Source: Croceivirga radicis
GTDB taxonomy: Bacteria > Bacteroidota > Bacteroidia > Flavobacteriales > Flavobacteriaceae
Direction: 5' to 3'
DNA: 64,000 nucleotides
Assembly: GCF_002072105.2 (NCBI RefSeq)
Contig: NZ_MTBC01000009.1
Location: 62,001-126,000 of the forward strand
Part shown: one piece after another, positions 1 through 64,000 of the stretch
Position numbering within the stretch: position 1 is the stretch's first letter
Layout: every line of letters begins with the position of its first letter
Position numbers and translations under genes: made by a program
Notes under the pieces: model-generated
Database searches by the model: none
Told to the model about the DNA's origin: nothing
The model's input: the letters and a program-made list of their open reading frames with translations, nothing else

Positions 1-182
1 CAGATGTTGCGGGTAACGAGGTGGTTATGAATGGTAAGGCATTTATTGAAGAAATGTCTGTAGAAGACCAAAAGCATTATGCAAAAGACAAAGGTTTGAT
101 GACGACAGAAATAGCTAAAATAACAGCCCCTAAGAAAACATTGCGTTTTGAGGCGGATGGTGTTTTAATTACAGAAAAATAG
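1..182 (+). CDS. DUF4920 domain-containing protein (3' part only)
   Basis: An open frame runs in from the left edge and ends at a TAG at 180-182, giving the last 59 residues. The visible text (GNEVVMNGKAFIEEMSVEDQ, then KITAPKKTLRFEADGVLI) resembles the C-terminal end of DUF4920 proteins, small flavobacterial proteins with an OB-like fold and no known reaction. The next gene (mnmD) starts one base after this stop, so the two are probably co-transcribed. The N-terminus, including any signal peptide, lies outside the window. The family call is from recalled sequence similarity. Confidence 0.65.
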   Translation, partial: DVAGNEVVMNGKAFIEEMSVEDQKHYAKDKGLMTTEIAKITAPKKTLRFEADGVLITEK

Positions 183-183
183 G

Positions 184-849
184 TTGAAAAGAAAAGTTGT
201 TACAACCGCAGATGGGTCTGCAACCATACATTTGGAAGAATGGAATGAACAATACCATTCTAAGCACGGTGCAATACAGGAGGCGGAGCATGTTTTTTTA
301 AAACATGGATTGCATCAATTCGAAAAAAATGCCAAAATAGCTATCCTAGAGATTGGTTTTGGAACTGGCCTAAATGCATTGCTAACCATTAGGGAAACCC
401 TGCGTTTGGGTTATACTATACGTTACACCGGTATTGAGGCTTTTCCGGTAGCACAGGAAGAAATAACGCAGCTTAATTATGTGCAGCTGCTACATAAACC
501 AGAATTGGAAGCAGTTTTTAAGCAGATGCATTCAATTGACTGGGGAGTGCCAGAAAACTTAATTGCGCAATTTAGCTTAGAAAAAGTACAAATTAATTTT
601 CAGGAGATTACCTATCAAGATAAATTTGATTTGGTATACTTTGATGCTTTTGGTGCAAGGGTGCAACCCGAATTGTGGACAGAAGAAATATTTCAAAAAA
701 TGTTCTATGCACTCAAGTCTAAGGGAATTTTAGTTACTTATGCCGCAAAAGGTAGCGTTAGGCGTGCTATGCAAGCTGTTGGTTTTAAGGTAGAACGTTT
801 GCCAGGTCCGCCGGGTAAACGCGAAATGCTTAGGGCTGTTAAACCATAG
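184..849 (+). CDS. mnmD: tRNA 5-methylaminomethyl-2-thiouridine methyltransferase MnmD
   Basis: A 221-residue stand-alone MnmD (Methyltransf_30) domain. It methylates the aminomethyl group at wobble U34 of tRNAs using S-adenosylmethionine; in gammaproteobacteria this activity is fused to MnmC. Visible marks are the N-terminal WNEQYHSKHGA block, the SAM-binding loop EIGFGTGLNAL near residues 56-66, and the DLVYFDAFGARVQPELW block near 150-165. No separate oxidoreductase half is present, as is usual in Bacteroidetes. The start is a TTG at 184, one base after the previous stop; no ATG fits the conserved N-terminus better. Confidence 0.9.
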   Translation: MKRKVVTTADGSATIHLEEWNEQYHSKHGAIQEAEHVFLKHGLHQFEKNAKIAILEIGFGTGLNALLTIRETLRLGYTIRYTGIEAFPVAQEEITQLNYVQLLHKPELEAVFKQMHSIDWGVPENLIAQFSLEKVQINFQEITYQDKFDLVYFDAFGARVQPELWTEEIFQKMFYALKSKGILVTYAAKGSVRRAMQAVGFKVERLPGPPGKREMLRAVKP

Positions 850-982
850 AATTTTAAATGTTGCGTTAAATTTTTTCGTTTAATTTTTCCCAATTATAGT
901 TAAAAGTTGAACAGCTATGTTAAATAGGTTTTAACTTCCTGTGAACAGGATAATTAAGCTGTAATTTAGTAGAAAAATTTAC

Positions 983-1942
983 ATGAAAGTTTTAATTACG
1001 GGAGCAACAGGATTGGTGGGGAAAGCAATTGTTGGTTTGCTGCAAGAGAAAGAAATTCCTGTACATTATCTAACTACCAGCAAACAGAAAATTAGCTCCA
1101 AGGAAGGGTACACTGGCTTTTTTTGGAATCCTAAGAAGAATATAATAGATAATAATGCTTTTGAAGGTGTTACACACATCATTAATCTTGCCGGTACTAC
1201 AATTTCTAAAAGGTGGACGCCCAGTAACAAAAAGAAAATCTTAACTAGTAGAATTAATAGCTTAAAAACCCTTAGGGAAGGTCTGGTGGCCTATGGCGCA
1301 GAAAAAATCAAAGGGTTTGTCTCTGCCTCGGCAATTGGTATCTATCCTAGTTCCCTAACTTCATTGTATGTTGAAAACGAAAAGGAGGTAGATGATAGCT
1401 TTTTGGGCGATGTGGTGGTTGCTTGGGAACAAGAGATAGCCAGTTTTGGACATTTTAATTTTAATGTTGCCGCTATTCGTATTGGGTTGGTATTGGCAGA
1501 AAATGGCGGTGCACTTCCGCAAATGGCCAAGCCAGTTAAAAATTATGTGGGCGCGCCAATAGGAACAGGTGAGCAGTGGCAATCTTGGATACATTTAGAA
1601 GATTTGGCTAGAATTTTTGTATTCGCGCTAAATAATGAACTTAATGGTACTTATAACGGTGTAGCGCCAAATCCGGTCACCAATTCAAAGTTAACCAAAC
1701 AACTGGCCAAAACTTTACAGAAGCCATTGTGGTTACCCAATGTGCCAAAGTTTATTTTAAAACTGATTTTAGGTGAAATGGCCTATTTGTTATTTGCTAG
1801 CCAGCGGGTAAGCAGTAAAAAAATCGAAGATGCCGGTTTTAATTTTTACTACACAAATATTTGTAGTGCACTAGATAAAATCTACAAACCTGAGACCAAT
1901 AAAATAGAGTCTTTAGGGGCATATGAGAATACTTACTCCTAA
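983..1942 (+). CDS. TIGR01777 family epimerase (SDR family)
   Basis: A 319-residue NAD(P)-dependent extended short-chain-dehydrogenase of the YfcH/TIGR01777 type. The Rossmann glycine motif GATGLVGKAI sits at residues 7-16, followed by HIINLAGTTI (about 62-71) and the family-typical segment RWTPSNKKKILTSR. The C-terminal part carries the DUF1731-like tail, including ASQRVSSKKIEDAGFNF. The substrate is unknown for the family. A strong rho-independent terminator follows, so it appears to be monocistronic. Confidence 0.85.
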   Translation: MKVLITGATGLVGKAIVGLLQEKEIPVHYLTTSKQKISSKEGYTGFFWNPKKNIIDNNAFEGVTHIINLAGTTISKRWTPSNKKKILTSRINSLKTLREGLVAYGAEKIKGFVSASAIGIYPSSLTSLYVENEKEVDDSFLGDVVVAWEQEIASFGHFNFNVAAIRIGLVLAENGGALPQMAKPVKNYVGAPIGTGEQWQSWIHLEDLARIFVFALNNELNGTYNGVAPNPVTNSKLTKQLAKTLQKPLWLPNVPKFILKLILGEMAYLLFASQRVSSKKIEDAGFNFYYTNICSALDKIYKPETNKIESLGAYENTYS

Positions 1943-1966
1943 ATAAGAGGCATTAAACAAGTGAAT

Positions 1967-1991
1967 AAAATCCGCTTTGGCGGATTTTTTT
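1967..1991 (+). terminator. Rho-independent terminator after the epimerase gene
   Basis: A TCCGC/GCGGA stem (1971-1975 and 1980-1984), extended by flanking A and T pairs, is followed by a run of T. It lies 25 bases after the epimerase stop. Confidence 0.8.
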
Positions 1992-2009
1992 ATGGCTTGC
2001 TGTGACATT

Positions 2010-2042
2010 TTGACATTTTTTAAGATAATGGCAGTACTTTTG
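2010..2042 (+). promoter_or_regulatory. Bacteroidetes-type promoter of grpE-dnaJ
   Basis: A TTG at 2010-2012 and a -7 box TACTTTTG at 2035-2042 are separated by 22 bases. This fits the TTG-N17-23-TAnnTTTG consensus of the housekeeping sigma factor in this phylum. A direct repeat TGACATTTTGACATTTT overlaps the -33 side. Confidence 0.65.
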
Positions 2043-2076
2043 CCAACTTAAAATGCATAAATAAATATAAGATACG

Positions 2077-2649
2077 ATGAGCAAAAAAAGTAAGGTTAAA
2101 GAAATGGATGAAGAGCTAGATGCAAAAAAATCTGTTGATGAAACTGAGCTTGAGCAAGCTGAAAATATAGATAACGATACAGAACAAGACGCAGAACTAT
2201 CTGAAACGGATAAGTTAAAAGAAGATTTAGCCAAGGAAAAGGATAAGTTTTTACGTCTTTTTGCTGAGTTCGAAAATTATAAAAAAAGAACCTCCAAAGA
2301 ACGTATGGAGTTGTTCAAAACAGCAGGGCAAGAGATTATGGTTTCTTTGCTGCCGGTAATGGACGATTTTGACCGTGCCATTAAGGAAATTGCAAAAACA
2401 GAGGAAAAAGAACTACTTAAAGGTGTAGAGTTGATTCATGGTAAGTTCAGCGAAACCTTAAAGAACAAGGGTCTAGAACAGGTAGAGGTTAAGGCCGGAG
2501 ACGCCTTTGATGCAGAAGTGCACGAAGCGGTAACGCAAATACCTGCACCCGATGAAAGTATGAAGGGTAAGATTATAGATGTAATCGAGAAAGGATTTAA
2601 GTTGGGAGACCGCATCATTCGCCACCCAAAAGTGGTTGTAGGTAATTAA
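2077..2649 (+). CDS. grpE: Nucleotide exchange factor GrpE
   Basis: A 190-residue GrpE, the cytoplasmic ADP/ATP exchange factor for DnaK. The first 50 residues are acidic and low-complexity, followed by the long dimerisation helix (about 50-90) with the signature LLRLFAEFENYKKRT-like stretch (here DKFLRLFAEFENYKKR). The beta-wing ends with FKLGDRIIRHPKVVVGN, typical of the family. dnaJ follows after 9 bases, so the two form a chaperone operon without dnaK. Confidence 0.95.
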   Translation: MSKKSKVKEMDEELDAKKSVDETELEQAENIDNDTEQDAELSETDKLKEDLAKEKDKFLRLFAEFENYKKRTSKERMELFKTAGQEIMVSLLPVMDDFDRAIKEIAKTEEKELLKGVELIHGKFSETLKNKGLEQVEVKAGDAFDAEVHEAVTQIPAPDESMKGKIIDVIEKGFKLGDRIIRHPKVVVGN

Positions 2650-2658
2650 TAAGGGATT

Positions 2659-3771
2659 ATGAAAGAGGATTTTTACGATATATTAGGTGTTTCCAAAGGG
2701 GCAACTGCGGCTGAAATAAAAAAAGCCTACAGAAAAAAGGCAATAGAATTTCACCCAGATAAAAATCCCGGAGATGCCAAAGCAGAAGAAATGTTCAAGA
2801 AAGCTGCGGAGGCTTATGAGGTATTAGGAGACGCAGATAAACGTGCCAAATACGACCAATATGGCCATGCTGCTTTTGATAATGGCGGTTTTGGTGGCGG
2901 CGGTATGAATATGGATGACATATTTAGCCAATTCGGAGACATTTTTGGCGGTGCCTTTGGAGGTGGTTTTGGCGGCTTTGGCGGCTTTGGTGGTGGCCAA
3001 AGACGTGTAAAGGGAAGTAATCTTAGAATACGGGTTAAGCTAACTCTAGACGAGATTGCAAATGGTGTTGAGAAAAAAATTAAGGTTAAGCGTAAAATGC
3101 AGGCTGCCGGGGTTACCTATAAAACTTGTACAACCTGTAATGGAACCGGGCAAGTAACCAAGATAACCAATACAATTTTAGGTAGAATGCAAACCGCGAC
3201 CGCTTGTAATACATGTGGTGGAGCGGGGCAAATGATAGACAAAAAACCATCTGATGCAGATGCTCAAGGTTTAAAGGTACAAGAGGAAACAGTATCTATT
3301 AAAATACCACCTGGGGTTGAAGAAGGCATGCAATTAAAGGTTTCTGGTAAGGGTAATGAAGCTCCCGGAAACGGTATTCCTGGAGATTTGTTGGTAGCCA
3401 TAGAATCTGTTGAGCATGACACCCTTAAGAGAGAAGGAGACAACTTACACTACGATCTTTATATAAGTTTTTCTGAAGCAGTCTTAGGATGTTCCAAAGA
3501 GATAGATGCTGTTGGTGGTAAAGTGCGTATTAAACTAGAACCTGGTATACAATCTGGTAAAATCTTAAGGTTAAGAGGTAAAGGCGTACAGAGTATAAAT
3601 GGTTATGGTAAAGGAGATTTATTGGTACATGTTAACGTTTGGACCCCTAAAGAACTAAATCGAGAGCAGAAAGAGTTTTTTGAACGGATGCAGAACGATG
3701 ATAATTTTGAGCCAAAACCAGAAAAGAGCGATAAATCTTTCTTTGAGAAAGTTAAAGATATGTTCTCCTAA
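2659..3771 (+). CDS. dnaJ: Chaperone DnaJ (short zinc-region form)
   Basis: A 370-residue class A J-protein that stimulates DnaK ATPase and binds unfolded clients. The J domain (residues 4-69) has HPDKNPGD. A Gly/Phe-rich linker (about 75-112) contains FGGGFGGFGGFGGG repeats. The zinc region has only two CxxCxGxG motifs (CTTCNGTG and CNTCGGAG), where the Escherichia coli protein has four, so only one zinc centre can form. C-terminal client-binding domains follow, ending SFFEKVKDMFS. As I recall, flavobacterial DnaJ proteins share this reduced form, so it is likely functional rather than a deletion. Confidence 0.95.
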   Translation: MKEDFYDILGVSKGATAAEIKKAYRKKAIEFHPDKNPGDAKAEEMFKKAAEAYEVLGDADKRAKYDQYGHAAFDNGGFGGGGMNMDDIFSQFGDIFGGAFGGGFGGFGGFGGGQRRVKGSNLRIRVKLTLDEIANGVEKKIKVKRKMQAAGVTYKTCTTCNGTGQVTKITNTILGRMQTATACNTCGGAGQMIDKKPSDADAQGLKVQEETVSIKIPPGVEEGMQLKVSGKGNEAPGNGIPGDLLVAIESVEHDTLKREGDNLHYDLYISFSEAVLGCSKEIDAVGGKVRIKLEPGIQSGKILRLRGKGVQSINGYGKGDLLVHVNVWTPKELNREQKEFFERMQNDDNFEPKPEKSDKSFFEKVKDMFS

Positions 3772-3802
3772 ACAAAAACGCTTTTTGTTTAAGGAAAAAC
3801 CG

Positions 3803-3902
3803 TATATTTGATTTTGATACTGTTAGCGCAGTATCTAATTTTCTTTTTCATAGCAATTTTTTTCCCATCCTTAAATTTATTAAGGGTGGGTTTTGTTTTT
3901 TT
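3803..3902 (+). ncRNA. Candidate small RNA between dnaJ and the ABC transporter
   Basis: A -7 box TATATTTG (3803-3810) is followed, at the expected start of transcription, by a perfect 7-bp hairpin (GATACTG at 3816-3822, CAGTATC at 3829-3835). A strong terminator hairpin with a T run ends at about 3902. No open frame of useful length lies between. A transcript of about 80-85 nucleotides would result. The only upstream TTG (3785-3787) gives a 15-base spacer, which is short, so the promoter is uncertain. It could instead be the 3' trailer of dnaJ. Confidence 0.4.
3864..3902 (+). terminator. Rho-independent terminator
   Basis: A 10-bp stem (CCCATCCTTA at 3864-3873 against TAAGGGTGGG at 3881-3890, one G-U pair) is followed by TTTTGTTTTTTT. 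It ends the grpE-dnaJ unit or the candidate small RNA. Confidence 0.75.
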
Positions 3903-3952
3903 AGGAAAAAATAAAATAGGGTAACAAATTAATTAGTACCCTCTCAAAATTT

Positions 3953-3960
3953 TATATTTG
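3953..3960 (+). promoter_or_regulatory. -7 box of the ABC transporter operon
   Basis: TATATTTG matches the TAnnTTTG -7 consensus. It lies 14 bases before the ATG at 3975, implying a very short or absent leader. No clear TTG -33 element is seen. Confidence 0.5.
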
Positions 3961-3974
3961 ATAAAATTCTCTGA

Positions 3975-4910
3975 ATGAATTCAATTCTTGTTGCAGAAAA
4001 TATCTCTAAAAAATTTGGAGAACATACAGCACTTAGCAACGTATCCATAAATATACCTAAGAACAGCATTTACGGACTTCTAGGGCCTAATGGCGCAGGT
4101 AAAACAACTTTAATACGTATAATCAATCAAATTACTTACCCAGATAAAGGGCATGTATTGTTTGATGGTGAACCCCTGGCGCCAGAGCATATTGCCACCA
4201 TTGGCTATTTGCCAGAAGAGCGCGGACTTTATAAAAGTATGAAAGTTGGGGAACAGGCCTTGTATTTGGCGCAATTAAAAGGTTTGTCTAAGGCAGACGC
4301 TAAAAAACGTTTGGAATATTGGTTTGAGCGTTTGGAAATTGGTAATTGGTGGAACAAAAAAATCCAGGAATTATCCAAGGGAATGGCTCAGAAAATCCAG
4401 TTTATCGTTACGGTTTTGCACCAGCCAAAATTGTTGATTTTTGATGAACCTTTTAGTGGATTTGACCCCATAAATGCAAACCGCATAAAAGACGAAATAC
4501 TAGAGCTAAAAAAGCAAGGTACTTCTATTATTTTTTCTACACATAGAATGGAATCAGTAGAAGAGCTATGCGAGTATATTGCCCTAATCCATAAGTCCGA
4601 GAAAATATTGGATGGCAAATTAAAGGATATTAAAAAGGCCCATAAAAACAATGTGTTCCAAATAGGCGTTGCACCCAATAATACGGCCGTTGATCTAGGC
4701 AGCGTATTACAAGAGCAATTTGTTGTTAAGCAGGCCTTATATAATAGGGAAGACGAAAACTGGGAACTTTCCATACAACTGCCTTCTGCAGATACCTCTC
4801 ACTTGTTAGCTAGTCTTACTACCTACGGCAACGTTAATCATTTTGAAGAAACTATTCCATCTGCAAACGATATCTTTATTCAAACCATAAACGCCAAAAG
4901 TAATGAGTAA
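3975..4910 (+). CDS. ABC transporter ATP-binding protein (NatA/CcmA-like)
   Basis: A 311-residue ATPase subunit. The Walker A motif GPNGAGKTT is at about 38-46, the signature LSKGMAQK at about 133-140 and Walker B LLIFDEPFSGFDP at about 153-165; the H-loop is STHRMES. The C-terminal 80 residues match the DUF4162 extension common in NatA-type exporters. It overlaps the downstream permease gene by 8 bases, so the two form one export complex. The substrate cannot be read from sequence; Na+ or drug export is known for relatives. Confidence 0.88.
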   Translation: MNSILVAENISKKFGEHTALSNVSINIPKNSIYGLLGPNGAGKTTLIRIINQITYPDKGHVLFDGEPLAPEHIATIGYLPEERGLYKSMKVGEQALYLAQLKGLSKADAKKRLEYWFERLEIGNWWNKKIQELSKGMAQKIQFIVTVLHQPKLLIFDEPFSGFDPINANRIKDEILELKKQGTSIIFSTHRMESVEELCEYIALIHKSEKILDGKLKDIKKAHKNNVFQIGVAPNNTAVDLGSVLQEQFVVKQALYNREDENWELSIQLPSADTSHLLASLTTYGNVNHFEETIPSANDIFIQTINAKSNE

Positions 4911-6246
4911 GCTGGGATTAATTATCAAACGAGAATATCTGGCAAAGGTTAGGAACAAATCTTTTGTCATTATGACGTTTTTAAGTCCTATTTTAATGGT
5001 AGGGATGATTGTTTTGATTGCTTACCTTACCAAGGTTAACGACAGTGAAAGTAGAACGATTGCTATCTTGAACCAAAGCGATTATTTTTCTAATGCATTT
5101 ACGCCAACCGAATCTATTTCTTATGTAAGCTTCAAAGATATTACCCTTGAAGAAGCTAAAGACTCTACCCAAAGTTTAGATTATTACGCCTTGTTACATA
5201 TTCCTAAAGAAGATAGTTTGGAAGAAACGGCAGAAAGTACATTTCTTTATGCTAAGGATAATCCAAACAGTAGTGTCTTAAACCGTTTAGAGGGTATTTT
5301 TGAACAAAGGCTTAGACAAGCCAGGTTACAAGATTTGGGTATTTCTAAAAAACAATTCGCTACGGTTGATACAAAATTTCAGATGCATGCAGGTACTTTT
5401 AAGGGTGAAGAAAACCTCAAAGGGATTAATGAACTTAAAGCAATAATTGGCGGCGGTTTTGGATATCTAATTATGATGTTCATTATAATTTATGGTGGTT
5501 TTGTAATGCGAAGCGTTATTGAGGAAAAAACATCACGAATTATTGAAGTAATTATTTCTTCTGTTAAGCCCTTTCAACTAATGTTGGGTAAAATAATAGG
5601 TACTTCTTTGGCTGGTATAACCCAATTTACCATATGGATTATATCTGCTAGTATGCTCTTGTTTGTGGCACTGTTATTATTAAACATAGATTTAGCTACT
5701 TTAACCCAAGGTCAGCCATTAGGGCCTGGAGCTATGGCGGGCATGGGCGATTTTGCGGATGCCAAAAATCAAAAAATGCTTTTATATGCAGCAGAGTTCT
5801 TTAAAATACCTTGGGTATTAATAGTGGTTTCTTTTTTAATCTACTTTGTCTTGGGATATCTTATCTACAGTTCTATTTATGCTGCAATTGGTGCTGCCGT
5901 AGATAATGAAACAGACACACAGCAATTTATATTTCCAATTATTTTGCCATTAATGTTGGCCATATATGTTGGCTTTTTCTCTGTTTTTAGCAACCCACAT
6001 GGACCAATTGCGGTTGGGTTTTCACTTTTTCCGCTTACCAGTCCAATTGTAATGTTAATGAGAATACCTGGTGGTTTAGGTGAAGGTGGTGTGCCAATTT
6101 GGCAATTTGTAACCAGTATTATATTGCTAATCTTAACCTTTTTGGCAATAGTTTGGTTGGCGGCCAAAATTTATAGGGTTGGTATTTTAATGTATGGTAA
6201 AAAACCTACTTACAAAGAACTATTTAAGTGGCTTAAATACAAATAA
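4903..6246 (+). CDS. ABC-2 type transporter permease (NatB-like)
   Basis: A 447-residue inner-membrane permease paired with the preceding ATPase. It has one N-terminal membrane segment (about 22-42), a large extracytoplasmic loop of about 130 residues, and then five or more hydrophobic segments from about 185 onward. The EEKTSRIIEVIISSVKPFQLMLGKIIG block (about 206-232) is the conserved coupling segment of ABC-2 permeases. The stop lies 1 base before the next ATG, so translation is probably coupled to the mechanosensitive channel gene. Confidence 0.88.
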   Translation: MSKLGLIIKREYLAKVRNKSFVIMTFLSPILMVGMIVLIAYLTKVNDSESRTIAILNQSDYFSNAFTPTESISYVSFKDITLEEAKDSTQSLDYYALLHIPKEDSLEETAESTFLYAKDNPNSSVLNRLEGIFEQRLRQARLQDLGISKKQFATVDTKFQMHAGTFKGEENLKGINELKAIIGGGFGYLIMMFIIIYGGFVMRSVIEEKTSRIIEVIISSVKPFQLMLGKIIGTSLAGITQFTIWIISASMLLFVALLLLNIDLATLTQGQPLGPGAMAGMGDFADAKNQKMLLYAAEFFKIPWVLIVVSFLIYFVLGYLIYSSIYAAIGAAVDNETDTQQFIFPIILPLMLAIYVGFFSVFSNPHGPIAVGFSLFPLTSPIVMLMRIPGGLGEGGVPIWQFVTSIILLILTFLAIVWLAAKIYRVGILMYGKKPTYKELFKWLKYK

Positions 6247-6247
6247 G

Positions 6248-7156
6248 ATGCAAGGGGCAGAGCCGGTAAAGGAAATATTGGAGAAAGATGTTTGGGGTAA
6301 CATAAAAGAGTTTATGAACCTGGGTTTCCATATACCTACAGGAGAGGGTACCATACATCTTACCATTTGGTTATTGTTGGTTTTAATTCTTGCCTTTGTA
6401 GTTACCAGTTACTTTTTAAAGTTTTTAAGAAAGTTACTTACCCGCAAAATGGATAGCGAGGATACGCTAAAGTTTATTAGCATATTTAAGTTTATCAAAT
6501 ACTTTGTTTATCTGGTTGTTATTTTACTTACCATGAGTGCCGCGGGTATTAACGTAACGGTAATATTAACAGCCTCTGCCGCATTGTTCGTTGGTTTGGG
6601 TCTGGCTTTACAAGAGCTTTTTCAAGATATTATTGGTGGCATTTTTATTATTGTAGACAAGTCTTTAAATGTAGGGGATATTATAGAGGTTAATGGAAAA
6701 GTGGGTAAGGTTTTTGAGATTAAGCTACGTACCACAAGGGCAATAACCAGAGATGATAAAATTATTATTATTCCCAATCACAAATTTATTAGTGATATAA
6801 TTTATAACTACACGCAAAATCACAAACTAACAAGAGAAAAGATAGTTGTTGGTGTAGCATATGGCAGCGACGTACAATTGGTGACCAATTTGTTATTAGA
6901 GGCGGTAGACAAACAAAAAAGTGTAAGAAAGAACCCTAAACCTTTTGTAACATTTGATGATTTTGGGGACTCCGCTCTTCTATTTTCAGTTCATTTTTTT
7001 ATAAACGATAGCTTTGGAGACCCAAGGATTAAGAGTGATATAAGGTACACCATAGATGCTAAATTTAGGGAAAACAACGTTTCTATACCTTTCCCCCAAA
7101 GAGATGTTCACATTATTGGACATACCAATTACAAGGCCCCTAATACAGAGAGGTAA
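6248..7156 (+). CDS. MscS-type mechanosensitive ion channel
   Basis: A 302-residue small-conductance channel. Transmembrane helices lie at about 35-60 and 75-100, and the pore helix region carries AALFVGLGLALQELFQDIIGG-type Gly/Ala packing, followed by the beta domain (NVGDIIEVNGKVGKVFEI) and the C-terminal cage ending VSIPFPQRDVHI. I place the start at the ATG at 6248, right after the permease stop; an in-frame upstream start at 6194 would overlap the permease by 53 bases and add residues atypical of the family. It should relieve turgor during osmotic downshock. Confidence 0.9.
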   Translation: MQGAEPVKEILEKDVWGNIKEFMNLGFHIPTGEGTIHLTIWLLLVLILAFVVTSYFLKFLRKLLTRKMDSEDTLKFISIFKFIKYFVYLVVILLTMSAAGINVTVILTASAALFVGLGLALQELFQDIIGGIFIIVDKSLNVGDIIEVNGKVGKVFEIKLRTTRAITRDDKIIIIPNHKFISDIIYNYTQNHKLTREKIVVGVAYGSDVQLVTNLLLEAVDKQKSVRKNPKPFVTFDDFGDSALLFSVHFFINDSFGDPRIKSDIRYTIDAKFRENNVSIPFPQRDVHIIGHTNYKAPNTER

Positions 7157-8037
7157 TGGCAAAGGCAATACGTCCATTCAACATAAGTTTGTTTCTTGTT
7201 TTTGTGGTTTGTATGTGTAGGGCACAAAGCTCTGACTTATTGCGTTTAGAATATTTGCGAATACCAGAAAACAATTCTGGTGTACACACGGAGCGCTATA
7301 AGTTCGCCTTAAACCTACCATTAAAACTCTCCAAAGAAGACTATTTTGTGGTGGGTAGTGAGTACAATCAGTTTAATATCAATTTTTCAAAAGATTTTGG
7401 TTTTGATACGGCACAACTTCAAAAATTACATATTATAGATTTAAACCTTGGGTACATTGCAAAATGGAACGATAACTGGCGTTTAATAGGTATACTTACC
7501 CCCAGGTTGGCATCCAATCTTACCCAAGGAACAACACTAGACGATTATTTTTTTAATGCCACTGCAACTTTCTTAAAAGACAATCCAAAAGCAGACAAAC
7601 CGTATAGAATTGTATTGGGCCTTTCTTACAATAGTACCACCGGTCTGCCAATACCACTACCAGTGGTGAGTTACTACAAACGTTTTCATCCAAATTGGTC
7701 CTATACCTTGGGCATACCTAAATCCAATTTTAAATATCACCCCTCTGAAGACCACATAGTACAATTGGCACTATTGTTGGACGGTTACTTTGTAAATGTT
7801 CAAAATCCTATTGCCATGCCAGAAGGCGTAGATGCTACCAGAATATCATTATCTGCTTTAGTGGCTACCTTGGGGTATCAATATAAAGTAAGCAACATAG
7901 CATCCTTTTACGCCTATTTTGGTAAATCTGTTCACCAAGAAGGAAAGCTTAGGGATAACAAAAGGAATGACGTATTTTTATTAAACGGCGAATCTAATTT
8001 TTTTATAAGGGGCGGATTTAAAGTTTCCATTTTTTAA
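7156..8037 (+). CDS. DUF6268 family outer-membrane beta-barrel protein
   Basis: A 293-residue secreted protein with a signal peptide ending near CRAQ (residue about 24). The rest alternates hydrophobic and polar residues, with aromatic-ending strands (for example VVSYYKRFHPNWSYTLGIP and the terminal FFIRGGFKVSIF), as in outer-membrane barrels ending in Phe. It resembles DUF6268 proteins; no function is known. The start codon overlaps the stop of the mscS gene by one base, so it belongs to the same operon. Confidence 0.65.
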   Translation: MAKAIRPFNISLFLVFVVCMCRAQSSDLLRLEYLRIPENNSGVHTERYKFALNLPLKLSKEDYFVVGSEYNQFNINFSKDFGFDTAQLQKLHIIDLNLGYIAKWNDNWRLIGILTPRLASNLTQGTTLDDYFFNATATFLKDNPKADKPYRIVLGLSYNSTTGLPIPLPVVSYYKRFHPNWSYTLGIPKSNFKYHPSEDHIVQLALLLDGYFVNVQNPIAMPEGVDATRISLSALVATLGYQYKVSNIASFYAYFGKSVHQEGKLRDNKRNDVFLLNGESNFFIRGGFKVSIF

Positions 8038-8047
8038 AATTAAACAC

Positions 8048-9211
8048 ATGTCTAAAATATTAGTAATAGAAGATGAAGCGGCCATTAGAAGGGTCTTGGT
8101 TAAAATTTTATCCGAAGAAAGCGATGCCTATCAGGTTTCTGAAGCAGAAGATGGTCTAAAGGGTATCGAAACGCTTAAAAAAGAGGATTTTGACCTTGTT
8201 CTATGTGATATTAAGATGCCCAAAATGGATGGTGTAGAGGTGTTGGAAAATGCGAAAAAAATTAAACCTGAAATACCGTTTGTCATGATTTCTGGTCATG
8301 GCGATTTAGATACCGCGGTGAATACCATGCGTTTAGGTGCTTTTGATTATATTTCTAAACCACCAGATTTAAATAGACTATTAACTACCGTTAGAAATGC
8401 CTTGGATAAAAAGGAGTTAGTAGTAGAGAATAAAAAACTTAAGAAAAAGGTTAGCAAAAATTACGAAATGGTAGGCAGTAGCCCGGCTATTGAGACCATT
8501 AAAGAAATGATAGAGAAGGTAGCACCAACAGATGCAAGGGTCTTGATTACCGGCTCCAATGGAACAGGAAAAGAATTGGTAGCCCATTGGTTGCATCAAA
8601 AAAGCCCAAGGTCTTCCGCACCATTTATAGAAGTAAATTGTGCTGCCATACCGTCAGAATTAATTGAAAGTGAATTATTTGGTCATGTAAAAGGGGCGTT
8701 CACCTCTGCGGTAAAAGACAGGGCAGGTAAATTTGAAGCTGCCAATAACGGTACTATTTTTTTAGATGAAATTGGCGATATGAGTCTTTCGGCCCAAGCT
8801 AAGGTACTTAGGGCACTGCAAGAAAATAAGATATCCAGGGTTGGTAGCGATAAGGATATAAAAGTAGATGTTAGGGTGTTTGCGGCTACCAATAAAGATT
8901 TAAAGCAAGAAATAGCGGACGGTAAGTTCAGGGAAGATCTATACCATCGATTAGCGGTAATATTAATTAAGGTTCCTGCCTTAAATGATAGGAGGGAAGA
9001 CATACCTACCCTTATAAAACACTTTTCGCAAAAAATTGCCAAGGAACAAGGTAGTGCGGCAAAAGTCTTTTCCCAAGACGCCATAAAATTGTTGCAGGGC
9101 TATGATTGGACGGGCAATATTAGGGAGCTACGTAATGTTGTAGAAAGACTAATAATCTTAGGTGGAGCTGAGGTAAGTGAAGACGATGTAAAATTGTTTG
9201 CTAGTAAATAA
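8048..9211 (+). CDS. Sigma-54-type response regulator lacking a DNA-binding domain
   Basis: A 387-residue NtrC-family protein. The receiver domain (1-120) has the acidic pair ED (8-9) and the phospho-acceptor Asp54 in CDIKMPKMDG. The AAA+ domain (about 138-370) has Walker A GSNGTGKE and Walker B GTIFLDEIGDM. The sigma-54 contact loop reads GAFTSA rather than GAFTGA. The protein stops at the end of the AAA+ lid (LRNVVERLIIL) plus about 17 residues, so there is no Fis-type helix-turn-helix. No frameshift downstream would restore one. No partner histidine kinase lies nearby. Confidence 0.9.
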   Translation: MSKILVIEDEAAIRRVLVKILSEESDAYQVSEAEDGLKGIETLKKEDFDLVLCDIKMPKMDGVEVLENAKKIKPEIPFVMISGHGDLDTAVNTMRLGAFDYISKPPDLNRLLTTVRNALDKKELVVENKKLKKKVSKNYEMVGSSPAIETIKEMIEKVAPTDARVLITGSNGTGKELVAHWLHQKSPRSSAPFIEVNCAAIPSELIESELFGHVKGAFTSAVKDRAGKFEAANNGTIFLDEIGDMSLSAQAKVLRALQENKISRVGSDKDIKVDVRVFAATNKDLKQEIADGKFREDLYHRLAVILIKVPALNDRREDIPTLIKHFSQKIAKEQGSAAKVFSQDAIKLLQGYDWTGNIRELRNVVERLIILGGAEVSEDDVKLFASK

Positions 9212-9217
9212 AGAAAG

Positions 9218-9937
9218 TTACCCTTTGTTTTCACAACCGGATAATTCTTTGATCGCGTTATTGCTAATTTCCAATACCCTTTTGTGGTAATATTTTTTGG
9301 CATCGGATAAACCTGGGTCATCCAATGCAACATTAGTGCGGTTTACCGTGGCTTGTATAAATTGTTGGGCTTTTTCACAATCTACCAGTATAATAACGTC
9401 TTTTAAAGATTTTTCGAACTTGGATAGACTTTTTTCAATAACCGAGTCCATTTGTGTTTTGGAGTCAATTGCTATACCACCTTGTAATTCTACGGCTTCC
9501 TTGGTATTCATTACCAAAAACTCATCTCCGTAGGCACTTAAGTGTTCTTTGGTATAATCTAAAAGATTGGTTTTGGTTAAATCCAAGTTCTTAGATGCAA
9601 TTTCAAGAAATAGTCTAGCATCATCAAGTGCAACACTTTTGGTAACACTTCTCAGGTTTTTTTCTACCTGGTTTATGGTACCCAATGCTTTTTCGCATCC
9701 ACAGTCGCCAAAATTGGTTTTACTATTAAATGTTGCTTTAAGAGCTCTAAATGAATGAAATTTTACCAAATCTAAGGTAGGAGCGTTCAACGCTTCTTGC
9801 GTACGCTCTGCAATGAAAGTGGTATTTTTTTTAGCGAATTCACAAGCATTATAATTAGTAGAAGCTACTAACAGGGGTAAACTTATGATTCCTAGAAAAC
9901 CAGCTACTATAAGAAATAGCTTCCTGTAGGATTTCAT
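9218..9937 (-). CDS. Hypothetical secreted protein
   Basis: A 239-residue protein I do not recognise. The N-terminus (MKSYRKLFLIVAGFLGIISL) is a signal peptide or membrane anchor. The mature part is helical and carries cysteines in NACEFA, GDCGCEKA, VDCEKA and SGCEN contexts, which suggests disulfides in the periplasm. I chose the ATG at 9937 rather than the upstream in-frame start because it puts the basic-hydrophobic signal first. Its 3' end faces the response regulator gene, six bases apart. Confidence 0.6.
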   Translation of the reverse strand: MKSYRKLFLIVAGFLGIISLPLLVASTNYNACEFAKKNTTFIAERTQEALNAPTLDLVKFHSFRALKATFNSKTNFGDCGCEKALGTINQVEKNLRSVTKSVALDDARLFLEIASKNLDLTKTNLLDYTKEHLSAYGDEFLVMNTKEAVELQGGIAIDSKTQMDSVIEKSLSKFEKSLKDVIILVDCEKAQQFIQATVNRTNVALDDPGLSDAKKYYHKRVLEISNNAIKELSGCENKG

Positions 9938-10093
9938 TTTTAATAAGATTTGGTGCATGCAAGATACGGGCTATTGTAAACTTAATAGGATAACATCGGT
10001 ATAAAACCTCTTTTGTCTTTAAAAAGCAAAAAAAATAGTCCCAGTTTAATTTACTAGTACGGCTTTTACGGTTGTTATTGTATCTTGGTGTTT

Positions 10094-10975
10094 ATGGATA
10101 CAATAGATATAACATCATATAAGGTTACAAAACCGGTAGCTTTAAAATCAGTCCCTACCAAGGACAATTTTAATAGCAGTAAAAAAGTGCTGGAAAAGCA
10201 ATTAAAGGTAACCAGTAAAGAATTGGCAGAGTTTCAAGATAAACTTTATGCCCACGGTAAATATGGCGTTCTGGTGTGCTTGCAAGGAATGGATACTGCG
10301 GGTAAAGACAGTTTAATTCGTGAAGTTTTTAAAGAATTGAACGCTCGTGGCGTTGTAGTGCATAGTTTTAAAGTACCCACAAAATTAGAATTAAGGCATG
10401 ATTATTTGTGGCGCCATTATATAGCGCTTCCAGAACGGGGTAAGTTCAGTGTTTTTAATAGAACACATTACGAGAATGTACTTGTTACCAAGGTACATCC
10501 AGAATATATTTTAGGTGAGAATTTACCAGATATTAATTCGGTAGAAGATGTGGATGATGCCTTTTGGGAAAAACGTTACAGGCAAATAAATGATTTTGAA
10601 AAGCACATTACCGAAAATGGTACGTTGGTTTTTAAATTTTTCTTGCACCTTTCCAAAGAAGAACAACGTAAGCGCCTACTAAGAAGATTAGACTTGCCAC
10701 AAAAAAATTGGAAGTTTTCTCCAGGAGATTTGGCAGAAAGAGAACTATGGGAAGCCTATCAAAATTGCTATGAAACAGCAATTAATAAAACATCAAAGGA
10801 GCATGCGCCTTGGTATATTGTACCTGCAGACAATAAAAAATCTGCTAGGTTAATAGTAGCTTCCATTCTATTGCAAACGTTAAAAAAGTACAAAGATATT
10901 AAGGAACCAGAATTAGACCCCGAAATAAAAAGTAACTTGAAAAGCTATAAAGAACAATTAGAAAAAGAAGCTTAA
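10094..10975 (+). CDS. Polyphosphate kinase 2 family protein (PPK2)
   Basis: A 293-residue one-domain PPK2 that transfers phosphate between polyphosphate and nucleotides. Walker A is GMDTAGKDS (about 65-73). The DR-like lid follows in HDYLWRHYIALPERGKFSVFNRTHYENVL (about 102-130), and FFLHLSKEEQRKRLLRRLDLPQKNWKF is the family's second block. The ATG at 10094 is preferred to a TTG three codons upstream. The next gene starts within the stop codon, so this is an operon with an M28 peptidase. Whether it prefers AMP, ADP or NTP cannot be read here. Confidence 0.9.
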   Translation: MDTIDITSYKVTKPVALKSVPTKDNFNSSKKVLEKQLKVTSKELAEFQDKLYAHGKYGVLVCLQGMDTAGKDSLIREVFKELNARGVVVHSFKVPTKLELRHDYLWRHYIALPERGKFSVFNRTHYENVLVTKVHPEYILGENLPDINSVEDVDDAFWEKRYRQINDFEKHITENGTLVFKFFLHLSKEEQRKRLLRRLDLPQKNWKFSPGDLAERELWEAYQNCYETAINKTSKEHAPWYIVPADNKKSARLIVASILLQTLKKYKDIKEPELDPEIKSNLKSYKEQLEKEA

Positions 10976-12375
10976 TGAGAAAACTAACCTTTTTACTCTT
11001 ATTTGCCTTAATGCTTACCGTAGTAAAGGCCCAAACCGAAGATGAAAAACAATTACGAGCAATTTATGATATGGCCCTAACCAAGGGAAAAGCGTACGAT
11101 TGGTTAAACTACTTGTCTAACCAAATAGGAGGTAGATTGTCTGGTTCCGTGCAAGCGCAACATGCCGTTGAGTATACAAAAGCCCAAATGGATTCTTTAG
11201 GTCTAGACCGGGTTTGGCTACAACCGGTAATGGTTCCCAAATGGGTTAGGGGAACGGCAGAGTTTGCTTATTTTGAAACCAGTCCAGGGTTAACTACCAA
11301 TGTACCGGTTTGTGCATTAGGCGGTTCTGTTGCAACTCCAGATGGTGGTTTAAAGGCAGAGCTTATAGAAGTACAAGGCTTGGAAGAGTTAAAGGAATTA
11401 GGCGAGGAAAAAATAAAAGGAAAGATTGTCTTCTATAATCGTCCTATGGACCCAAAACAAATTTCTACTTTTAATGCATATGGTGGCTGTGTAGACCAAC
11501 GTTATAGTGGTGCGGCAGAGGCCGGCAAATATGGCGCAGTAGGGGTTATTGTTCGTTCTATGAATTTGCGCTTAGATGATTACCCACATACCGGTTCTAT
11601 GAGTTATGGGGATACACCGGTAGAAAATAGGGTGCCTGCTGCGGCTATTAGTACCAAAGGAGCAGAATTATTAAGTGCTACATTAAAATTGAATCCGGCA
11701 ATAAAGTTCTACTTTAACCAAACCTGTAAGGTTTACCCGGATGTACAATCGTATAATGTTATTGGCGAAATTAAAGGTTCTGTATACCCAAATGAAATAA
11801 TGGTGGTTGGTGGCCACTTAGATTCTTGGGATTTAGGAGATGGCAGTCATGATGATGGTGCTGGTGTGGTACAAAGTATGGATGTTCTAAGATTGATAAA
11901 AGCTAGTGGTTATAAACCCAAAAGAACCATTAGGGCGGTATTGTTCATGAACGAAGAAAACGGTCTAAGAGGAGGAAACAAGTATGCAGAGGTGGCCAAA
12001 CAAAAAGGTGAAAATCATGTATTGGCATTAGAAAGTGATGCTGGGGGCTTTACCCCTAGAGGTTTTTCTTTTGATACGGACGATGCCAACTTTGAACAGA
12101 TACAAAGTTGGGAAAAATTATTCAAGCCCTACCTTATTCATTTATTTGAAAAAGGAGGAAGCGGTGCGGATATAGGTCCGTTAAAAGAAGATGCGATTGT
12201 TCTTGCTGGGTTACGCCCAGATAGCCAAAGGTATTTTGACCATCACCACGCGGAGAACGACACTTTTGAACATGTAAATAAAAGAGAGTTAGAGCTAGGA
12301 GCCGCTACCATGACATCTTTAATTTATCTGATGGATAAATATGGCCCAATAAAACCAAAAAAGATAAAAGGTTAG
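10975..12375 (+). CDS. M28 family zinc aminopeptidase
   Basis: A 466-residue exported co-catalytic zinc peptidase. A signal peptide ends near VKAQ (residue 20). A PA-like inserted domain lies at about 120-235. Zinc ligands are visible as His in GGHLDSWDLG, Asp in HDDGAG, Glu pair in NEENG, Asp in ESDAGG and His in the DHHHAENDTF block. It probably trims peptides in the periplasm. It overlaps the PPK2 stop by one base, which couples their translation, although no metabolic link is obvious. Confidence 0.9.
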   Translation: MRKLTFLLLFALMLTVVKAQTEDEKQLRAIYDMALTKGKAYDWLNYLSNQIGGRLSGSVQAQHAVEYTKAQMDSLGLDRVWLQPVMVPKWVRGTAEFAYFETSPGLTTNVPVCALGGSVATPDGGLKAELIEVQGLEELKELGEEKIKGKIVFYNRPMDPKQISTFNAYGGCVDQRYSGAAEAGKYGAVGVIVRSMNLRLDDYPHTGSMSYGDTPVENRVPAAAISTKGAELLSATLKLNPAIKFYFNQTCKVYPDVQSYNVIGEIKGSVYPNEIMVVGGHLDSWDLGDGSHDDGAGVVQSMDVLRLIKASGYKPKRTIRAVLFMNEENGLRGGNKYAEVAKQKGENHVLALESDAGGFTPRGFSFDTDDANFEQIQSWEKLFKPYLIHLFEKGGSGADIGPLKEDAIVLAGLRPDSQRYFDHHHAENDTFEHVNKRELELGAATMTSLIYLMDKYGPIKPKKIKG

Positions 12376-12436
12376 CATTCAAGACATTTGTGGGTAGCCT
12401 ACAATTATACAAATAGGGTAAACTCTTAAAAAGCCT

Positions 12437-12444
12437 TACCTTTG
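12437..12444 (+). promoter_or_regulatory. -7 box of the PPIase gene
   Basis: TACCTTTG matches TAnnTTTG and lies 22 bases before the ATG at 12467. No -33 TTG is found at the expected distance. Confidence 0.5.
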
Positions 12445-12466
12445 CGCCTTAATTTAAAATGAAAAA

Positions 12467-13399
12467 ATGCAAGACGGAATTTACGCTAAATTCAATACTT
12501 CAAAAGGAGAGATTTTAGTAAAACTTACGCACGATAAAACGCCTGGTACGGTAGGTAATTTTGTGGCCTTGGCAGAGGGTAATATGGAAAATAACGCCAA
12601 ACCACAAGGAACACCGTATTATGATGGATTAAAATTTCATAGGGTAATACCAGATTTTATGATTCAAGGGGGGTGTCCTCAAGGAACTGGAACGGGTAGC
12701 CCAGGCTATCAATTTGATGATGAATTTCATGACGATTTAAAACATGGTGCTCCTGGTATACTTTCTATGGCCAATGCTGGTCCTGGAACAAATGGTTCCC
12801 AATTTTTCATTACACACGTTCCTACGCCGTGGTTAGATGGTAAGCATACCGTTTTTGGTCATGTAGAGAGTGGACAAGAAGTTGTTGATGCTATAGCACA
12901 AGGCGATATAATAGATAGTCTTGAAATTGTTAGGGTTGGTGATGAAGCAGAGCAATGGAATGCAATTGAAGCCTTTAGAACTTTTGAAGGGGCAAGAGAA
13001 AAACGTATAGCCGAACAAAAAGCTAAAGCTGAGGCGCAAATGGAAAAATTAGCGGCTGGTTTTGATAAGACAGACTCTGGTTTGCGTTACAAGATAATCC
13101 AAAAAGGAAACGGGGCACAGGCAGAAAAGGGTAAGACCGTATCGGTTCATTATGAAGGTAGCCTAGATAACGGTCAAGTATTTGATTCTTCTTACAAGCG
13201 TAACCAACCCATAGATTTTCAATTGGGAGTTGGTCAGGTTATTTCTGGTTGGGACGAGGGTATTTCTTTGTTAAAAGTAGGAGATAAGGCCCGTTTTGTA
13301 ATACCGTCTAACTTGGCATACGGTAGTAGGGGTGCAGGCGGTGTAATTCCACCAGATGCGACCTTAATTTTTGATGTAGAATTGATGAACGTAAAATAG
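12467..13399 (+). CDS. Cyclophilin-FKBP fusion peptidyl-prolyl isomerase
   Basis: A 310-residue protein with two different prolyl isomerase domains. Residues 1-155 are cyclophilin type ([19 protein letters not shown], then [23 protein letters not shown]). A charged helical linker (about 165-200, rich in Ala, Glu, Lys) follows, and residues 205-310 are FKBP type ([61 protein letters not shown]). It lacks a signal peptide, so it is probably cytoplasmic. Both active-site cores look intact. A strong terminator follows. Confidence 0.92.
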
Positions 13400-13422
13400 A
13401 CGTTCTTACTCACAATAAAATT

Positions 13423-13455
13423 AAATCCTCTTGTTTTACAAGGGGATTTTTTATT
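13423..13455 (+). terminator. Rho-independent terminator of the PPIase gene
   Basis: A 12-bp stem (13423-13434 against 13438-13449, one G-U pair), a three-base loop and a T run. Its distal end overlaps the 3' end of the minus-strand micro-ORF that stops at 13451. Confidence 0.85.
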
Positions 13456-13534
13456 TGGCCTTGTTTACACTAAAAAATATAAGGCAGGCATTTAGTGCTA
13501 AAAGCAATAGTAAAATTGAAAAAAATGTACTCAT
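13451..13534 (-). CDS. Micro-ORF A: 27-residue membrane peptide
   Basis: An ATG-to-TAA frame on the minus strand encodes 27 residues starting MSTFFSILLLLLALN and ending SVNKAK. It is one hydrophobic helix with a short basic tail. A paralogue of 28 residues lies directly upstream, sharing M-S/T-T-F-F-S, a central Asn and S-V-N-K/R. The bases before both ATGs also match (TAAACAC, then TAAC). No function is known. Support is the paralogy and shared leader; expression is unproven. Confidence 0.6.
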   Translation of the reverse strand: MSTFFSILLLLLALNACLIFFSVNKAK

Positions 13535-13612
13535 GGTTATGGTGTTTACAATGCTGTTGTTGTCTTGAGAACAATTAATAAACGGTAATCCCTACCTAGA
13601 AATTGTTAAAAC

Positions 13613-13699
13613 TTATTCTTTATTCCTATTTACGCTTACGGCAACTAGTAAAAGGTTGACGATTAGCAATATAGATAGTACGCTAAAAAAAGTGGTCAT
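13613..13699 (-). CDS. Micro-ORF B: 28-residue membrane peptide
   Basis: An ATG-to-TAA frame on the minus strand encodes MTTFFSVLSILLIVN plus a hydrophobic run and a tail SVNRNKE. It is paralogous to micro-ORF A 78 bases downstream. Both have a GGTA...TACCTAGA dyad upstream (13721-13731 here, 13584-13596 for A), so the leader seems to have been duplicated with the gene. It is predicted to be one membrane-spanning helix of about 18 residues. No known family was recognised. Confidence 0.6.
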   Translation of the reverse strand: MTTFFSVLSILLIVNLLLVAVSVNRNKE

Positions 13700-13794
13700 T
13701 GTTAAGTGTTTATCGGTTTAGGTATATTACCTAGATAAACAAAGAAGTAAAGGTTGCGTATAAAATCGCATAAAATGTAAGAATTTTATTATAA

Positions 13795-13823
13795 ACAAAA
13801 AAAGCCCTCAAAAATTGAGGACT
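13795..13823 (-). terminator. Rho-independent terminator of the peroxiredoxin gene
   Basis: In minus-strand RNA, AGTCCTCAA pairs with TTGAGGGCT (one G-U pair) and is followed by seven U. The G-U pair would be a C-A mismatch on the plus strand, so the element is strand-specific. Confidence 0.8.
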
Positions 13824-13847
13824 TTTCATTTTTTTAAGAAAAAATAG

Positions 13848-14501
13848 CTATACTTGAGTAGCTGCGAACGGATCTGCCGTAAATCTTAAATAAGGTTTTA
13901 CTTCTTCTACGCCACCTTCCTTAAATAATTCTTTGGCCTCTTCTGTTGGTATGGATGGGCTTACCACTACTTTTTCTCCATTTTTCCAGTTGGCAGGGGT
14001 AGCTACCTTATGGTATGCAGTAAGTTGTAAAGAATCTAACACCCTTAAAAGCTCATAAAAGTTTCTTCCGGTAGAAGCAGGGTAAGTTAGTATCAACTTG
14101 ATAGATTTATCTGGTGCAATAATAAAAACAGAACGTACGGTAAAGGTGCTGTCTTCATTTGGATGAATCATATCATACAAATTAGAAACCGTTCTATCCT
14201 CATCACCTATTATTGGAAAATTTATGGTGGTGTTCTGGGTTTCATTAATATCCTTAATCCAATTATGATGCGATTCAACGTCGTCTACGCTTAATGCCAT
14301 CATCTTGGTATTTCTTTTATCAAACTCATCTTTAAACTTTGCGGCCGTACCTAGCTCAGTGGTACATACCGGAGTAAAATCTGATGGGTGAGAGAATAAA
14401 ATTCCCCATCCATCTCCTAGATAATCGTAAAAGTTTAATCTTCCTTGTGTTGTATCTGCGGTGAAATCTGGTGCTTTATCACCTAATCTTAGTGTTGCCA
14501 T
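13848..14501 (-). CDS. 1-Cys peroxiredoxin (Prx6 family)
   Basis: A 217-residue peroxiredoxin that reduces peroxides through Cys46 in HPSDFTPVCTTELG. This is the only cysteine in the protein, so there is no resolving Cys and it must be reduced by an outside thiol. Length and the long C-terminal arm (ending RFTADPFAATQV) fit the Prx6 subfamily. No signal peptide, so cytoplasmic. It has its own terminator and is divergent from the neighbouring DinB-type gene. Confidence 0.93.
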   Translation of the reverse strand: MATLRLGDKAPDFTADTTQGRLNFYDYLGDGWGILFSHPSDFTPVCTTELGTAAKFKDEFDKRNTKMMALSVDDVESHHNWIKDINETQNTTINFPIIGDEDRTVSNLYDMIHPNEDSTFTVRSVFIIAPDKSIKLILTYPASTGRNFYELLRVLDSLQLTAYHKVATPANWKNGEKVVVSPSIPTEEAKELFKEGGVEEVKPYLRFTADPFAATQV

Positions 14502-14597
14502 ATTATTTATGTGTTTATTATCCTATAAATTTACTAGATTAAGCCATCTAATAGAATTTGAAAGGGTTAAATGTCTATTAAAGTTTTACCTTTAAAC

Positions 14598-15140
14598 ATG
14601 GAGAATAAAGAACTAGAGAATTTGCGTTATCCAATTGGGTATTTTCAGATTCCGGCTACCATCACAGATGCCCAAATTGACCTGTGGATAAATGAGTTAG
14701 ATGAATATCCAAATAAACTGAGAGACTTGGTCAAAAATCTTAATGAAGCACAATTAGATACCCCCTACAGGCCAAATGGCTGGACGGTTAGACAGGTAAT
14801 CCATCATGTCTCGGACAGTCACCATAATTCATATCTGCGTTTTAAATGGGCGCTTACGGAAAATAAACCCCTTATTAAGGCATACAATGAACAAGCTTGG
14901 GCAGAATTATTTGATACCAAAACGGCACCAATAGAACTTTCTTTACAACATTTAAAAGCAGTACATGCCAAATTGGTTTATCTACTAAGGGGGCTAGATA
15001 AATCTCTGTTAGCTAGAGAATTTATACATCCAGAAGGTAACGTGGTTACCAATTTAAAAGAAAATGTTGGTCGTTATGTACACCATGGAAACCACCACTT
15101 TTTTCACATTAAAAATCTAATGGTGCGAAATAATTGGTAA
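14598..15140 (+). CDS. DinB/YfiT-type putative metal-dependent hydrolase
   Basis: A 180-residue four-helix-bundle protein of the YfiT (bacillithiol-transferase-like) branch of the DinB superfamily. Typical marks are LRYPIGYFQIP at the N-terminus, NGWTVRQVIHHVSDSHHNSYLRFKWAL with metal-binding His, and HHGNHHFFHI near the C-terminus. I chose the ATG at 14598 because relatives start just before LRYP and because a weak -7-like TACCTTTA lies upstream of it; an in-frame ATG at 14571 would add nine residues. It ends touching the convergent thioredoxin-like gene. Confidence 0.8.
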   Translation: MENKELENLRYPIGYFQIPATITDAQIDLWINELDEYPNKLRDLVKNLNEAQLDTPYRPNGWTVRQVIHHVSDSHHNSYLRFKWALTENKPLIKAYNEQAWAELFDTKTAPIELSLQHLKAVHAKLVYLLRGLDKSLLAREFIHPEGNVVTNLKENVGRYVHHGNHHFFHIKNLMVRNNW

Positions 15141-15695
15141 TTATTTCCATTTAATATTGCATCCCAAGCTAGGCTTTTGAACAGTATCTAATGGTTTATT
15201 TTGAAGTAATGCATCTATAGCTTCCATAAGGTCTTTACCTGTGAGGGGTTTGCCATTTTGAGGTCTAGAATCGTCTAGCTGCCCTCGATAAAATAATTTT
15301 AGGTCGCTATCAAAAAGGTAAAAATCAGGAGTACATGCTGCATCATAGGCTTTGGCAACTTCTTGAGTTTCATCATACAGATAAGGAAACGGGTATTTTT
15401 CTTTTAGCCCAACCTGTTTCATTAGGTCTGGTGCATCTTGCGGATACTTTTCAACATCATTGCTAGATATGGCAATAAAGGCAATGCCTTTTTCTTGATA
15501 CGTATTGGCCAGTTTAACCAGCATAGGATTTACATGAATAACAAACGGGCAGTGATTACATATAAACATGATTACTGTTCCCTTAGCACCTTTGTATTCT
15601 GTTAATGCAATTGTTCGGTTAGCTATAGTGTCTGCCAGACTAAATTTTGGAGCTAAAGTGCCTAACGGGAGCATATTACTTGGTGTTCTAGCCAT
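15141..15695 (-). CDS. Thioredoxin-like (AhpC/TSA-fold) protein
   Basis: A 184-residue protein with a thioredoxin fold. The redox motif CNHCP gives Cys46 and Cys49, and the cis-proline loop is ACTPDFYLF near 117-125. No signal peptide is evident, so it is probably cytoplasmic. The family is annotated as thioredoxin-like or redoxin; the partner is unknown. Its last codon abuts the stop of the convergent DinB-type gene. Confidence 0.82.
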   Translation of the reverse strand: MARTPSNMLPLGTLAPKFSLADTIANRTIALTEYKGAKGTVIMFICNHCPFVIHVNPMLVKLANTYQEKGIAFIAISSNDVEKYPQDAPDLMKQVGLKEKYPFPYLYDETQEVAKAYDAACTPDFYLFDSDLKLFYRGQLDDSRPQNGKPLTGKDLMEAIDALLQNKPLDTVQKPSLGCNIKWK

Positions 15696-15717
15696 TTAAG
15701 ATAGTTTTAATGATATT

Positions 15718-15725
15718 CAAATATA
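15718..15725 (-). promoter_or_regulatory. -7 box of the thioredoxin-like gene
   Basis: On the minus strand this reads TATATTTG, a perfect TAnnTTTG match, 22 bases before the ATG at 15695. Confidence 0.5.
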
Positions 15726-15759
15726 ATTTGCTTAGTTTCTAAGAAACAAAAAATATACC

Positions 15760-16068
15760 ATGGAAAAGTCATATACTTCATTATCAATTGCAATTAACGC
15801 CTTACAACAAGAGGGCTTTGTAGAAGATTATAATCTTTGTGATGCCGGAATTGAAAATAAAAATAGAAAAACCGTACATCTTGCCGAAACTTTAAATGTG
15901 GTAAAATATTATCGTTTTGAAGGCAAAACCAATCCTGCAGATAATACGGTGCTTTATGTAATTGAAACCAATACGGGTGAAAAGGGGTTATTGGTAGATG
16001 CCTACGGTGCCTATTCTGGCAATATTTCCATGGAAATGGTTCGTAAACTAAAAATTGAACATCCTTAA
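15760..16068 (+). CDS. Small conserved hypothetical protein
   Basis: A 102-residue soluble protein. It resembles short flavobacterial proteins that databases often name phosphoribosylpyrophosphate synthetase, but there is no PRPP-binding motif and the length is a third of that enzyme, so I treat the name as wrong. Visible features are an N-terminal helix (SLSIAINALQQEGFVEDYN) and a beta-rich middle (YRFEG, VLYVIETNTGEKGLLVDAYGAYS). Function unknown. Confidence 0.6.
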   Translation: MEKSYTSLSIAINALQQEGFVEDYNLCDAGIENKNRKTVHLAETLNVVKYYRFEGKTNPADNTVLYVIETNTGEKGLLVDAYGAYSGNISMEMVRKLKIEHP

Positions 16069-16128
16069 CAACCTTTCCAATTTATTTAAAAATACTATCT
16101 TCCAGAACTAAGTTAAACTGTATTTTTT

Positions 16129-17052
16129 TTGGAAGAAATTCTGGATAACGTTAAAGTAAATTTTGATGAGCAAGCACTTTGGACACTAAACATTGCTTTG
16201 GCCTTTGTTATGTTTGGGGTAGCATTAGAAATTAAACCTTCAGATTTTAAACGAATTCTCTTAGAACCAAAATTGCTTTTAACGGGCATTCTTAGTCAGT
16301 TTATAGCGTTGCCTTTTCTAACTTTTATATTGGTCTGGATAATACGGCCAATACCCAGTGTTGCATTAGGTATGATTATGGTTGCAGCCTGCCCGGGTGG
16401 TAATATTTCCAATTTTATAACCCACTTGGCTAAAGGCAATTCTGCATTGTCTGTTTCGCTTACCGCTTTTGCTACTTTGTTGGCTATATTTTTTACTCCA
16501 CTGAATCTTCAATTTTGGGGAGGCCTATACGAGCCTACGCAACTAATTTTACAAAATGTGGCTATTGAACCTTGGCAAATGGTAAAACTGGTAGCTTTAT
16601 TATTGGTAGTACCCTTAATTTTGGGAATTATATGCAATACCTACTTTCCTATCCGCTCTAAAAAACTGAGTAAATTTTTTAAAATAGCTTCTTTGTTGTT
16701 TTTTATTGTATTGATTGGTCTTGCTCTTGGCAAAAACAAATTGGTATTTCTAGAATACGTTCCTTATATTTTTTGGTTGGTATTGTTGCATAATTGTATC
16801 GCCTTAATAACTGGCTTTTCCTTATCAAAGTTAATGGGTCTTAACATGGAAGATACCAAAAGCATTACCATAGAAACAGGAATACAAAATTCTGGTTTAG
16901 GATTACTTTTGATATTTACTTTTTTTGAAGGTCTTGGGGGCATGGCACTAATTGCTGCCTTTTGGGGTATATGGCATTTGGTATCCGGTTTGGTTTTAGG
17001 CTCAATTTGGAGTAGAATGGGAAGTACAAAAAAGAAAGTTTTGAATGGATAA
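16129..17052 (+). CDS. Bile acid:sodium symporter family protein
   Basis: A 307-residue inner-membrane transporter of the BASS/SBF family with 8-10 hydrophobic segments. Conserved text includes MFGVALEIKPSDF near 27-39, the crossover ACPGGNISNFITHLAKGN (about 87-104) and the second crossover TIETGIQNSGLGLLL (about 240-254). It likely moves an organic anion with Na+; the substrate is unknown. The start is a TTG at 16129 because the next in-frame ATG lies inside the first membrane helix. It overlaps the acyltransferase gene by 8 bases. Confidence 0.88.
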   Translation: MEEILDNVKVNFDEQALWTLNIALAFVMFGVALEIKPSDFKRILLEPKLLLTGILSQFIALPFLTFILVWIIRPIPSVALGMIMVAACPGGNISNFITHLAKGNSALSVSLTAFATLLAIFFTPLNLQFWGGLYEPTQLILQNVAIEPWQMVKLVALLLVVPLILGIICNTYFPIRSKKLSKFFKIASLLFFIVLIGLALGKNKLVFLEYVPYIFWLVLLHNCIALITGFSLSKLMGLNMEDTKSITIETGIQNSGLGLLLIFTFFEGLGGMALIAAFWGIWHLVSGLVLGSIWSRMGSTKKKVLNG

Positions 17053-18076
17053 ATTATTGTACTACGCAATAAAATATTGGATAAAAATTGGTTTACATAC
17101 CTATTACAAGCAGATAGGCATAGAAGGCTTACAAAACATCCCTAAAGCTAAACCCATTTTATTTTTAAGTAATCACCAGAACGCTTTATTAGATATTTTA
17201 ATAATAGCTACACACTGCAGTAGAAAACCATGGTATCTAACACGATCCGATGTTTTTAAAGGAAAAATGCTCAAGGATTTTTTTCGATTTCTACAAATGT
17301 TGCCCATTTACAGAATAAGGGATGGTAAGGCAGCTTTAGCTAAAAATGCGGCTATTTTTGACTTTTGTGGCCAACTTCTAAGTAAAAACGAAGCCATTCT
17401 TTTATTTCCGGAGGCAAACCACAATCTAAAACGTAGGGTTAGACCCTTGAGCAAGGGCTTTACCAGACTTTTACAAAGCGCGTTTTTAGTAAATGAAAAG
17501 CTTGAAATGTATTTGCAACCCGTAGGTCAAAATTACAAGCGCCCTACCCAAATTGGGGATAGTTGTAAAATAATCTATGGCGAACCTATTGCTGTTTCGC
17601 CAGAGGAGGTAAAGGATAAAACTAATATTGAAACTTTAAAAACCAAGGTGAGCTTTGCTTTAAAGAACCTTACGGTACATGTGCCCGAAGAAGATGGCTA
17701 TGAGTTAATTCTATACCATTTAGATACGGAAAAGGTAGATTACCTTTCTCCTGCAATGGTAAACAAAAGAATACGGCAAGGGTTTCTTGGAACGCCTAAA
17801 CAAACCAGAAGCAATAAAAAAATAAAGGTTACAAAGATTTTGCTGGCAGTTTTAAATTTACCGGTTTACCTAGTGTGGAAATTTGTTGTTAAGCCTAAAG
17901 TTCCAGAACCTGAATTTATAGATACGTTTAGATTTATGTTTGCCCTTTTGGCGTTTTCTTTTGGGTATCCTATCCTATTTTGTGCCCTTATTTGGTTTTA
18001 CCCACCACTTACAATTTTAATAGCCCTAATAAGTCACTATTTTCTAAATTTTGTACTGATAAAAGTAATGCCTTAG
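17045..18076 (+). CDS. Lysophospholipid acyltransferase (PlsC-domain) protein
   Basis: A 343-residue membrane-associated acyltransferase. Motif I reads SNHQNALLD, one residue longer between His and Asp than the classic HX4D, and motif III reads LFPEANHN instead of FPEGTRS; both are forms I associate with Bacteroidetes PlsC-like proteins. Two C-terminal hydrophobic segments (about 270-340) are likely membrane anchors. It probably acylates a glycerophospholipid or aminolipid. The 3' end overlaps the convergent PUL gene by 4 bases. Confidence 0.8.
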   Translation: MDKLLYYAIKYWIKIGLHTYYKQIGIEGLQNIPKAKPILFLSNHQNALLDILIIATHCSRKPWYLTRSDVFKGKMLKDFFRFLQMLPIYRIRDGKAALAKNAAIFDFCGQLLSKNEAILLFPEANHNLKRRVRPLSKGFTRLLQSAFLVNEKLEMYLQPVGQNYKRPTQIGDSCKIIYGEPIAVSPEEVKDKTNIETLKTKVSFALKNLTVHVPEEDGYELILYHLDTEKVDYLSPAMVNKRIRQGFLGTPKQTRSNKKIKVTKILLAVLNLPVYLVWKFVVKPKVPEPEFIDTFRFMFALLAFSFGYPILFCALIWFYPPLTILIALISHYFLNFVLIKVMP

Positions 18077-19866
18077 TCTTCCAATTGATAATTTAAAGTG
18101 GTAAAAAAATCTTCAGAAACGGTAAAAACCGTACCATGTCTTAATCCCTTTGGAAAAGTTACCTGATCGGAAATGTCCGTCCAGTTTTCTAGGTCTTTGG
18201 AACTAATAGCACCATATTTATGATCCATGTATTTATCAAAATAGACATACCAGGTATCTTTAATTTTTACCGCAGTTGGCCCTTCTGCCCAGTAATTTCC
18301 AGTAATAGGTTTGCTAGCTTTTGAGTATGGCCCGCTTGCATTTTTAGAAAATGCAATTTTAAGATTCTTTTGTGGTGGTTCCCTAGTTTCATCTTTTAAG
18401 AACATAACATAACCATTACCTGTTTTTTGCAGTGTTGCATCTATTACATTAAAACCTGGTTCATAAAATAATTGCGTAGGACTAAATGTTTTGAAGTCTT
18501 TTGTGATGGTGTAGTACATTCTATGATTGTAACCATTATCCATTTTAGACTGTGTCTCTAGAAATTTCCCGGTAATTGTAGAAGCCCAATAAATTATAAA
18601 CTGGTTTTCTTTTTCATCATATGTAATTTCTGGTGCCCAAGTGTTTCTAGTACCTTCAAATTTTTCCATTACCGGAATAAATTGCTGCTGGCTCCAATTA
18701 ACAAGGTCTCTACTGCTTGCATAACCAATTCCTTTATCGGTCCAACTTACGGTCCAAACCATATGAAAAAGCCCCTCTGGTCCTTTTATAATGCACGGAT
18801 CACGCATTAGACTATCTTTACCAACAATTGGTTTTAATAAGGATTGGTCTTTGTGCAAACTTTTCCATTCCAAACCATCTCTACTAAAAGCCAAATGCAA
18901 ACCGTCTTCTCCATTATCTTTAAAATACGAAAATAGGTAAACCTCTTTTTGGGGTAAGAACTTATTTTGCCGCAACCATTTTTCGCAAGCTTTTGGCCAT
19001 TGATTGTGTGTGCCTGTAGTTCCCAGACCAAAACCGTGCCCACCATCTTGATAAATTAATAATTCTGCTGGTACGTTAGCTTTCCTAAGCGCATTGTAAT
19101 ATTGTTGACTATTTTCTACCGGAACTGCTTTGTCATTGGTTGCATGTACTAACAATGTTAGTGGCGTATTGTTGGTTACTTGCAATTCATTAGAAAATTT
19201 CTCTACTAAGCTCTTGGATGGCTTTTCTCCTAGTAAGGCATGTTTAGAGCCCTTATGGGTAAAGTCGTCTTTAAGGGTTATAACAGGGTAAATTAAAATG
19301 CTAAAATTTGGCCTAGCGCTTACCCTGTAAGAGCTTGTATAGGTTTGTTTATCAAATTGAGTGCTCAAGGTAGAAGCAAGGTGTCCGCCAGCAGAAAAAC
19401 CTAAAACCCCAATTTTTTGCGCATCAATATCGAGACTGTCAGCATTTGCTCGTATGTAACGGATGGCTTCTTGGGCATCTTGCAGGGGCCCTATAGATTT
19501 AGTTTCCATAGTGGCATCGGCAGGCATTCTATACTTTAAAACAATGGCGGTTATGCCTAGGGTGTTTAACCATTTAGCAACCTTAAATCCTTCTTTATTG
19601 ATAGCTAAGTGGGTATACCCGCCACCTGGTAAAACAAGGATGGAGGTTCCATTTTTTAGCTTTTCAGCCGGTTCAAATATGGTGATCTCAGGTACAGAGA
19701 CCTTATTTACTCCTTTAACAATACCTAATGCATCATATTGGGTTTCTTCCTTATAGTTTTTTGTTGCTATTGCGTTGGGTACGCCATTGGGCCAAAGTTT
19801 AAGCGTTTTTTGCCCGTGTAGACTAATAGACAGGCAAAAGAAAAGTAATAGGAGCTGTTTGGTCAT
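18073..19866 (-). CDS. Secreted esterase / GH43-like fusion enzyme (PUL)
   Basis: A 597-residue two-domain enzyme with a signal peptide (cleavage near residue 18). Residues about 20-300 form an alpha/beta-hydrolase of the BD-FAE acetyl/feruloyl esterase type: oxyanion loop PGGGY, nucleophile Ser158 in GFSAGGH, Asp245 in TNDKAVPVE and His277 in DGGHGFG. Residues about 305-597 form a five-bladed-propeller glycosidase related to GH43, with RDPCIIKGPEG and TWAPEITYDE as likely catalytic-site blocks. It closes the left PUL operon (GH106-GH105-this gene). It probably removes an acyl group and a sugar from the same side chain. The GH subfamily is uncertain. Confidence 0.8.
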   Translation of the reverse strand: MTKQLLLLFFCLSISLHGQKTLKLWPNGVPNAIATKNYKEETQYDALGIVKGVNKVSVPEITIFEPAEKLKNGTSILVLPGGGYTHLAINKEGFKVAKWLNTLGITAIVLKYRMPADATMETKSIGPLQDAQEAIRYIRANADSLDIDAQKIGVLGFSAGGHLASTLSTQFDKQTYTSSYRVSARPNFSILIYPVITLKDDFTHKGSKHALLGEKPSKSLVEKFSNELQVTNNTPLTLLVHATNDKAVPVENSQQYYNALRKANVPAELLIYQDGGHGFGLGTTGTHNQWPKACEKWLRQNKFLPQKEVYLFSYFKDNGEDGLHLAFSRDGLEWKSLHKDQSLLKPIVGKDSLMRDPCIIKGPEGLFHMVWTVSWTDKGIGYASSRDLVNWSQQQFIPVMEKFEGTRNTWAPEITYDEKENQFIIYWASTITGKFLETQSKMDNGYNHRMYYTITKDFKTFSPTQLFYEPGFNVIDATLQKTGNGYVMFLKDETREPPQKNLKIAFSKNASGPYSKASKPITGNYWAEGPTAVKIKDTWYVYFDKYMDHKYGAISSKDLENWTDISDQVTFPKGLRHGTVFTVSEDFFTTLNYQLED

Positions 19867-19884
19867 TGGTTAAAATTTGATTTA

Positions 19885-21000
19885 TTAAAGTCTGTAAACC
19901 TCACTACCTGCTAATAAAAAACATCCGAGACCGTAATCTTCAAAATCTGGAATTTTGCTTTTAGATAAGGGCTGGCCATCTTTAGGTTCTTTACCGGTAG
20001 ATTGCACATAACCCAAGAATCCACTGTCTTGTAATCCCTCTTTTATCATGGCGTTCCAGCCTTTTTCAATTACAGGCAAAAAGGTTTCTTTGTCTAAAAT
20101 ATCATTATTTACGCCATAGGCCATAGCGTAAACAAAAAGAGCCGTTCCTGTTAATTCTTTACCGCCAAAATTTTTAGGGTCGTGTAGACTTACGTTCCAA
20201 AAGCCATCCTTACGTTGTAAGGGCACCAAAGCATGGCTCATGGCTTTAAGGTCCTCTATATATTCTGCCCTATGCGGAGCATTGGTTGGTATTATTGAAA
20301 GTGTTTTGGCTAAGGCGCCAATAACCCAGCCATTACCACGACTCCAATAACAGTCTTCTCCGTTGGGTTCGGTGTAAGGTGGGTCAAAATCTTTATCGCG
20401 CCACCAAAGTGCATCTTCTGGATTGTATAGGCCATTATCTCCATGTTGGTTTTTGGTATACGCATACATTTGATACATTTTTTCAAAGTAACGGTCATCG
20501 TTTTCCAAAACACCCATTTTAGCAAATACAGGCATACCCATTTGTATGGCATCAATCCAAGACCAATCATCTAACTGGGGCGTATGCAATAACATGTTTA
20601 ACGTTGCCTTTGTTTTTCTTAGTTTATGTGGTTGTGGCTCTAAGTTGTATAAATCTATGTAGGTCTGTGCGGCGCAATAATCATCAGCATTTCTATTGGC
20701 GGTTCCATATCTAAAACCCCATTCATGAAAATTGGCCCAATCTAAGGCATATTTATAGTACTCTTCTTTTGGCCAAATTTGGTAAAGGGCCATTAAACCT
20801 TCATAATACACCCCTCTAGTCCAAATATTGCTAGGCCTCTCTTTATTGGTTATTATGGTTTTACCTACATCTGGCCACTTTTTCATAAAGTAACCGTTGG
20901 CTAAAATCATATGGTCAAGCACTTCCTTTTTATCAATTGCTTGACTTGATAAGAAAAAGGGGAGTACTAAAAGTAAACTAGTTAAAAAAGATTTTTTCAT
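19885..21000 (-). CDS. GH105 unsaturated rhamnogalacturonyl hydrolase (PUL)
   Basis: A 371-residue (alpha/alpha)6-barrel hydrolase of the YteR/GH88-105 type that removes the 4,5-unsaturated uronate left by lyases. Visible blocks are NADDYCAAQTYIDLY, WWRDKDFDPPYTEPNGEDCYWSRGNGW and LQRKDGFWNVSLHDP. A signal peptide ends near SSQA. I place the start at the ATG at 21000; the in-frame frame extends upstream into the GH106 gene without a signal. The gene lies 8 bases after the GH106 stop. Confidence 0.88.
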   Translation of the reverse strand: MKKSFLTSLLLVLPFFLSSQAIDKKEVLDHMILANGYFMKKWPDVGKTIITNKERPSNIWTRGVYYEGLMALYQIWPKEEYYKYALDWANFHEWGFRYGTANRNADDYCAAQTYIDLYNLEPQPHKLRKTKATLNMLLHTPQLDDWSWIDAIQMGMPVFAKMGVLENDDRYFEKMYQMYAYTKNQHGDNGLYNPEDALWWRDKDFDPPYTEPNGEDCYWSRGNGWVIGALAKTLSIIPTNAPHRAEYIEDLKAMSHALVPLQRKDGFWNVSLHDPKNFGGKELTGTALFVYAMAYGVNNDILDKETFLPVIEKGWNAMIKEGLQDSGFLGYVQSTGKEPKDGQPLSKSKIPDFEDYGLGCFLLAGSEVYRL

Positions 21001-21008
21001 CGCTATTA

Positions 21009-23711
21009 TTATTTTAATTCGATTAAGGTAACAGGGCCTAAAAGTCCAGAAGGTACCGGCTGCCATTTTTCGGTTTCTAAAGGTTTGTAATCCTTATTAA
21101 CCATATTTATTTCTTTAAAAATCTGCCATTTTTCTCCATTAAGGGCTTTCGCTCTTATGCGATTCGCAGGTAAATTGGCAACTTCAATGGTTATGGTGTT
21201 CGTACCCTGTTTTAGATTGTTTACCGGTAAGTTAAATGGTACGTGCCAAGCAGTTCCTATATATTCATTATTAACCCAAACCTTAGCACTTTCCCTTACA
21301 TCTCCTAGATCTAGCACAAAATTTTTAGCTGCTTTATTGGTCAACTCAAAAGTGGTACTATATTTTGCTGTTCCCGAGAATTGGGTAGCCTCAGCATCTA
21401 AATTGGTCCAAGATTTTAGGGAGTCTAGTTTTCTGCTAGAAGGTAATGTTGGCCCTCCTTTGGTGAACTCGAGCGACCAATTAGTTAACTCAATACGTTT
21501 TTCTTCTTCGGTTTTATATATCCATTCAGGAACATTCTTGTCGTAATTGTTAATTGCAAAAATTGACTGCCCAGGATTTAACTGAATACGAAGTTGGTTA
21601 TTTTGAGATGGTACACTTCCGTAAATAGCTAATTGAGGATCATATAAAACTGTTTTTTCCATATTTCTAGAAAATGGTATAGGGGCGTCAATAGTTTTAT
21701 TTGTATGATTTACCAAGTAGTAAATATCTTGATCGTTAAATTTTCTACGTATAAATTTTAATCCTGTTTGAGCAAGGGTTTCTGGTTGTATACCCTGTTG
21801 TTCTAAAATTGCCGTAATATTTTCTTCTAGTACTAGTTCTAGTTTAGCGGCATCAATTAATTTTTCTAATTCTTTTTCTCGTTGTTGATATTCATAAAAT
21901 CCAGGCACAGACTCGGGTTTGCCCATGAACAAAACCGGAACACCTTCTTTTTTTAAGTCTAATAACTTTTTAAGGGTTTCTAAGGGAATATATTTTGTAG
22001 CTGGTACAACAATAGCTTTATAATTTCCTCCAGGTAATTTTGCTAGATTATTTACAACTCTAACTTCTTCTAACCATCTGTCCGATATAAAATCTATACT
22101 ATAGCCTTCTTTTGCAATTTGGGTTGCGGTGCGGTAAAAAGAGGTGTTTAAAAGCCACTCATCCAACGAATGAATTTTAAATTGAAAGAACAATTGATTA
22201 TTTAAACTTTTATGCCAAACATCATGTATGGGCCAATACACTAATACATCATTATTAGGAGAACCTTTTTGCAATAAACGTTGGCAATTTTGGATATAGC
22301 TAAATAAACCATCTGCATGTTCCCAAATAGTATTGTTTCTATTAAAATTTACAGAAGCATAAAATTTATAACCAGGCCAGTCTGCCTCTGTGGGAGAATA
22401 AGTGGAACCGTGTAAAAATACATGGTTAATACCGTTTAAAAATAAGTCTTCAACTTCTGGCTTACAATGGGCCAGGGCAGTTTTAAAGTGATCTCTTAGC
22501 CAAGTAAAAGTTTCTGAAGAAATGAGTTTTTTATTGGCTATATGTCCTGCAGAAGAAGAGAATTTAAGCATCATAGGATTTGCATCTCCTTCTCTAATAT
22601 TTTCTGGCAGCCTTCTAAAATTAGGAATTTCATAAGGCATTGAACCAAAGGTTTCACATTCAGGAATGTCTGAGGCTGCATATAGGTCTAGTAGATTGCC
22701 GGGAGATCCATGTGCCTGTAACTTGGTTTTCATCTTTTGGTTATTGGCCCATTTGGTCCAAGGCAAATCAAATTCTTCCAACAACAAGTCCCCCAATGTT
22801 CTTCTATAGTCCGCTTTTACCCTATTAGAAATTGTATTATTGGTAGTATCTGTTAAATGTAATAGCTGGTTTGCTAAATCATAGCCTCTTCTTTTTTTGA
22901 ATTCAACTAAAAAGTTTGGTGTAAAATCAGTACCATAAACTTCATAACTATCGTTGAAAATGGCACGTGGTCTTAAACCAATAGTGTCAAAAACGGTATT
23001 AAATGGTATTATATAATCCAAAAGTGCCTCATTAGAATAATGATCAAGTGTAAATCCACCTGCACCAGGTGCGGCACGTTTTACTACTTGTCCTGTTTTG
23101 GCCTCATAAAAGGCATAAAGCGTGTAGGGTTCTTGTTTAGCCTTAAAACGAACTTGTTGTTTTGCATCAACTTTTAAATTGATGGTTCTATTAGTATGAT
23201 GTCCTTTGGCAATTACCGCGAGTAGTTTGGTAACCTTTTTATCAGTAAATAAATCTGGATGTAATTCATAAGTTTTTTTGGTGTTTTTTGCTATTTCGTA
23301 TTTTGCAATATGTAGTTTGGTAGCTGCATATTTCTGTTCTACTTGTGGCCCGCCATAAGGCCAACCGGTCCCCAAGGTAAAATCTACACCCAAACCCAAA
23401 CTATCGGCAACTCTTATGGTATGTTGTAATAGCTGTACCCATTTGTAGGATAGGTAATCTATTTCTAAGCTGTCTTTTCCCTGAATTCCATAAATGGGCG
23501 CTATTTCTACCCCTCCAATTCCTTTTTCTTTAAAGTCGATAAGAGATTGGGTTATATTGGGTTTATCCACGGCGCTACCCATCCACCACCATCGCGTCCA
23601 TGGTTTGGTGGTATCATAGGTATAAATGGGTTCGGTTGCCATTTGTGCGCTAGTAGCGTAACAGAAGATGGTAAAAAGCGATAGAAGAGATATGATTTTG
23701 GTGTTACCCAT
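21009..23711 (-). CDS. GH106 alpha-L-rhamnosidase (PUL)
   Basis: A 900-residue secreted enzyme. After a signal peptide ending near TSAQ, the catalytic barrel starts with PWTRWWWMGSAVDKPNITQ and continues with VDFTLGTGWPYGGP, both typical of GH106. The C-terminus is a beta-sandwich (about 770-860) with NNEYIGTAWHVPFNL. Characterised members cut alpha-L-rhamnose from rhamnogalacturonan. It is the first gene of the left operon and is divergent from the GH31 gene across a region with paired ACAGGAT boxes. Confidence 0.9.
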   Translation of the reverse strand: MGNTKIISLLSLFTIFCYATSAQMATEPIYTYDTTKPWTRWWWMGSAVDKPNITQSLIDFKEKGIGGVEIAPIYGIQGKDSLEIDYLSYKWVQLLQHTIRVADSLGLGVDFTLGTGWPYGGPQVEQKYAATKLHIAKYEIAKNTKKTYELHPDLFTDKKVTKLLAVIAKGHHTNRTINLKVDAKQQVRFKAKQEPYTLYAFYEAKTGQVVKRAAPGAGGFTLDHYSNEALLDYIIPFNTVFDTIGLRPRAIFNDSYEVYGTDFTPNFLVEFKKRRGYDLANQLLHLTDTTNNTISNRVKADYRRTLGDLLLEEFDLPWTKWANNQKMKTKLQAHGSPGNLLDLYAASDIPECETFGSMPYEIPNFRRLPENIREGDANPMMLKFSSSAGHIANKKLISSETFTWLRDHFKTALAHCKPEVEDLFLNGINHVFLHGSTYSPTEADWPGYKFYASVNFNRNNTIWEHADGLFSYIQNCQRLLQKGSPNNDVLVYWPIHDVWHKSLNNQLFFQFKIHSLDEWLLNTSFYRTATQIAKEGYSIDFISDRWLEEVRVVNNLAKLPGGNYKAIVVPATKYIPLETLKKLLDLKKEGVPVLFMGKPESVPGFYEYQQREKELEKLIDAAKLELVLEENITAILEQQGIQPETLAQTGLKFIRRKFNDQDIYYLVNHTNKTIDAPIPFSRNMEKTVLYDPQLAIYGSVPSQNNQLRIQLNPGQSIFAINNYDKNVPEWIYKTEEEKRIELTNWSLEFTKGGPTLPSSRKLDSLKSWTNLDAEATQFSGTAKYSTTFELTNKAAKNFVLDLGDVRESAKVWVNNEYIGTAWHVPFNLPVNNLKQGTNTITIEVANLPANRIRAKALNGEKWQIFKEINMVNKDYKPLETEKWQPVPSGLLGPVTLIELK

Positions 23712-23734
23712 GAATTCGATTTATCAGTTGTAAG

Positions 23735-23748
23735 CAAAGCTAAAAATA
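23735..23748 (-). promoter_or_regulatory. -7 candidates for the left PUL operon
   Basis: Two overlapping minus-strand candidates exist: TAGCTTTG (23735-23742), a full TAnnTTTG match, and TATTTTTA (23741-23748), which sits 22 bases from the ACAGGA box at 23771. The second spacing matches the other PUL promoters. Confidence 0.4.
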
Positions 23749-23770
23749 GACTGCCAATTAAATTCTACCG

Positions 23771-23816
23771 TCCTGTTGCATCCTGTTAGAACGGTTACCA
23801 TATACAACAGGATGCA
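23771..23816. promoter_or_regulatory. Paired ACAGGAT operator in the divergent PUL promoter
   Basis: A perfect 11-bp inverted repeat, TGCATCCTGTT (23777-23787) and AACAGGATGCA (23806-23816), is separated by 18 bases. The left arm has an extra TCCTGTT at 23771-23777, 10 bp away on the same face of the helix. The right arm lies 18 bases upstream of a -7-like TAGTTTTA (23835-23842) for the GH31 gene. Similar boxes precede susC, the SGNH gene and the regulator gene. Confidence 0.6.
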
Positions 23817-23872
23817 CACCTTATAGAGACATCTTAGTTTTAGCCAGGCCACCAACTAAAAACTACTTAAAC

Positions 23873-26332
23873 ATGGCAATTAAAAAAATTAAACTACTAA
23901 TATATCTGCAATTTGCATTCGTTTTTGGTAATACGTTTGCCCAAGAAAATTTAGGTGATTATCAAAGTTCCCTTAAAACCAATCCGTCAGAATATATATT
24001 TACCACTACAAAGGGTAAAGTGAGAATTCAAATTCTACAAGATAACCTAGTTAGAATAAGTACATCATGGGAGGGCGATTTTTATGAGAGCAACCCTTTA
24101 ATGGTACCAGATAAAAAATGGCCAACGGCCCAAACATCTTTTTTAGAAAACGAAACCTTTATAGAATTGGTTACCAATGCTATTCTTATAAAGATAACCA
24201 AAAGCCCTTTTAAGATAAGTTTCTTAGACACAAATAGAAAAACCCTATTGGGAGAAGGTAATTTAGCCAGAGGTGGATTTAAATCTAAGGAGAAGGTTGG
24301 TTTTTCTAAAACTTTAGAGGCAGAGGAACATTTTTTTGGTTTAGGTGAACGTATGGACGTATTGGATCGTAAAGGCACTAAAACCAAATTAAATGTTGGT
24401 AGGGGGCAGGGATTGCCGCATATAGTTGGGGCTTACAATATTTTGGAAGCCAATTATAGTCCAATTCCATTTTTAATGAGTACAAAGGGGTACGGATTAT
24501 TTTTTAATACGGCCTACCCAACAGAATGGGACTTGGGTTACTCAGATACTTCTAAAATTACTGCTACCGCATCTGGTGGTAAGTTAGATTATTATTTTAT
24601 GGCTGGCCCATCTTTTAAAACTATTCTAAGTAATTACACCGCCCTTACGGGCAGGGCACCCTTGTTGCCCAAATTTGCACATGGATTACATGTAGGAACT
24701 TACAGTGGAGGTACATGGGGGCACGAGGCAGAAACATCTGATACCTATGTGGTAGAATTGGCCAAAAAGTTTAGAGCCAATAAGATACCGGTAGATGTGT
24801 TGCATTTAGATAGTACTTGGCGCATTTTTGGTGAAAATGGTGGTAAAGGAGCTACTTCTTTTGAATGGCGAGACACGTTTAGAAACCCAAAGGCTATGTT
24901 CGATAGCGTTTATGCACAAAATTTTAGCATGGTTGGGGTGCATTTAAGACCAAGATTTGACAATGGTAAAACCATGCGCCTTTTGGATAAGGCCAGAGCA
25001 TTGAATCATGTATATCCAGAACCTAATGGTACAGGAGAGTTCGTAAATTTCTTTGAGCAATCTGCTGTAGATTGGTGGTGGTCTAATGGTGTAATGAATG
25101 TAGCCAAACAAGGTGCTATGTTTTTAAAAACAGATGAGGGTAGTGCCTTTGGGCACAAGGCTAACGAGAGTGATAAAACGGGTCCGCAGGGTAAAGAAAT
25201 AGTACCGCTTCACAATTTATTTCCTTTGGCCTATGCTAGGGCCCCATTTTTAAAATTTCAAGACTTCAATAAAGTAAGGGGCTTAAATCTTACTCGGGAG
25301 GGTTACGCGGGTATTCAACGTTATCCATATATTTTTGCAGGAGATTGGCCCAGTGAGTGGCAATATTTTGAACCAGTTATTTTGGCTGGTTTAAATATTG
25401 GTATGTCCGGTGTTGGTTATTGGGGGCACTGCATGGGTGGTTTTGAGCATGTTTCTGATGTAGAGCTTTATATGCGTTGGGTGCAATTTGGTATGCTAAG
25501 CCCAGTAGCGCATTTATTTGGAATGGAACATCCTAGCTACAAAGAGCCTTGGAATTATGGGGAAGAAGCTTTAGCTAATTTTAAAAAGTACGATGAATTG
25601 CGTTATAAGTTGTTGCCCTACATTTATAGTAGTGCTTACCAACAATACAAAACGGGAGTGCCATTAATGCGAGCTTTGGTATTGGATCATCAAGACGATG
25701 AACAAACGTATGGTATAACCGACCAATATATGTTTGGCCCCAATCTACTGGTATGCCCTGTAACTACTAAAGGAGCACAAACACGGGTAGTATACCTTCC
25801 AGAAGGTAAATGGATAGATTTTTGGAGTGGAGAAATATACGATGGTAAACAGCGGATAAGCGTACTTACCCCCAAGAATCATTTACCCTTATTTGTAAGG
25901 TCTGGAAGCATAATTCCACAGCAAAAATTAGTACAATTTATAGACAAAGAGCCGGTAAAAAATATCTGGTTACATTTTTATGGCAACAATGCTGGTGAAT
26001 TTAACCTATATGACGATGACGGATCATCTATGGCCTACCAAACTAAGAATGATTTTGCTTTAACCAAAGTTAAAATGACCGAATGGCAAGGAGATTCAAG
26101 ACAAGTTTTTATTGAAAAGCCTACCGGTAATTATAGATTAAATGAACGAAATTATTGGTTGAAGTTCAATTTAGAAGCTGCGCCAAGTAAAGTTGTGCTA
26201 AACAATAAGCCATTAGCCCAAAAAGGAACAAATGGGAATAAATCTCCTCATTATTCTTATGAAAACGGGGAACTTCAAGTTTTTATTCCGCAAGCAAATT
26301 TAAATTCAATTATATTGAAAATTTTCAGGTAA
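23873..26332 (+). CDS. GH31 family glycoside hydrolase (PUL)
   Basis: An 819-residue secreted retaining alpha-glycosidase with a signal peptide ending near TFAQ (residue 24). GH31 marks are HFFGLGERMDVLDRKG in the N-terminal sandwich, IPVDVLHLDSTWRIFG in the barrel, MFLKTDEGSAFG with the probable nucleophile Asp, GDWPSEWQYF and GYWGHCMGGF. Specificity is unclear: family members act on alpha-xylose, alpha-glucose, alpha-galactose and others. Located before susC, it is likely to trim an alpha-linked side sugar of the pectic substrate in the periplasm or on the surface. Confidence 0.9.
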   Translation: MAIKKIKLLIYLQFAFVFGNTFAQENLGDYQSSLKTNPSEYIFTTTKGKVRIQILQDNLVRISTSWEGDFYESNPLMVPDKKWPTAQTSFLENETFIELVTNAILIKITKSPFKISFLDTNRKTLLGEGNLARGGFKSKEKVGFSKTLEAEEHFFGLGERMDVLDRKGTKTKLNVGRGQGLPHIVGAYNILEANYSPIPFLMSTKGYGLFFNTAYPTEWDLGYSDTSKITATASGGKLDYYFMAGPSFKTILSNYTALTGRAPLLPKFAHGLHVGTYSGGTWGHEAETSDTYVVELAKKFRANKIPVDVLHLDSTWRIFGENGGKGATSFEWRDTFRNPKAMFDSVYAQNFSMVGVHLRPRFDNGKTMRLLDKARALNHVYPEPNGTGEFVNFFEQSAVDWWWSNGVMNVAKQGAMFLKTDEGSAFGHKANESDKTGPQGKEIVPLHNLFPLAYARAPFLKFQDFNKVRGLNLTREGYAGIQRYPYIFAGDWPSEWQYFEPVILAGLNIGMSGVGYWGHCMGGFEHVSDVELYMRWVQFGMLSPVAHLFGMEHPSYKEPWNYGEEALANFKKYDELRYKLLPYIYSSAYQQYKTGVPLMRALVLDHQDDEQTYGITDQYMFGPNLLVCPVTTKGAQTRVVYLPEGKWIDFWSGEIYDGKQRISVLTPKNHLPLFVRSGSIIPQQKLVQFIDKEPVKNIWLHFYGNNAGEFNLYDDDGSSMAYQTKNDFALTKVKMTEWQGDSRQVFIEKPTGNYRLNERNYWLKFNLEAAPSKVVLNNKPLAQKGTNGNKSPHYSYENGELQVFIPQANLNSIILKIFR

Positions 26333-26378
26333 AAACCGCTTTATATTATTGTATAATCAATAAAATAAAGAATTTACT

Positions 26379-26423
26379 CAGGATAGTACAGGATAGGGGG
26401 GTAATATCAAATCTCTAGTTTCG
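26379..26423 (+). promoter_or_regulatory. susC promoter with tandem AGGATA boxes
   Basis: CAGGATA occurs at 26379-26385 and 26389-26395, exactly 10 bp apart. A -7-like TAGTTTCG (26416-26423) begins 20 bases after the second copy, so the box takes the -33 position. Confidence 0.5.
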
Positions 26424-26438
26424 TCTCGATTGATTAAT

Positions 26439-26452
26439 TGTAATCGATTACA
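26439..26452. promoter_or_regulatory. Palindrome TGTAATCGATTACA in the susC leader
   Basis: A perfect 14-bp palindrome with a central CG, the form typical of LacI-family operators, lies 14 bases before the susC ATG and close to the predicted transcription start. No LacI-family gene is in the window. Confidence 0.5.
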
Positions 26453-26466
26453 CTAAAAACAAACAA

Positions 26467-29451
26467 ATGAAAAAATCACTAAATTCTAAACTAAGTTCAT
26501 GGTCGGTTTTTCTGGCTTTACTGCTTTCCCCGTTGTGCTTAATAGCGCAAACAGCAGTAACTGGTAAGGTATCAGATGCAAATGGGGAACCTATCCCTGG
26601 GGTTAATATAATCCAAAAGGGTACAGCTAATGGTGTAACCACAGATTTTGATGGTAACTATAGCATTAGCCTACAAACCAATAGTGCTTCAATTCTTGTC
26701 TTTTCCTATGTTGGTTTTAAAACTCAACAGGTTAATGCCAACGGAAAAACCGCTGTAAATGTTGTTTTGGAAGAAGACTCACAATTACTAGATGAGATTG
26801 TGGTGGTAGGTTATGGTACACAAAAGGTAAAAGACGTAACAGGGGCAATTGCTTCTGTAAAATCTGATGACTTTGTGGATGCTTTGCCTGTGCAACCAGA
26901 GCAGTTACTACAAGGTAAGGTAGCAGGGGTAAACATAGTGCAGAGCAGTGGTATGCCAGGGGCATCTTCTACGGTTCGTATTAGGGGAACAAGTTCTATT
27001 TCTGCGGGTAATGATCCACTTTATGTAATAGATGGTGTGCCTTTACAATTTGGTAGTGCCAATAATAATATTTCTGTGGCAACCTCTGGTTCTTCGCCCT
27101 TATCAGAAGAAGCTACCAATCCGCTTAGTTTAATAAATCCGGCAGATATAGAAAGTATAGACGTTCTTAAAGATGCTTCGGCAACTGCTATTTATGGTTC
27201 TAGGGGGGCAAATGGTGTTATTGTTATAACTACCAAAAACAAGGGTAAGTTTGGAAATTTTATTACGTATGATGCCTATACAGGTGTCTCAAGCGTTAGG
27301 GAATATTTACCAGTATTGTCTGCAGATGAGTACAGGCAAAGGGCTACAGAGAATGATCTACCTTTCTCAGACCTTGGTGCCAATACCAATTGGCAAAAAG
27401 AAATCTTTAGGGCGGCCATAACACACAACCACAATATTTCTTTCGCAGGAGGCTCAGAGACTACAAACGTAACAGGCTCATTGGGTTTAAATGATCAAGA
27501 AGGAGTCTTATTAAGTTCTAGGCTTAAGAAATATACGGGAAGATTAAACGCGAACCACTCTGCTTTAAACGATAAATTAAAGCTAGGGGTAAATATGACC
27601 TATTCCTACATAGATGAGCAACGCCCTGCTCTAAATTCCAATATTGCAGATGAAGGTGGTAATATTTTAAAAGATGCCATTAGATGGGCACCAACACTAC
27701 CGGTCTATAACGAAGATGGTTCTTTTTACCAAATAGGTGCTCTGCGTATAAACCCGGTTTCTTGGAGAGATGTAACGGATGAAAGCACCAACACCCTGTT
27801 TTTAGGAAACATGAATGCTTCTTATGAACTAATAGATGGTTTAACCTTAAAAACTAGTTTTGGTTATAGCAATGAAAAGGTAAATAGATACTCATTTATA
27901 CCATCTACGCATCCAGCCGGAGAAGGCCAAGGAGGTTTCGGCTCTATCAATAAATACACCAATAGCAACGTATTGTCAGAAACTACTTTAACGTATGACA
28001 AGGAGATTAATCCAGATAACCAAATTACATTGTTGGCAGGTTATTCTTATCAACGTTTTCTTACGGAAAACACCTTTACTTCTGCCAATAATTTTGTGTC
28101 AGATGCTACCCAATGGAACCTAATACAGTCTGGTACTATCCGTGCCAATACTTCATTTAAAGACGCCAATAGATTGGCATCGTACTACGGTAGATTAAAT
28201 TATAAATTAAAAGATAGGTATTTAATGACCTTTACCTTAAGAAGAGATGGTTCTTCTAGGTTTGGAGCCAATAATAAATGGGGTACTTTCCCTTCTGGGG
28301 CATTGGCCTGGAATATTATTGATGAGCCTTTTATGCAAAATTCCAAACTTGATAATTTAAAATTTAGATTGGGTTACGGGGTAACGGGTAATCAAGAAAT
28401 TCCCAATAATCTATATTTAGAACAACTTTCAATATCCGGTTCTGCTATATATGTTTTTGGTGGGCAAGCGGTACCCAGTGTGTTGCCTACAAACTTTCAA
28501 AATCCAGATTTAAAATGGGAACAAACAAGTCAACTTAACTTTGGTTTGGATTATGGATTGTTTGATTATAGAGTTTATGGTTCTATTGATTATTATATAA
28601 AAAAGACAGACGACCTATTGTTATCCTTTTCTACCGCTGCACCATCTGTGGTTACCACCCAGTGGGCCAATGTTGGTGAGGTACAGAATAAGGGTATAGA
28701 GTTTAGTATTAATGCAGATATTATAGATAACGGTACAGCGTTTTGGAGTACTAATCTAAATCTATCCTCTAACAAAAACGAAGTTATCTCCTTGTCTAAT
28801 GAGAATTTTCAGAGAGATGAAATTAGAACATCAAGTGGTTCTGGTGTAGTTGGCAACCAAACGTCTACCAAGATTATTAAACCTGGTTTACCCTTAAATA
28901 CTTTTTACGGATGGAAGTTTACGGGTTATGATGCAAATGGTATGGAAACCTATCTAGACGAAGACGGGGTAGAAGGAGCCGATGAGGTAGCTATAGGCGA
29001 TGCCAACCCAGATTTAATTTTTGGTTTCAATAATACGTTTAAGTACAAAAGGTTAGATGCCAATATAAATTTTAGAGGTACAATAGGCAATGATATGTAC
29101 AATAATACTAGGGCAGAATTTAGTTATACTAGTCAGTTTCCAGGTATTAATGTTTTGCGTTCTGCATTTGATACTGGTGCTAGTAGGGAACAAGTTGCCC
29201 AATATTCTTCGCAATGGATAGAAGATGCTAGCTTTTTACGATTAGACAATGTTACGGTAGGTTACAATTTTAATACAGATACTTCTAAGGTATTTAAAAA
29301 AGCGAGGGTTTATGTTTCTGGCAGTAACCTATTTGTGATTACAGGATATTCTGGCTTTGACCCAGAAGTTAGAACAAGGTCTGTTGGTATCGATTATTTG
29401 GTGTACCCAAGACCTAGAACTTTCCAAATAGGAACCAGTTTAACTTTCTAA
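26467..29451 (+). CDS. SusC/RagA-type TonB-dependent outer-membrane transporter (PUL)
   Basis: A 994-residue glycan importer. A signal peptide ends near IAQ, followed by the CarboxypepD_reg-like domain (about 28-105, GKVSDANGEPIPGVNI), the TonB box/plug region (DEIVVVGYGTQ, then VRIRGTSSISAGNDPLYVIDGVPL) and a 22-strand barrel ending with a terminal Phe (TFQIGTSLTF). It works with the SusD lipoprotein encoded 10 bases downstream to bring oligosaccharides into the periplasm. Specificity should follow the pectic PUL it belongs to. Confidence 0.96.
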   Translation: MKKSLNSKLSSWSVFLALLLSPLCLIAQTAVTGKVSDANGEPIPGVNIIQKGTANGVTTDFDGNYSISLQTNSASILVFSYVGFKTQQVNANGKTAVNVVLEEDSQLLDEIVVVGYGTQKVKDVTGAIASVKSDDFVDALPVQPEQLLQGKVAGVNIVQSSGMPGASSTVRIRGTSSISAGNDPLYVIDGVPLQFGSANNNISVATSGSSPLSEEATNPLSLINPADIESIDVLKDASATAIYGSRGANGVIVITTKNKGKFGNFITYDAYTGVSSVREYLPVLSADEYRQRATENDLPFSDLGANTNWQKEIFRAAITHNHNISFAGGSETTNVTGSLGLNDQEGVLLSSRLKKYTGRLNANHSALNDKLKLGVNMTYSYIDEQRPALNSNIADEGGNILKDAIRWAPTLPVYNEDGSFYQIGALRINPVSWRDVTDESTNTLFLGNMNASYELIDGLTLKTSFGYSNEKVNRYSFIPSTHPAGEGQGGFGSINKYTNSNVLSETTLTYDKEINPDNQITLLAGYSYQRFLTENTFTSANNFVSDATQWNLIQSGTIRANTSFKDANRLASYYGRLNYKLKDRYLMTFTLRRDGSSRFGANNKWGTFPSGALAWNIIDEPFMQNSKLDNLKFRLGYGVTGNQEIPNNLYLEQLSISGSAIYVFGGQAVPSVLPTNFQNPDLKWEQTSQLNFGLDYGLFDYRVYGSIDYYIKKTDDLLLSFSTAAPSVVTTQWANVGEVQNKGIEFSINADIIDNGTAFWSTNLNLSSNKNEVISLSNENFQRDEIRTSSGSGVVGNQTSTKIIKPGLPLNTFYGWKFTGYDANGMETYLDEDGVEGADEVAIGDANPDLIFGFNNTFKYKRLDANINFRGTIGNDMYNNTRAEFSYTSQFPGINVLRSAFDTGASREQVAQYSSQWIEDASFLRLDNVTVGYNFNTDTSKVFKKARVYVSGSNLFVITGYSGFDPEVRTRSVGIDYLVYPRPRTFQIGTSLTF

Positions 29452-29461
29452 AAAAAATAAG

Positions 29462-31039
29462 ATGAAAAACGATATAAAATTAAAAAAAGCGGTAGCAAGA
29501 TTTCTGATTTTGTGTGTTATGCTCCCGTTTGCAGGTTGTTCTCTAGAAGAAGAAACGTATTCTATTTACACACCAGAAACCTTCTACGCCAATGAACAGC
29601 AAATACTTTCCTCGCTTTCTGGGGTTTACAGGTTTTTTGCCAGTACCACTGGAATGGGCGTGGAATATAGATGCTTAGAATTGTCTGCAGATCAAGTTGT
29701 GGTTCACGAAAAAATCCAAGGCTGGTGGGGCGGTGCCAATTTCTCACAATTAATGGAACATGAGTGGGATGCGAGCCATGGTTACATTGGTGGTGCTTGG
29801 AATACATATTTTAGAACCGTGGGGCAAACCAATGCCTTAATCAGTTCTTTAGAAAATTCAGGTTTAGACGGTAGCTTGGTAGATGGTCCTATTGCCGAAT
29901 TAAGGACGTTGCGGGCTTATGCCTATTTTTTCTTGATGGATTTATTTGGTAACGTTCCTGTTTTTACGGACCCTAAGGTTGACCCTTTGAATTTGCCAAC
30001 ACAAAATACTAGAGCAGAAGTTTTTCAATTTGTAACTACAGAAATGGAGGCGGCCTTGGAGAACCTACCAACTAAAAGTGAAGCAGGAAATGCTTACTAT
30101 GGCAGGTTTACAAAAGAAGCTGTGAATGCATTACTTTCAATTATTTATTTAAATGCAGAGGTGTATACAGGTAACGCCATGTATGATAAAGCGATTACGA
30201 ATGCAGATGCGGTAATAAACTCTGGTGCGTACAGCTTATTGCCCAATTACTTTGACAATTTTGTATACAATAATGATAATAATGCCGAATTTATTTTTGG
30301 CGCTGTTTACTCTCCAGATATTTCTGGTGGTATTGGCCATCCATTAGTTCAAAAGGTTTTACCGGGTATACAAGGTGGGCTGTTTGGTTTGCCCTACACC
30401 CCACAAAATGGTTTTGGTACCAGACCTTCTGTAATGAATAAGTATGAAGATGAAGATGACCGCAAATCAATGTTCATAGGTTATGGACCGCTAACAGACC
30501 CAAGAAATGGCGAAGTGGTAATGGTAGAACGCATTGTGCCAGATAACAATTCCACTTTGTATAATCCTGATACTTCAACCGAAGGTCCGGTTCCATACGA
30601 AATCATTCCCGCAACTGGAATACGATTACAACCAATGAATGCTGGTATCAAGTGGGTAAAATGGGGCCTAGACCCTAATACAAATGGTGGTAATGCAGGT
30701 AATGATATTGCCTTTGTACGCTATGCGGATATTCTTTTGGTAAAAGCAGAGGCTTTATTAAGAAACGGAGATGCCGGTGGTGCCCTTCCTTTGGTAAATC
30801 AAGTGAGGGAGCGTAGCAACGCAACCTTGTTGACCGCGGTTACCTTAGATGATATTTTGGACGAAAGAGGTAGGGAATTGGCGTTTGAAATGTCTAGAAG
30901 AAGAGACCTAATACGTTTTGGAAAATTTGGGGATGCCTGGGAGTTTAAAGAAGTTTCTGAAGACTTTAGAACCTTGTATCCCATACCTAGGGCAGCTATA
31001 GAAGCGAATCCTAATTTGCAGCAAAACCCTGGTTATTAA
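29462..31039 (+). CDS. SusD/RagB-type glycan-binding lipoprotein (PUL)
   Basis: A 525-residue surface lipoprotein with its lipobox at LPFAGC (Cys26). SusD-like helical repeats are visible (ALISSLENSG, ELRTLRAYAYFFLMDLFGNVPVFT), and the RagB/SusD C-terminal domain carries FVRYADILLVKAEALLRNG and the closing ELAFEMSRRRDLIRFGKF. It should cap the SusC barrel as the lid of the import complex. A terminator-like hairpin follows within 20 bases. Confidence 0.95.
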   Translation: MKNDIKLKKAVARFLILCVMLPFAGCSLEEETYSIYTPETFYANEQQILSSLSGVYRFFASTTGMGVEYRCLELSADQVVVHEKIQGWWGGANFSQLMEHEWDASHGYIGGAWNTYFRTVGQTNALISSLENSGLDGSLVDGPIAELRTLRAYAYFFLMDLFGNVPVFTDPKVDPLNLPTQNTRAEVFQFVTTEMEAALENLPTKSEAGNAYYGRFTKEAVNALLSIIYLNAEVYTGNAMYDKAITNADAVINSGAYSLLPNYFDNFVYNNDNNAEFIFGAVYSPDISGGIGHPLVQKVLPGIQGGLFGLPYTPQNGFGTRPSVMNKYEDEDDRKSMFIGYGPLTDPRNGEVVMVERIVPDNNSTLYNPDTSTEGPVPYEIIPATGIRLQPMNAGIKWVKWGLDPNTNGGNAGNDIAFVRYADILLVKAEALLRNGDAGGALPLVNQVRERSNATLLTAVTLDDILDERGRELAFEMSRRRDLIRFGKFGDAWEFKEVSEDFRTLYPIPRAAIEANPNLQQNPGY

Positions 31040-31058
31040 AGAATAAGTTAGTTTTTTC

Positions 31059-31098
31059 AAACAGGTGCAGGCGCTTTGGCAACTGCACTTGTTTTTTA
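31059..31098 (+). terminator. Terminator-like hairpin after susD
   Basis: A 12-bp stem (31059-31070 against 31083-31094, one G-U pair) with a 12-base loop ends in a T run. It lies between susD and the lyase-like gene of the same operon, so it probably ends some transcripts and lets others through. Confidence 0.6.
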
Positions 31099-31102
31099 AA
31101 TT

Positions 31103-32362
31103 ATGAAGACCAATATTATATATAGACTGGTATTAATTACGATGTTATGGTGCTTTGCTGGGCTATCTGCACAAACAATTAACGGAATTAATTATAATAC
31201 CCTAAATCATGTTTCAAAAACATTTGATTTGGCAGGAGCAGATAGTTTTGGACAAACCTTTGCTTCAGAAAGTTTTACCTATAAAGACAAAGTAACTGGA
31301 AAAACAATAATCGCTTTAACTACTTCCAAACATCATAATTCAAAAATGTATCAAACACATCCGCAATGGACAGCAGATGGTAAATACATAATTTTTACAT
31401 CAAACAGAACAGCAACAAAAGAAGACAAGACTAGGCAGTATTATGCCATTTCTACCAAAACCCATAAGATTACGCAAATTACAACTGGTAATAGCTATCA
31501 TGACTTTCATTTGTCTTGGAAAAGTAACCAAGCGTATAGATTTAAAAAGAATAAGCTAATTAGCATAGATTTAGACAATCTGTTGGAAGATAGCTCTATG
31601 GAGGATGTTAAAAGTCCAGAAGCCTATGAAAAAATAATTGCTACTATTCCAGATACTTTAAAACCCACGGGAATGGGTTTAGATGCAACGGAAAACAAGA
31701 TTTATTTTGCTTCTAAACTAGCGGACAAGTTATATGGTATCTATCAATTGGATTTTAAAACGGGAGTTACCAAACAATTATTGGAGGTACCTTTCTGGGT
31801 AGGTCATTTGCAAGCAAACCCATATAAAGCTAACTCCTTTCTGTATTGCTGGGAAACTAGGGGAGATGCCCCACAACGCATGTGGTACGTTACCGTACAA
31901 CCAGATGGAAAAGTTACCAATAAGGCTTTGTACCGAGAACGTGCAGATGATTGGGTAACCCATGAGGTATTTATGGGAGCAAACCAAGTATTGTTTCATT
32001 TAATGGGGCACTTAGATAGGTTAAATGCCAATAAAACTGGTATTTTTTCTATAAATACCGAAACCAATAAAATTACGTTTCATGGCCAAACAACTGATGG
32101 TGGTTATTGGCATTGCAACGCTACCCCAGACGGTAAGTATATATTAGGAGATACTTTTGATGGTAAGCTTTATAGAATAAATACCAAAAATCCAGAGGAA
32201 CAGCTACTTCTTACCCAAGGGCATAGAAAAACAAGCGTTAGTCCCTTTTCAAGCGAGGCACATATGCATCAATCCATTAGCCCAGATGGCAAATGGGTTT
32301 TATTTAATTCAAGCAGATTTACAGCTTGCGATATACTAGTAATGGAAATAGAGCAAAATTAA
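31103..32362 (+). CDS. Oligogalacturonate lyase-like beta-propeller protein (PL22-like, PUL)
   Basis: A 419-residue exported protein with a signal peptide ending near LSAQ. The body is a seven-bladed propeller of TolB/PD40-like repeats (HPQWTADGKYIIFTSNR, CNATPDGKYILGDTF, SISPDGKWVLFNSSR). His-rich blocks GHLQANP, DGGYWHCNATP and EAHMHQS match the metal-binding face of PL22 oligogalacturonate lyases, which cut short galacturonides by beta-elimination. Enterobacterial PL22 enzymes are cytoplasmic, whereas this one is exported. It could be a non-PL22 propeller lyase of related fold. Confidence 0.65.
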   Translation: MKTNIIYRLVLITMLWCFAGLSAQTINGINYNTLNHVSKTFDLAGADSFGQTFASESFTYKDKVTGKTIIALTTSKHHNSKMYQTHPQWTADGKYIIFTSNRTATKEDKTRQYYAISTKTHKITQITTGNSYHDFHLSWKSNQAYRFKKNKLISIDLDNLLEDSSMEDVKSPEAYEKIIATIPDTLKPTGMGLDATENKIYFASKLADKLYGIYQLDFKTGVTKQLLEVPFWVGHLQANPYKANSFLYCWETRGDAPQRMWYVTVQPDGKVTNKALYRERADDWVTHEVFMGANQVLFHLMGHLDRLNANKTGIFSINTETNKITFHGQTTDGGYWHCNATPDGKYILGDTFDGKLYRINTKNPEEQLLLTQGHRKTSVSPFSSEAHMHQSISPDGKWVLFNSSRFTACDILVMEIEQN

Positions 32363-32416
32363 TATGAGACCAAAAAGACTGTAACTTTAGCATATACAGA
32401 ACCTTAAAAGATAAAT

Positions 32417-33694
32417 ATGAGAACAATTCATAAACTATTGTTTGCTTCTATTTTAAGCATCGGTTTTTCTTGTACAAATAATGACGCGGATACAGCATTA
32501 ACCTTTAGTAACCCTTCCTCATTTAAAATGGAAGATAAACCTGTTGTAATAGCTAAAGACAGTCTAAAATTAAAAGTGCAATCAGGTTTTTATCCGCTTT
32601 TTCTTGTAGATAAAGATACCTTGGCATATCAAGAAATAGATGTGGATACAGATGGCAAAAAAGACCATTACTTTATTTTGGCCAATTTTGAGCCGAAAGA
32701 GAAGATACAGGTAACCCTAAAACAAACAAAAGAGAAACCAAAATTTCCAAAACGCACTAGTGTACGTTTTGGAAAAAGGGATAACGCCAACGAAGCTGTG
32801 TCTGCAAGAACTAGTGATAGCTTTTACAAAACGGAAGTTCCTAAAGCTTTGGGTTATCAACCCTACCAAACAGATGGTCCTACTTGGGAGAACGATAAGG
32901 TAGGATTTAGGCATTATTTTGATGGAAGAAATGCCAAAGATTTGTTCGGGAAAAAGACAGCGGCCATTTCACCGGAAACAGTTGGTTTAGATAGTCTTGG
33001 CAAAGTAATAGATAATTACCATGTTATGGAGCCTTGGGGTAGGGATATCTTGGCCGTAGGAAATTCTGTAGGGCTAGGTGGTTATGGCCTTATGGTCAAA
33101 GATTCTTTGTTGCGTCTGGGTATAACGGTCACAGATACCATAAATAATGTTGAAAAAACATCATTTAAAATTTTAGATGAAGGTCCGGTTTATTCTTCCC
33201 TGCAATTAAGTTATTTAAATTGGCAGGCCGCAGGTTGGCCTTATACTGTTTATGAAAAAACGTCTATTTGGCCAGGAATGTACGGGTATAAAAATCAAGT
33301 ACTTTTTAATAATCTAAGGGGAGACGAAACATTAGCCATTGGTTTGGTTAATATAAACACAGATAAAAGTGTACAACAAGTTAATGTAGGGGATAAGTAC
33401 ACCGTGCTGTACACACACGATAAACAAACCTATGATAAAGTATGGTGGTTGGGTATGGCAATCATTGTACCCACAAAAGACTTTCTAGGAATAAAAGAAG
33501 CCCCTAAAGAAGGAAATTTTTCCAATTCTTTTTTAGCTCAAATGAAAATTAAAAACGGAATCCCTTTAACTTATTATGCCGTTGCTGGCTGGGAACTTTC
33601 AAATCCTAATTTCACTTCAGAAGATGCTTTTAAAGCGTATTTAGAAGAATTGGTATTAACCTTAACCTATGAGATACAGGTAGAAATCAACTAA
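32417..33694 (+). CDS. DUF4861 family lipoprotein (PUL)
   Basis: A 425-residue protein with a lipobox at IGFSC (Cys19). The text around PYQTDGPTWENDKVGFRHYF and VMEPWGRDILAVGNSVGLGGYG is characteristic of DUF4861, a family that recurs in pectin loci of Bacteroidetes, but I know of no settled reaction. The fold is expected to be mostly beta, resembling galactose-mutarotase-like sandwiches, which leaves a lyase or glycan-binding role possible. It lies between the PL22-like gene and a GH105 gene, so a part in breakdown of unsaturated galacturonides is likely. Confidence 0.75.
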   Translation: MRTIHKLLFASILSIGFSCTNNDADTALTFSNPSSFKMEDKPVVIAKDSLKLKVQSGFYPLFLVDKDTLAYQEIDVDTDGKKDHYFILANFEPKEKIQVTLKQTKEKPKFPKRTSVRFGKRDNANEAVSARTSDSFYKTEVPKALGYQPYQTDGPTWENDKVGFRHYFDGRNAKDLFGKKTAAISPETVGLDSLGKVIDNYHVMEPWGRDILAVGNSVGLGGYGLMVKDSLLRLGITVTDTINNVEKTSFKILDEGPVYSSLQLSYLNWQAAGWPYTVYEKTSIWPGMYGYKNQVLFNNLRGDETLAIGLVNINTDKSVQQVNVGDKYTVLYTHDKQTYDKVWWLGMAIIVPTKDFLGIKEAPKEGNFSNSFLAQMKIKNGIPLTYYAVAGWELSNPNFTSEDAFKAYLEELVLTLTYEIQVEIN

Positions 33695-33704
33695 AAACAG
33701 ATAC

Positions 33705-35093
33705 ATGAATAAGACCAAAAAACTACTGCCTATACTTTGCCTTTGTTGCCTTGCTTTATCGGCACAGCAAAAAATGAACGATGCTACCGCACCGCTACAC
33801 CTTATGCAACCACAGTATGATTATCCATATGGAGTGCCAGATAAGGCAAAAATAAATTCGGTTTTATCTAAGGTGCATGCCTATTTAGAAAGTACTACGC
33901 CTACAACAATTGTTGATAAGAACAAGGGAAAAGAAATTACTGATTTTAAGAATTTAGAAAAAGCGGCCAATTTAACTTTTGGTGCAGCAGATTTTAGGTT
34001 AGTAAGCTATGAGTGGGGGGTAACCTATGCAGGGATGCTTTTGGCTACACAAGCAACTAAAAATCCTAAATATGCCAATTACACCAACAACCGTATTTCC
34101 TTTTTGGCTGATTTGTATCCTAATCTTCAAAAATGGGAGAAAAAACATCCAGAAGGGGAACATCCCATGCACACTGTTTTGCATCCAAATGCTTTAGATG
34201 ATGCAGGAGCTATATGTGCTGCCATGCTAAAAGCTAAACGGGAAGGTTTGGATGCACCTGTAGATCCAATGGTCAACAATTTTATAGATTACATCTCTAA
34301 CAAACAGTTACGGTTGTTAGACGGGACATTGGCAAGAAATAGGCCAATGAAAAATTCACTTTGGTTAGACGATTTATTTATGAGTGTTCCCGCTTTAGCA
34401 CAAATGGGGGCTTACACCAATAACAATACGTATTTTGATGATGCTACCCAACAAGTTTTGCAATTTGCGGAACGCATGTTTGTACCAGAAAAAGGGCTGT
34501 TTATGCACGCTTATATCATGGATATGGAAAGCCATCCTACTTTTTATTGGGGTAGGGCAAACGGTTGGGCGGTTATGACCATGGTAGAACTATTGGAAGT
34601 CTTACCTAAAGAACATAAAAATTACAACAAGGTTTTAGAATTATTAAGAAAGCATATTTCGGGATTGGCAAAATTACAATCAGCAAATGGTCTATGGCAT
34701 CAGTTATTGGATAAGAATGATTCTTACCTGGAAACCTCTGCATCTGCAATTTTCACCTATGCCATGGCAAGGGCAATTAATCGCGGGTATATAGATGCAA
34801 AAGCATACGGGCCAGCGGTCTGTTTGGCGTGGAACGCTGTTGCGGAACAGGTTAATGAGAAAGGTCAGGTCACAGGTACTTGTGTGGGTACAGGAATGGG
34901 TTTTGATCCAGCCTTTTATTATTATAGACCGGTAAACGTTTACGCAGCACATGGCTACGGGCCTGTACTGTTGGCAGGCGCTGAGGTTTTGTTGCTATTA
35001 CAAAATGCCCATCCTAAAATGAATGACAGTGCTGTTCAGTTTTATGATAAACCTGTAAAAACAACAGCACCAATATTTAGTGTTGATGAATAA
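33705..35093 (+). CDS. GH105/GH88-type unsaturated uronyl hydrolase (PUL)
   Basis: A 462-residue exported enzyme with a signal peptide ending near LSAQQ. Visible (alpha/alpha)6 motifs include YEWGVTYAGMLLATQ, WLDDLFMSVPALAQMG, YWGRANGWAVMTMVELLE and NGLWHQLLD. It is the second GH105-type gene in the locus but is diverged from the first and about 90 residues longer, so the two may remove unsaturated uronate from different products. It overlaps the sulfatase start. Confidence 0.85.
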   Translation: MNKTKKLLPILCLCCLALSAQQKMNDATAPLHLMQPQYDYPYGVPDKAKINSVLSKVHAYLESTTPTTIVDKNKGKEITDFKNLEKAANLTFGAADFRLVSYEWGVTYAGMLLATQATKNPKYANYTNNRISFLADLYPNLQKWEKKHPEGEHPMHTVLHPNALDDAGAICAAMLKAKREGLDAPVDPMVNNFIDYISNKQLRLLDGTLARNRPMKNSLWLDDLFMSVPALAQMGAYTNNNTYFDDATQQVLQFAERMFVPEKGLFMHAYIMDMESHPTFYWGRANGWAVMTMVELLEVLPKEHKNYNKVLELLRKHISGLAKLQSANGLWHQLLDKNDSYLETSASAIFTYAMARAINRGYIDAKAYGPAVCLAWNAVAEQVNEKGQVTGTCVGTGMGFDPAFYYYRPVNVYAAHGYGPVLLAGAEVLLLLQNAHPKMNDSAVQFYDKPVKTTAPIFSVDE

Positions 35094-36471
35094 TGTGGTT
35101 TTTAAGATATTGGTATCATTTTTTATTGGTTTGTGTTTTTGGGGTTGCGATAAAAAGATAAAATCGTCTAACAGTTTACCTAAAGAGCAACCCAATATTT
35201 TACTGGTAATTGCTGATGATGCCGGGTGGAACGATGTGGGTTACCATGGTTCTAAAATTAAAACACCAGTTCTAGATAGTTTGGCAAATAATGGGGCTAA
35301 GCTAGAGAGATTTTATGTGGCTCCTACATGTTCACCTTCTAGGGCCGCCTTATTAACGGGCATACCTGCCAGTAGATTGGGAATAGTGGCACCTATTGCC
35401 GGTAAGAGCAAAATTGCCTTGCCAGATAGTTTGGTAACCTTACCTAAGGCAATGAAAAAATTGGGTTATAGAACAGCCCTGTTCGGAAAATGGCACTTAG
35501 GTCTTACCCCGGAAAATGGCCCCCAAGCATATGGTTTTGATACTTCTTACGGTTTTTTACATGGCCAAATAGACCAATACACCCATGAATATAAAAATGG
35601 AGACCCTAGTTGGCATAAAAACGGTAAATTCCTTAAGGAAGACGGACACGTAACCGATTTATTAACAGATGCAGCCATTGCTTATTTTAATCAAGAAACA
35701 AAAACAGAGACGCCAAGTTTTGTGACACTGGCATATAGTGCGCCTCATTTTCCGCTACAGGAAGAGGTGCGTTACAAAAGACCATATAGCACTATATTCA
35801 CAGATTCTAGTAGGGTAGATTATGCAGCTGCCATGACTCATTTAGATATAGCGTTCGGTAGGCTTTTAAATTCCTTGAAGCGCTCTGGAAAGTTAGATAA
35901 CACCTTAATTTTGTTTATGAGTGATAATGGTGCCATGAAAAATTGGTATCCTAAAAATCAATACCAAGGTAAACATGGTCCAAATACTACCTTGGGTGAT
36001 AATACGCCACTTAAGGATTATAAGACAACTAATTATGAGGGCGCTATACGTGTGCCGGCCTTTGTATATTGGAAAAACCATTTTAATGGTAAAACGTTAG
36101 ACGATTTTATTGGCGTTATTGACGTTTTGCCAACTTTAGTAGAATTAACAGGTGCTTCCGTTAAACCCAACACTATTGAAGGTAGTAGTTTTTTAAACCT
36201 ACTTAATGGAGCATCGCAGACAAAAATTCCGCAGTTATATATTAGAGGGCATCTACAGGAAAGCATAATAATACCACCCTATAAATTAATACGAACTAGA
36301 TCTAAAAAAGATACTCTTCTAGAGTTATATAATGTTGTGGTAGACCCAGAAGAAGCTTTTAATCTAGCGGCTTCAAAACCAATAGTTACCAACCAATTAC
36401 ACAAACAGTTAATAAGCGAATTTGCCAAGGATGCGGCAACTGTGAATGGACCAGAAATATTTGATAAATAG
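35086..36471 (+). CDS. Type I sulfatase lipoprotein (S1 family, PUL)
   Basis: A 461-residue formylglycine-dependent sulfatase. Lipobox FWGC (Cys21) places it on a membrane. The metal-binding ADDAGWND starts near residue 43, and Cys82 in TCSPSRAALLTG is the residue converted to formylglycine by a separate maturase. GKWHLG and MSDNGAMKNW complete the site. I chose the ATG at 35086, overlapping the GH105 stop by 8 bases, over a GTG two codons upstream. A sulfatase is unexpected in a pectin locus and suggests a sulfated substrate. Confidence 0.9.
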   Translation: MNNVVFKILVSFFIGLCFWGCDKKIKSSNSLPKEQPNILLVIADDAGWNDVGYHGSKIKTPVLDSLANNGAKLERFYVAPTCSPSRAALLTGIPASRLGIVAPIAGKSKIALPDSLVTLPKAMKKLGYRTALFGKWHLGLTPENGPQAYGFDTSYGFLHGQIDQYTHEYKNGDPSWHKNGKFLKEDGHVTDLLTDAAIAYFNQETKTETPSFVTLAYSAPHFPLQEEVRYKRPYSTIFTDSSRVDYAAAMTHLDIAFGRLLNSLKRSGKLDNTLILFMSDNGAMKNWYPKNQYQGKHGPNTTLGDNTPLKDYKTTNYEGAIRVPAFVYWKNHFNGKTLDDFIGVIDVLPTLVELTGASVKPNTIEGSSFLNLLNGASQTKIPQLYIRGHLQESIIIPPYKLIRTRSKKDTLLELYNVVVDPEEAFNLAASKPIVTNQLHKQLISEFAKDAATVNGPEIFDK

Positions 36472-36473
36472 AT

Positions 36474-36788
36474 ATGAAACAACACGCGTTTACCATGAAA
36501 CTGAAACCGGGCTACGCCCAAGAATACAAAAGAAGGCACGATGAAATTTGGCCAGAACTTGTATCCCTATTAACAGCATCTGGGGTTAGCGACTATGCTA
36601 TTTATTTAGACGAAAAATCAAATACTCTTTTTGCGGTTCAAAAGCTAGCCGAAGATTTTGATAGTTCATTTCTACCCAATCATCCAATTGTAAAAAAATG
36701 GTGGGCCTATATGGCAGACATTATGGAAACAAATTTGGATAATAGTCCGGTAGAAGGAGATTTAAAAGAAGTTTTTTATTTACAATAA
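36474..36788 (+). CDS. rhaM: L-rhamnose mutarotase (PUL)
   Basis: A 104-residue dimeric alpha/beta-barrel protein that interconverts the alpha and beta anomers of L-rhamnose. Conserved text includes KPGYAQEYKRRHDEIWPEL with the catalytic His, GVSDYAIYLDE and HPIVKKWWAYMADIME. Its length equals that of the family. It starts 2 bases after the sulfatase stop, and its presence ties the locus to release of free rhamnose. No signal peptide, so it acts in the cytoplasm. Confidence 0.92.
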   Translation: MKQHAFTMKLKPGYAQEYKRRHDEIWPELVSLLTASGVSDYAIYLDEKSNTLFAVQKLAEDFDSSFLPNHPIVKKWWAYMADIMETNLDNSPVEGDLKEVFYLQ

Positions 36789-36791
36789 ACC

Positions 36792-38255
36792 ATGGTTTTA
36801 ACTAGATATTTAAGTGTAATCCTGTTAGTGTTTACATTCGCATGCAAGAAAAATAAAGAGACAAAAACAAATATTGGTAGCAAAACCAGTTTGGAGCCCG
36901 GTTGGACCCATAAAGTAGGGGCCAAAAACTTTAATGTTCCAGAAAGAATATTTTATGCCAATGATTTTGGTGCGCAGAGCAAAGTTGGATTTACAAATAC
37001 CAAAGCAATACAAACGGCAATTGATTCTTGCGCCGCTAGTGGTGGAGGTATAGTTAAATTTAGACCTGGTACTTATCTCTCAGGGTCAATATTTTTAAAG
37101 GATAATGTACAGTTGCATTTAGATAAGGAGGTAACCTTACTAGGAAGCCAAAATATTTTGGATTATAAAGAAATAGCCACCCGGGTAGCAGGTATTGAGA
37201 TGGAATGGCCAGCGGCACTTGTGAATGCCATTGATACGCAAAACGTACTAATTTCCGGGGAGGGAACCATAGATGGTCAGGGTAAGGTTTTTTGGGATAT
37301 GTATTGGGACATGCGAAAGAACGATTATGAGCCTAAAGGTTTAAGATGGATTGTGGATTATGATGCTAAAAGACCAAGGACCGTTTTAATACAAAATAGT
37401 AAGAACGTTATAGTAAGGGATCTTACATTACAACGTGCCGGTTTTTGGACGGTACAAATATTGTATTCTAAACATATAACCACAGACGGATTAACCATTA
37501 GAAACAACATTGGAGGGCATGGTCCTAGCACAGACGGAATTGATATAGATTCTAGTAGCTATATTTTGGTTCAAAACTGTGATATAGATTGCAATGACGA
37601 TAATTTTTGTCTAAAAGCAGGCAGGGATTGGGACGGTCTGCGCGTTAACAGACCAACAGAGTATGTGGTTATAAAGGATTGTAAAACAGGTAAAGGCGCT
37701 GGCCTATTAACTGTTGGTAGCGAGACCAGTGGTGGTATTAGGCATATTTATGCCAACAACATACAGGGTAAGGGCACGGATGCGGGTTTAAAACTAAAAT
37801 CTGCGACAACCAGAGGCGGTGTGATAGAGGATATTATTTTTGACAATATGAAAATGGATAGCGTGGGTACCTTTTTAAGCATTAGTACGAACTGGAACCC
37901 CACCTACAGCTATTCTAAATTACCTAAAGAATATAATATAGACGAAGTTCCAGAACATTGGAAAACCATGTTAAACACCGTTCCAGAGCAACAGGGTATT
38001 CCTCAATTTAAAAACATTGTACTCAATAATGTTTTGGTAAAACATGCTAACAAAGCAATTAGTGTAAGTGGTTTGGAGGTATCTACAATTAACAAGGTGT
38101 ATTTAAAAGACGTTCAAATTAATGCTGCAACTGCCGGTAGTATAAACCATAGTAAAAACTGGAAAATAGATAATGTAAGCTTACGTACTTTGGATGCTTC
38201 TAAAGTTGAATTGGAAAATTGCTCTAATATCGATTTAAAGGCAATCTATGATTAG
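36792..38255 (+). CDS. GH28 polygalacturonase-type lipoprotein (PUL)
   Basis: A 487-residue right-handed beta-helix enzyme with lipobox FTFAC (Cys18). GH28 active-site blocks are visible: GPSTDGIDID (Asp248), CNDDNFCLKAG (Asp269-Asp270) and GSETSGGIRH. It should hydrolyse galacturonic acid linkages in homogalacturonan or rhamnogalacturonan, acting exo or endo. It is the last gene of the plus-strand operon and ends two bases from the convergent CE12 gene. Confidence 0.9.
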   Translation: MVLTRYLSVILLVFTFACKKNKETKTNIGSKTSLEPGWTHKVGAKNFNVPERIFYANDFGAQSKVGFTNTKAIQTAIDSCAASGGGIVKFRPGTYLSGSIFLKDNVQLHLDKEVTLLGSQNILDYKEIATRVAGIEMEWPAALVNAIDTQNVLISGEGTIDGQGKVFWDMYWDMRKNDYEPKGLRWIVDYDAKRPRTVLIQNSKNVIVRDLTLQRAGFWTVQILYSKHITTDGLTIRNNIGGHGPSTDGIDIDSSSYILVQNCDIDCNDDNFCLKAGRDWDGLRVNRPTEYVVIKDCKTGKGAGLLTVGSETSGGIRHIYANNIQGKGTDAGLKLKSATTRGGVIEDIIFDNMKMDSVGTFLSISTNWNPTYSYSKLPKEYNIDEVPEHWKTMLNTVPEQQGIPQFKNIVLNNVLVKHANKAISVSGLEVSTINKVYLKDVQINAATAGSINHSKNWKIDNVSLRTLDASKVELENCSNIDLKAIYD

Positions 38256-38257
38256 CG

Positions 38258-39754
38258 CTATTTTATAAAATAAACAATTTCACAACCTTTTAATTGTTTT
38301 AAACTTTTGGCCGCAATTGAAGCATTGAATTGAGCCCCTTTAAGACCCGTATGTGTGTGGTCTTTAGGAAAGAATTCGGCAACCTTCTTAGCACCTAAAT
38401 GTTGATAAGCAGTTGCAATACTGTCACTTAAATCTATAAACTGTACGTTATTCTTTAGGGCTATCTCTTTAGTCCATTTAATGTAAGAATCTTTTCGTTG
38501 TTCCACTTTTCCCATAGGCCATTCATTTCTTGGGGTTAAACTACATAATATTGGGGTGGCTCTGGCTGCTTTGGTATCTTTAACATACTGCTCTAAATAC
38601 CAACCAAATGTATGTACTACTTCTGTAGAATCATTAGCAAATGCTACATGCGTCGTATCTTTTCCTGTTCCTGGTAACGAGCCACGATATTTTTCTTTAT
38701 CAATGTTACCTGCATCGTTGTGGCCAAATTGAATTATAACAAAATCGCGCGGGGTAAGTTTTTGTTTAATGGCATTCCAATGTCCTTGGTTCATAAATGT
38801 TCTACTACTACGCCCGCCAATAGCTCTATTCTGAACATTAACCCGTAAGGTATCTACAAATTGTACAAATGGAACACCCCAGCCAACGGCATTATCATTA
38901 TTATTATCTGCCATAGTAGAATCTCCTATTAAATAAATGGTTCGTTTTGGGGGTAACTGAATGTCTGGGTTATTTAGGAGTATATCGTTAAAAAAAGAAA
39001 CCTTCTGTTGTAGGCTTTCGGCGACTAATTTTGCGGCAACCGCAGCTCCTTTTGCGTTGGTATGTGTGGCATCCCAATCGTAGAAATAAGTATTAATCAC
39101 TTTTTCCATGCCAAGTTTTTCCATTTCCAAAGCTAGCAGATTGTTCAAGTTTAAGTAAGGAACTTTCTCTTCTTCGGCTACCTGTCTTACCCAACCACCA
39201 TAATTGGAGTTATTGCGTATAACAGTATTGTTAACCCATTTGTTTCTAGGTATAGGGGTAATCAAAATGGGTTTACCTCCGGCCTCTTTAACTTCGTTAA
39301 CCATTTTTCTTAGGTACCAACCGTAAGAATGTACCGTTTCGTGCTTGCCTGTTAATAAATTATTTATGGTTTCTGTTTCTTCTCCAACTCCTTTAATAGT
39401 CCCTCTAGCCCTAATCGTGTCGTTAATAGGGCCGTCATCGTTATGACCAAATTGTATCAAAACAAAATCCCCCTTTTTAATTTCAGCAAGAACAGGACCC
39501 CAAAGCCCCTTATCTATATAAGTTCTAGAGCTGGTGCCGCCCAAAGCATGGTTTTTAACCTTTATTTTGGTGCTATCTAAGTATTGTTCTAAAAAATCGC
39601 CCCATCCCCATAAACCATCTGCACCATCACCACGCCCGTTTTTTACGGTACTATCGCCTACGGTAAATAAGGTGGGTGTTTCTTTTTTAGAAGTACCACA
39701 GCCAATTAATATCAATGCGAACAGGCTTGTGATTAGTTGTTTTGATATGTTCAT
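38258..39754 (-). CDS. Double-domain CE12 rhamnogalacturonan acetylesterase (PUL)
   Basis: A 498-residue lipoprotein (lipobox LIGC, Cys19) with two complete SGNH/CE12 domains. Domain 1 (about 28-250) has GDST with Ser35, GGTSSRT, QFGHND and DATHTN. Domain 2 (about 270-490) has GDST with Ser279, GGRSSRT, QFGHND and DHTHTG. All catalytic blocks are kept in both, so each may be active. It removes O-acetyl groups from galacturonate or rhamnose residues. Its ATG overlaps the GH2 stop by four bases, so it is translated from the GH2 transcript. Confidence 0.9.
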   Translation of the reverse strand: MNISKQLITSLFALILIGCGTSKKETPTLFTVGDSTVKNGRGDGADGLWGWGDFLEQYLDSTKIKVKNHALGGTSSRTYIDKGLWGPVLAEIKKGDFVLIQFGHNDDGPINDTIRARGTIKGVGEETETINNLLTGKHETVHSYGWYLRKMVNEVKEAGGKPILITPIPRNKWVNNTVIRNNSNYGGWVRQVAEEEKVPYLNLNNLLALEMEKLGMEKVINTYFYDWDATHTNAKGAAVAAKLVAESLQQKVSFFNDILLNNPDIQLPPKRTIYLIGDSTMADNNNDNAVGWGVPFVQFVDTLRVNVQNRAIGGRSSRTFMNQGHWNAIKQKLTPRDFVIIQFGHNDAGNIDKEKYRGSLPGTGKDTTHVAFANDSTEVVHTFGWYLEQYVKDTKAARATPILCSLTPRNEWPMGKVEQRKDSYIKWTKEIALKNNVQFIDLSDSIATAYQHLGAKKVAEFFPKDHTHTGLKGAQFNASIAAKSLKQLKGCEIVYFIK

Positions 39755-42630
39755 TTTGTTTTGTTGTAATCAATAAAATCGAACCAAAGGCTCATGGTAA
39801 TTCCTTGGTCTCCCTTTTTTATACGAATGTTGGTTGGTTGGCTATTAGGGCCATGGTCCGATATGGGTTTAAATGAACGCATGGCAGGTATTTCGTACAT
39901 AAAAGAAATATCCCCTTCTGGAAATTCGGGTTGTGGATGGCTTCTTCCCTTAATGGCATACTTGGGGTATTCCGGTGTGAATAGCCTGAGAAAGGTATTT
40001 TCATTTTCGCTAAAAAACCGAAACGTATTGTTTTTAGAATGGAGTGTTCCTGCGTAAAAATTGGCGTGGTAGCCCTTAAATTCTGGGTAGACCAAATTTT
40101 CAAAACTTTCTCCGGTAATCGTATTGTTGTAGGCTTTTTCCCAGAGTCCATAATTAACCCCTTCCATCCTGTTTTTCCAGACACGGTAGGGTCCCTTTCC
40201 AAACCATTTAAAGCCAAGTACATCGGTCTCTGGATAATCAAAAGACAACCCAAAACTATTAATTTTAGCATCAAAAATAGGTCCGTCAAAACCCGTTATG
40301 GTTTTGGCTTTTTGTAAGGCCGTCATTTTAAGATTTATCTTACCATCTTGGGTCATAGTCCACCTTATTTTATCTATAGCTCCAGAGTAAAAGACGTCTA
40401 CAACCGCAGTGCTATCTGTTTTAAAAGATTGTACGGAGTCTACAACGGCTTGCATGCCTATAGGTTTTGGTCCATTGGTTAGAGGAACACTTTTTTTGCT
40501 ACTCGTAAATTTAACAATATAGCCAGTTGTTTTATTTAGGGTAAGACTAATGTTATTGGCAGACACGGTAATATTTTCGCCGTCTGTATTTAGATTTACT
40601 TTAGATGGATTAGCAGCACTTTTTAGAAATTTATCACTGTAAAATTTAGCCTTATGAATGGGCCATGTAAAGGTGTTCACTGCTTGCCCCTTATTGTTGA
40701 ATGCCGTTAGTTTTAACCAGTCACCTTCAAAGAAATTTGCTGGTAAATTTAGATTGATTTTTCTAGTTTCCCCAGGAGAAATATCTGGAAATGAATAGGA
40801 TGCTTCATGAATTACACTTGCCGAATCTTTGGAATAAAACGAATCTTTAGAAGCGCTTACTATTTGGTAAGTATACGTGAAGGTATTTAAGTTGGTGAAT
40901 AAATTGCTGTTGCTAATGGCAAGCTCACCATTATACATCTTTGTGATTTGAACAGGAGCAATTTGTACGGGAGAAAAAATAGATTTAATAGCATAATAGC
41001 TACCTTCTTTTTCTCTATGGGGCCCTACAATCCCATCTGGGGCCAATGAACCGGCAGAGTCATACTTACGTGGGCCTTTCCAATCTGTACGAAGCACGGC
41101 CTCATCTACAAAAGCCCAAATAAAACCACCAGCAAATAGCGGACTTTTACTATAGTTTTCCCAAAAATCTGCTAGACCCGCTCCGCCACCGTTATCATAG
41201 GTGCTGTGCATAAACTCCGTAGGGAAAAAGACATTTTCTCCATTGGTAAATCTATGCAAGCCTGTTTGGTAAGTAGGGTAGTGGTGGGTGTCCCAACCAT
41301 CATAATCAGACCAAGGGTGTATTACTATCCTATTTTGTAGATCTTGGGTTTTAAAAACATGGTCCGCACCTGGTCCCCATCCGCCTTCATTTCCGTTGTC
41401 CCAAATAATTACAGCTGGATGATTTGCGTCTTTATCGAGTACCTCTTGAGCAAGCTTGGCCCCTAAGTTGGTATCGTACGGGTTTTGCCACCCAGCCAGC
41501 TCGTCCAGAACAAGGATTCCTAAAGAATCGCAAACCGAAAGAAAATGTTCTGCAGGCGGGTAATGTGTGCGTACGGCATTCATATTCATGTCTTTGATCA
41601 AGGTAGCGTCCAATAAACTAATGCGCTTACTAAGGCTACGGCCAGATTCTGGCCATATACTATGCCTGTTTACTCCTTTCATTATTAACTTAGTGCCATT
41701 AAGGTAAATACCATCTTTCTTAATAAACGCTAAGGTTCTAAAACCAATACGTTCAGTAACGGTATGCATAATTTTACCTTTTTCTACTAAAGAGACCCTT
41801 AGGTCATATAATACAGGATTTTCTGGGGACCATGGCTTCACGTTTTTCCATTGGGTATGGATAGTATCTCTTACACCATTGTTTAAATCAACATTTTGCG
41901 ATGGTCTAAATTTTTTAGCGGTATGCTCTTTTATGGATACATTTAAAGTAGAATTTTTGGCAAGTTTATTCAATTGTGTCGCTAGTATTAGGCTTCCGTC
42001 TTGCTTTGCATCTACTTTTAATTTGGCAATGTGTTTTTTAGGTAAAATTTCTAACCAAACCGGTCTATAGATACCACCGAACAACCACCAATCCGTGTAA
42101 CGCTCTGCTTGGTTAACCGATTGGTTTTGGGAGTGTTTACTAACCATGACCTCTAATACGTTTTCTTGTCCGTATTTAAGAAACTTAGAAACATCATATT
42201 TAAACCTGTAGAAACCACCTTGATGTACTGGGCCAACCTTTTCTCCATTTAAAAAGACTTCTGCGTCTGTCATAACTCCATCAAACACGAGGTTAATGTG
42301 TTTATCCTTATGGTTAGGTAAAAGGTTAAAACGGTATTTGTAAAATCCTTTTTCCTTGCTGGGTTCTTTAAGGTTTAATTCTTTATACCATCTACCATAG
42401 GTATATTCACCAAAACCCTGCAGCTCCCAATTAGAGGGAACGCCTATAGTAGACCATTGGTTGCAGTTATTGCCATTACTACATTTAAATTGCCAAGTAA
42501 CCGGATGTTCAAAATCTTTACCACTTAGGTATATCTTTTCTGTTTCTTGCGCATGTATTAGGTGGTAAGCGGTAAGGTATAAAAGTATTAGGACAAACAG
42601 TTTTGTTGGTCTATTCTGTTTAATTACCAT
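39751..42630 (-). CDS. GH2 beta-galactosidase-type enzyme (PUL)
   Basis: A 959-residue secreted LacZ-like enzyme. Jelly-roll domain with KGFYKYRFNLLPN and VFDGVMTDAEVFLNG, TIM barrel with LIMKGVNRHSIWPESGRSL, acid/base Glu in WDNGNEGGWG and probable nucleophile Glu in FPTEFMHSTYDNGG, then the small-chain domain with FKWFGKGPYRVWKNRMEG. I place the start at the ATG at 42630, ahead of a signal peptide; the frame upstream runs into the SGNH gene. It may remove beta-galactose side chains from rhamnogalacturonan. Confidence 0.9.
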   Translation of the reverse strand: MVIKQNRPTKLFVLILLYLTAYHLIHAQETEKIYLSGKDFEHPVTWQFKCSNGNNCNQWSTIGVPSNWELQGFGEYTYGRWYKELNLKEPSKEKGFYKYRFNLLPNHKDKHINLVFDGVMTDAEVFLNGEKVGPVHQGGFYRFKYDVSKFLKYGQENVLEVMVSKHSQNQSVNQAERYTDWWLFGGIYRPVWLEILPKKHIAKLKVDAKQDGSLILATQLNKLAKNSTLNVSIKEHTAKKFRPSQNVDLNNGVRDTIHTQWKNVKPWSPENPVLYDLRVSLVEKGKIMHTVTERIGFRTLAFIKKDGIYLNGTKLIMKGVNRHSIWPESGRSLSKRISLLDATLIKDMNMNAVRTHYPPAEHFLSVCDSLGILVLDELAGWQNPYDTNLGAKLAQEVLDKDANHPAVIIWDNGNEGGWGPGADHVFKTQDLQNRIVIHPWSDYDGWDTHHYPTYQTGLHRFTNGENVFFPTEFMHSTYDNGGGAGLADFWENYSKSPLFAGGFIWAFVDEAVLRTDWKGPRKYDSAGSLAPDGIVGPHREKEGSYYAIKSIFSPVQIAPVQITKMYNGELAISNSNLFTNLNTFTYTYQIVSASKDSFYSKDSASVIHEASYSFPDISPGETRKINLNLPANFFEGDWLKLTAFNNKGQAVNTFTWPIHKAKFYSDKFLKSAANPSKVNLNTDGENITVSANNISLTLNKTTGYIVKFTSSKKSVPLTNGPKPIGMQAVVDSVQSFKTDSTAVVDVFYSGAIDKIRWTMTQDGKINLKMTALQKAKTITGFDGPIFDAKINSFGLSFDYPETDVLGFKWFGKGPYRVWKNRMEGVNYGLWEKAYNNTITGESFENLVYPEFKGYHANFYAGTLHSKNNTFRFFSENENTFLRLFTPEYPKYAIKGRSHPQPEFPEGDISFMYEIPAMRSFKPISDHGPNSQPTNIRIKKGDQGITMSLWFDFIDYNKTK

Positions 42631-43900
42631 AGGGTTTGGTATTTTCAAATCGTGAATTGGTTTTAAATTCAAATGTTTTATAGTTTTTTGGAAAAGCTGC
42701 ATCATAATTGGGTAAATCTTTGATGAAATAGGAAGCAGGTATAGTGCTTGACTCCTTTAAATTATAGGCTACACACATGGCAATTTCAAAAGCCCCAAAA
42801 TTGGTGAAATGTGTATCGTCTGCAAGTGCCGATGTTTGATTAGGGAAACTGTTTTCAGGTAAATGAACGTAAGCTTTTTTGCTTTCTTCAGGTCCCCAAG
42901 CAACTAACATTTTTGTGGTAAGATGGGTTAAATCTATTAGTGGTACCTGCATCTCTTTGGCCACGATTCTAATAGCATTTGGGTATTCGCCATGTGTAGC
43001 TTTTAGTTGCGTTTTATTGTTAAAGAAGCGTCTTTGAATGGGGGTGAACAATACAGTTTGCCCACCTTTTTTTCGAATGGCATTTACGTATTCTTTTAAG
43101 TAATTGGTAAAAGAGGAGTAGGGTCCAATATTTTGACCCTTTCGCTTTTCATCGTTATGGGCAAATTGTATAAAAACATAATCTCCTTGTTTTAATTGTG
43201 AAAGAATTTTTGCCATACGATTTCTAGCTCTGAATGAATGTAAGGAAGCACCCGATGCTGCATAGTTGGCTATACAGATGTTTTTGGTTAAACTGGGCAA
43301 AAATTGCCCCCATGCGGCCCAAGGTTCTAAATCTTGGTCGGTTACGGTAGAGTCTCCCGCTAAAAATATAGTTTTGGAACTTGTAGGTGTAATGCTAATA
43401 GATTTTATACAGGTGGTTCCTAAAAATTCCAAGGTTAGTTTATGGTCCCAATTTAAAGTTCGTTTCTCCCTATCTTTTAGTTTTACAAAAAGCGTATCGT
43501 TTATAACCGTATCCATTTTATGGACTAAATAGGTTACTTCTTTATGACTGCCCTTTTCTATGATTAGATTGTTACCTAGTAAGCGGCGAGATTCTGCTTT
43601 TATAGTGGTTTGGGTCTGTTCTATTGGACTGGCCAATACTATTTTAACTAAATAATTACCTGGATCTGCCATAACCGAAAAGTAGGAGGGTTTAGTTAGG
43701 CAAACACAATCGTCTAGCTGGGAGATGTGCTTATTGGTTATGGCATCCCAACCAGCACCACTTTCCATGTTGTACGCTTGTTTACCAACAAAATTATTGG
43801 TTGTATCATCAGCTAGGCCAAAAGTATACTTTTGCTCTTGCCCACTTAAGATAGCGCCATAGATAAAAAATAAGATTGATAAAGCTTTTTGTACCACCAT
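42620..43900 (-). CDS. SGNH/CE12-type esterase with N-terminal beta domain (PUL)
   Basis: A 426-residue secreted esterase. A signal peptide ends near LSGQ. Residues about 22-170 are a beta-rich, carbohydrate-binding-like domain (KYTFGLADDTTNNF, then SIEQTQTTIK-like strands). The catalytic SGNH domain has FLAGDSTVTDQD, YAASGASLHSF, QFAHND and DDTHFTNFGAFE. With the double CE12 gene, the locus has three such catalytic domains. It overlaps the GH2 start by 11 bases and heads the right-arm operon. Confidence 0.85.
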   Translation of the reverse strand: MVVQKALSILFFIYGAILSGQEQKYTFGLADDTTNNFVGKQAYNMESGAGWDAITNKHISQLDDCVCLTKPSYFSVMADPGNYLVKIVLASPIEQTQTTIKAESRRLLGNNLIIEKGSHKEVTYLVHKMDTVINDTLFVKLKDREKRTLNWDHKLTLEFLGTTCIKSISITPTSSKTIFLAGDSTVTDQDLEPWAAWGQFLPSLTKNICIANYAASGASLHSFRARNRMAKILSQLKQGDYVFIQFAHNDEKRKGQNIGPYSSFTNYLKEYVNAIRKKGGQTVLFTPIQRRFFNNKTQLKATHGEYPNAIRIVAKEMQVPLIDLTHLTTKMLVAWGPEESKKAYVHLPENSFPNQTSALADDTHFTNFGAFEIAMCVAYNLKESSTIPASYFIKDLPNYDAAFPKNYKTFEFKTNSRFENTKPYGN

Positions 43901-43908
43901 ACTTTTAG

Positions 43909-43953
43909 TAAAAATACTAGGTGATAATTTGGTAAGTATCCTGTAGTGTAAGG
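43909..43953 (-). promoter_or_regulatory. Promoter and ACAGGAT box of the SGNH-GH2-CE12 operon
   Basis: On the minus strand the 16-mer CCTTACACTACAGGAT (43953 to 43938) is followed after 21 bases by a -7-like TATTTTTA (43916 to 43909), 8 bases before the ATG. The 16-mer abuts the stop codon of the regulator gene and recurs inverted upstream of that gene. Confidence 0.5.
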
Positions 43954-44997
43954 CTAAACAGAATTCCTTTCTATATAGCTAAATACGTTCTTGACTTTTT
44001 CTCTTTTGTTTCTAAGTACCATGTAGGCGGCAGTTTCTCCCATTGCAGTAAAATCAGTACTAATTACGGTAATACCCAAAAGCTCTTTTAGTGGCGTTTC
44101 ATTATAAGAGATTATGCCAATATCTTCCCCTAAAACCAATTGTTTGGCGCGTACTTGTCTAACTAAATTCACCAAGTCCATTTCTTCTATGGTAATAAAA
44201 ACATCTTTGCTTTGTAGTTCCATTTCATCATAGATTTCATCTAGGATTTCAAAGTCAAAATTGAATTCTCCACAAAATTTTTGAAAACCGTATAAAATCC
44301 GTTTTGGATAAGGAAAAACACTTTTGCTAGGGTAAACTAAAATAAGTTTGTCATATTTACGAAGTCTTTCTAAAGCCTCTTTAAGGGCATTGTAAATATC
44401 GTTTTCAAAATCTTGATACAAGGCACCGTAATTCCCGTTTAATTCTAGTCTTGCATTATCCAATACGATAAGTTGGTCTTGTGGAATCTTTTTTAATACT
44501 TCTAGTACGTTTTTGGTGGCACTAACGTGACCAAGGTTCATGTTCTTAAAATGCGGCATTATCACATAGTAATCATAGGCTCCTAAATTGCGTTCAATGG
44601 CTCTGGTAAACAAGGATTCGTCACAGTGATAAATAAATAGATTTACATGGCCATTTACTCCTAAACCATTAACAAAAGAATTGTAAATGCGCATTTTGTA
44701 AGAGCTGGGTTTGTTTATTAAAAAGAAGACATTGATTTTAGAAATCAAATCGGTCTTTGCTACGTAAAACCCCTTGCCCTTAACAGCGGTTATTATTTTT
44801 TTTGTTTTTAGCTCAGAATATGCTTTCTCTATGGTGTCTCTAGATAACAAGAGATTTTCACTAAGTTCATTTATAGATGGGATTTTACTGCCGATGGGCA
44901 AATTTCCTTTTGCTATATGGCTAATTAAAGAATCTACTACCTGTTTGTATTTTGGTATTCTAGAATCGTCATTTACAAGAATGTCCGTTGCTTTTAT
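43954..44997 (-). CDS. GntR-type regulator with LacI-like sensor domain (PUL)
   Basis: A 347-residue transcription factor. The N-terminal winged helix (about 5-75) shows the GntR pattern: IPKYKQVVDSLISHIAKG, GSKIPSINELSENLLLSRDT and ITAVKGKGFYV. The remainder (about 80-340) resembles a periplasmic-binding/LacI sensor domain (ending with a DIGIISYNETPLKELLGITVIS-type strand). I prefer the GTG at 44997: relatives start near IKATDILVNDDS, and an upstream ATG at 45054 would lie inside the inferred -7 box. It is the only regulator in the PUL and probably senses a released sugar such as rhamnose. Confidence 0.82.
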   Translation of the reverse strand: MKATDILVNDDSRIPKYKQVVDSLISHIAKGNLPIGSKIPSINELSENLLLSRDTIEKAYSELKTKKIITAVKGKGFYVAKTDLISKINVFFLINKPSSYKMRIYNSFVNGLGVNGHVNLFIYHCDESLFTRAIERNLGAYDYYVIMPHFKNMNLGHVSATKNVLEVLKKIPQDQLIVLDNARLELNGNYGALYQDFENDIYNALKEALERLRKYDKLILVYPSKSVFPYPKRILYGFQKFCGEFNFDFEILDEIYDEMELQSKDVFITIEEMDLVNLVRQVRAKQLVLGEDIGIISYNETPLKELLGITVISTDFTAMGETAAYMVLRNKREKVKNVFSYIERNSV

Positions 44998-45051
44998 CAC
45001 AATGGTAAATTTAAGGCTACGTCTAAATTTAGGGACATTTATATAGTAACC

Positions 45052-45098
45052 CAAGTATATTTTCTTTATTTCTTAAAACCCTTACACTACAGGATGCA
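45052..45098 (-). promoter_or_regulatory. Promoter and reversed ACAGGAT box of the regulator gene
   Basis: On the minus strand TGCATCCTGTAGTGTAAGG (45098 to 45080) is followed after 20 bases by a -7-like TATACTTG (45059 to 45052). The box is in the opposite orientation to those in front of the enzyme operons. Confidence 0.45.
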
Positions 45099-45146
45099 CT
45101 TACTTTTAACTTGGATTATTTTCGATTGCATTTTAGTTTAGTTAAT

Positions 45147-45158
45147 TCTACTAGTAGA
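45147..45158. repeat. Perfect palindrome TCTACTAGTAGA
   Basis: A 12-bp perfect palindrome lies between the PUL regulator promoter and the M14 terminator. It could be an operator or a chance sequence. Confidence 0.3.
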
Positions 45159-45171
45159 GTTAGTTTATTCA

Positions 45172-45203
45172 AAAAAAAAGCCATGGTATTACCATGGCTT
45201 TTC
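45172..45203 (-). terminator. Terminator of the M14 carboxypeptidase gene
   Basis: AAGCCATGG and CCATGGCTT form a stem around TATTA, with a nine-base A run on the plus strand (U run in minus RNA). It lies 21 bases past the M14 stop. Confidence 0.8.
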
Positions 45204-45223
45204 CTTATTTAGTTCCTTACTTA

Positions 45224-47755
45224 CTACATACTTGGACCAAAAAATATGGCGTTCATCATTAATTTGTTGGTGCCATACCAAAAGGCTCTAAAGTTAGTAT
45301 TATCCGTAAACAGTATAACTTTACCACGGCCTAATCCTTTTACTTTAAAAGGAACACTACCTTTTATCAAAGCCTCGTTTTCTTCTGAGATATAACCACT
45401 CTGTAGTGGGTTGGTGGTATATTGTATAGGATTGTCAAAACTATTTTTTTCCGGTTTTAAATAGATGTTGGTATTTCTAAATAAAGAAATTTTATCATTT
45501 TTATAACCGTATCCAATAGGGTGGGTTAAATCTAAATTGGCTTCAAATATAGCACCTCCGGTAACTTGGGCACCGTAGAAATCGCTACGCTTATCAAATG
45601 GAATATTTTTGGCTTTTAAGGTAGTATCCTTGAGCATTTCTAAATCTAAAAAACCATTTTTGTTAAACCATTGGGCTACATTTCTGTAACCAATTACGGT
45701 ACCACCATCTTTTACCCATTCCTTAATTTTTTCTGCTCCATTTTTGTCTAATATATTACTGCCATATCCGCTCGGGATTATTAAATCGGTATAACTACTT
45801 AAATCAACCCTGTTAAAATAATCAGTGTCTATTTTGGTGATTTTCATTTGATATCGGGTATCAAATAAGTGCCATATTTCACCAGCATCGTAAGAACGTA
45901 CCCCATTACCCACTAAAAGGGCCACCTTCTGTTTTTTAATGGGGTCAAAATCATTACTTCCCAAGTCTATACCTACGGTAGAACCTGTACCAACAGCGGT
46001 TATGTCTAACATGCTCTCTTTTGCTACCGTTTGTAAAAAAGCAAACAATTCTTTACTATCCATATTTTGACCTTGTACGGGTATCATGATAGTACCATAA
46101 TCATAATTATTACCTTCTACCGTAAATGGAGATTTTGCAACTTTTGCCCGTAAACCTTGCTGTGTAATTTGGTTAAGTGCTTTTGGGGCATAGTAATTGT
46201 TCCAAGAGAACAGATAAGCATAATTGCTCTGGCCGCTTACTTTACCCGCAATAGGTTCTAATGCCGTAACCGCATTGCCGGCGTTGTTCAAAGAGGTAAC
46301 CTTTTCGTAATCCAAATTAAATGCCAACGGAAAAGTCCAAGCAGATACATCGTAAAACAAACTATCTGTAAACGTGGTACGCATTTCGAACATGGCATGT
46401 ATTAACCTTGGATTTTTTTGATTTAGTGGAACCACATAGGCCGAGCCCTTTTTGTAGCTTTTTCCGTTGATTTTAGCATCTTCTTTTAACTCATGAAATT
46501 TAATTTGTTGGCGTTCTAAGATTTCTGCCAAGTGCCAAGCTTTTGCAGCATCTTTTTCGTCGCCAAAAATATATGCGTTGCTTTTTTCTTTGGTAGCTTC
46601 TTGGGCTAGGTCTTGATAATATTTTTTCTGATAGTTTAAAATCTTGGTACGCATACCATTTGCAGCGGCAACGGTAGACAAAGCTGTTGTAAATTGATTT
46701 CTAATGGTAAATGGAAAGGTTAATACCCCGTTTTCACTTTCTTGGATGTGTCCTCTAGAACTACCTTGCTCAAACAATATTCCTATACTCCCGTTAACAT
46801 CTGGAAAAGTTGAACCTTTGCCATAATAGTAATCGTCATAATTTTCTTCAGAATAATATAATGAGCCAATTTTATCCAAAGCCTTTGCGTGGTAGGTACC
46901 AATTTCTTTGGTAAGTTCTTGGTTAATTTTAGGGGTTAGTGGGTGTACTCTTGTGGGTTCTCCTGGTTGAAAAAAGAACGTGGAATTGGTTCCCATCTCG
47001 TGGTGGTCTGTTAGAATGTTGGGCATCCATTTATGGAAAGACGCAATACGTGCCCTACTTTCTGGTAATTGTACCGGTAGCCAATCACGGTTCATATCAA
47101 ACCAATAATGATTGGTTCTACCGCCAGGCCAAACCTCGTGGTATTCTCTTTCATTGCCATCTGGATTTAGGTTCTGGCTTTTATGAATGTTGGCCCAATA
47201 AGCAAAGCGTTGCAAACCATCTGGATTAAAACTTGGGTCTAATAATATTATGGTATTTTTTAAAATGGCATCTATTTCTGGGCCTTGGGCGGCTGCAAGG
47301 TAATAGGCATATGCCAATGCCGCGTTAGAACCACTTGGTTCATTGCCGTGTATAGAAAAACCTTGATATACAACTATGGGCATGTTTTCTATAGTTGAAG
47401 CTCCTGTTTGGCCATTGGTTAGTGCTAAATGCTCTTTTCTGATATTTTCTAGATTAGAATGATTTTCTGGCGCGGTTACCGTTAACAATAGTAGAGGTCT
47501 ACCTTCAAATGTGGTTCCTCTATCTTCTAGTGTAAACCTATTGGTACTTTTGGCAAGCGTTTGCATGTAAAAACTAAGTTTATCATGCGTTACGTGCCAT
47601 TCACCAACTTCGTGACCAATTACCTCTTTAGGAGTGGGTATATTAGGGTTGTACGTAACGTTTTGTGGTAAGTAGTAATCTAAACTTAAATCTTCTTGTG
47701 CATGGGTGGTTAAGCAACAAAATATTGCCACCAGAATTGAAAGTCTGTTTTTCAT
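45224..47755 (-). CDS. M14 family zinc carboxypeptidase with C-terminal amidotransferase-like domain
   Basis: An 843-residue secreted protein with a signal peptide ending near THAQ (residue 20). The M14 catalytic domain has zinc ligands His136 and Glu139 in SIHGNEPSGSN, then NLNPDGNERE, MNRDWLPVQ and DHHEMGTNSTFFFQPGEP. The C-terminal third (about 640-740: KVALLVGNGVRSYDAGEIW, then DLIIPSGYG) resembles a class I glutamine amidotransferase/ThuA fold. It probably digests peptides outside the cytoplasm. Not part of the PUL: it is separated by a terminator. Confidence 0.88.
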   Translation of the reverse strand: MKNRLSILVAIFCCLTTHAQEDLSLDYYLPQNVTYNPNIPTPKEVIGHEVGEWHVTHDKLSFYMQTLAKSTNRFTLEDRGTTFEGRPLLLLTVTAPENHSNLENIRKEHLALTNGQTGASTIENMPIVVYQGFSIHGNEPSGSNAALAYAYYLAAAQGPEIDAILKNTIILLDPSFNPDGLQRFAYWANIHKSQNLNPDGNEREYHEVWPGGRTNHYWFDMNRDWLPVQLPESRARIASFHKWMPNILTDHHEMGTNSTFFFQPGEPTRVHPLTPKINQELTKEIGTYHAKALDKIGSLYYSEENYDDYYYGKGSTFPDVNGSIGILFEQGSSRGHIQESENGVLTFPFTIRNQFTTALSTVAAANGMRTKILNYQKKYYQDLAQEATKEKSNAYIFGDEKDAAKAWHLAEILERQQIKFHELKEDAKINGKSYKKGSAYVVPLNQKNPRLIHAMFEMRTTFTDSLFYDVSAWTFPLAFNLDYEKVTSLNNAGNAVTALEPIAGKVSGQSNYAYLFSWNNYYAPKALNQITQQGLRAKVAKSPFTVEGNNYDYGTIMIPVQGQNMDSKELFAFLQTVAKESMLDITAVGTGSTVGIDLGSNDFDPIKKQKVALLVGNGVRSYDAGEIWHLFDTRYQMKITKIDTDYFNRVDLSSYTDLIIPSGYGSNILDKNGAEKIKEWVKDGGTVIGYRNVAQWFNKNGFLDLEMLKDTTLKAKNIPFDKRSDFYGAQVTGGAIFEANLDLTHPIGYGYKNDKISLFRNTNIYLKPEKNSFDNPIQYTTNPLQSGYISEENEALIKGSVPFKVKGLGRGKVILFTDNTNFRAFWYGTNKLMMNAIFFGPSM

Positions 47756-47790
47756 TCTCGGATTGGTTTTGAGTTAGTCGAGCTTAAAAA

Positions 47791-47822
47791 TAAAAAAACG
47801 ACCTGGGTTACAGGTCGTTTTA
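47791..47822 (-). terminator. Terminator of the DUF3276 gene
   Basis: AAAACGACCTG and CAGGTCGTTTT form an 11-bp stem with a five-base loop, followed by a U run in minus-strand RNA. Confidence 0.85.
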
Positions 47823-47846
47823 AAATTTTATTAAGGTTTTTAATCC

Positions 47847-48212
47847 TTAAATATCATCAAAGCTTACATCTGTAAAGCTTTCTGCTGTACTATTTTCTAA
47901 TGGTTGATCCTCTTTTTTGAAATCTTTTTGATGTCTTTCAGAGATTACTTCCATTCCTTTTTCATCAATTATATAGTCCATCATTTCGTTCATAATTTCC
48001 CTAAACGACTCAAAATCTTCCTTATAAAGGTATATTTTGTGTTTTTTGTAGTGAAATGAACCATCATCATTGGTGAATTTTTTGCTTTCTGTAATAGTTA
48101 GATAGTAATCCCCTGCTTTGGTACTTCTAACATCAAAGAAATAAGTACGTCTCCCCGCACGCAGTACTTTAGAGTAAATTTCTTCCTGTTCCATTAATCC
48201 TTTTTCGTTCAT
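47847..48212 (-). CDS. DUF3276 (PUR-alpha-like) nucleic-acid-binding protein
   Basis: A 121-residue cytoplasmic protein of the DUF3276/PUR family. The core is VLRAGRRTYFFDVRSTKAGDYYLTITESKK, then HYKKHKIYLYKEDFESFREIMNEMMDYI, and matches the bacterial PUR repeat that binds single-stranded DNA or RNA. The C-terminal 30 residues are acidic and disordered (ENSTAESFTDVSFDDI). It is a single gene with its own terminator. Confidence 0.88.
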   Translation of the reverse strand: MNEKGLMEQEEIYSKVLRAGRRTYFFDVRSTKAGDYYLTITESKKFTNDDGSFHYKKHKIYLYKEDFESFREIMNEMMDYIIDEKGMEVISERHQKDFKKEDQPLENSTAESFTDVSFDDI

Positions 48213-48294
48213 TTTGGTGTAGTGTCTGTTATTGAATTTGCTTACAATATTCTGTCAAAAATGTAAAAAAAATCATAATGTACCAACTTTTATG

Positions 48295-50043
48295 TTAATC
48301 TTTCTCTGTTAATTGATCTTCATAAAGTTGTTTATAATACCCATTTACGCTGTTTAGCTCGTTGTGGCTACCTTGTTGTTTTATACTACCATTTTCCATG
48401 ATAATAATGGTATCTGCATTTTTTGCGGAAGATACCCTGTGGCTCACGATCAAAGTAGTTGTTTGCTGTGCCGCTTTTTTTAGATTTTTTAATATTTTTT
48501 CTTCTGTCTCCGTATCTACGGCAGATAAACAATCATCAAACAAATAGATTTTAGGCTCTTTTATAAGCGCCCTTGCTATAGAAACACGTTGTTTTTGACC
48601 ACCGCTTAAGGTTATGCCACGCTCTCCTAAAATAGTGTCGTATTTTTTTGCAAAACCCATAATGTTCTTGTGTACAACAGCTTGTTTGGCTTTAGCTTCA
48701 ATTTCTTCCTGTGTGGCATCTTCTTTGCCAAACCTTATGTTATTGGCAATAGTATCTGAGAAAAGAAAAGCGTCTTGCGGTACGGCACCAATACTGTTTC
48801 TTAAACTATCTAGGTTTATTTCTTTAATAGGTTTATCGTCTATTAAGATTTTTCCAGAATCTACGTCATATAGACGAGCTACCAAATCTAGAATGGTAGA
48901 TTTACCAGAACCGGTTTTGCCTAAAATAGCCATGGTCTTGCCAGGTTCTAAGACAAAAGAAATATTATTTAATGCTTTTATACCCGTATCTGGATAGGTA
49001 AAGCTTACATTTTTAAATTCTATTTTACCATTTATGGGTGTAGGGGTAGTTGTAGTGTTGGTAATCGTTGGTGTTACCTCTAAAAATTCGTTTATCCTTT
49101 TCTGAGATGCTTCTGCACGTTGTACTATAGAGGTTAACCAACCAACCACGGCAACGGGCCAAGTAAGCATATTTACATACAAGATAAATTCGGCAATAAT
49201 TCCCAAGCTAACTTCTCCTGCCAGATACTGTTTACCACCAATGTAGATTACAAAAATATTACTTACTCCAATTAGTAGGATCATCAAAGGAAAAAACCAG
49301 GCATTTACTTTAGCTAAATCCATACTGGTATCTTTACCTTCGGTAGCCAGTTGGGCAACGTCGGCATTTATTTTTGGCTCTAAGCCATACGCTTTAATTA
49401 CGGCAACACCAGAAAACGATTCTTGGGCAAAAGTAGATAACGTAGAAAGGTATTCTTGTACTTTGGTGCTGCGCTTATGTATTATTTTACTTATTTGATA
49501 GATTAAGACGGACAAAATAGGTAAGGGTACCAAGGTATAAAATGCAATGGTAGGTGCCTTCATGAACATGAGCGGAATAAGACAAACAAAAAGTGTCAAG
49601 GTTTGCATACCGTACATTATTGCCGGGCCACCGTACATTCTAACCTGGGTTACATCTTCACTAATGCGGTTCATAAGATCACCAATGCGGTTTCTTTTAT
49701 AAAAGTCCAGACTTAGTATTTGGTAATGATCAAATACTTCGTTTTTTAAATCATACTCTATATATCTGGAAACGTTAATTATGGTCTGCCTCATTAAAAA
49801 GGTAAAAAGAGCAGACAAAAGTGCGGTACCTATAATTACCAAAATGTATTGCAATAACAAATCATTAGCGGTAGCCTTATCAATATCATTGGTAGTCAAC
49901 TTTTCAATTACGTTAATAGATTTGCTAACGTAGGAGGGCATCACCAAAGAAAAAATTCTAGCAATTATCGTAATCAATACACCCAAAAATAATTTGAGCC
50001 AGTATTTTTTAAAGTATTTATTTAGGTGTTTTAATGCTTTCAT
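48295..50043 (-). CDS. ABC exporter, fused permease-ATPase (MsbA-like)
   Basis: A 582-residue half-transporter. Six membrane helices span residues about 15-310. The ATPase domain (about 335-580) has Walker A GKTGSGKST, signature LSGGQKQR, Walker B IYLFDDCLSAVDTET and the H-loop SHRVSS. It should act as a homodimer exporting a lipid or drug. The ATG at 50043 is taken as the start; an in-frame TTG precedes it by one codon. It is divergent from nusB. Confidence 0.88.
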   Translation of the reverse strand: MKALKHLNKYFKKYWLKLFLGVLITIIARIFSLVMPSYVSKSINVIEKLTTNDIDKATANDLLLQYILVIIGTALLSALFTFLMRQTIINVSRYIEYDLKNEVFDHYQILSLDFYKRNRIGDLMNRISEDVTQVRMYGGPAIMYGMQTLTLFVCLIPLMFMKAPTIAFYTLVPLPILSVLIYQISKIIHKRSTKVQEYLSTLSTFAQESFSGVAVIKAYGLEPKINADVAQLATEGKDTSMDLAKVNAWFFPLMILLIGVSNIFVIYIGGKQYLAGEVSLGIIAEFILYVNMLTWPVAVVGWLTSIVQRAEASQKRINEFLEVTPTITNTTTTPTPINGKIEFKNVSFTYPDTGIKALNNISFVLEPGKTMAILGKTGSGKSTILDLVARLYDVDSGKILIDDKPIKEINLDSLRNSIGAVPQDAFLFSDTIANNIRFGKEDATQEEIEAKAKQAVVHKNIMGFAKKYDTILGERGITLSGGQKQRVSIARALIKEPKIYLFDDCLSAVDTETEEKILKNLKKAAQQTTTLIVSHRVSSAKNADTIIIMENGSIKQQGSHNELNSVNGYYKQLYEDQLTEKD

Positions 50044-50166
50044 CAATACCTTTTAAAAGGAAGTTTTGCCCTTGCAAGATGCCAAAGATAGTTTTTACAG
50101 CCCAAAACAAATGTTATAAAACTAATAAGATAATGTGGGAACATAGGAAGAGTAAGAATATAACAT

Positions 50167-50174
50167 TACTTTTG
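50167..50174 (+). promoter_or_regulatory. -7 box of nusB
   Basis: TACTTTTG, a full match to TAnnTTTG, lies 41 bases upstream of the nusB ATG. Confidence 0.55.
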
Positions 50175-50215
50175 CAGCGTGAAAAAGAGTCCTAATCAAG
50201 AAAAAGTTCTTTTAA

Positions 50216-51163
50216 ATGCTTACTAGAAGGCACATTAGAGTAAAGGTGATGCAGTGTATCTATGCATTAATACAGTCCAAAGAAGAGTCTTTGGAGAAAC
50301 AACAAAAGTTTTTAAATGTAAGTATTGCCAACGTGTATAGTCTGTACTTACTAATGTTGAGTTTGCTTTTAGAACTTAGGGAACTTGCCGAACAGCATGT
50401 TACCGCATCTAATAAAAAATATATTTCTGATAAGAAGGATGCCTATCCGGATAAATCCAAATTTGTAAATAATCGTTTGTTGGTTCAACTAGCAGAGAAT
50501 GCAGCGCTAAAAGAAGCATTGGAAAAAAGGAAGCTTAACAATTGGTATCTAAACGAGGAATATGTAAAAATTATTCTAAAAGATATCACCGAAAGTGAAG
50601 TGTATAAAAAGTACATGAGCGAGCCTACTTCTAGCTACGCTTTAGACAAAGAATTGATTATAAAATTATACAAAGAGGTAATTGCGCCCAATGACAAGAT
50701 ATATGAATATTTTGAAGACGATAAACTTACTTGGGTAGATGATATTCCTATTGTGAATACCTTTATTGTAAAGTTGCTAAAAAAGGCCAAAGAAGATGAG
50801 ACCTTTAGCTATTTTCTGCCTAAGTTGTTAAAAGACGAGCAGGATATGACCTATGCCAAAGATTTATTGTCTAAAACCTTATTGCACAATGCCGAATGGG
50901 AGTCAATTATTGCTGAGAAAACACCAAAGTGGGACACCGACCGTATAGCGGAAATTGATCATATCTTATTAAAAATGGCCATATGCGAGTTTTTACACTT
51001 TGCCTCTATACCAGAAAAGGTAACTATTAATGAGTATTTAGAGATTGCCAAAGAGTACTCTACCCCAAAAAGTAGCATTTTTATCAACGGTATTCTAGAT
51101 AAAGTAGTTAGAGAATTTAAAGAAACCGGTAAAATGCAAAAAATAGGTAGGGGCTTACTGTAA
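50216..51163 (+). CDS. nusB: Transcription antitermination factor NusB (long form)
   Basis: A 315-residue NusB, twice the 130-150 residues of the Escherichia coli protein. The N-terminal helix (TRRHIRVKVMQCIYALIQS) and the C-terminal half (about 195-310: WDTDRIAEIDHILLKMAICEFL, then KVTINEYLEIAKEYSTPKSSIFINGILDKV) are the conserved NusB core. A long helical insertion lies between them (about 45-190). As I recall, this form is common in Bacteroidetes. NusB binds boxA RNA with NusE for rRNA antitermination. It heads a group with the DUF1573 gene and yajC, but each gap may hold its own promoter. Confidence 0.92.
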   Translation: MLTRRHIRVKVMQCIYALIQSKEESLEKQQKFLNVSIANVYSLYLLMLSLLLELRELAEQHVTASNKKYISDKKDAYPDKSKFVNNRLLVQLAENAALKEALEKRKLNNWYLNEEYVKIILKDITESEVYKKYMSEPTSSYALDKELIIKLYKEVIAPNDKIYEYFEDDKLTWVDDIPIVNTFIVKLLKKAKEDETFSYFLPKLLKDEQDMTYAKDLLSKTLLHNAEWESIIAEKTPKWDTDRIAEIDHILLKMAICEFLHFASIPEKVTINEYLEIAKEYSTPKSSIFINGILDKVVREFKETGKMQKIGRGLL

Positions 51164-51175
51164 AAAGGAAATTAT

Positions 51176-51183
51176 TATTTTTG
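51176..51183 (+). promoter_or_regulatory. -7 box of the DUF1573-yajC operon
   Basis: TATTTTTG matches TAnnTTTG and lies 19 bases before the ATG at 51203. Confidence 0.5.
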
Positions 51184-51202
51184 AATATCTAAAATTTAAA
51201 CC

Positions 51203-51688
51203 ATGAAAAGAGTATTGTATGTTTTTGCCTTAGGGGCAATGTTAATAGGTGCTACTTCTTGTAAAGACAAGGCTAGCACTAAAATTGTAGCAGACAATGT
51301 AGAGACGGCCAGTACAAGAGATGAGGCCTCTAAAAAAGTACCTGTAATGCAGTTTGAAAAGTCTGAGCATGATTTTGGTACTATTGAAAACGGAACGCCT
51401 CAAGAAACAATTTTTAAGTTTACCAATACAGGAGATGCACCACTTATTATTACAGATGCTAAAAGTAGCTGTGGGTGTACGGTTCCAGAATACCCAAAAA
51501 ACACACCTATTGCTCCTGGAGATTCAGGAGAGCTATTGGTAAAATTCAATGGAACGGGGCAAAACCAAGTAACCAAGACAATTACGGTTACGGCCAACAC
51601 GGCTAAAGGTTCTGAATTGTTAAGAATAAAAGCGTTTGTAACGCCAAAAGACGGAGCTGCAATTTCAGTTCCAATGAAAAACGGATAA
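51203..51688 (+). CDS. DUF1573 domain lipoprotein
   Basis: A 161-residue lipoprotein (lipobox GATSC, Cys20). Residues about 50-150 form a DUF1573 Ig-like beta-sandwich with MQFEKSEHDFGTIENG, FKFTNTGDAPLIITDAKSSCGCTVPEYP and FNGTGQ. The CGC motif is typical. The function is unknown; it is probably periplasmic. yajC follows after 9 bases, an order I recall as common in Flavobacteria. Confidence 0.88.
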   Translation: MKRVLYVFALGAMLIGATSCKDKASTKIVADNVETASTRDEASKKVPVMQFEKSEHDFGTIENGTPQETIFKFTNTGDAPLIITDAKSSCGCTVPEYPKNTPIAPGDSGELLVKFNGTGQNQVTKTITVTANTAKGSELLRIKAFVTPKDGAAISVPMKNG

Positions 51689-51697
51689 TAAAATTTA

Positions 51698-51985
51698 ATG
51701 GAACAATTACAACAGTTTTTTCCGCTACTACTAATATTTGTTGTGGCTTATTTTTTTATGATAAGACCACAAATGAAACGTCAAAAAGACGAGAAAAAGT
51801 TTGCGGCCGAGTTAAAAAAGGGAGATAAAATAATGACCAAAAGTGGTCTTTACGGTAAAATTGTAGATTTAAACGACAACGATAATTCATGTGTCATAGA
51901 AACTATGGCAGGTAGGTTAAAGTTTGATAGAGCTGCAATCTCTATGGAAGCTAGTAAAAAGTTAAACCCCGTAGCAAGTAAGTAA
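51698..51985 (+). CDS. yajC: Preprotein translocase accessory subunit YajC
   Basis: A 95-residue Sec accessory protein with one N-terminal membrane helix (FFPLLLIFVVAYFFMIRP) followed by KRQKDEKKFAAELKKGDKIMTKSGLYGKI, the conserved YajC core. It associates with SecDF. A strong terminator closes the unit. Confidence 0.93.
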   Translation: MEQLQQFFPLLLIFVVAYFFMIRPQMKRQKDEKKFAAELKKGDKIMTKSGLYGKIVDLNDNDNSCVIETMAGRLKFDRAAISMEASKKLNPVASK

Positions 51986-52007
51986 TCCTTTTTGGCTCAA
52001 AAAAGAT

Positions 52008-52038
52008 AAGCACCTATTTTTTAGGTGCTTTTTTTTTG
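52008..52038 (+). terminator. Rho-independent terminator after yajC
   Basis: AAGCACCTA (52008-52016) pairs with TAGGTGCTT (52022-52030), with a five-T loop and a T run after. Confidence 0.88.
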
Positions 52039-52082
52039 CATGTAATTTTATGTGTAACTTATACACCTTAAAATAGAACCAA

Positions 52083-53426
52083 ATGCATTCTAGAAGAAAT
52101 TTTTTAAAAAATTCTGCAATGGCTACTGCAGCTACGGGTGTAAGTTTTCTGTTCCCTATAGAAATGCTGGCACATATGAGAAATAAGATAAGCCCCAACG
52201 ATCAAATACAAGTTGGATTAATTGGGTGTAAAGGAATGGGCTTTTCTAACCTTTTATCCTTATTAAAACTATCAGAAATAAAGGTTGTTGCGCTTTGCGA
52301 TGTGGATAAAACCGTTTTAGCGCAACGTACGGCAGATTTGGAAAAAGCCGGACTTAAAAAACCAGAGTGGTATACAGATTATAGGAAACTTTTGGAAGAT
52401 AAAAATGTAGATGTTGTAGTTATTGGCACACCAGACCATTGGCATTGTCTACAGTTGGTAGATGCATTGACGGCCGGTAAAGATGTGTACTGCGAAAAAC
52501 CAATAGCTAATAGTATTGCTGAGAGTAACGCTATGTTGAATGCGGTCAACTCCACCAATAAAATTGTTCAAGTAGGGCAATGGCAAAGAAGTCAACCACA
52601 TTTTGTAGATGCTATAAATTACGTGCATTCTGGTAAATTGGGTAAGATAAGGCTTGCCAAGGCATGGGCTTATCAAGGATGGATGAAGCCTGTACCTGTG
52701 GTTCCAGATACGAAAACACCAAAAGATGTGGATTATAAAATGTGGTTGGGGCCAGCAAAAAATAGACCTTTTAACGCCAATCGTTTTCACTTTAACTTTA
52801 GATGGTTTTGGGATTATGCTGGCGGGTTAATGACAGATTGGGGCGTGCATTTAATAGATTATGCATTGTATGGAATGAAAGCAGGCACTCCAAATTCGGT
52901 GATGGCCTTGGGAGGTAAGTTTGCCTATCCAGAAGATGCTTCGGAAACACCGGATACCTTGCAAACTGTCTATGAATATGATGATTTTTCAATTCTATGG
53001 GAGCATGCCACAGGAATAGATGGTGGTAATTACGGCCGCAACCATGGTATCGCCTTTATTGGTAATAATGGAACTTTAGTATTAGATAGAGGTGGTTGGG
53101 AGGTAATTCCTGAAGATAATAAGCCAGATTGGAGTACTAATTTAGGGCCAAAGATTGAAGCGGTACCGCTGCAGACCAACCAAGGTAACGGATTGGATTT
53201 GCATACTAAGAATTTTATTGAAGCGGTAAAATCTAGGGATAGAAGTACGCTAAACGCTCCAATTGAAGTAGGTTACAATACGGCGATGGTTTGCCATATG
53301 GGTAATATAGCCTACAAAACGGGGCAAAAGGTTAATTGGTTGGCCACAGATGGTAAATTTACCCAAACCGAAGCAAATACATTGATTACTCCAGAATACC
53401 ATAACAATTGGGTTTTGCCAAAATAA
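52083..53426 (+). CDS. Tat-exported Gfo/Idh/MocA family oxidoreductase
   Basis: A 447-residue NAD(P)-dependent oxidoreductase. A twin-arginine signal (SRRNFLKNSAMATAA) means it is exported folded with its cofactor. The Rossmann domain begins QVGLIGCKGMG; DYRKLLEDKNVDVVVIGTPDHWH and VYCEKPIANS (catalytic Lys of the EKP motif) follow, then the substrate domain with FRWFWDYAGGLMTDWGVHLIDY containing the family His. The substrate is probably a sugar derivative. It stands alone, not in a sugar operon. Confidence 0.88.
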   Translation: MHSRRNFLKNSAMATAATGVSFLFPIEMLAHMRNKISPNDQIQVGLIGCKGMGFSNLLSLLKLSEIKVVALCDVDKTVLAQRTADLEKAGLKKPEWYTDYRKLLEDKNVDVVVIGTPDHWHCLQLVDALTAGKDVYCEKPIANSIAESNAMLNAVNSTNKIVQVGQWQRSQPHFVDAINYVHSGKLGKIRLAKAWAYQGWMKPVPVVPDTKTPKDVDYKMWLGPAKNRPFNANRFHFNFRWFWDYAGGLMTDWGVHLIDYALYGMKAGTPNSVMALGGKFAYPEDASETPDTLQTVYEYDDFSILWEHATGIDGGNYGRNHGIAFIGNNGTLVLDRGGWEVIPEDNKPDWSTNLGPKIEAVPLQTNQGNGLDLHTKNFIEAVKSRDRSTLNAPIEVGYNTAMVCHMGNIAYKTGQKVNWLATDGKFTQTEANTLITPEYHNNWVLPK

Positions 53427-53431
53427 TACTA

Positions 53432-54022
53432 TCAACGGTATTGGTCATTAAGTCCAATACCGTTTTTAATCAAAGGCGTTATTTTCTCTATGCGTGCTAG
53501 TTTGGTTTTTTGTTGTTTTGCGGATTCAATAAATTCACAAAACTCCTTTTGTTTGTAAGGTGTAAACGCATCGAATTTTTGCTGGAGATTATTTGCCCTT
53601 AGGCAGCTTAGTAAAAGTTTTGGTATTTCTAATTTGTCATTCTTTTTGCTGGTCACCAACACCTTGCCTTGTTTGTGCTTGGTAATTGCCTCGTTTAAAT
53701 ATTGCCTTACCAGCGTTTTGTCTATAGAAGAAATATCTGATATTTTCCAATGTCGCATAGCTTTGGTCTTTCCTTCTTGGGCGTTTTCTAACAAATTTTT
53801 AGGATCATCCATGAAGGCGCCATTATAAAACCAGATACCGAAGTGATTTTTAAACCGGCAAATACCAAAAACGTTCTTGTTGTTTAGGGTATAAACCGGC
53901 ATGCCCCATTTGCAACATTCCTCCGCATCAGTCTCCAATGCAAGTTTTCTTAGAATTGCAATAGCATCAGAAAAATGATGTGGTTCGGCATAATAGGCAT
54001 CAGCCGTTTTACTTTTATTCAT
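53432..54022 (-). CDS. DUF1801 / YdeI-like protein
   Basis: A 196-residue cytoplasmic protein. The first 120 residues match DUF1801 ([34 protein letters not shown]), and the C-terminal 45 residues match the YdeI/OmdA tail ([30 protein letters not shown]). Function unknown; relatives are linked to peptide or stress responses without clear mechanism. It overlaps pepT by 8 bases at the 5' end, so it is co-transcribed with it. Confidence 0.8.
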
Positions 54023-55256
54023 CTTTAGAGCGGTTACGAGCAGTAAGTTCGCAAATTTTTACAATTACTTCTACCGCTTTTTGCATGCTTTCTAGAGGTA
54101 CATATTCATATTTTCCATGAAAATTATGCCCTCCGGCAAAAATATTAGGGCAGGGTAGCCCCATGAAACTTAGTTGGCTACCATCGGTACCACCTCTAAT
54201 AGGTTTTATAATGGGTGTAATGCCAACTTCTTGCATAGCTGCCTCAGCAATAGATACAATATGGAATACAGGTTCTACTTTTTCCCTCATATTTCTATAT
54301 TGGTCTTTTATTTCAACACCAATAACCTTCTCTTTAAAGTCTGCATTTAGTTTATTGGCTATAGCATTTAGCAACTCTTTTCTGGCATTAAAGTGTTCCA
54401 AATCATGATCACGTATAATTAGTTCAATTTGGGCGTTTTCTATAGTTCCTTCTATATGGTGTACATGAAAAAAACCCTCTCTACCCGTTGTTTTTTCTGG
54501 CACTTCGTTTTGTGGTAGCAGACTTAAATACGTATTTGCAAGGGTAATTGCATTGATCATTTTATTTTTGGCATAGCCTGGATGTACACTTTTTCCCTTA
54601 ATGCTTATGGTTGCCCCCGCGGCATTAAAATTTTCATATTCTAGTTCTCCAACTTGGCTACCATCCATTGTATAGGCCCATTCTGCACCAAATTTGGACA
54701 CATCAAATTTATGGGCGCCACGACCAATTTCTTCATCTGGAGTAAAACCAATTCTTATTTTTCCATGTTCTATTTCGGGGTGTTCAATCAAATATTCCAT
54801 AGCGGTAATAATTTCGGTCACACCTGCCTTGTCATCGGCACCCAATAAAGTTGTGCCATCTGTTGTTATCAAGGTTTGCCCTTTATATTGTCTTAAATCT
54901 TCAAAATAATCCGGAGATAAAACTATATTCCTAGTGGTGTTTAAAACAATGTCCTTACCATCGTAGTTTTCTATTACCTTAGGTCTAACATTAAAACCAC
55001 TAAAATCAGGACTTGTATCAAAATGGGCAATAAAACCAATGGTGGGTACTTCTTTTTTCGTATTACTGGGTAAAGATGCCATGATATAGGCATTTTCGTC
55101 TATGGTAACCTCTGTCATTCCTATTTGGTGTAATTCTGTTACCAACTTCTTGGCTAAATTCCACTGTTTGTCCGTACTAGGCGTTGTATTGGATTTAGGA
55201 TTACTTTGTGTATCTATTTTTACGTACTCCAAGAATCTTGATAGTAATTTTTCCAT
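54015..55256 (-). CDS. pepT: Peptidase T (tripeptidase)
   Basis: A 413-residue M20-type di-zinc aminotripeptidase. Metal ligands and active-site blocks are [37 protein letters not shown] and [34 protein letters not shown]. The dimerisation lid lies between (about 210-330). I place the start at the ATG at 55256, just before [16 protein letters not shown], where homologues begin; an in-frame start 18 bases upstream is less likely. It cuts N-terminal residues from tripeptides in the cytoplasm. Confidence 0.93.
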
Positions 55257-55355
55257 TAAAAGGTTTTTCATCAAAAATAAGGTTTATTCGGTCGGATTTC
55301 TTCTAGTCAACACGTAAAGTAATGTATCTTGCCCCACGTTTGAGAACACGTAAAT

Positions 55356-55772
55356 ATGAGAGGTCCGTTAGTGGCTTTATCGCTATTTTTTCTAGTAAAC
55401 CTAAATGCCCAAGATTGTTTGTTGGGAATAGGAGGTAAGGACGATGAGGTTATAATACAAACCTTTAAACTTACCGAGGAACAACAGGAAAATTTAAAAA
55501 ACTGGGGTGCTGAATTAAAGTTTAGAAACGAGATTTATACCAATAGGTTAAAAAATGTTTTAAGAAACTACCCAACGGAAACTTTAGAAAATCTAGAGGT
55601 TCGTGCGCAAAAACACAGTGATTTATTAGATAGTATGGAAGCTAACATGCGTTTGTTGGATAAGCGCCTATTGGGTCTGTTCAGTGTGGAGCAGTACAAT
55701 CTATACGTATCTCTATGCAATCAAATACAAAGGGTACCCATTTATACCAATGTGTCTCAAAACAAAAATTAA
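55356..55772 (+). CDS. Hypothetical secreted helical protein
   Basis: A 138-residue protein with a signal peptide ending near LNAQ (residue 19). The mature part is helical and charged (KLTEEQQENLKNWGAELKFRNEIY, then VEQYNLYVSLCNQI) and vaguely recalls Spy/CpxP-like helical hairpins, without their LTxxQ motifs being clear. I do not recognise the family. It sits between pepT and pyrD. Confidence 0.55.
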   Translation: MRGPLVALSLFFLVNLNAQDCLLGIGGKDDEVIIQTFKLTEEQQENLKNWGAELKFRNEIYTNRLKNVLRNYPTETLENLEVRAQKHSDLLDSMEANMRLLDKRLLGLFSVEQYNLYVSLCNQIQRVPIYTNVSQNKN

Positions 55773-55803
55773 GTTAAAAATAACCTAGCATAATTAGAGT
55801 TTC

Positions 55804-55811
55804 TATTTTTG
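55804..55811 (+). promoter_or_regulatory. -7 box of pyrD
   Basis: TATTTTTG matches TAnnTTTG. It overlaps an in-frame TTG at 55809, which argues that the true pyrD start is the ATG at 55830. Confidence 0.55.
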
Positions 55812-55829
55812 CAAAAAATTAAGGCCTTA

Positions 55830-56870
55830 ATGTATAAAGTTTTAATACGTCCTATTCTTTTTTTATTTGACGCAGAAAATGCCCATCACATTTCATTTTT
55901 CCTGATTAAGCTGTTTTCAAAGCTTGGGTTAACCGGTTTATATGGCAAACTATTTGTTAAAGAAGACAAACGGTTAGAAAGGGAGGTCTTTGGTTTAAAA
56001 TTTAAGAATCCGGTTGGTTTAGCTGCTGGTTTTGATAAAGATGCCAAGTTGTTCAATGAATTTTCAGATTTTGGGTTTGGTTTTATAGAAATAGGCACTC
56101 TTACCCCAAAACCCCAACCAGGTAACCCTAAAAAGCGTTTGTTTAGGTTGGTAGAAGATAAAGCCGTGATTAACAGAATGGGCTTTAACAACAAAGGAGT
56201 TTTTGATGCTGTAGAACGGTTAAAAAAAGAACACAAGGTTTTGATAGGGGGCAATATTGGAAAAAACAAAGTAACCGCCAACCAAGATGCCGTAAAGGAC
56301 TATCTAATCTGTTTTGATGCCCTATTTGATCATGTGGATTATTTTGTGGTAAATGTAAGTTCGCCCAATACCCCTGGTTTAAGAGAATTACAGGATAAAA
56401 AACCACTTACCGAAATTTTAGTTGCTCTAAAACGTCAAAACGAAAAATTAGCAACTCAAAAGAAGAGCAAAACCAAACCTATTTTATTAAAAATTGCTCC
56501 TGATTTAACCAATGCCCAACTTTTTGATATTATAGATATTGTAAAAGACACCCAGATTGATGGTGTTATCGCTACCAATACAACTATTGCCAGAGATAAT
56601 CTAAAATCTCATCTAACATTGGTAGAAGAAAAAGGCGGACTTAGTGGTAAACCCTTGACCAACAGAAGTACAGAGGTAATAGAGTTTCTGCATTACCATA
56701 GTAACGGTAGTTTTCCAATTATTGGAGTAGGCGGCATACATTCAGAAGAAGATGCCTTGGCAAAATTGCGGGCCGGTGCGTCTTTAGTGCAATTGTATAC
56801 TGGATTTATTTACGAGGGACCTGCTTTAATAAAGCGTATTAATAAGGCAATTTTAGCACAGGCTAATTAG
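55830..56870 (+). CDS. pyrD: Dihydroorotate dehydrogenase, quinone-dependent (class 2)
   Basis: A 346-residue membrane-associated flavoprotein that oxidises dihydroorotate to orotate in pyrimidine synthesis and passes electrons to quinone. The N-terminal helix pair (about 1-40) is the class 2 membrane anchor. FMN and substrate blocks are [52 protein letters not shown] (catalytic Ser), [11 protein letters not shown] and [13 protein letters not shown]. The 3' end overlaps the convergent Dabb gene by 8 bases. Confidence 0.94.
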
Positions 56871-57246
56871 TAACCCAGTAATCTACTACCAAAACATCTG
56901 CTAAATAATCTTTAAGTAAAGCGCCAAACGCTTTATGTGCAGGATGTGGTAAATATATTGCACGGTCTGCTTCACTCTTAAAAGTTAAAAAGAAACAATG
57001 AGTAAAACCTTTGTCCAAGCCTTCTGGACTATTATTGGTACCCCATTCAAAATCTTTTATTACTTGTATCTTATCAGGAAGGGCGTTAAAGGCGCGTTCA
57101 ATTTCAATTATTTTTCCTGCAGTGGTCTCTGGCTTAAATTTAAACAGTACAACATGTCTAAGCACACTATCTTTTGTTTGGTTCATGGTTTGGGCATTAA
57201 TGCTACTTAAGGCGCATATGGCTAATAACAAAAATAGATTTCTCAC
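56863..57246 (-). CDS. Exported Dabb (stress-responsive A/B barrel) protein
   Basis: A 127-residue protein with a signal peptide ([18 protein letters not shown]) followed by a Dabb ferredoxin-like barrel: [36 protein letters not shown] and [14 protein letters not shown]. The start is a GTG at 57246 because only that start includes the signal. The ligand and reaction are unknown. It converges on pyrD with an 8-base overlap. Confidence 0.8.
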
Positions 57247-57309
57247 GATAATAATTTTGAGTTAGTTGATAAAGCAACTTTTGTAAATTTAGCTTTTTAA
57301 AGTTTTCTA

Positions 57310-57936
57310 TTGAATATTGAAATTTTACTAGCCTTTGCGGCTGCTACGGCTACTCTGGCAATTGCTCCAGGACCAGATAATATTTTTGTCTTGGTTCAAA
57401 GTATTACCAATGGTAAAAAGCAAGGTTTGGCCGTTGTAGCTGGTCTTATGTCTGGTTGTTTGGTACATACCACATTATTGGCTTTTGGTATATCTATTAT
57501 CATAAGAGATAACCTATACTTATTTTGGATGATTAAGTTATTTGGCGCGGGTTATCTGCTTTACTTGGCTTATAAAGTATACCAAGCCAAAGCAGAGATA
57601 GTTTTGGATATAAAGGTGAACCAAACTACATCGGTTTGGCCGTTGTTCAAAAAAGGGTTTTGGATGAATGTGCTAAATCCTAAAGTAACCATATTTTTTC
57701 TAGCTTTTTTTCCAGGCTTTTTGTTCAGCGATACCCTTTCGCCCTATATTCAGTTTTACCTATTGGGTTTTTTATTTATACTGGTTTCCTCATTAATTTT
57801 TTGTGCCATAGCAATTCTTGCCGGCAGGGTAGGAGCTTATTTAAATTCTCATGCAAAAGCTGGGTTTTACCTAAAATGGATGCAAATAGTAGTATTCGTG
57901 GGCTTGGCAATCTATTTAGTAGGTACCGGTAAATAA
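57310..57936 (+). CDS. LysE family amino-acid exporter
   Basis: A 208-residue inner-membrane exporter (RhtB/LysE family) with six hydrophobic segments. The family signature ATLAIAPGPDNIFVLVQSITNGKKQG spans about residues 15-40, and NVLNPKVTIFFLAFFPGF about 121-138. The start is a TTG at 57310. It probably exports an amino acid or homoserine lactone-like metabolite; the substrate is unknown. HMG-CoA lyase follows after 16 bases. Confidence 0.87.
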   Translation: MNIEILLAFAAATATLAIAPGPDNIFVLVQSITNGKKQGLAVVAGLMSGCLVHTTLLAFGISIIIRDNLYLFWMIKLFGAGYLLYLAYKVYQAKAEIVLDIKVNQTTSVWPLFKKGFWMNVLNPKVTIFFLAFFPGFLFSDTLSPYIQFYLLGFLFILVSSLIFCAIAILAGRVGAYLNSHAKAGFYLKWMQIVVFVGLAIYLVGTGK

Positions 57937-57952
57937 TGGTAATTTTGAAACA

Positions 57953-58822
57953 ATGGAAAAAGAAGTGGTCAAAATTATAGAATGTCCTAGAGATGCCATG
58001 CAAGGCATAAAAACTTTTATACCAACGGCTAACAAAATAAAATATATACAATCCTTACTGGGGTGTGGTTTTGATACTTTGGATTTTGGCAGTTTTGTTT
58101 CGCCAAAGGCCATTCCACAAATGCAAGATACTGCGGCGGTTCTAGCGGGTTTAGACCTCTCTAAAACCAAAAGTAAATTGCTTTCCATAGTAGCCAATGT
58201 AAGAGGGGCAGAAGATGCCAGTGTACACCCAGAGATTACTTATCTAGGTTACCCATTTTCTATTTCAGAAAACTTTCAAATGCGTAATACCCATAAGACC
58301 ATTGCACAGTCTGTAGATATTTTAAAAGCCATTTTAGATATAGCCGATAAAAGCAATAAAGAAGTGGTTACCTATATTTCTATGGGGTTTGGAAACCCGT
58401 ACGGTGACCCTTGGGATGTGGATATTGTAGGTGAGTGGACAGAAAAGTTGGCAAGTATGGGAGTCAATATTTTATCACTATCAGATACTATTGGAAGTTC
58501 TGATCCAGATGTTATTTCTTATTTATTTTCTAACCTAATTCCCAAATACCCCAATGTAGAGTTTGGTGCCCACTTACATACCACCCCGGCAAAATGGCAC
58601 GAAAAGGTTGCTGCGGCTTATGCTGCAGGTTGCCGAAGGTTTGATGGTGCCGTACAAGGATTTGGTGGTTGCCCAATGGCTAAAGATGAATTAACCGGTA
58701 ATATGCCAACCGAAAAAATGCTCTCCTTTTTTACCGAACAAAAGGCAGAAACCAATGTAAACTGGATGGTTTTTGAAGCTGCCTATAACAAAGCCACCGA
58801 ATTATTCAGCACGTATCATTAA
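57953..58822 (+). CDS. Hydroxymethylglutaryl-CoA lyase
   Basis: A 289-residue TIM-barrel HMGL-like enzyme splitting HMG-CoA into acetoacetate and acetyl-CoA, the last step of leucine breakdown. Visible marks are ECPRDAMQGIKTFIPTANKIKYI, CGFDTLDFGSFVSPKAIPQM, LSDTIGSSDPD, EFGAHLHTTPAKW (metal-binding His pair) and the catalytic loop GFGGCPMAKDELTGNMPTE with its Cys. No other leucine-pathway gene is adjacent. Confidence 0.9.
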   Translation: MEKEVVKIIECPRDAMQGIKTFIPTANKIKYIQSLLGCGFDTLDFGSFVSPKAIPQMQDTAAVLAGLDLSKTKSKLLSIVANVRGAEDASVHPEITYLGYPFSISENFQMRNTHKTIAQSVDILKAILDIADKSNKEVVTYISMGFGNPYGDPWDVDIVGEWTEKLASMGVNILSLSDTIGSSDPDVISYLFSNLIPKYPNVEFGAHLHTTPAKWHEKVAAAYAAGCRRFDGAVQGFGGCPMAKDELTGNMPTEKMLSFFTEQKAETNVNWMVFEAAYNKATELFSTYH

Positions 58823-58832
58823 GAAAAGTTTA

Positions 58833-58924
58833 TTTATTTACAATAAGTCTAAATAAATTTTGCATAGTTGATGTGTCAACTATATTTTTGCAGCGATTTT
58901 TTATTTATAAGTAATCTAAATAAA
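58833..58924 (+). promoter_or_regulatory. Operator-rich promoter of the imelysin operon
   Basis: Two identical dyads TTTATTTA-N9-TAAATAAA lie at 58833-58857 and 58900-58924. Between them are a third dyad, ATAGTTGA-N4-TCAACTAT (58864-58883), and a -7 box TATTTTTG (58883-58890). A 14-base direct repeat TCTAAATAAATTTT (58848-58861 and 58915-58928) overlaps the two outer dyads. The downstream one ends four bases before the ATG. The arrangement fits a metal-responsive repressor binding on both sides of the promoter. Confidence 0.6.
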
Positions 58925-58928
58925 TTTT

Positions 58929-60152
58929 ATGTTGAAGAAGATTGTACCTTTTGCATGTGTTATAGTAGGTTTAACATCATGTTCATTGGATGATGATGGT
59001 GACGATGTTATCATCGACGAAATTCAAATTGAAAATCCAAGCTCTTACACGTTTGAAAGAGACGGAGCCTCTACAGTTTCTTTCTCTGGCCAAACTACAC
59101 GTTTACGTATGGGAGATGAACTTTTGGCTGCTATGATGGATGATTCATCTACCTTAGAAGAGCTAGGGGCAATGTATGCGCACGAAGAAGGAGCAGCAGA
59201 TTTTAGTGATGCTGATTTAAATGCATCTGATAAAAACTTATTAACTAAAACGGCAGCTTCGGTAGATTACTTCTCTACTAATTCCGCAGAGCAAATAGCC
59301 ATAAGAGCAGATTTTAATTCTTGGTTACAGACGCAGGTAGAAGAAGTGTTTCCTAATTGGAATACGGTTGCAACAGCAGGTGTTGCCGGGCAATTGGCAG
59401 ATGGCGCATCTACCAGATATGTAAATGCTCAAGGTTTGGAAATGAACCAAGTATTCAATAAATCACTTATTGGGGCTTTAATGGTAGACCAAGCCATCAA
59501 CAATTATTTAAGTCCAGATGTTTTGGATGCTGGCGACAATCCAGATAACAATGGAGCGGGCATAACAGAAGAGGGTAAAAATTATACCACTATGGAGCAC
59601 AAGTGGGATGAGGCTTATGGCTATGTCTTTGGGCAGAATGCAGATGCGGCCAATCCTAATGCAGATTTAGGTGCAGATAACTTTTTAAATAAATACTTGG
59701 GTAGAGTAGAAGGCGATGCCGATTTTGCCGGTATTGCAGATGATATCTTTCAGGCTTTTAAATTGGGTAGAGCGGCAATTGTGGCAAAACAATATACGGT
59801 TCGTGACCAACAAGCTGTTATAATTCAAGATAAAATCTCTACCATTATTGGTGTACGGGCGATATACTATTTGCAACAAGCAAAGTTAGAATTGGAGAAA
59901 GAATCGCCATCTTATGGTACTGTATTTCATGACTTATCTGAAGGTTATGGTTTTATTTACAGTTTACAATTTACCAGAGATACTAGTAAAGAAGCACCAT
60001 ATTTTACCAAGAACCAAGTAGATGCATTATTGGCTCAATTGTTAGGCGACGGGGATAATGGTCTATGGGATGTTACCCCAGAAACCTTACAAGATATTTC
60101 CGAGACCATAGCAAATGCATTTAGTTTTAGCTTGGAAGCCGCGGCTAACTAA
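58929..60152 (+). CDS. DUF4856 domain lipoprotein
   Basis: A 407-residue lipoprotein (lipobox LTSCS, Cys18) with an acidic start (LDDDGDDVIIDE). The rest is helical and matches DUF4856 (SYTFERDGASTVSFSGQTTRL, MNQVFNKSLIGALMVDQAINNYL, YTTMEHKWDEAYGYVFGQN). Its helical architecture and place next to an imelysin gene suggest a related iron-binding or transport role at the cell surface, but this is inference. It is the first gene of the putative iron operon. Confidence 0.85.
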   Translation: MLKKIVPFACVIVGLTSCSLDDDGDDVIIDEIQIENPSSYTFERDGASTVSFSGQTTRLRMGDELLAAMMDDSSTLEELGAMYAHEEGAADFSDADLNASDKNLLTKTAASVDYFSTNSAEQIAIRADFNSWLQTQVEEVFPNWNTVATAGVAGQLADGASTRYVNAQGLEMNQVFNKSLIGALMVDQAINNYLSPDVLDAGDNPDNNGAGITEEGKNYTTMEHKWDEAYGYVFGQNADAANPNADLGADNFLNKYLGRVEGDADFAGIADDIFQAFKLGRAAIVAKQYTVRDQQAVIIQDKISTIIGVRAIYYLQQAKLELEKESPSYGTVFHDLSEGYGFIYSLQFTRDTSKEAPYFTKNQVDALLAQLLGDGDNGLWDVTPETLQDISETIANAFSFSLEAAAN

Positions 60153-60183
60153 TTGAACAAAAGCGTTAATTCTCAAAAATAAT

Positions 60184-60226
60184 GGGGTTTTTGATAGGTG
60201 AAATATCGAGCCCCGTTTTATATTTG
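60184..60226 (+). promoter_or_regulatory. Hairpin and internal promoter before the imelysin gene
   Basis: GGGG...GATA / TATC...CCCC can fold into an interrupted hairpin (60184-60214), followed by a -7 box TATATTTG (60219-60226), 33 bases before the ATG at 60260. The imelysin gene may thus have its own promoter. An upstream TTG is 25 bases away, slightly too far for the consensus. Confidence 0.45.
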
Positions 60227-60259
60227 CACCGCTTAATTAGAATAAATAAAAATTAAGAA

Positions 60260-61396
60260 ATGAAAAGGAAAGTTTGGTACGTGGGAGTATTGCTAGCCTC
60301 CCTATTTATTTTGGCGTGTAGTTCGGATGCTATGGATGACGGCACGCAGCAAGATGATGGCCCTGTGAACGTGAGCTTTGACCGTAGCGCTATGTTGCGC
60401 AATTGGGCAGACAATATTATCATTCCGGCCTATACCAATTTCAATACCAATTTTAATGCGGTGGTAGCTGCAAATGCTGCTTTTAAAGCAGATGTTTCGG
60501 TAAATAACCTAGTTACGTTACGTAACGCTTGGCTAAATTCTTACCAAGATTGGCAATCTATTTCTATGTTCGAAATTGGTCCGGCAGAAGATAACGATTT
60601 ACGCTTAAATATTAACACTTATCCAACCGATGTTCAGGCAATATCCGAAGCTATAGCAAATGGTACATACGGTTTTGATTTACCTTCCAATAGGGATACC
60701 AAAGGATTTCCTGCTATGGATTACCTTTTAAATGGTATAGCGGCTACAGATGCGGAAATTATTGCAGTATATCAAGATACCAATTCGGGTCAAGCCCATT
60801 TGGATTTTTTAGAAGCGGTTGTGTTAGATATTCAATCTAGGGTTTCTACCGTAGCAACGGCATGGACCAGCGGATACAGAGATACGTTTGTTGCTAATGA
60901 CGGTGCTTCTGCTACTGCTAGCACAGACCGCTTGGTAAACGATGTTATTTTTTATTACGAAAAATTCTTAAGGGCTGGTAAAGTAGGCATTCCTATTGGT
61001 AAGTTTACGGGAACTGCGGCCCCTAACACTTTAGAGGCCTATTACAGTCCAAAAAATAGTAAAGTTTTATTGTTGGCTAGTTTAGATGCTTTTCAAGATT
61101 TTTTTAATGGCACTCATTTTCAAGGTTCTGCAAAAGGTGAAAGTCTAGCAAGTTATTTGGTGGCCTTAAATAGCGTTAAAAATGGAGAGGAATTAGAAAA
61201 TCTAATCAATGCCCAGTTAGAGAACGCTAGAGATTCTTTTGAAAGTTTAGGTGTTTTTAAAGAAGAAATAGAAAGCAGTTCTGCAAGTATAGCAGATGCA
61301 TATGACCAACTGCAATTGGTAGTACCCATGTTAAAGGTAGATATGGTTTCTGCTATGAGTATTGCGGTAGATTTTGTAGATGCAGACGGTGATTAG
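60260..61396 (+). CDS. Imelysin family lipoprotein
   Basis: A 378-residue lipoprotein (lipobox FILACS, Cys20). It matches the imelysin/peptidase M75 helical double-bundle family: NWADNIIIPAYTNFNTNF, LRNAWLNSYQDWQSISMFEIGPAEDN, then GFPAMDYLLNG and LDAFQDFFNGTHF. The GxHxxE motif of EfeO/IrpA-type proteins is not intact here (EIGPAED at the matching place). Relatives are iron-regulated and act in iron uptake. It lies in an operon with a FecA-like receptor. Confidence 0.85.
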   Translation: MKRKVWYVGVLLASLFILACSSDAMDDGTQQDDGPVNVSFDRSAMLRNWADNIIIPAYTNFNTNFNAVVAANAAFKADVSVNNLVTLRNAWLNSYQDWQSISMFEIGPAEDNDLRLNINTYPTDVQAISEAIANGTYGFDLPSNRDTKGFPAMDYLLNGIAATDAEIIAVYQDTNSGQAHLDFLEAVVLDIQSRVSTVATAWTSGYRDTFVANDGASATASTDRLVNDVIFYYEKFLRAGKVGIPIGKFTGTAAPNTLEAYYSPKNSKVLLLASLDAFQDFFNGTHFQGSAKGESLASYLVALNSVKNGEELENLINAQLENARDSFESLGVFKEEIESSSASIADAYDQLQLVVPMLKVDMVSAMSIAVDFVDADGD

Positions 61397-62761
61397 ATGA
61401 TTGGTCAACTCCAAAAAAAATTAATACAACCTGTAGAGGCCGCCCCTTTGGCGGTCTTTCGTATTTTTTTTGGTGTAATGATGTTTCTAAGTATTTTGAG
61501 GTTTTGGGCCAACGGCTGGATAGAGAAACTCTACTTAGAACCAAATTTCCATTTTACCTATTACGGTTTTGAATGGGTAAAACCTTTGGGAAATTTTACT
61601 TACGTGTTATTTATAGTTTGTGCTATCACCGCTGTAATGGTAGCTGCAGGTATCAAATACCGCTTGGCAATAACGCTATTCTTCCTCAGCTTTACTTATA
61701 TAGAGCTCATGGATAAAACTACTTACCTTAACCACTATTATTTTATTTCGGTATTAGCATTTGTAATGCTCTTTTTACCAGCGGAACGCTATTTTTCATG
61801 GGATGCTTATAAAAATGAAAAACTGAGAGCAAAATTTATTCCAGCGTGGAGCATTTTAGTCTTAAAACTATTATTGGGTATTGTTTATTTCTATGCGGGT
61901 TTGGCAAAGCTAAATTCAGATTGGTTGGTTAAAGCAATGCCCCTAAAAATTTGGTTGCCTTCTAAGTTTGATGTGCCGTTTATTGGTGACTTTATGGGCT
62001 TAGAATGGGTGCATTATGCATTTAGTTATACCGGTGCTTTGTATGATTTGGCTATTCCTTTTCTACTGTTTTACAAGCCAACGCGCAAATTCGCATTTAT
62101 AATGGTGGTCATTTTTCATGTGTTAACTCGGGTATTATTTCCTATTGGTATGTTTCCGTACATCATGATAGTTTCTGCTTTGGTATTTTTCGATGCTAGC
62201 TTTCATCAGAAAATAATAGAATGGATTGCGAAACGACTTAAGGTTTCCATGGCCCTATTTCAAAATACAAGTGCATATCAACCTAAAGGGATAAAAGCAA
62301 AATTTGCAACTGGAGTATTGGTTATTTTTATGGCATTTCAATTGATATTCCCATGGCGTTACCTTTTGTATCCTGGCGAATTGTTTTGGACAGAAGAAGG
62401 GTATCGTTTTTCATGGCGGGTAATGCTCATGGAAAAATCGGGTTACGCGCAGTTTAAAGTGGTAGATACCAAAACCGGCAAACAATTTTATGTGGATAAT
62501 TCGGACTTTTTAACCACATTTCAAGAAAAACAGATGAGTTTTCAACCGGACTTCATTCTAGAATATGCACATTATTTAAAGCAACATTTTACGGCCCAAG
62601 GTCATAAAAACATCGCCATTTATGTAGAAAGTTATGTGGCGCTAAATGGTAGGTTAAGTCAACCTTACATAAACCCAAAGGTGGACTTGACCCAAGAAAA
62701 AGAATCATTCAAACCTAAAAACTGGATATTACCTTTCAAAGATGAGATTACAGGTATTTAA
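61397..62761 (+). CDS. HTTM domain membrane protein (vitamin K carboxylase-like)
   Basis: A 454-residue protein. Residues about 10-290 hold the HTTM four-helix domain of gamma-glutamyl-carboxylase relatives (EAAPLAVFRIFFGVMMFLSI, LNHYYFISVLAFVMLFLPAERYFSWDA, GIVYFYAGLAKLNSDWL, FHVLTRVLFPIGMFPYIM). The C-terminal 150 residues are a soluble beta-rich domain (FSWRVMLMEKSGYAQFKV). The substrate of bacterial members is unknown. It starts directly after the imelysin stop and overlaps the TonB receptor gene by 20 bases. Confidence 0.85.
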   Translation: MIGQLQKKLIQPVEAAPLAVFRIFFGVMMFLSILRFWANGWIEKLYLEPNFHFTYYGFEWVKPLGNFTYVLFIVCAITAVMVAAGIKYRLAITLFFLSFTYIELMDKTTYLNHYYFISVLAFVMLFLPAERYFSWDAYKNEKLRAKFIPAWSILVLKLLLGIVYFYAGLAKLNSDWLVKAMPLKIWLPSKFDVPFIGDFMGLEWVHYAFSYTGALYDLAIPFLLFYKPTRKFAFIMVVIFHVLTRVLFPIGMFPYIMIVSALVFFDASFHQKIIEWIAKRLKVSMALFQNTSAYQPKGIKAKFATGVLVIFMAFQLIFPWRYLLYPGELFWTEEGYRFSWRVMLMEKSGYAQFKVVDTKTGKQFYVDNSDFLTTFQEKQMSFQPDFILEYAHYLKQHFTAQGHKNIAIYVESYVALNGRLSQPYINPKVDLTQEKESFKPKNWILPFKDEITGI

Positions 62762-64000
62762 TACACTATTTGCACTATTTATTGCTAGTACCACTTGGGC
62801 ACAGTTGACTATAACAGGTACCGTAAAAAACCAAGAAGGAGCAACTATTGCAGATGCAGAAGTGTATTTAAAAGAGTTACAAGAATTGCAGACAACAGAT
62901 GACAAAGGCACATTTGCTTTTACAGACATACCTGTGGGTAAATATACCGTTTTGGTGTTTTCATTGGAATACGAGGTGTATGAGAAGGAACTAACCTTTG
63001 ATCAACCTCTTTCGGTAGAAGTTATTTTGAGACCATTGCAGGCAAAACAATTATCAGAAGTGGTACTATCCCAACAACGGGAAAAAGTTTTTGCTTTGCA
63101 AAAACTAAAAACGGTAGAAGGTACCGCTATTTATGCGGGTAAAAAGAGTGAAGTGGTATTAATGGATAATTTGGTGGGTAATTTAGCAGCCAATAATCCA
63201 CGGCAAATATACAACCAAGTGGTTGGGCTCAATATTTTTGATTATGGCGATGCAGGTCTACAATTAAATATTGGGGGCAGGGGTTTAGACCCTAACCGTA
63301 CGGCTAATTTTAATACTAGGCAAAACGGGTATGATATTAGTGCGGACGCCTTGGGCTATCCAGAAAGTTACTATAGTCCACCAGCAGAAGCTTTGGAGCA
63401 AATACAAGTGGTGCGCGGCGCGGCCTCTTTGCAATATGGTCCGCAATTTGGGGGGCTTATAAATTTCAAGTTTAAAAAACCCAACCCCACCAAAAAAATA
63501 GAATTGATTTCTAGGCAAACCGTAGGTTCTTATGATTTATTTACCAGCTTCAATAGTTTATCCGGTACTACAGGTAAGTTAAGTTATTATACTTTTTTTA
63601 ATTATAAGCAGGGAAGTAGTTTTAGGCCCAATTCTGATTTTAGTAGTCGCAATTTTCATGCACATATTGGATATCAACTGTCAGATAAAACAAAGTTAAG
63701 TGGAGAGGTTACGCTTTTGGATTATCTGGCCCAACAACCTGGCGGCCTTACCGATGCACAATTTATAGAAGATCCAACTTTTAGTAATAGAGAAAGAAAC
63801 TGGTTTGATATTGACTGGAAATTATACAACTTAAAACTAGAACATAGCTTTTCTGTACAAACAGATTTTAGCCTAAGCCTTACGGGTTTGCAGGCATCGC
63901 GTAGTGCACTCGGTTTTAGGACGAATAGGGTGAGCCAGCCAGATGACCCAGAAGAACCAAGAGAGTTGTTGGTAGATGATTTTAGTAATATTGGAGCAGA
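62742..64000 (+). CDS. TonB-dependent receptor, FecA-like (5' part; runs off the window)
   Basis: An open frame from ATG 62742 to the right edge gives at least 419 residues. A signal peptide ends near TWAQ; a CarboxypepD_reg-like domain (about 25-100) begins ITGTVKNQEGATIADAEVYL; the plug follows with NQVVGLNIFDYGDAGLQLNI, GGRGLDPNRTANFN and VVRGAASLQYGPQFGGLINF, as in Fe(III)-dicitrate receptors. Barrel strands start near residue 250. Overlap with the HTTM gene and the imelysin upstream point to siderophore or iron-chelate import. Confidence 0.9.
   Translation, partial: MRLQVFNTLFALFIASTTWAQLTITGTVKNQEGATIADAEVYLKELQELQTTDDKGTFAFTDIPVGKYTVLVFSLEYEVYEKELTFDQPLSVEVILRPLQAKQLSEVVLSQQREKVFALQKLKTVEGTAIYAGKKSEVVLMDNLVGNLAANNPRQIYNQVVGLNIFDYGDAGLQLNIGGRGLDPNRTANFNTRQNGYDISADALGYPESYYSPPAEALEQIQVVRGAASLQYGPQFGGLINFKFKKPNPTKKIELISRQTVGSYDLFTSFNSLSGTTGKLSYYTFFNYKQGSSFRPNSDFSSRNFHAHIGYQLSDKTKLSGEVTLLDYLAQQPGGLTDAQFIEDPTFSNRERNWFDIDWKLYNLKLEHSFSVQTDFSLSLTGLQASRSALGFRTNRVSQPDDPEEPRELLVDDFSNIGA

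Follow-up and report, generated by a model that had tools for sequence, protein, structure and literature searches.

A fixed-spacing tandem operator of a predicted rhamnose/RG-I regulon in Croceivirga radicis and an AraR-like GntR/LacI chimera as its likely activator

The conserved box in the promoters of a PUL of Croceivirga radicis is probably the operator of a rhamnose/RG-I regulon, with the neighboring regulator REG, an AraR-like GntR/LacI chimera, as the predicted activator binding it head-to-tail. The window analyzed was a whole stretch of 64,000 nucleotides. In the mechanism that we propose from sequence comparison, the operator would be a head-to-tail repeat of approximately ACAGKAYRSY with a 10-bp period, located at about -49 to -32, and its putative binder would be the product of 43954-45000, which combines a GntR winged helix with a LacI-type sugar-binding domain. 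REG would sense rhamnose or a rhamnose-derived metabolite and would then activate transcription through contact with RNA polymerase where the promoter has a TAnnTTTG -7 element. The target found most consistently would be rhaD, which is mostly transcribed divergently from the gene for REG, and possession of this box may be what brought the PUL genes into the regulon.

A sequence-only reading of the window had placed five ACAGGAT boxes in the PUL, and all five were confirmed at the coordinates that it gave. The operator unit is an 18-bp tandem repeat, CAGKAYAGY-ACAGGATRS, with a 10-bp period, and the -7 element lies at a constant distance, its TA beginning 28 nt after the first base of the proximal half-site. 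This fixed spacing replaces the range of 18 to 22 bases proposed earlier. The second copy 10 bp away, which had been reported for two promoters, does exist but is general rather than confined to those two, being degenerate in some. In the GH106 promoter, the proximal half is ACAGGAC and the distal half is ACAGGAT, which corrects the earlier description. Sites were given a composite score (maximum, 24) for two half-sites, the 10-bp period, and TAnnTTTG starting 28 nt after the first base of the proximal half-site. The features are as follows.

18073 to 23711, - strand: probable target operon, GH106, GH105/88, and an esterase with a BT_3657-like arabinosidase stretch
23741 to 23748, - strand: -7 element of the GH106 promoter, TATTTTTA; TA at offset 28 from the proximal half-site
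23768 to 23785, - strand: GH106-GH105-esterase operator, CAGGATGCA.ACAGGACGG; composite score 21/24
23798 to 23815, + strand: GH31 operator, distal half degenerate, CCATATACA.ACAGGATGC; composite score 21
23835 to 23842, + strand: GH31 -7 element, TAGTTTTA; offset 28
23873 to 26332, + strand: probable target gene, GH31
26379 to 26396, + strand: operator of susC-susD and the following genes, CAGGATAGT.ACAGGATAG; full match, score 24, 0 mismatches
26416 to 26423, + strand: susC -7 element, TAGTTTCG; offset 28
26467 to 38255, + strand: probable targets susC, susD, PL22-like, DUF4861, GH88-family, sulfatase-like, and GH28 genes; operon extent inferred
38258 to 43900, - strand: probable target operon, two SGNH/CE12-like esterases and GH2
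43909 to 43916, - strand: -7 element of the CE12-GH2-SGNH operon, TATTTTTA; offset 28
43936 to 43953, - strand: operator of the CE12/SGNH-GH2-SGNH operon, CCTTACACT.ACAGGATAC; score 22
43954 to 45000, - strand: REG, in which a GntR winged helix is combined with a LacI/PBP-type domain; the sequence points to GTG at 45000 as the probable start
45080 to 45097, + strand: operator of the orphan promoter that points rightward next to REG, CCTTACACT.ACAGGATGC; score 22
45117 to 45124, + strand: -7 element of the orphan promoter, TATTTTCG; offset 28

The SGNH/CE12-like esterases at 38258 to 43900 gave weak NCBIfam matches to PaeY, and the GH2 protein encoded with them resembles the BT4156-like exo-beta-1,4-galactosidase at a score under that model's cutoff.

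ACAGGAT occurred 13 times in the window versus 6.2 times expected, and none of 100 shuffles reached 13. By a simple gene call, 6 of the 13 copies were intergenic; the copy at 945 is intergenic but lies outside the pattern, without a -7 element at the fixed offset. Since ACAGGAT is also found within genes and at 945, it was rejected as a diagnostic on its own. Of the 6 copies of the 10-mer ACAGGATGCA in the 3.6-Mb genome, 3 lie in the window. Exactly five composite sites in the window scored at least 19/24, versus 0.15 per window in a null of 20 Markov sequences, a comparison that is not fully independent because the many genomes behind the consensus include this window. The operator lies just upstream of the -7 element at a fixed phase (offset 28) and without a conserved -33 element, as expected for an activator that overlaps the -33 region; in F. 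psychrophilum, the sigma-A TAnnTTTG lies at -12 to -5 (PMC9723704, in part). The earlier proposal that the boxes are one operator common to the PUL promoters, at an activator-like position, is likely to hold. The view that the box is itself a sigma-factor -33 element was rejected: it is a 10-bp tandem repeat and tracks one regulator.

The regulon extends past the PUL, and the rhamnose operon is its most constant member. Three more intergenic copies were found in this genome, before a rha operon, a GH29 fucosidase gene, and another susC; each is followed at exactly this offset by a -7-like element, two of the three elements being one base off. The same box and spacing recurred across flavobacterial genera, and rhaD upstream regions scored at least 19 in 30/30 cases among the loci returned (34 loci were scored, G108 contributing two, so that 33 of 47 rhaD matches are represented). 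The 7-mer, spacing, divergon, and composite counts were made on 78 loci (80 minus two shorter than 9 kb) and are not independent, because the loci were picked by REG similarity and include several close relatives. In a de novo search of these loci, AGTACAG and ACAGGAT, which are parts of one motif, ranked 1 and 2 of 8145 intergenic 7-mers; ACAGGAT was observed 149 times versus 19.1 times expected and was present in 65/78 loci. Composite sites at a score of at least 20 numbered 158 in intergenic DNA and 3 within genes, compared with 2 for a reversed-box control, and 7/78 loci had no such site. The spacing was examined in 128 unique promoters (148 intergenic sites, from which duplicates and those with no gene on the same strand within 260 nt were removed; sites near locus ends were left out). 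TAnnTTT started at offset 28 in 67 of the 128, at any other offset in at most 6, and at 27 or 29 in none, and no conserved TTG was found between the box and the -7 element of these promoters.

Among 199 genomes, the strict box was carried by 36 of the 41 whose best REG match was at least 55%, versus 10 of the 158 others (Fisher, 4e-25); rhaD was present in 41/41 versus 5/158 (Fisher, 2e-37). Near misses were seen in three of the five REG genomes in which the strict pattern was absent (G075, G154, and G121), the remaining two being G173 and G190. Nine of the ten carriers without REG at 55% or more have the strict pattern once, and G054 has it twice; one of these ten, G064, has rhaD and a 43% REG match. 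A search for the box in G037, which has rhaD and a 42% REG match, found none.

REG contains an N-terminal winged helix of the GntR superfamily (PF00392; E value, 6.9e-15; 54.9 bits versus a cutoff of 27) and a C-terminal LacI/PBP-type domain (Peripla_BP_3; E value, 2.1e-5; 25.1 bits, slightly under the cutoff of 26.5). The structure model of REG had a pLDDT of 86.8, and its Foldseek matches were LacI-type regulators (TM, about 0.45 to 0.57); the AraR DNA-binding domain (4egy) was among the sequence matches. REG was the sole recognized DNA-binding protein among the 15 PUL ORFs scanned (five by NCBIfam only). No AraC domain was reported for any of these 15 ORFs, and REG, with its GntR domain, is not an AraC-type protein such as RhaR or the HTCS regulators. 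As is expected for a rhamnose catabolic regulator, REG co-occurs with rha genes that have the shared box upstream. GntR-family operators are typically palindromes (PMC4494728, in part), so a tandem repeat is atypical for the family, though precedents exist; because the conserved box repeats in tandem every 10 bp and is not a palindrome, REG was termed AraR-like and was not filed as AraR. Distant REG-like groups had different repeats nearby and mostly a different recognition helix. Autocorrelation of intergenic words gave a 10-nt peak for clades A and B and group i; in group ii, the peaks were at 5, 7, and 14 with none at 10, and a 10-bp period is therefore not claimed for that group. Together with the co-occurrence, the different repeats near distant relatives argue for the neighboring GntR-type protein as the likely binder of the box, as the sequence-only reading had suggested.

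The box could instead be bound by another factor, such as an AraC-type or hybrid two-component activator, whose gene lies elsewhere and has been inherited together with the pathway. Nonpalindromic tandem operators suit AraC- or DeoR-type proteins, and the rhamnose regulators described are of the AraC, DeoR, and LacI types, the DeoR types having direct repeats of 10 to 11 bp (PMC3870299, in part) and differing from REG, a GntR/LacI chimera. This explanation is quite improbable given that REG adjoins rhaD in 60/78 loci (chosen by REG), that every genome with REG at 55% or more has rhaD, and that distant REG-like groups have repeats of their own nearby, the survey of regulators being confined to the PUL. 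REG might also repress, occupying the -33 region until the sugar releases it. The sequence matches include the DNA-binding domain of AraR, which has been named a repressor, and the group ii sites lie directly downstream of the regulator's -7 element, as for a repressor; however, spacing that is rigid to one base over 128 promoters and the lack of a conserved TTG suggest polymerase contact, making repression unlikely compared with activation by REG.

REG shares its chimeric architecture with the AraR subfamily of the Firmicutes, in which a GntR winged helix is joined to a GalR/LacI-type C-terminal domain (PMC4494728, in part). AraR controls arabinose genes in Firmicutes, whereas REG would control rhamnose/RG-I genes from a 10-bp tandem operator at an activator-like position. 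Bacteroides RhaR (AraC family) and regulators of the DeoR and LacI types likewise control L-rhamnose catabolic genes (PMC3870299, in part), and the word GntR is absent from the main text of that paper. The HTCS_Rgu regulators of Bacteroides control rhamnogalacturonan PULs via direct repeats, as is proposed here, with 14-bp sites and a 6-bp spacer for HTCS_Rgu-2 (PMC3878776, in part); HTCS_Rgu is a hybrid two-component system, whereas REG is a one-component regulator with a 10-bp period and a box shared with a monosaccharide operon. Within the GntR family, FarR and NagQ have direct-repeat operators (PMC4494728, in part), and NanR, which is called a repressor, binds the tandem (GGTATA)3 (PMC8012715, in part). 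What NanR, FarR, and NagQ have in common with the putative REG operator is a tandem-repeat site for a member of this family. NanR is not known to have a LacI-type domain. In Zobellia galactanivorans, alginate catabolism is reportedly repressed by the GntR-type protein AusR; AusR and, by prediction, REG are GntR-family regulators of flavobacterial polysaccharide genes.

Such an operator or regulator was not found in the open-access literature searched, including parts of PMC3870299, PMC3878776, PMC5507952, PMC5698469, PMC4494728, PMC9296495, and PMC12858550, and no flavobacterial rhamnose regulator was found described in the portions covered, those described being of the AraC, DeoR, or LacI type. 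A strict operator with fixed spacing makes the regulon readable from sequence in many genera, the box predicts which PULs target rhamnose-containing glycans, and activation from tandem sites by a GntR/LacI chimera can be put to the test in this system. More broadly, we give about even weight to the idea that the Flavobacteriaceae have a family of GntR/LacI chimeras whose head-to-tail operators differ by subfamily. Its rhamnose branch would be a polymerase-contacting activator at fixed spacing, whose single regulon would cover rhamnose catabolism and RG-I PULs and, in some of the genomes, would also include fructose-1,6-bisphosphatase, with PULs joining or leaving as box-carrying islands.

As had been claimed, the 45080-45098 box runs antiparallel to the gene for the regulator, but it has its own + strand -7 element, TATTTTCG, at the fixed spacing. 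The genes flanking the PUL adjoin each other in 7 of the 9 congeners compared (9 of 10; in the one left out, G205, the M14 relative reaches only 33%), and the PUL is therefore an island. In most relatives, the position matching 45080 to 45097 is the rhaD promoter. Since the PUL island here lies away from the rha operon, the island border has probably left the promoter at 45080-45124 orphaned beside the regulator, and we infer that its lost neighbor was rhaD. The sequence-only reading had taken this box to be a reversed operator of the regulator gene itself, controlling that gene differently. Some 20 nt from the box, at 45052-45059, there is indeed a -7-like TATACTTG for the regulator, and a divergon site might influence both genes. 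In the survey of rhaD-REG divergons, however, the box was aimed at rhaD in 59/60, and its distance to REG ranged from 71 to 382 nt; a REG-facing composite box was found in 0/78 loci, and 12 of the 18 loci without a recognized rhaD neighbor lacked a composite box up to 450 nt from REG. A reversed operator of the regulator's own was rejected on this box orientation and is very unlikely. The orphan promoter might drive a short rhamnose-responsive RNA that ends at a terminator-like hairpin near 45176-45203, an idea that fits the intact operator and -7 element (score 22) and the inverted repeat downstream. It is nevertheless improbable: Rfam gave just two subthreshold matches, on the opposite strand, by which a known RNA was rejected, and the hairpin suits the convergent M14 gene.

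All five ACAGGAT boxes that the sequence-only reading had placed in the pectin/rhamnogalacturonan-I polysaccharide locus (PUL) were found at their positions. The heptamer occurs 13 times in the window versus 6.2 expected, a count reached in 0 of 100 shuffles; by itself it carries little weight. The strong evidence comes from a composite promoter, in which a distal half-site (CAGKAYAGY) is followed immediately by a proximal half-site (ACAGGATRS), giving a 10-bp period, and by a TAnnTTTG -7 element whose TA begins 28 nt past the first base of the proximal half-site. The window contains exactly five such promoters at a score of at least 19 of 24 versus 0.15 expected from 20 Markov sequences. When the -7 element was shifted by -6 to +6, each wrong shift gave 0 or 1 site, compared with five at the true spacing.

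Conservation was examined in 199 genomes, including the window's own. The best match to the PUL regulator (REG) had at least 55% identity in 41 of them, and the next best was 46%. Named relatives come from genera including Euzebyella, Maribacter, Leeuwenhoekiella, Arenibacter, and Zobellia, and a few from genera such as Lewinella and Ohtaekwangia, which we take to lie outside the flavobacteria. Intergenic ACAGGAT was present at least once in 19 of 20 regions around REG relatives. When all 8,145 intergenic 7-mers in 78 named loci were ranked without the box as input, AGTACAG and ACAGGAT, pieces of one motif, were the top two. These loci contain 158 intergenic and 3 genic composite sites scoring at least 20, versus 2 for a reversed-box control. 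Among 128 unique promoters, offset 28 is T in 84% and offset 29 is A in 91%; the complete TAnnTTT word begins at offset 28 in 67, at offsets 27 and 29 in none, and at any other offset in at most 6. The box observation is confirmed and sharpened.

A scan of the window's own genome with an 18-mer and up to 2 mismatches yielded 11 matches versus 3 for the reversed control. Window sites account for four of them; the GH31 site was missed because its mismatches exceed the limit. Of the other seven, four are genic and lack a -7 element. The remaining three fall between genes, and each has a -7-like element precisely at the fixed offset (TACTTTTA; TACTATTG and TATTCTTG, the latter two each one base off). 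The genes downstream of these three are a GH29 fucosidase, a susC that is followed two genes later by a GH115 gene, and a rhamnose catabolic operon, which lies on a different contig from the PUL and encodes the following:

rhaD, bifunctional rhamnulose-1-P aldolase/dehydrogenase, exceeding the equivalog cutoff
RhaI-like isomerase, under the cutoff
FGGY-family kinase
LldD-like dehydrogenase, under the cutoff
permease-looking protein, without a family match

The rhaD gene was found in 46 of the 199 genomes. These comprise every one of the 41 whose REG match reaches at least 55%, and five whose REG match is 41 to 46%. A box with the fixed -7 element, scoring at least 19, lies upstream of rhaD in all 30 loci returned by the rhaD search, 60 to 79 nt from the start. 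Of three further rhaD genomes with REG at 42 to 43%, G064 scored 21 and G020 scored 18, and no box was found in the rhaD upstream region of G037. Genes downstream of the 158 composite sites are rhaD (59), susC type (22), CE12 (11), sulfatase-like (9), other genes of the reference set (11), and genes outside it (31), with no same-strand gene within 300 nt of the remaining 15. Pfam searches with three of the 31 identified them as RhaT, a KduI-like protein, and fructose-1,6-bisphosphatase. Three loci around REG relatives have the box upstream of a fructose-1,6-bisphosphatase gene (L127:8850-9857, by Pfam; L138:7680-8687 and L145 near 11234, by sequence likeness), making this enzyme a possible gluconeogenic regulon member.

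The strict box is present in 36 of 41 genomes with REG at 55% or more versus 10 of 158 others (Fisher, 4e-25), and REG is the sole recognized DNA-binding protein among 15 PUL open reading frames, five of which were searched against NCBIfam only. Around 20 loci with REG-like proteins at 36 to 46% (group i, L151 to L170, which takes in the rhaD-linked 41 to 46% proteins), ACTRGTAGGT-type tandem sites with a 10-bp period are a candidate different operator. Around 20 loci at 33 to 38% (group ii, L171 to L190), AGAAC repeats lie mostly a short way downstream of the regulator's own -7-like element and ahead of its start codon, as for an autorepressor. ACAGGAT ranked 448 near group i (6 observed versus 2.8 expected) and 54 near group ii (9 versus 2.2). 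The usual recognition helix, to which there are exceptions, is SRDTVEK where the box is nearby, SRDTVLM for group i, and SRDTVFK for group ii. The distant REG proteins of G020 and G064 retain the [VI]EKAY of close relatives; G108 has VVKAY and a degenerate box (score 19), and G037 has IVRAY and no box. Box presence and recognition helix thus appear to go together, in small numbers. Since distant REG groups have their own repeats and helices, the operator varies with the regulator, as binding by that regulator would predict. The claim that REG binds the box therefore stands as predicted binding, based on co-occurrence and this covariation. In five genomes, two REG paralogues occur side by side, with gaps of about 100 to 340 nt (G163:C5, G070:C8, G044:C1, G132:C7, and G153:C1).

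PMC9723704 positions the Flavobacterium psychrophilum sigma-A TAnnTTTG at -12 to -5, which would put the operator at roughly -49 to -32. This position, a spacing that is rigid to the single base, and the lack of any conserved -33 TTG in the 128 promoters favor a putative activator touching polymerase; repression by occlusion would be the less likely mode. Rhamnose regulators are described as AraC, DeoR, and LacI type in PMC3870299, whose main text does not mention GntR, and the portion of PMC3878776 on Bacteroides describes AraC-type RhaR and HTCS regulators of rhamnogalacturonan PULs. GntR operators are usually palindromic, with direct-repeat exceptions, according to the sections of PMC4494728 that also describe the AraR chimera. 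REG resembles the AraR subfamily in joining a GntR winged helix to a LacI/PBP-type domain, but its tandem operator is atypical, and we therefore do not call it AraR. Among the open-access literature matches listed, none described this operator or a flavobacterial rhamnose regulator of GntR type. As far as we found, this is a sugar-responsive regulon of a familiar sort with a regulator type apparently new for the rhamnose pathway.

The proposal that the reversed box controls REG itself fails. REG is divergently paired with rhaD at 60 of the 78 named loci; a composite promoter scoring at least 19 is aimed at rhaD in 59 of these divergons (the sixtieth scores 18), and none faces REG in the 78. 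The box-to-REG distance varies from 71 to 382 nt, and in 12 of 18 loci with another or unrecognized neighbor the composite box is absent within 450 nt of REG. In the window, the box beside REG has its own plus-strand -7 element at the exact offset and is thus also a rightward promoter, facing a convergent M14 gene. This M14 gene (45224-47755, minus strand) and the plus-strand gene at 17045-18076 are direct neighbors in 7 of 9 congeneric genomes, indicating that the PUL (18073-45220) is an island, presumably gained in C. radicis or lost in congeners; in the remaining two, another gene adjoins the M14 gene. The G+C content of the PUL, 0.374, is close to the 0.367 of each flank. The simplest reading is that the island's edge interrupted a rhaD-REG divergon, leaving its promoter behind, and we infer that the lost neighbor was rhaD.

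Past this orphan promoter, an AT-rich stretch and then a terminator-like hairpin occupy 45125-45205, and a short regulated RNA is possible there. Identical 16-base copies of CCTTACACTACAGGAT at 43938-43953 and 45080-45095 point outward on both sides of the REG gene; they share the same deviations from consensus, which suggests duplication or conversion.
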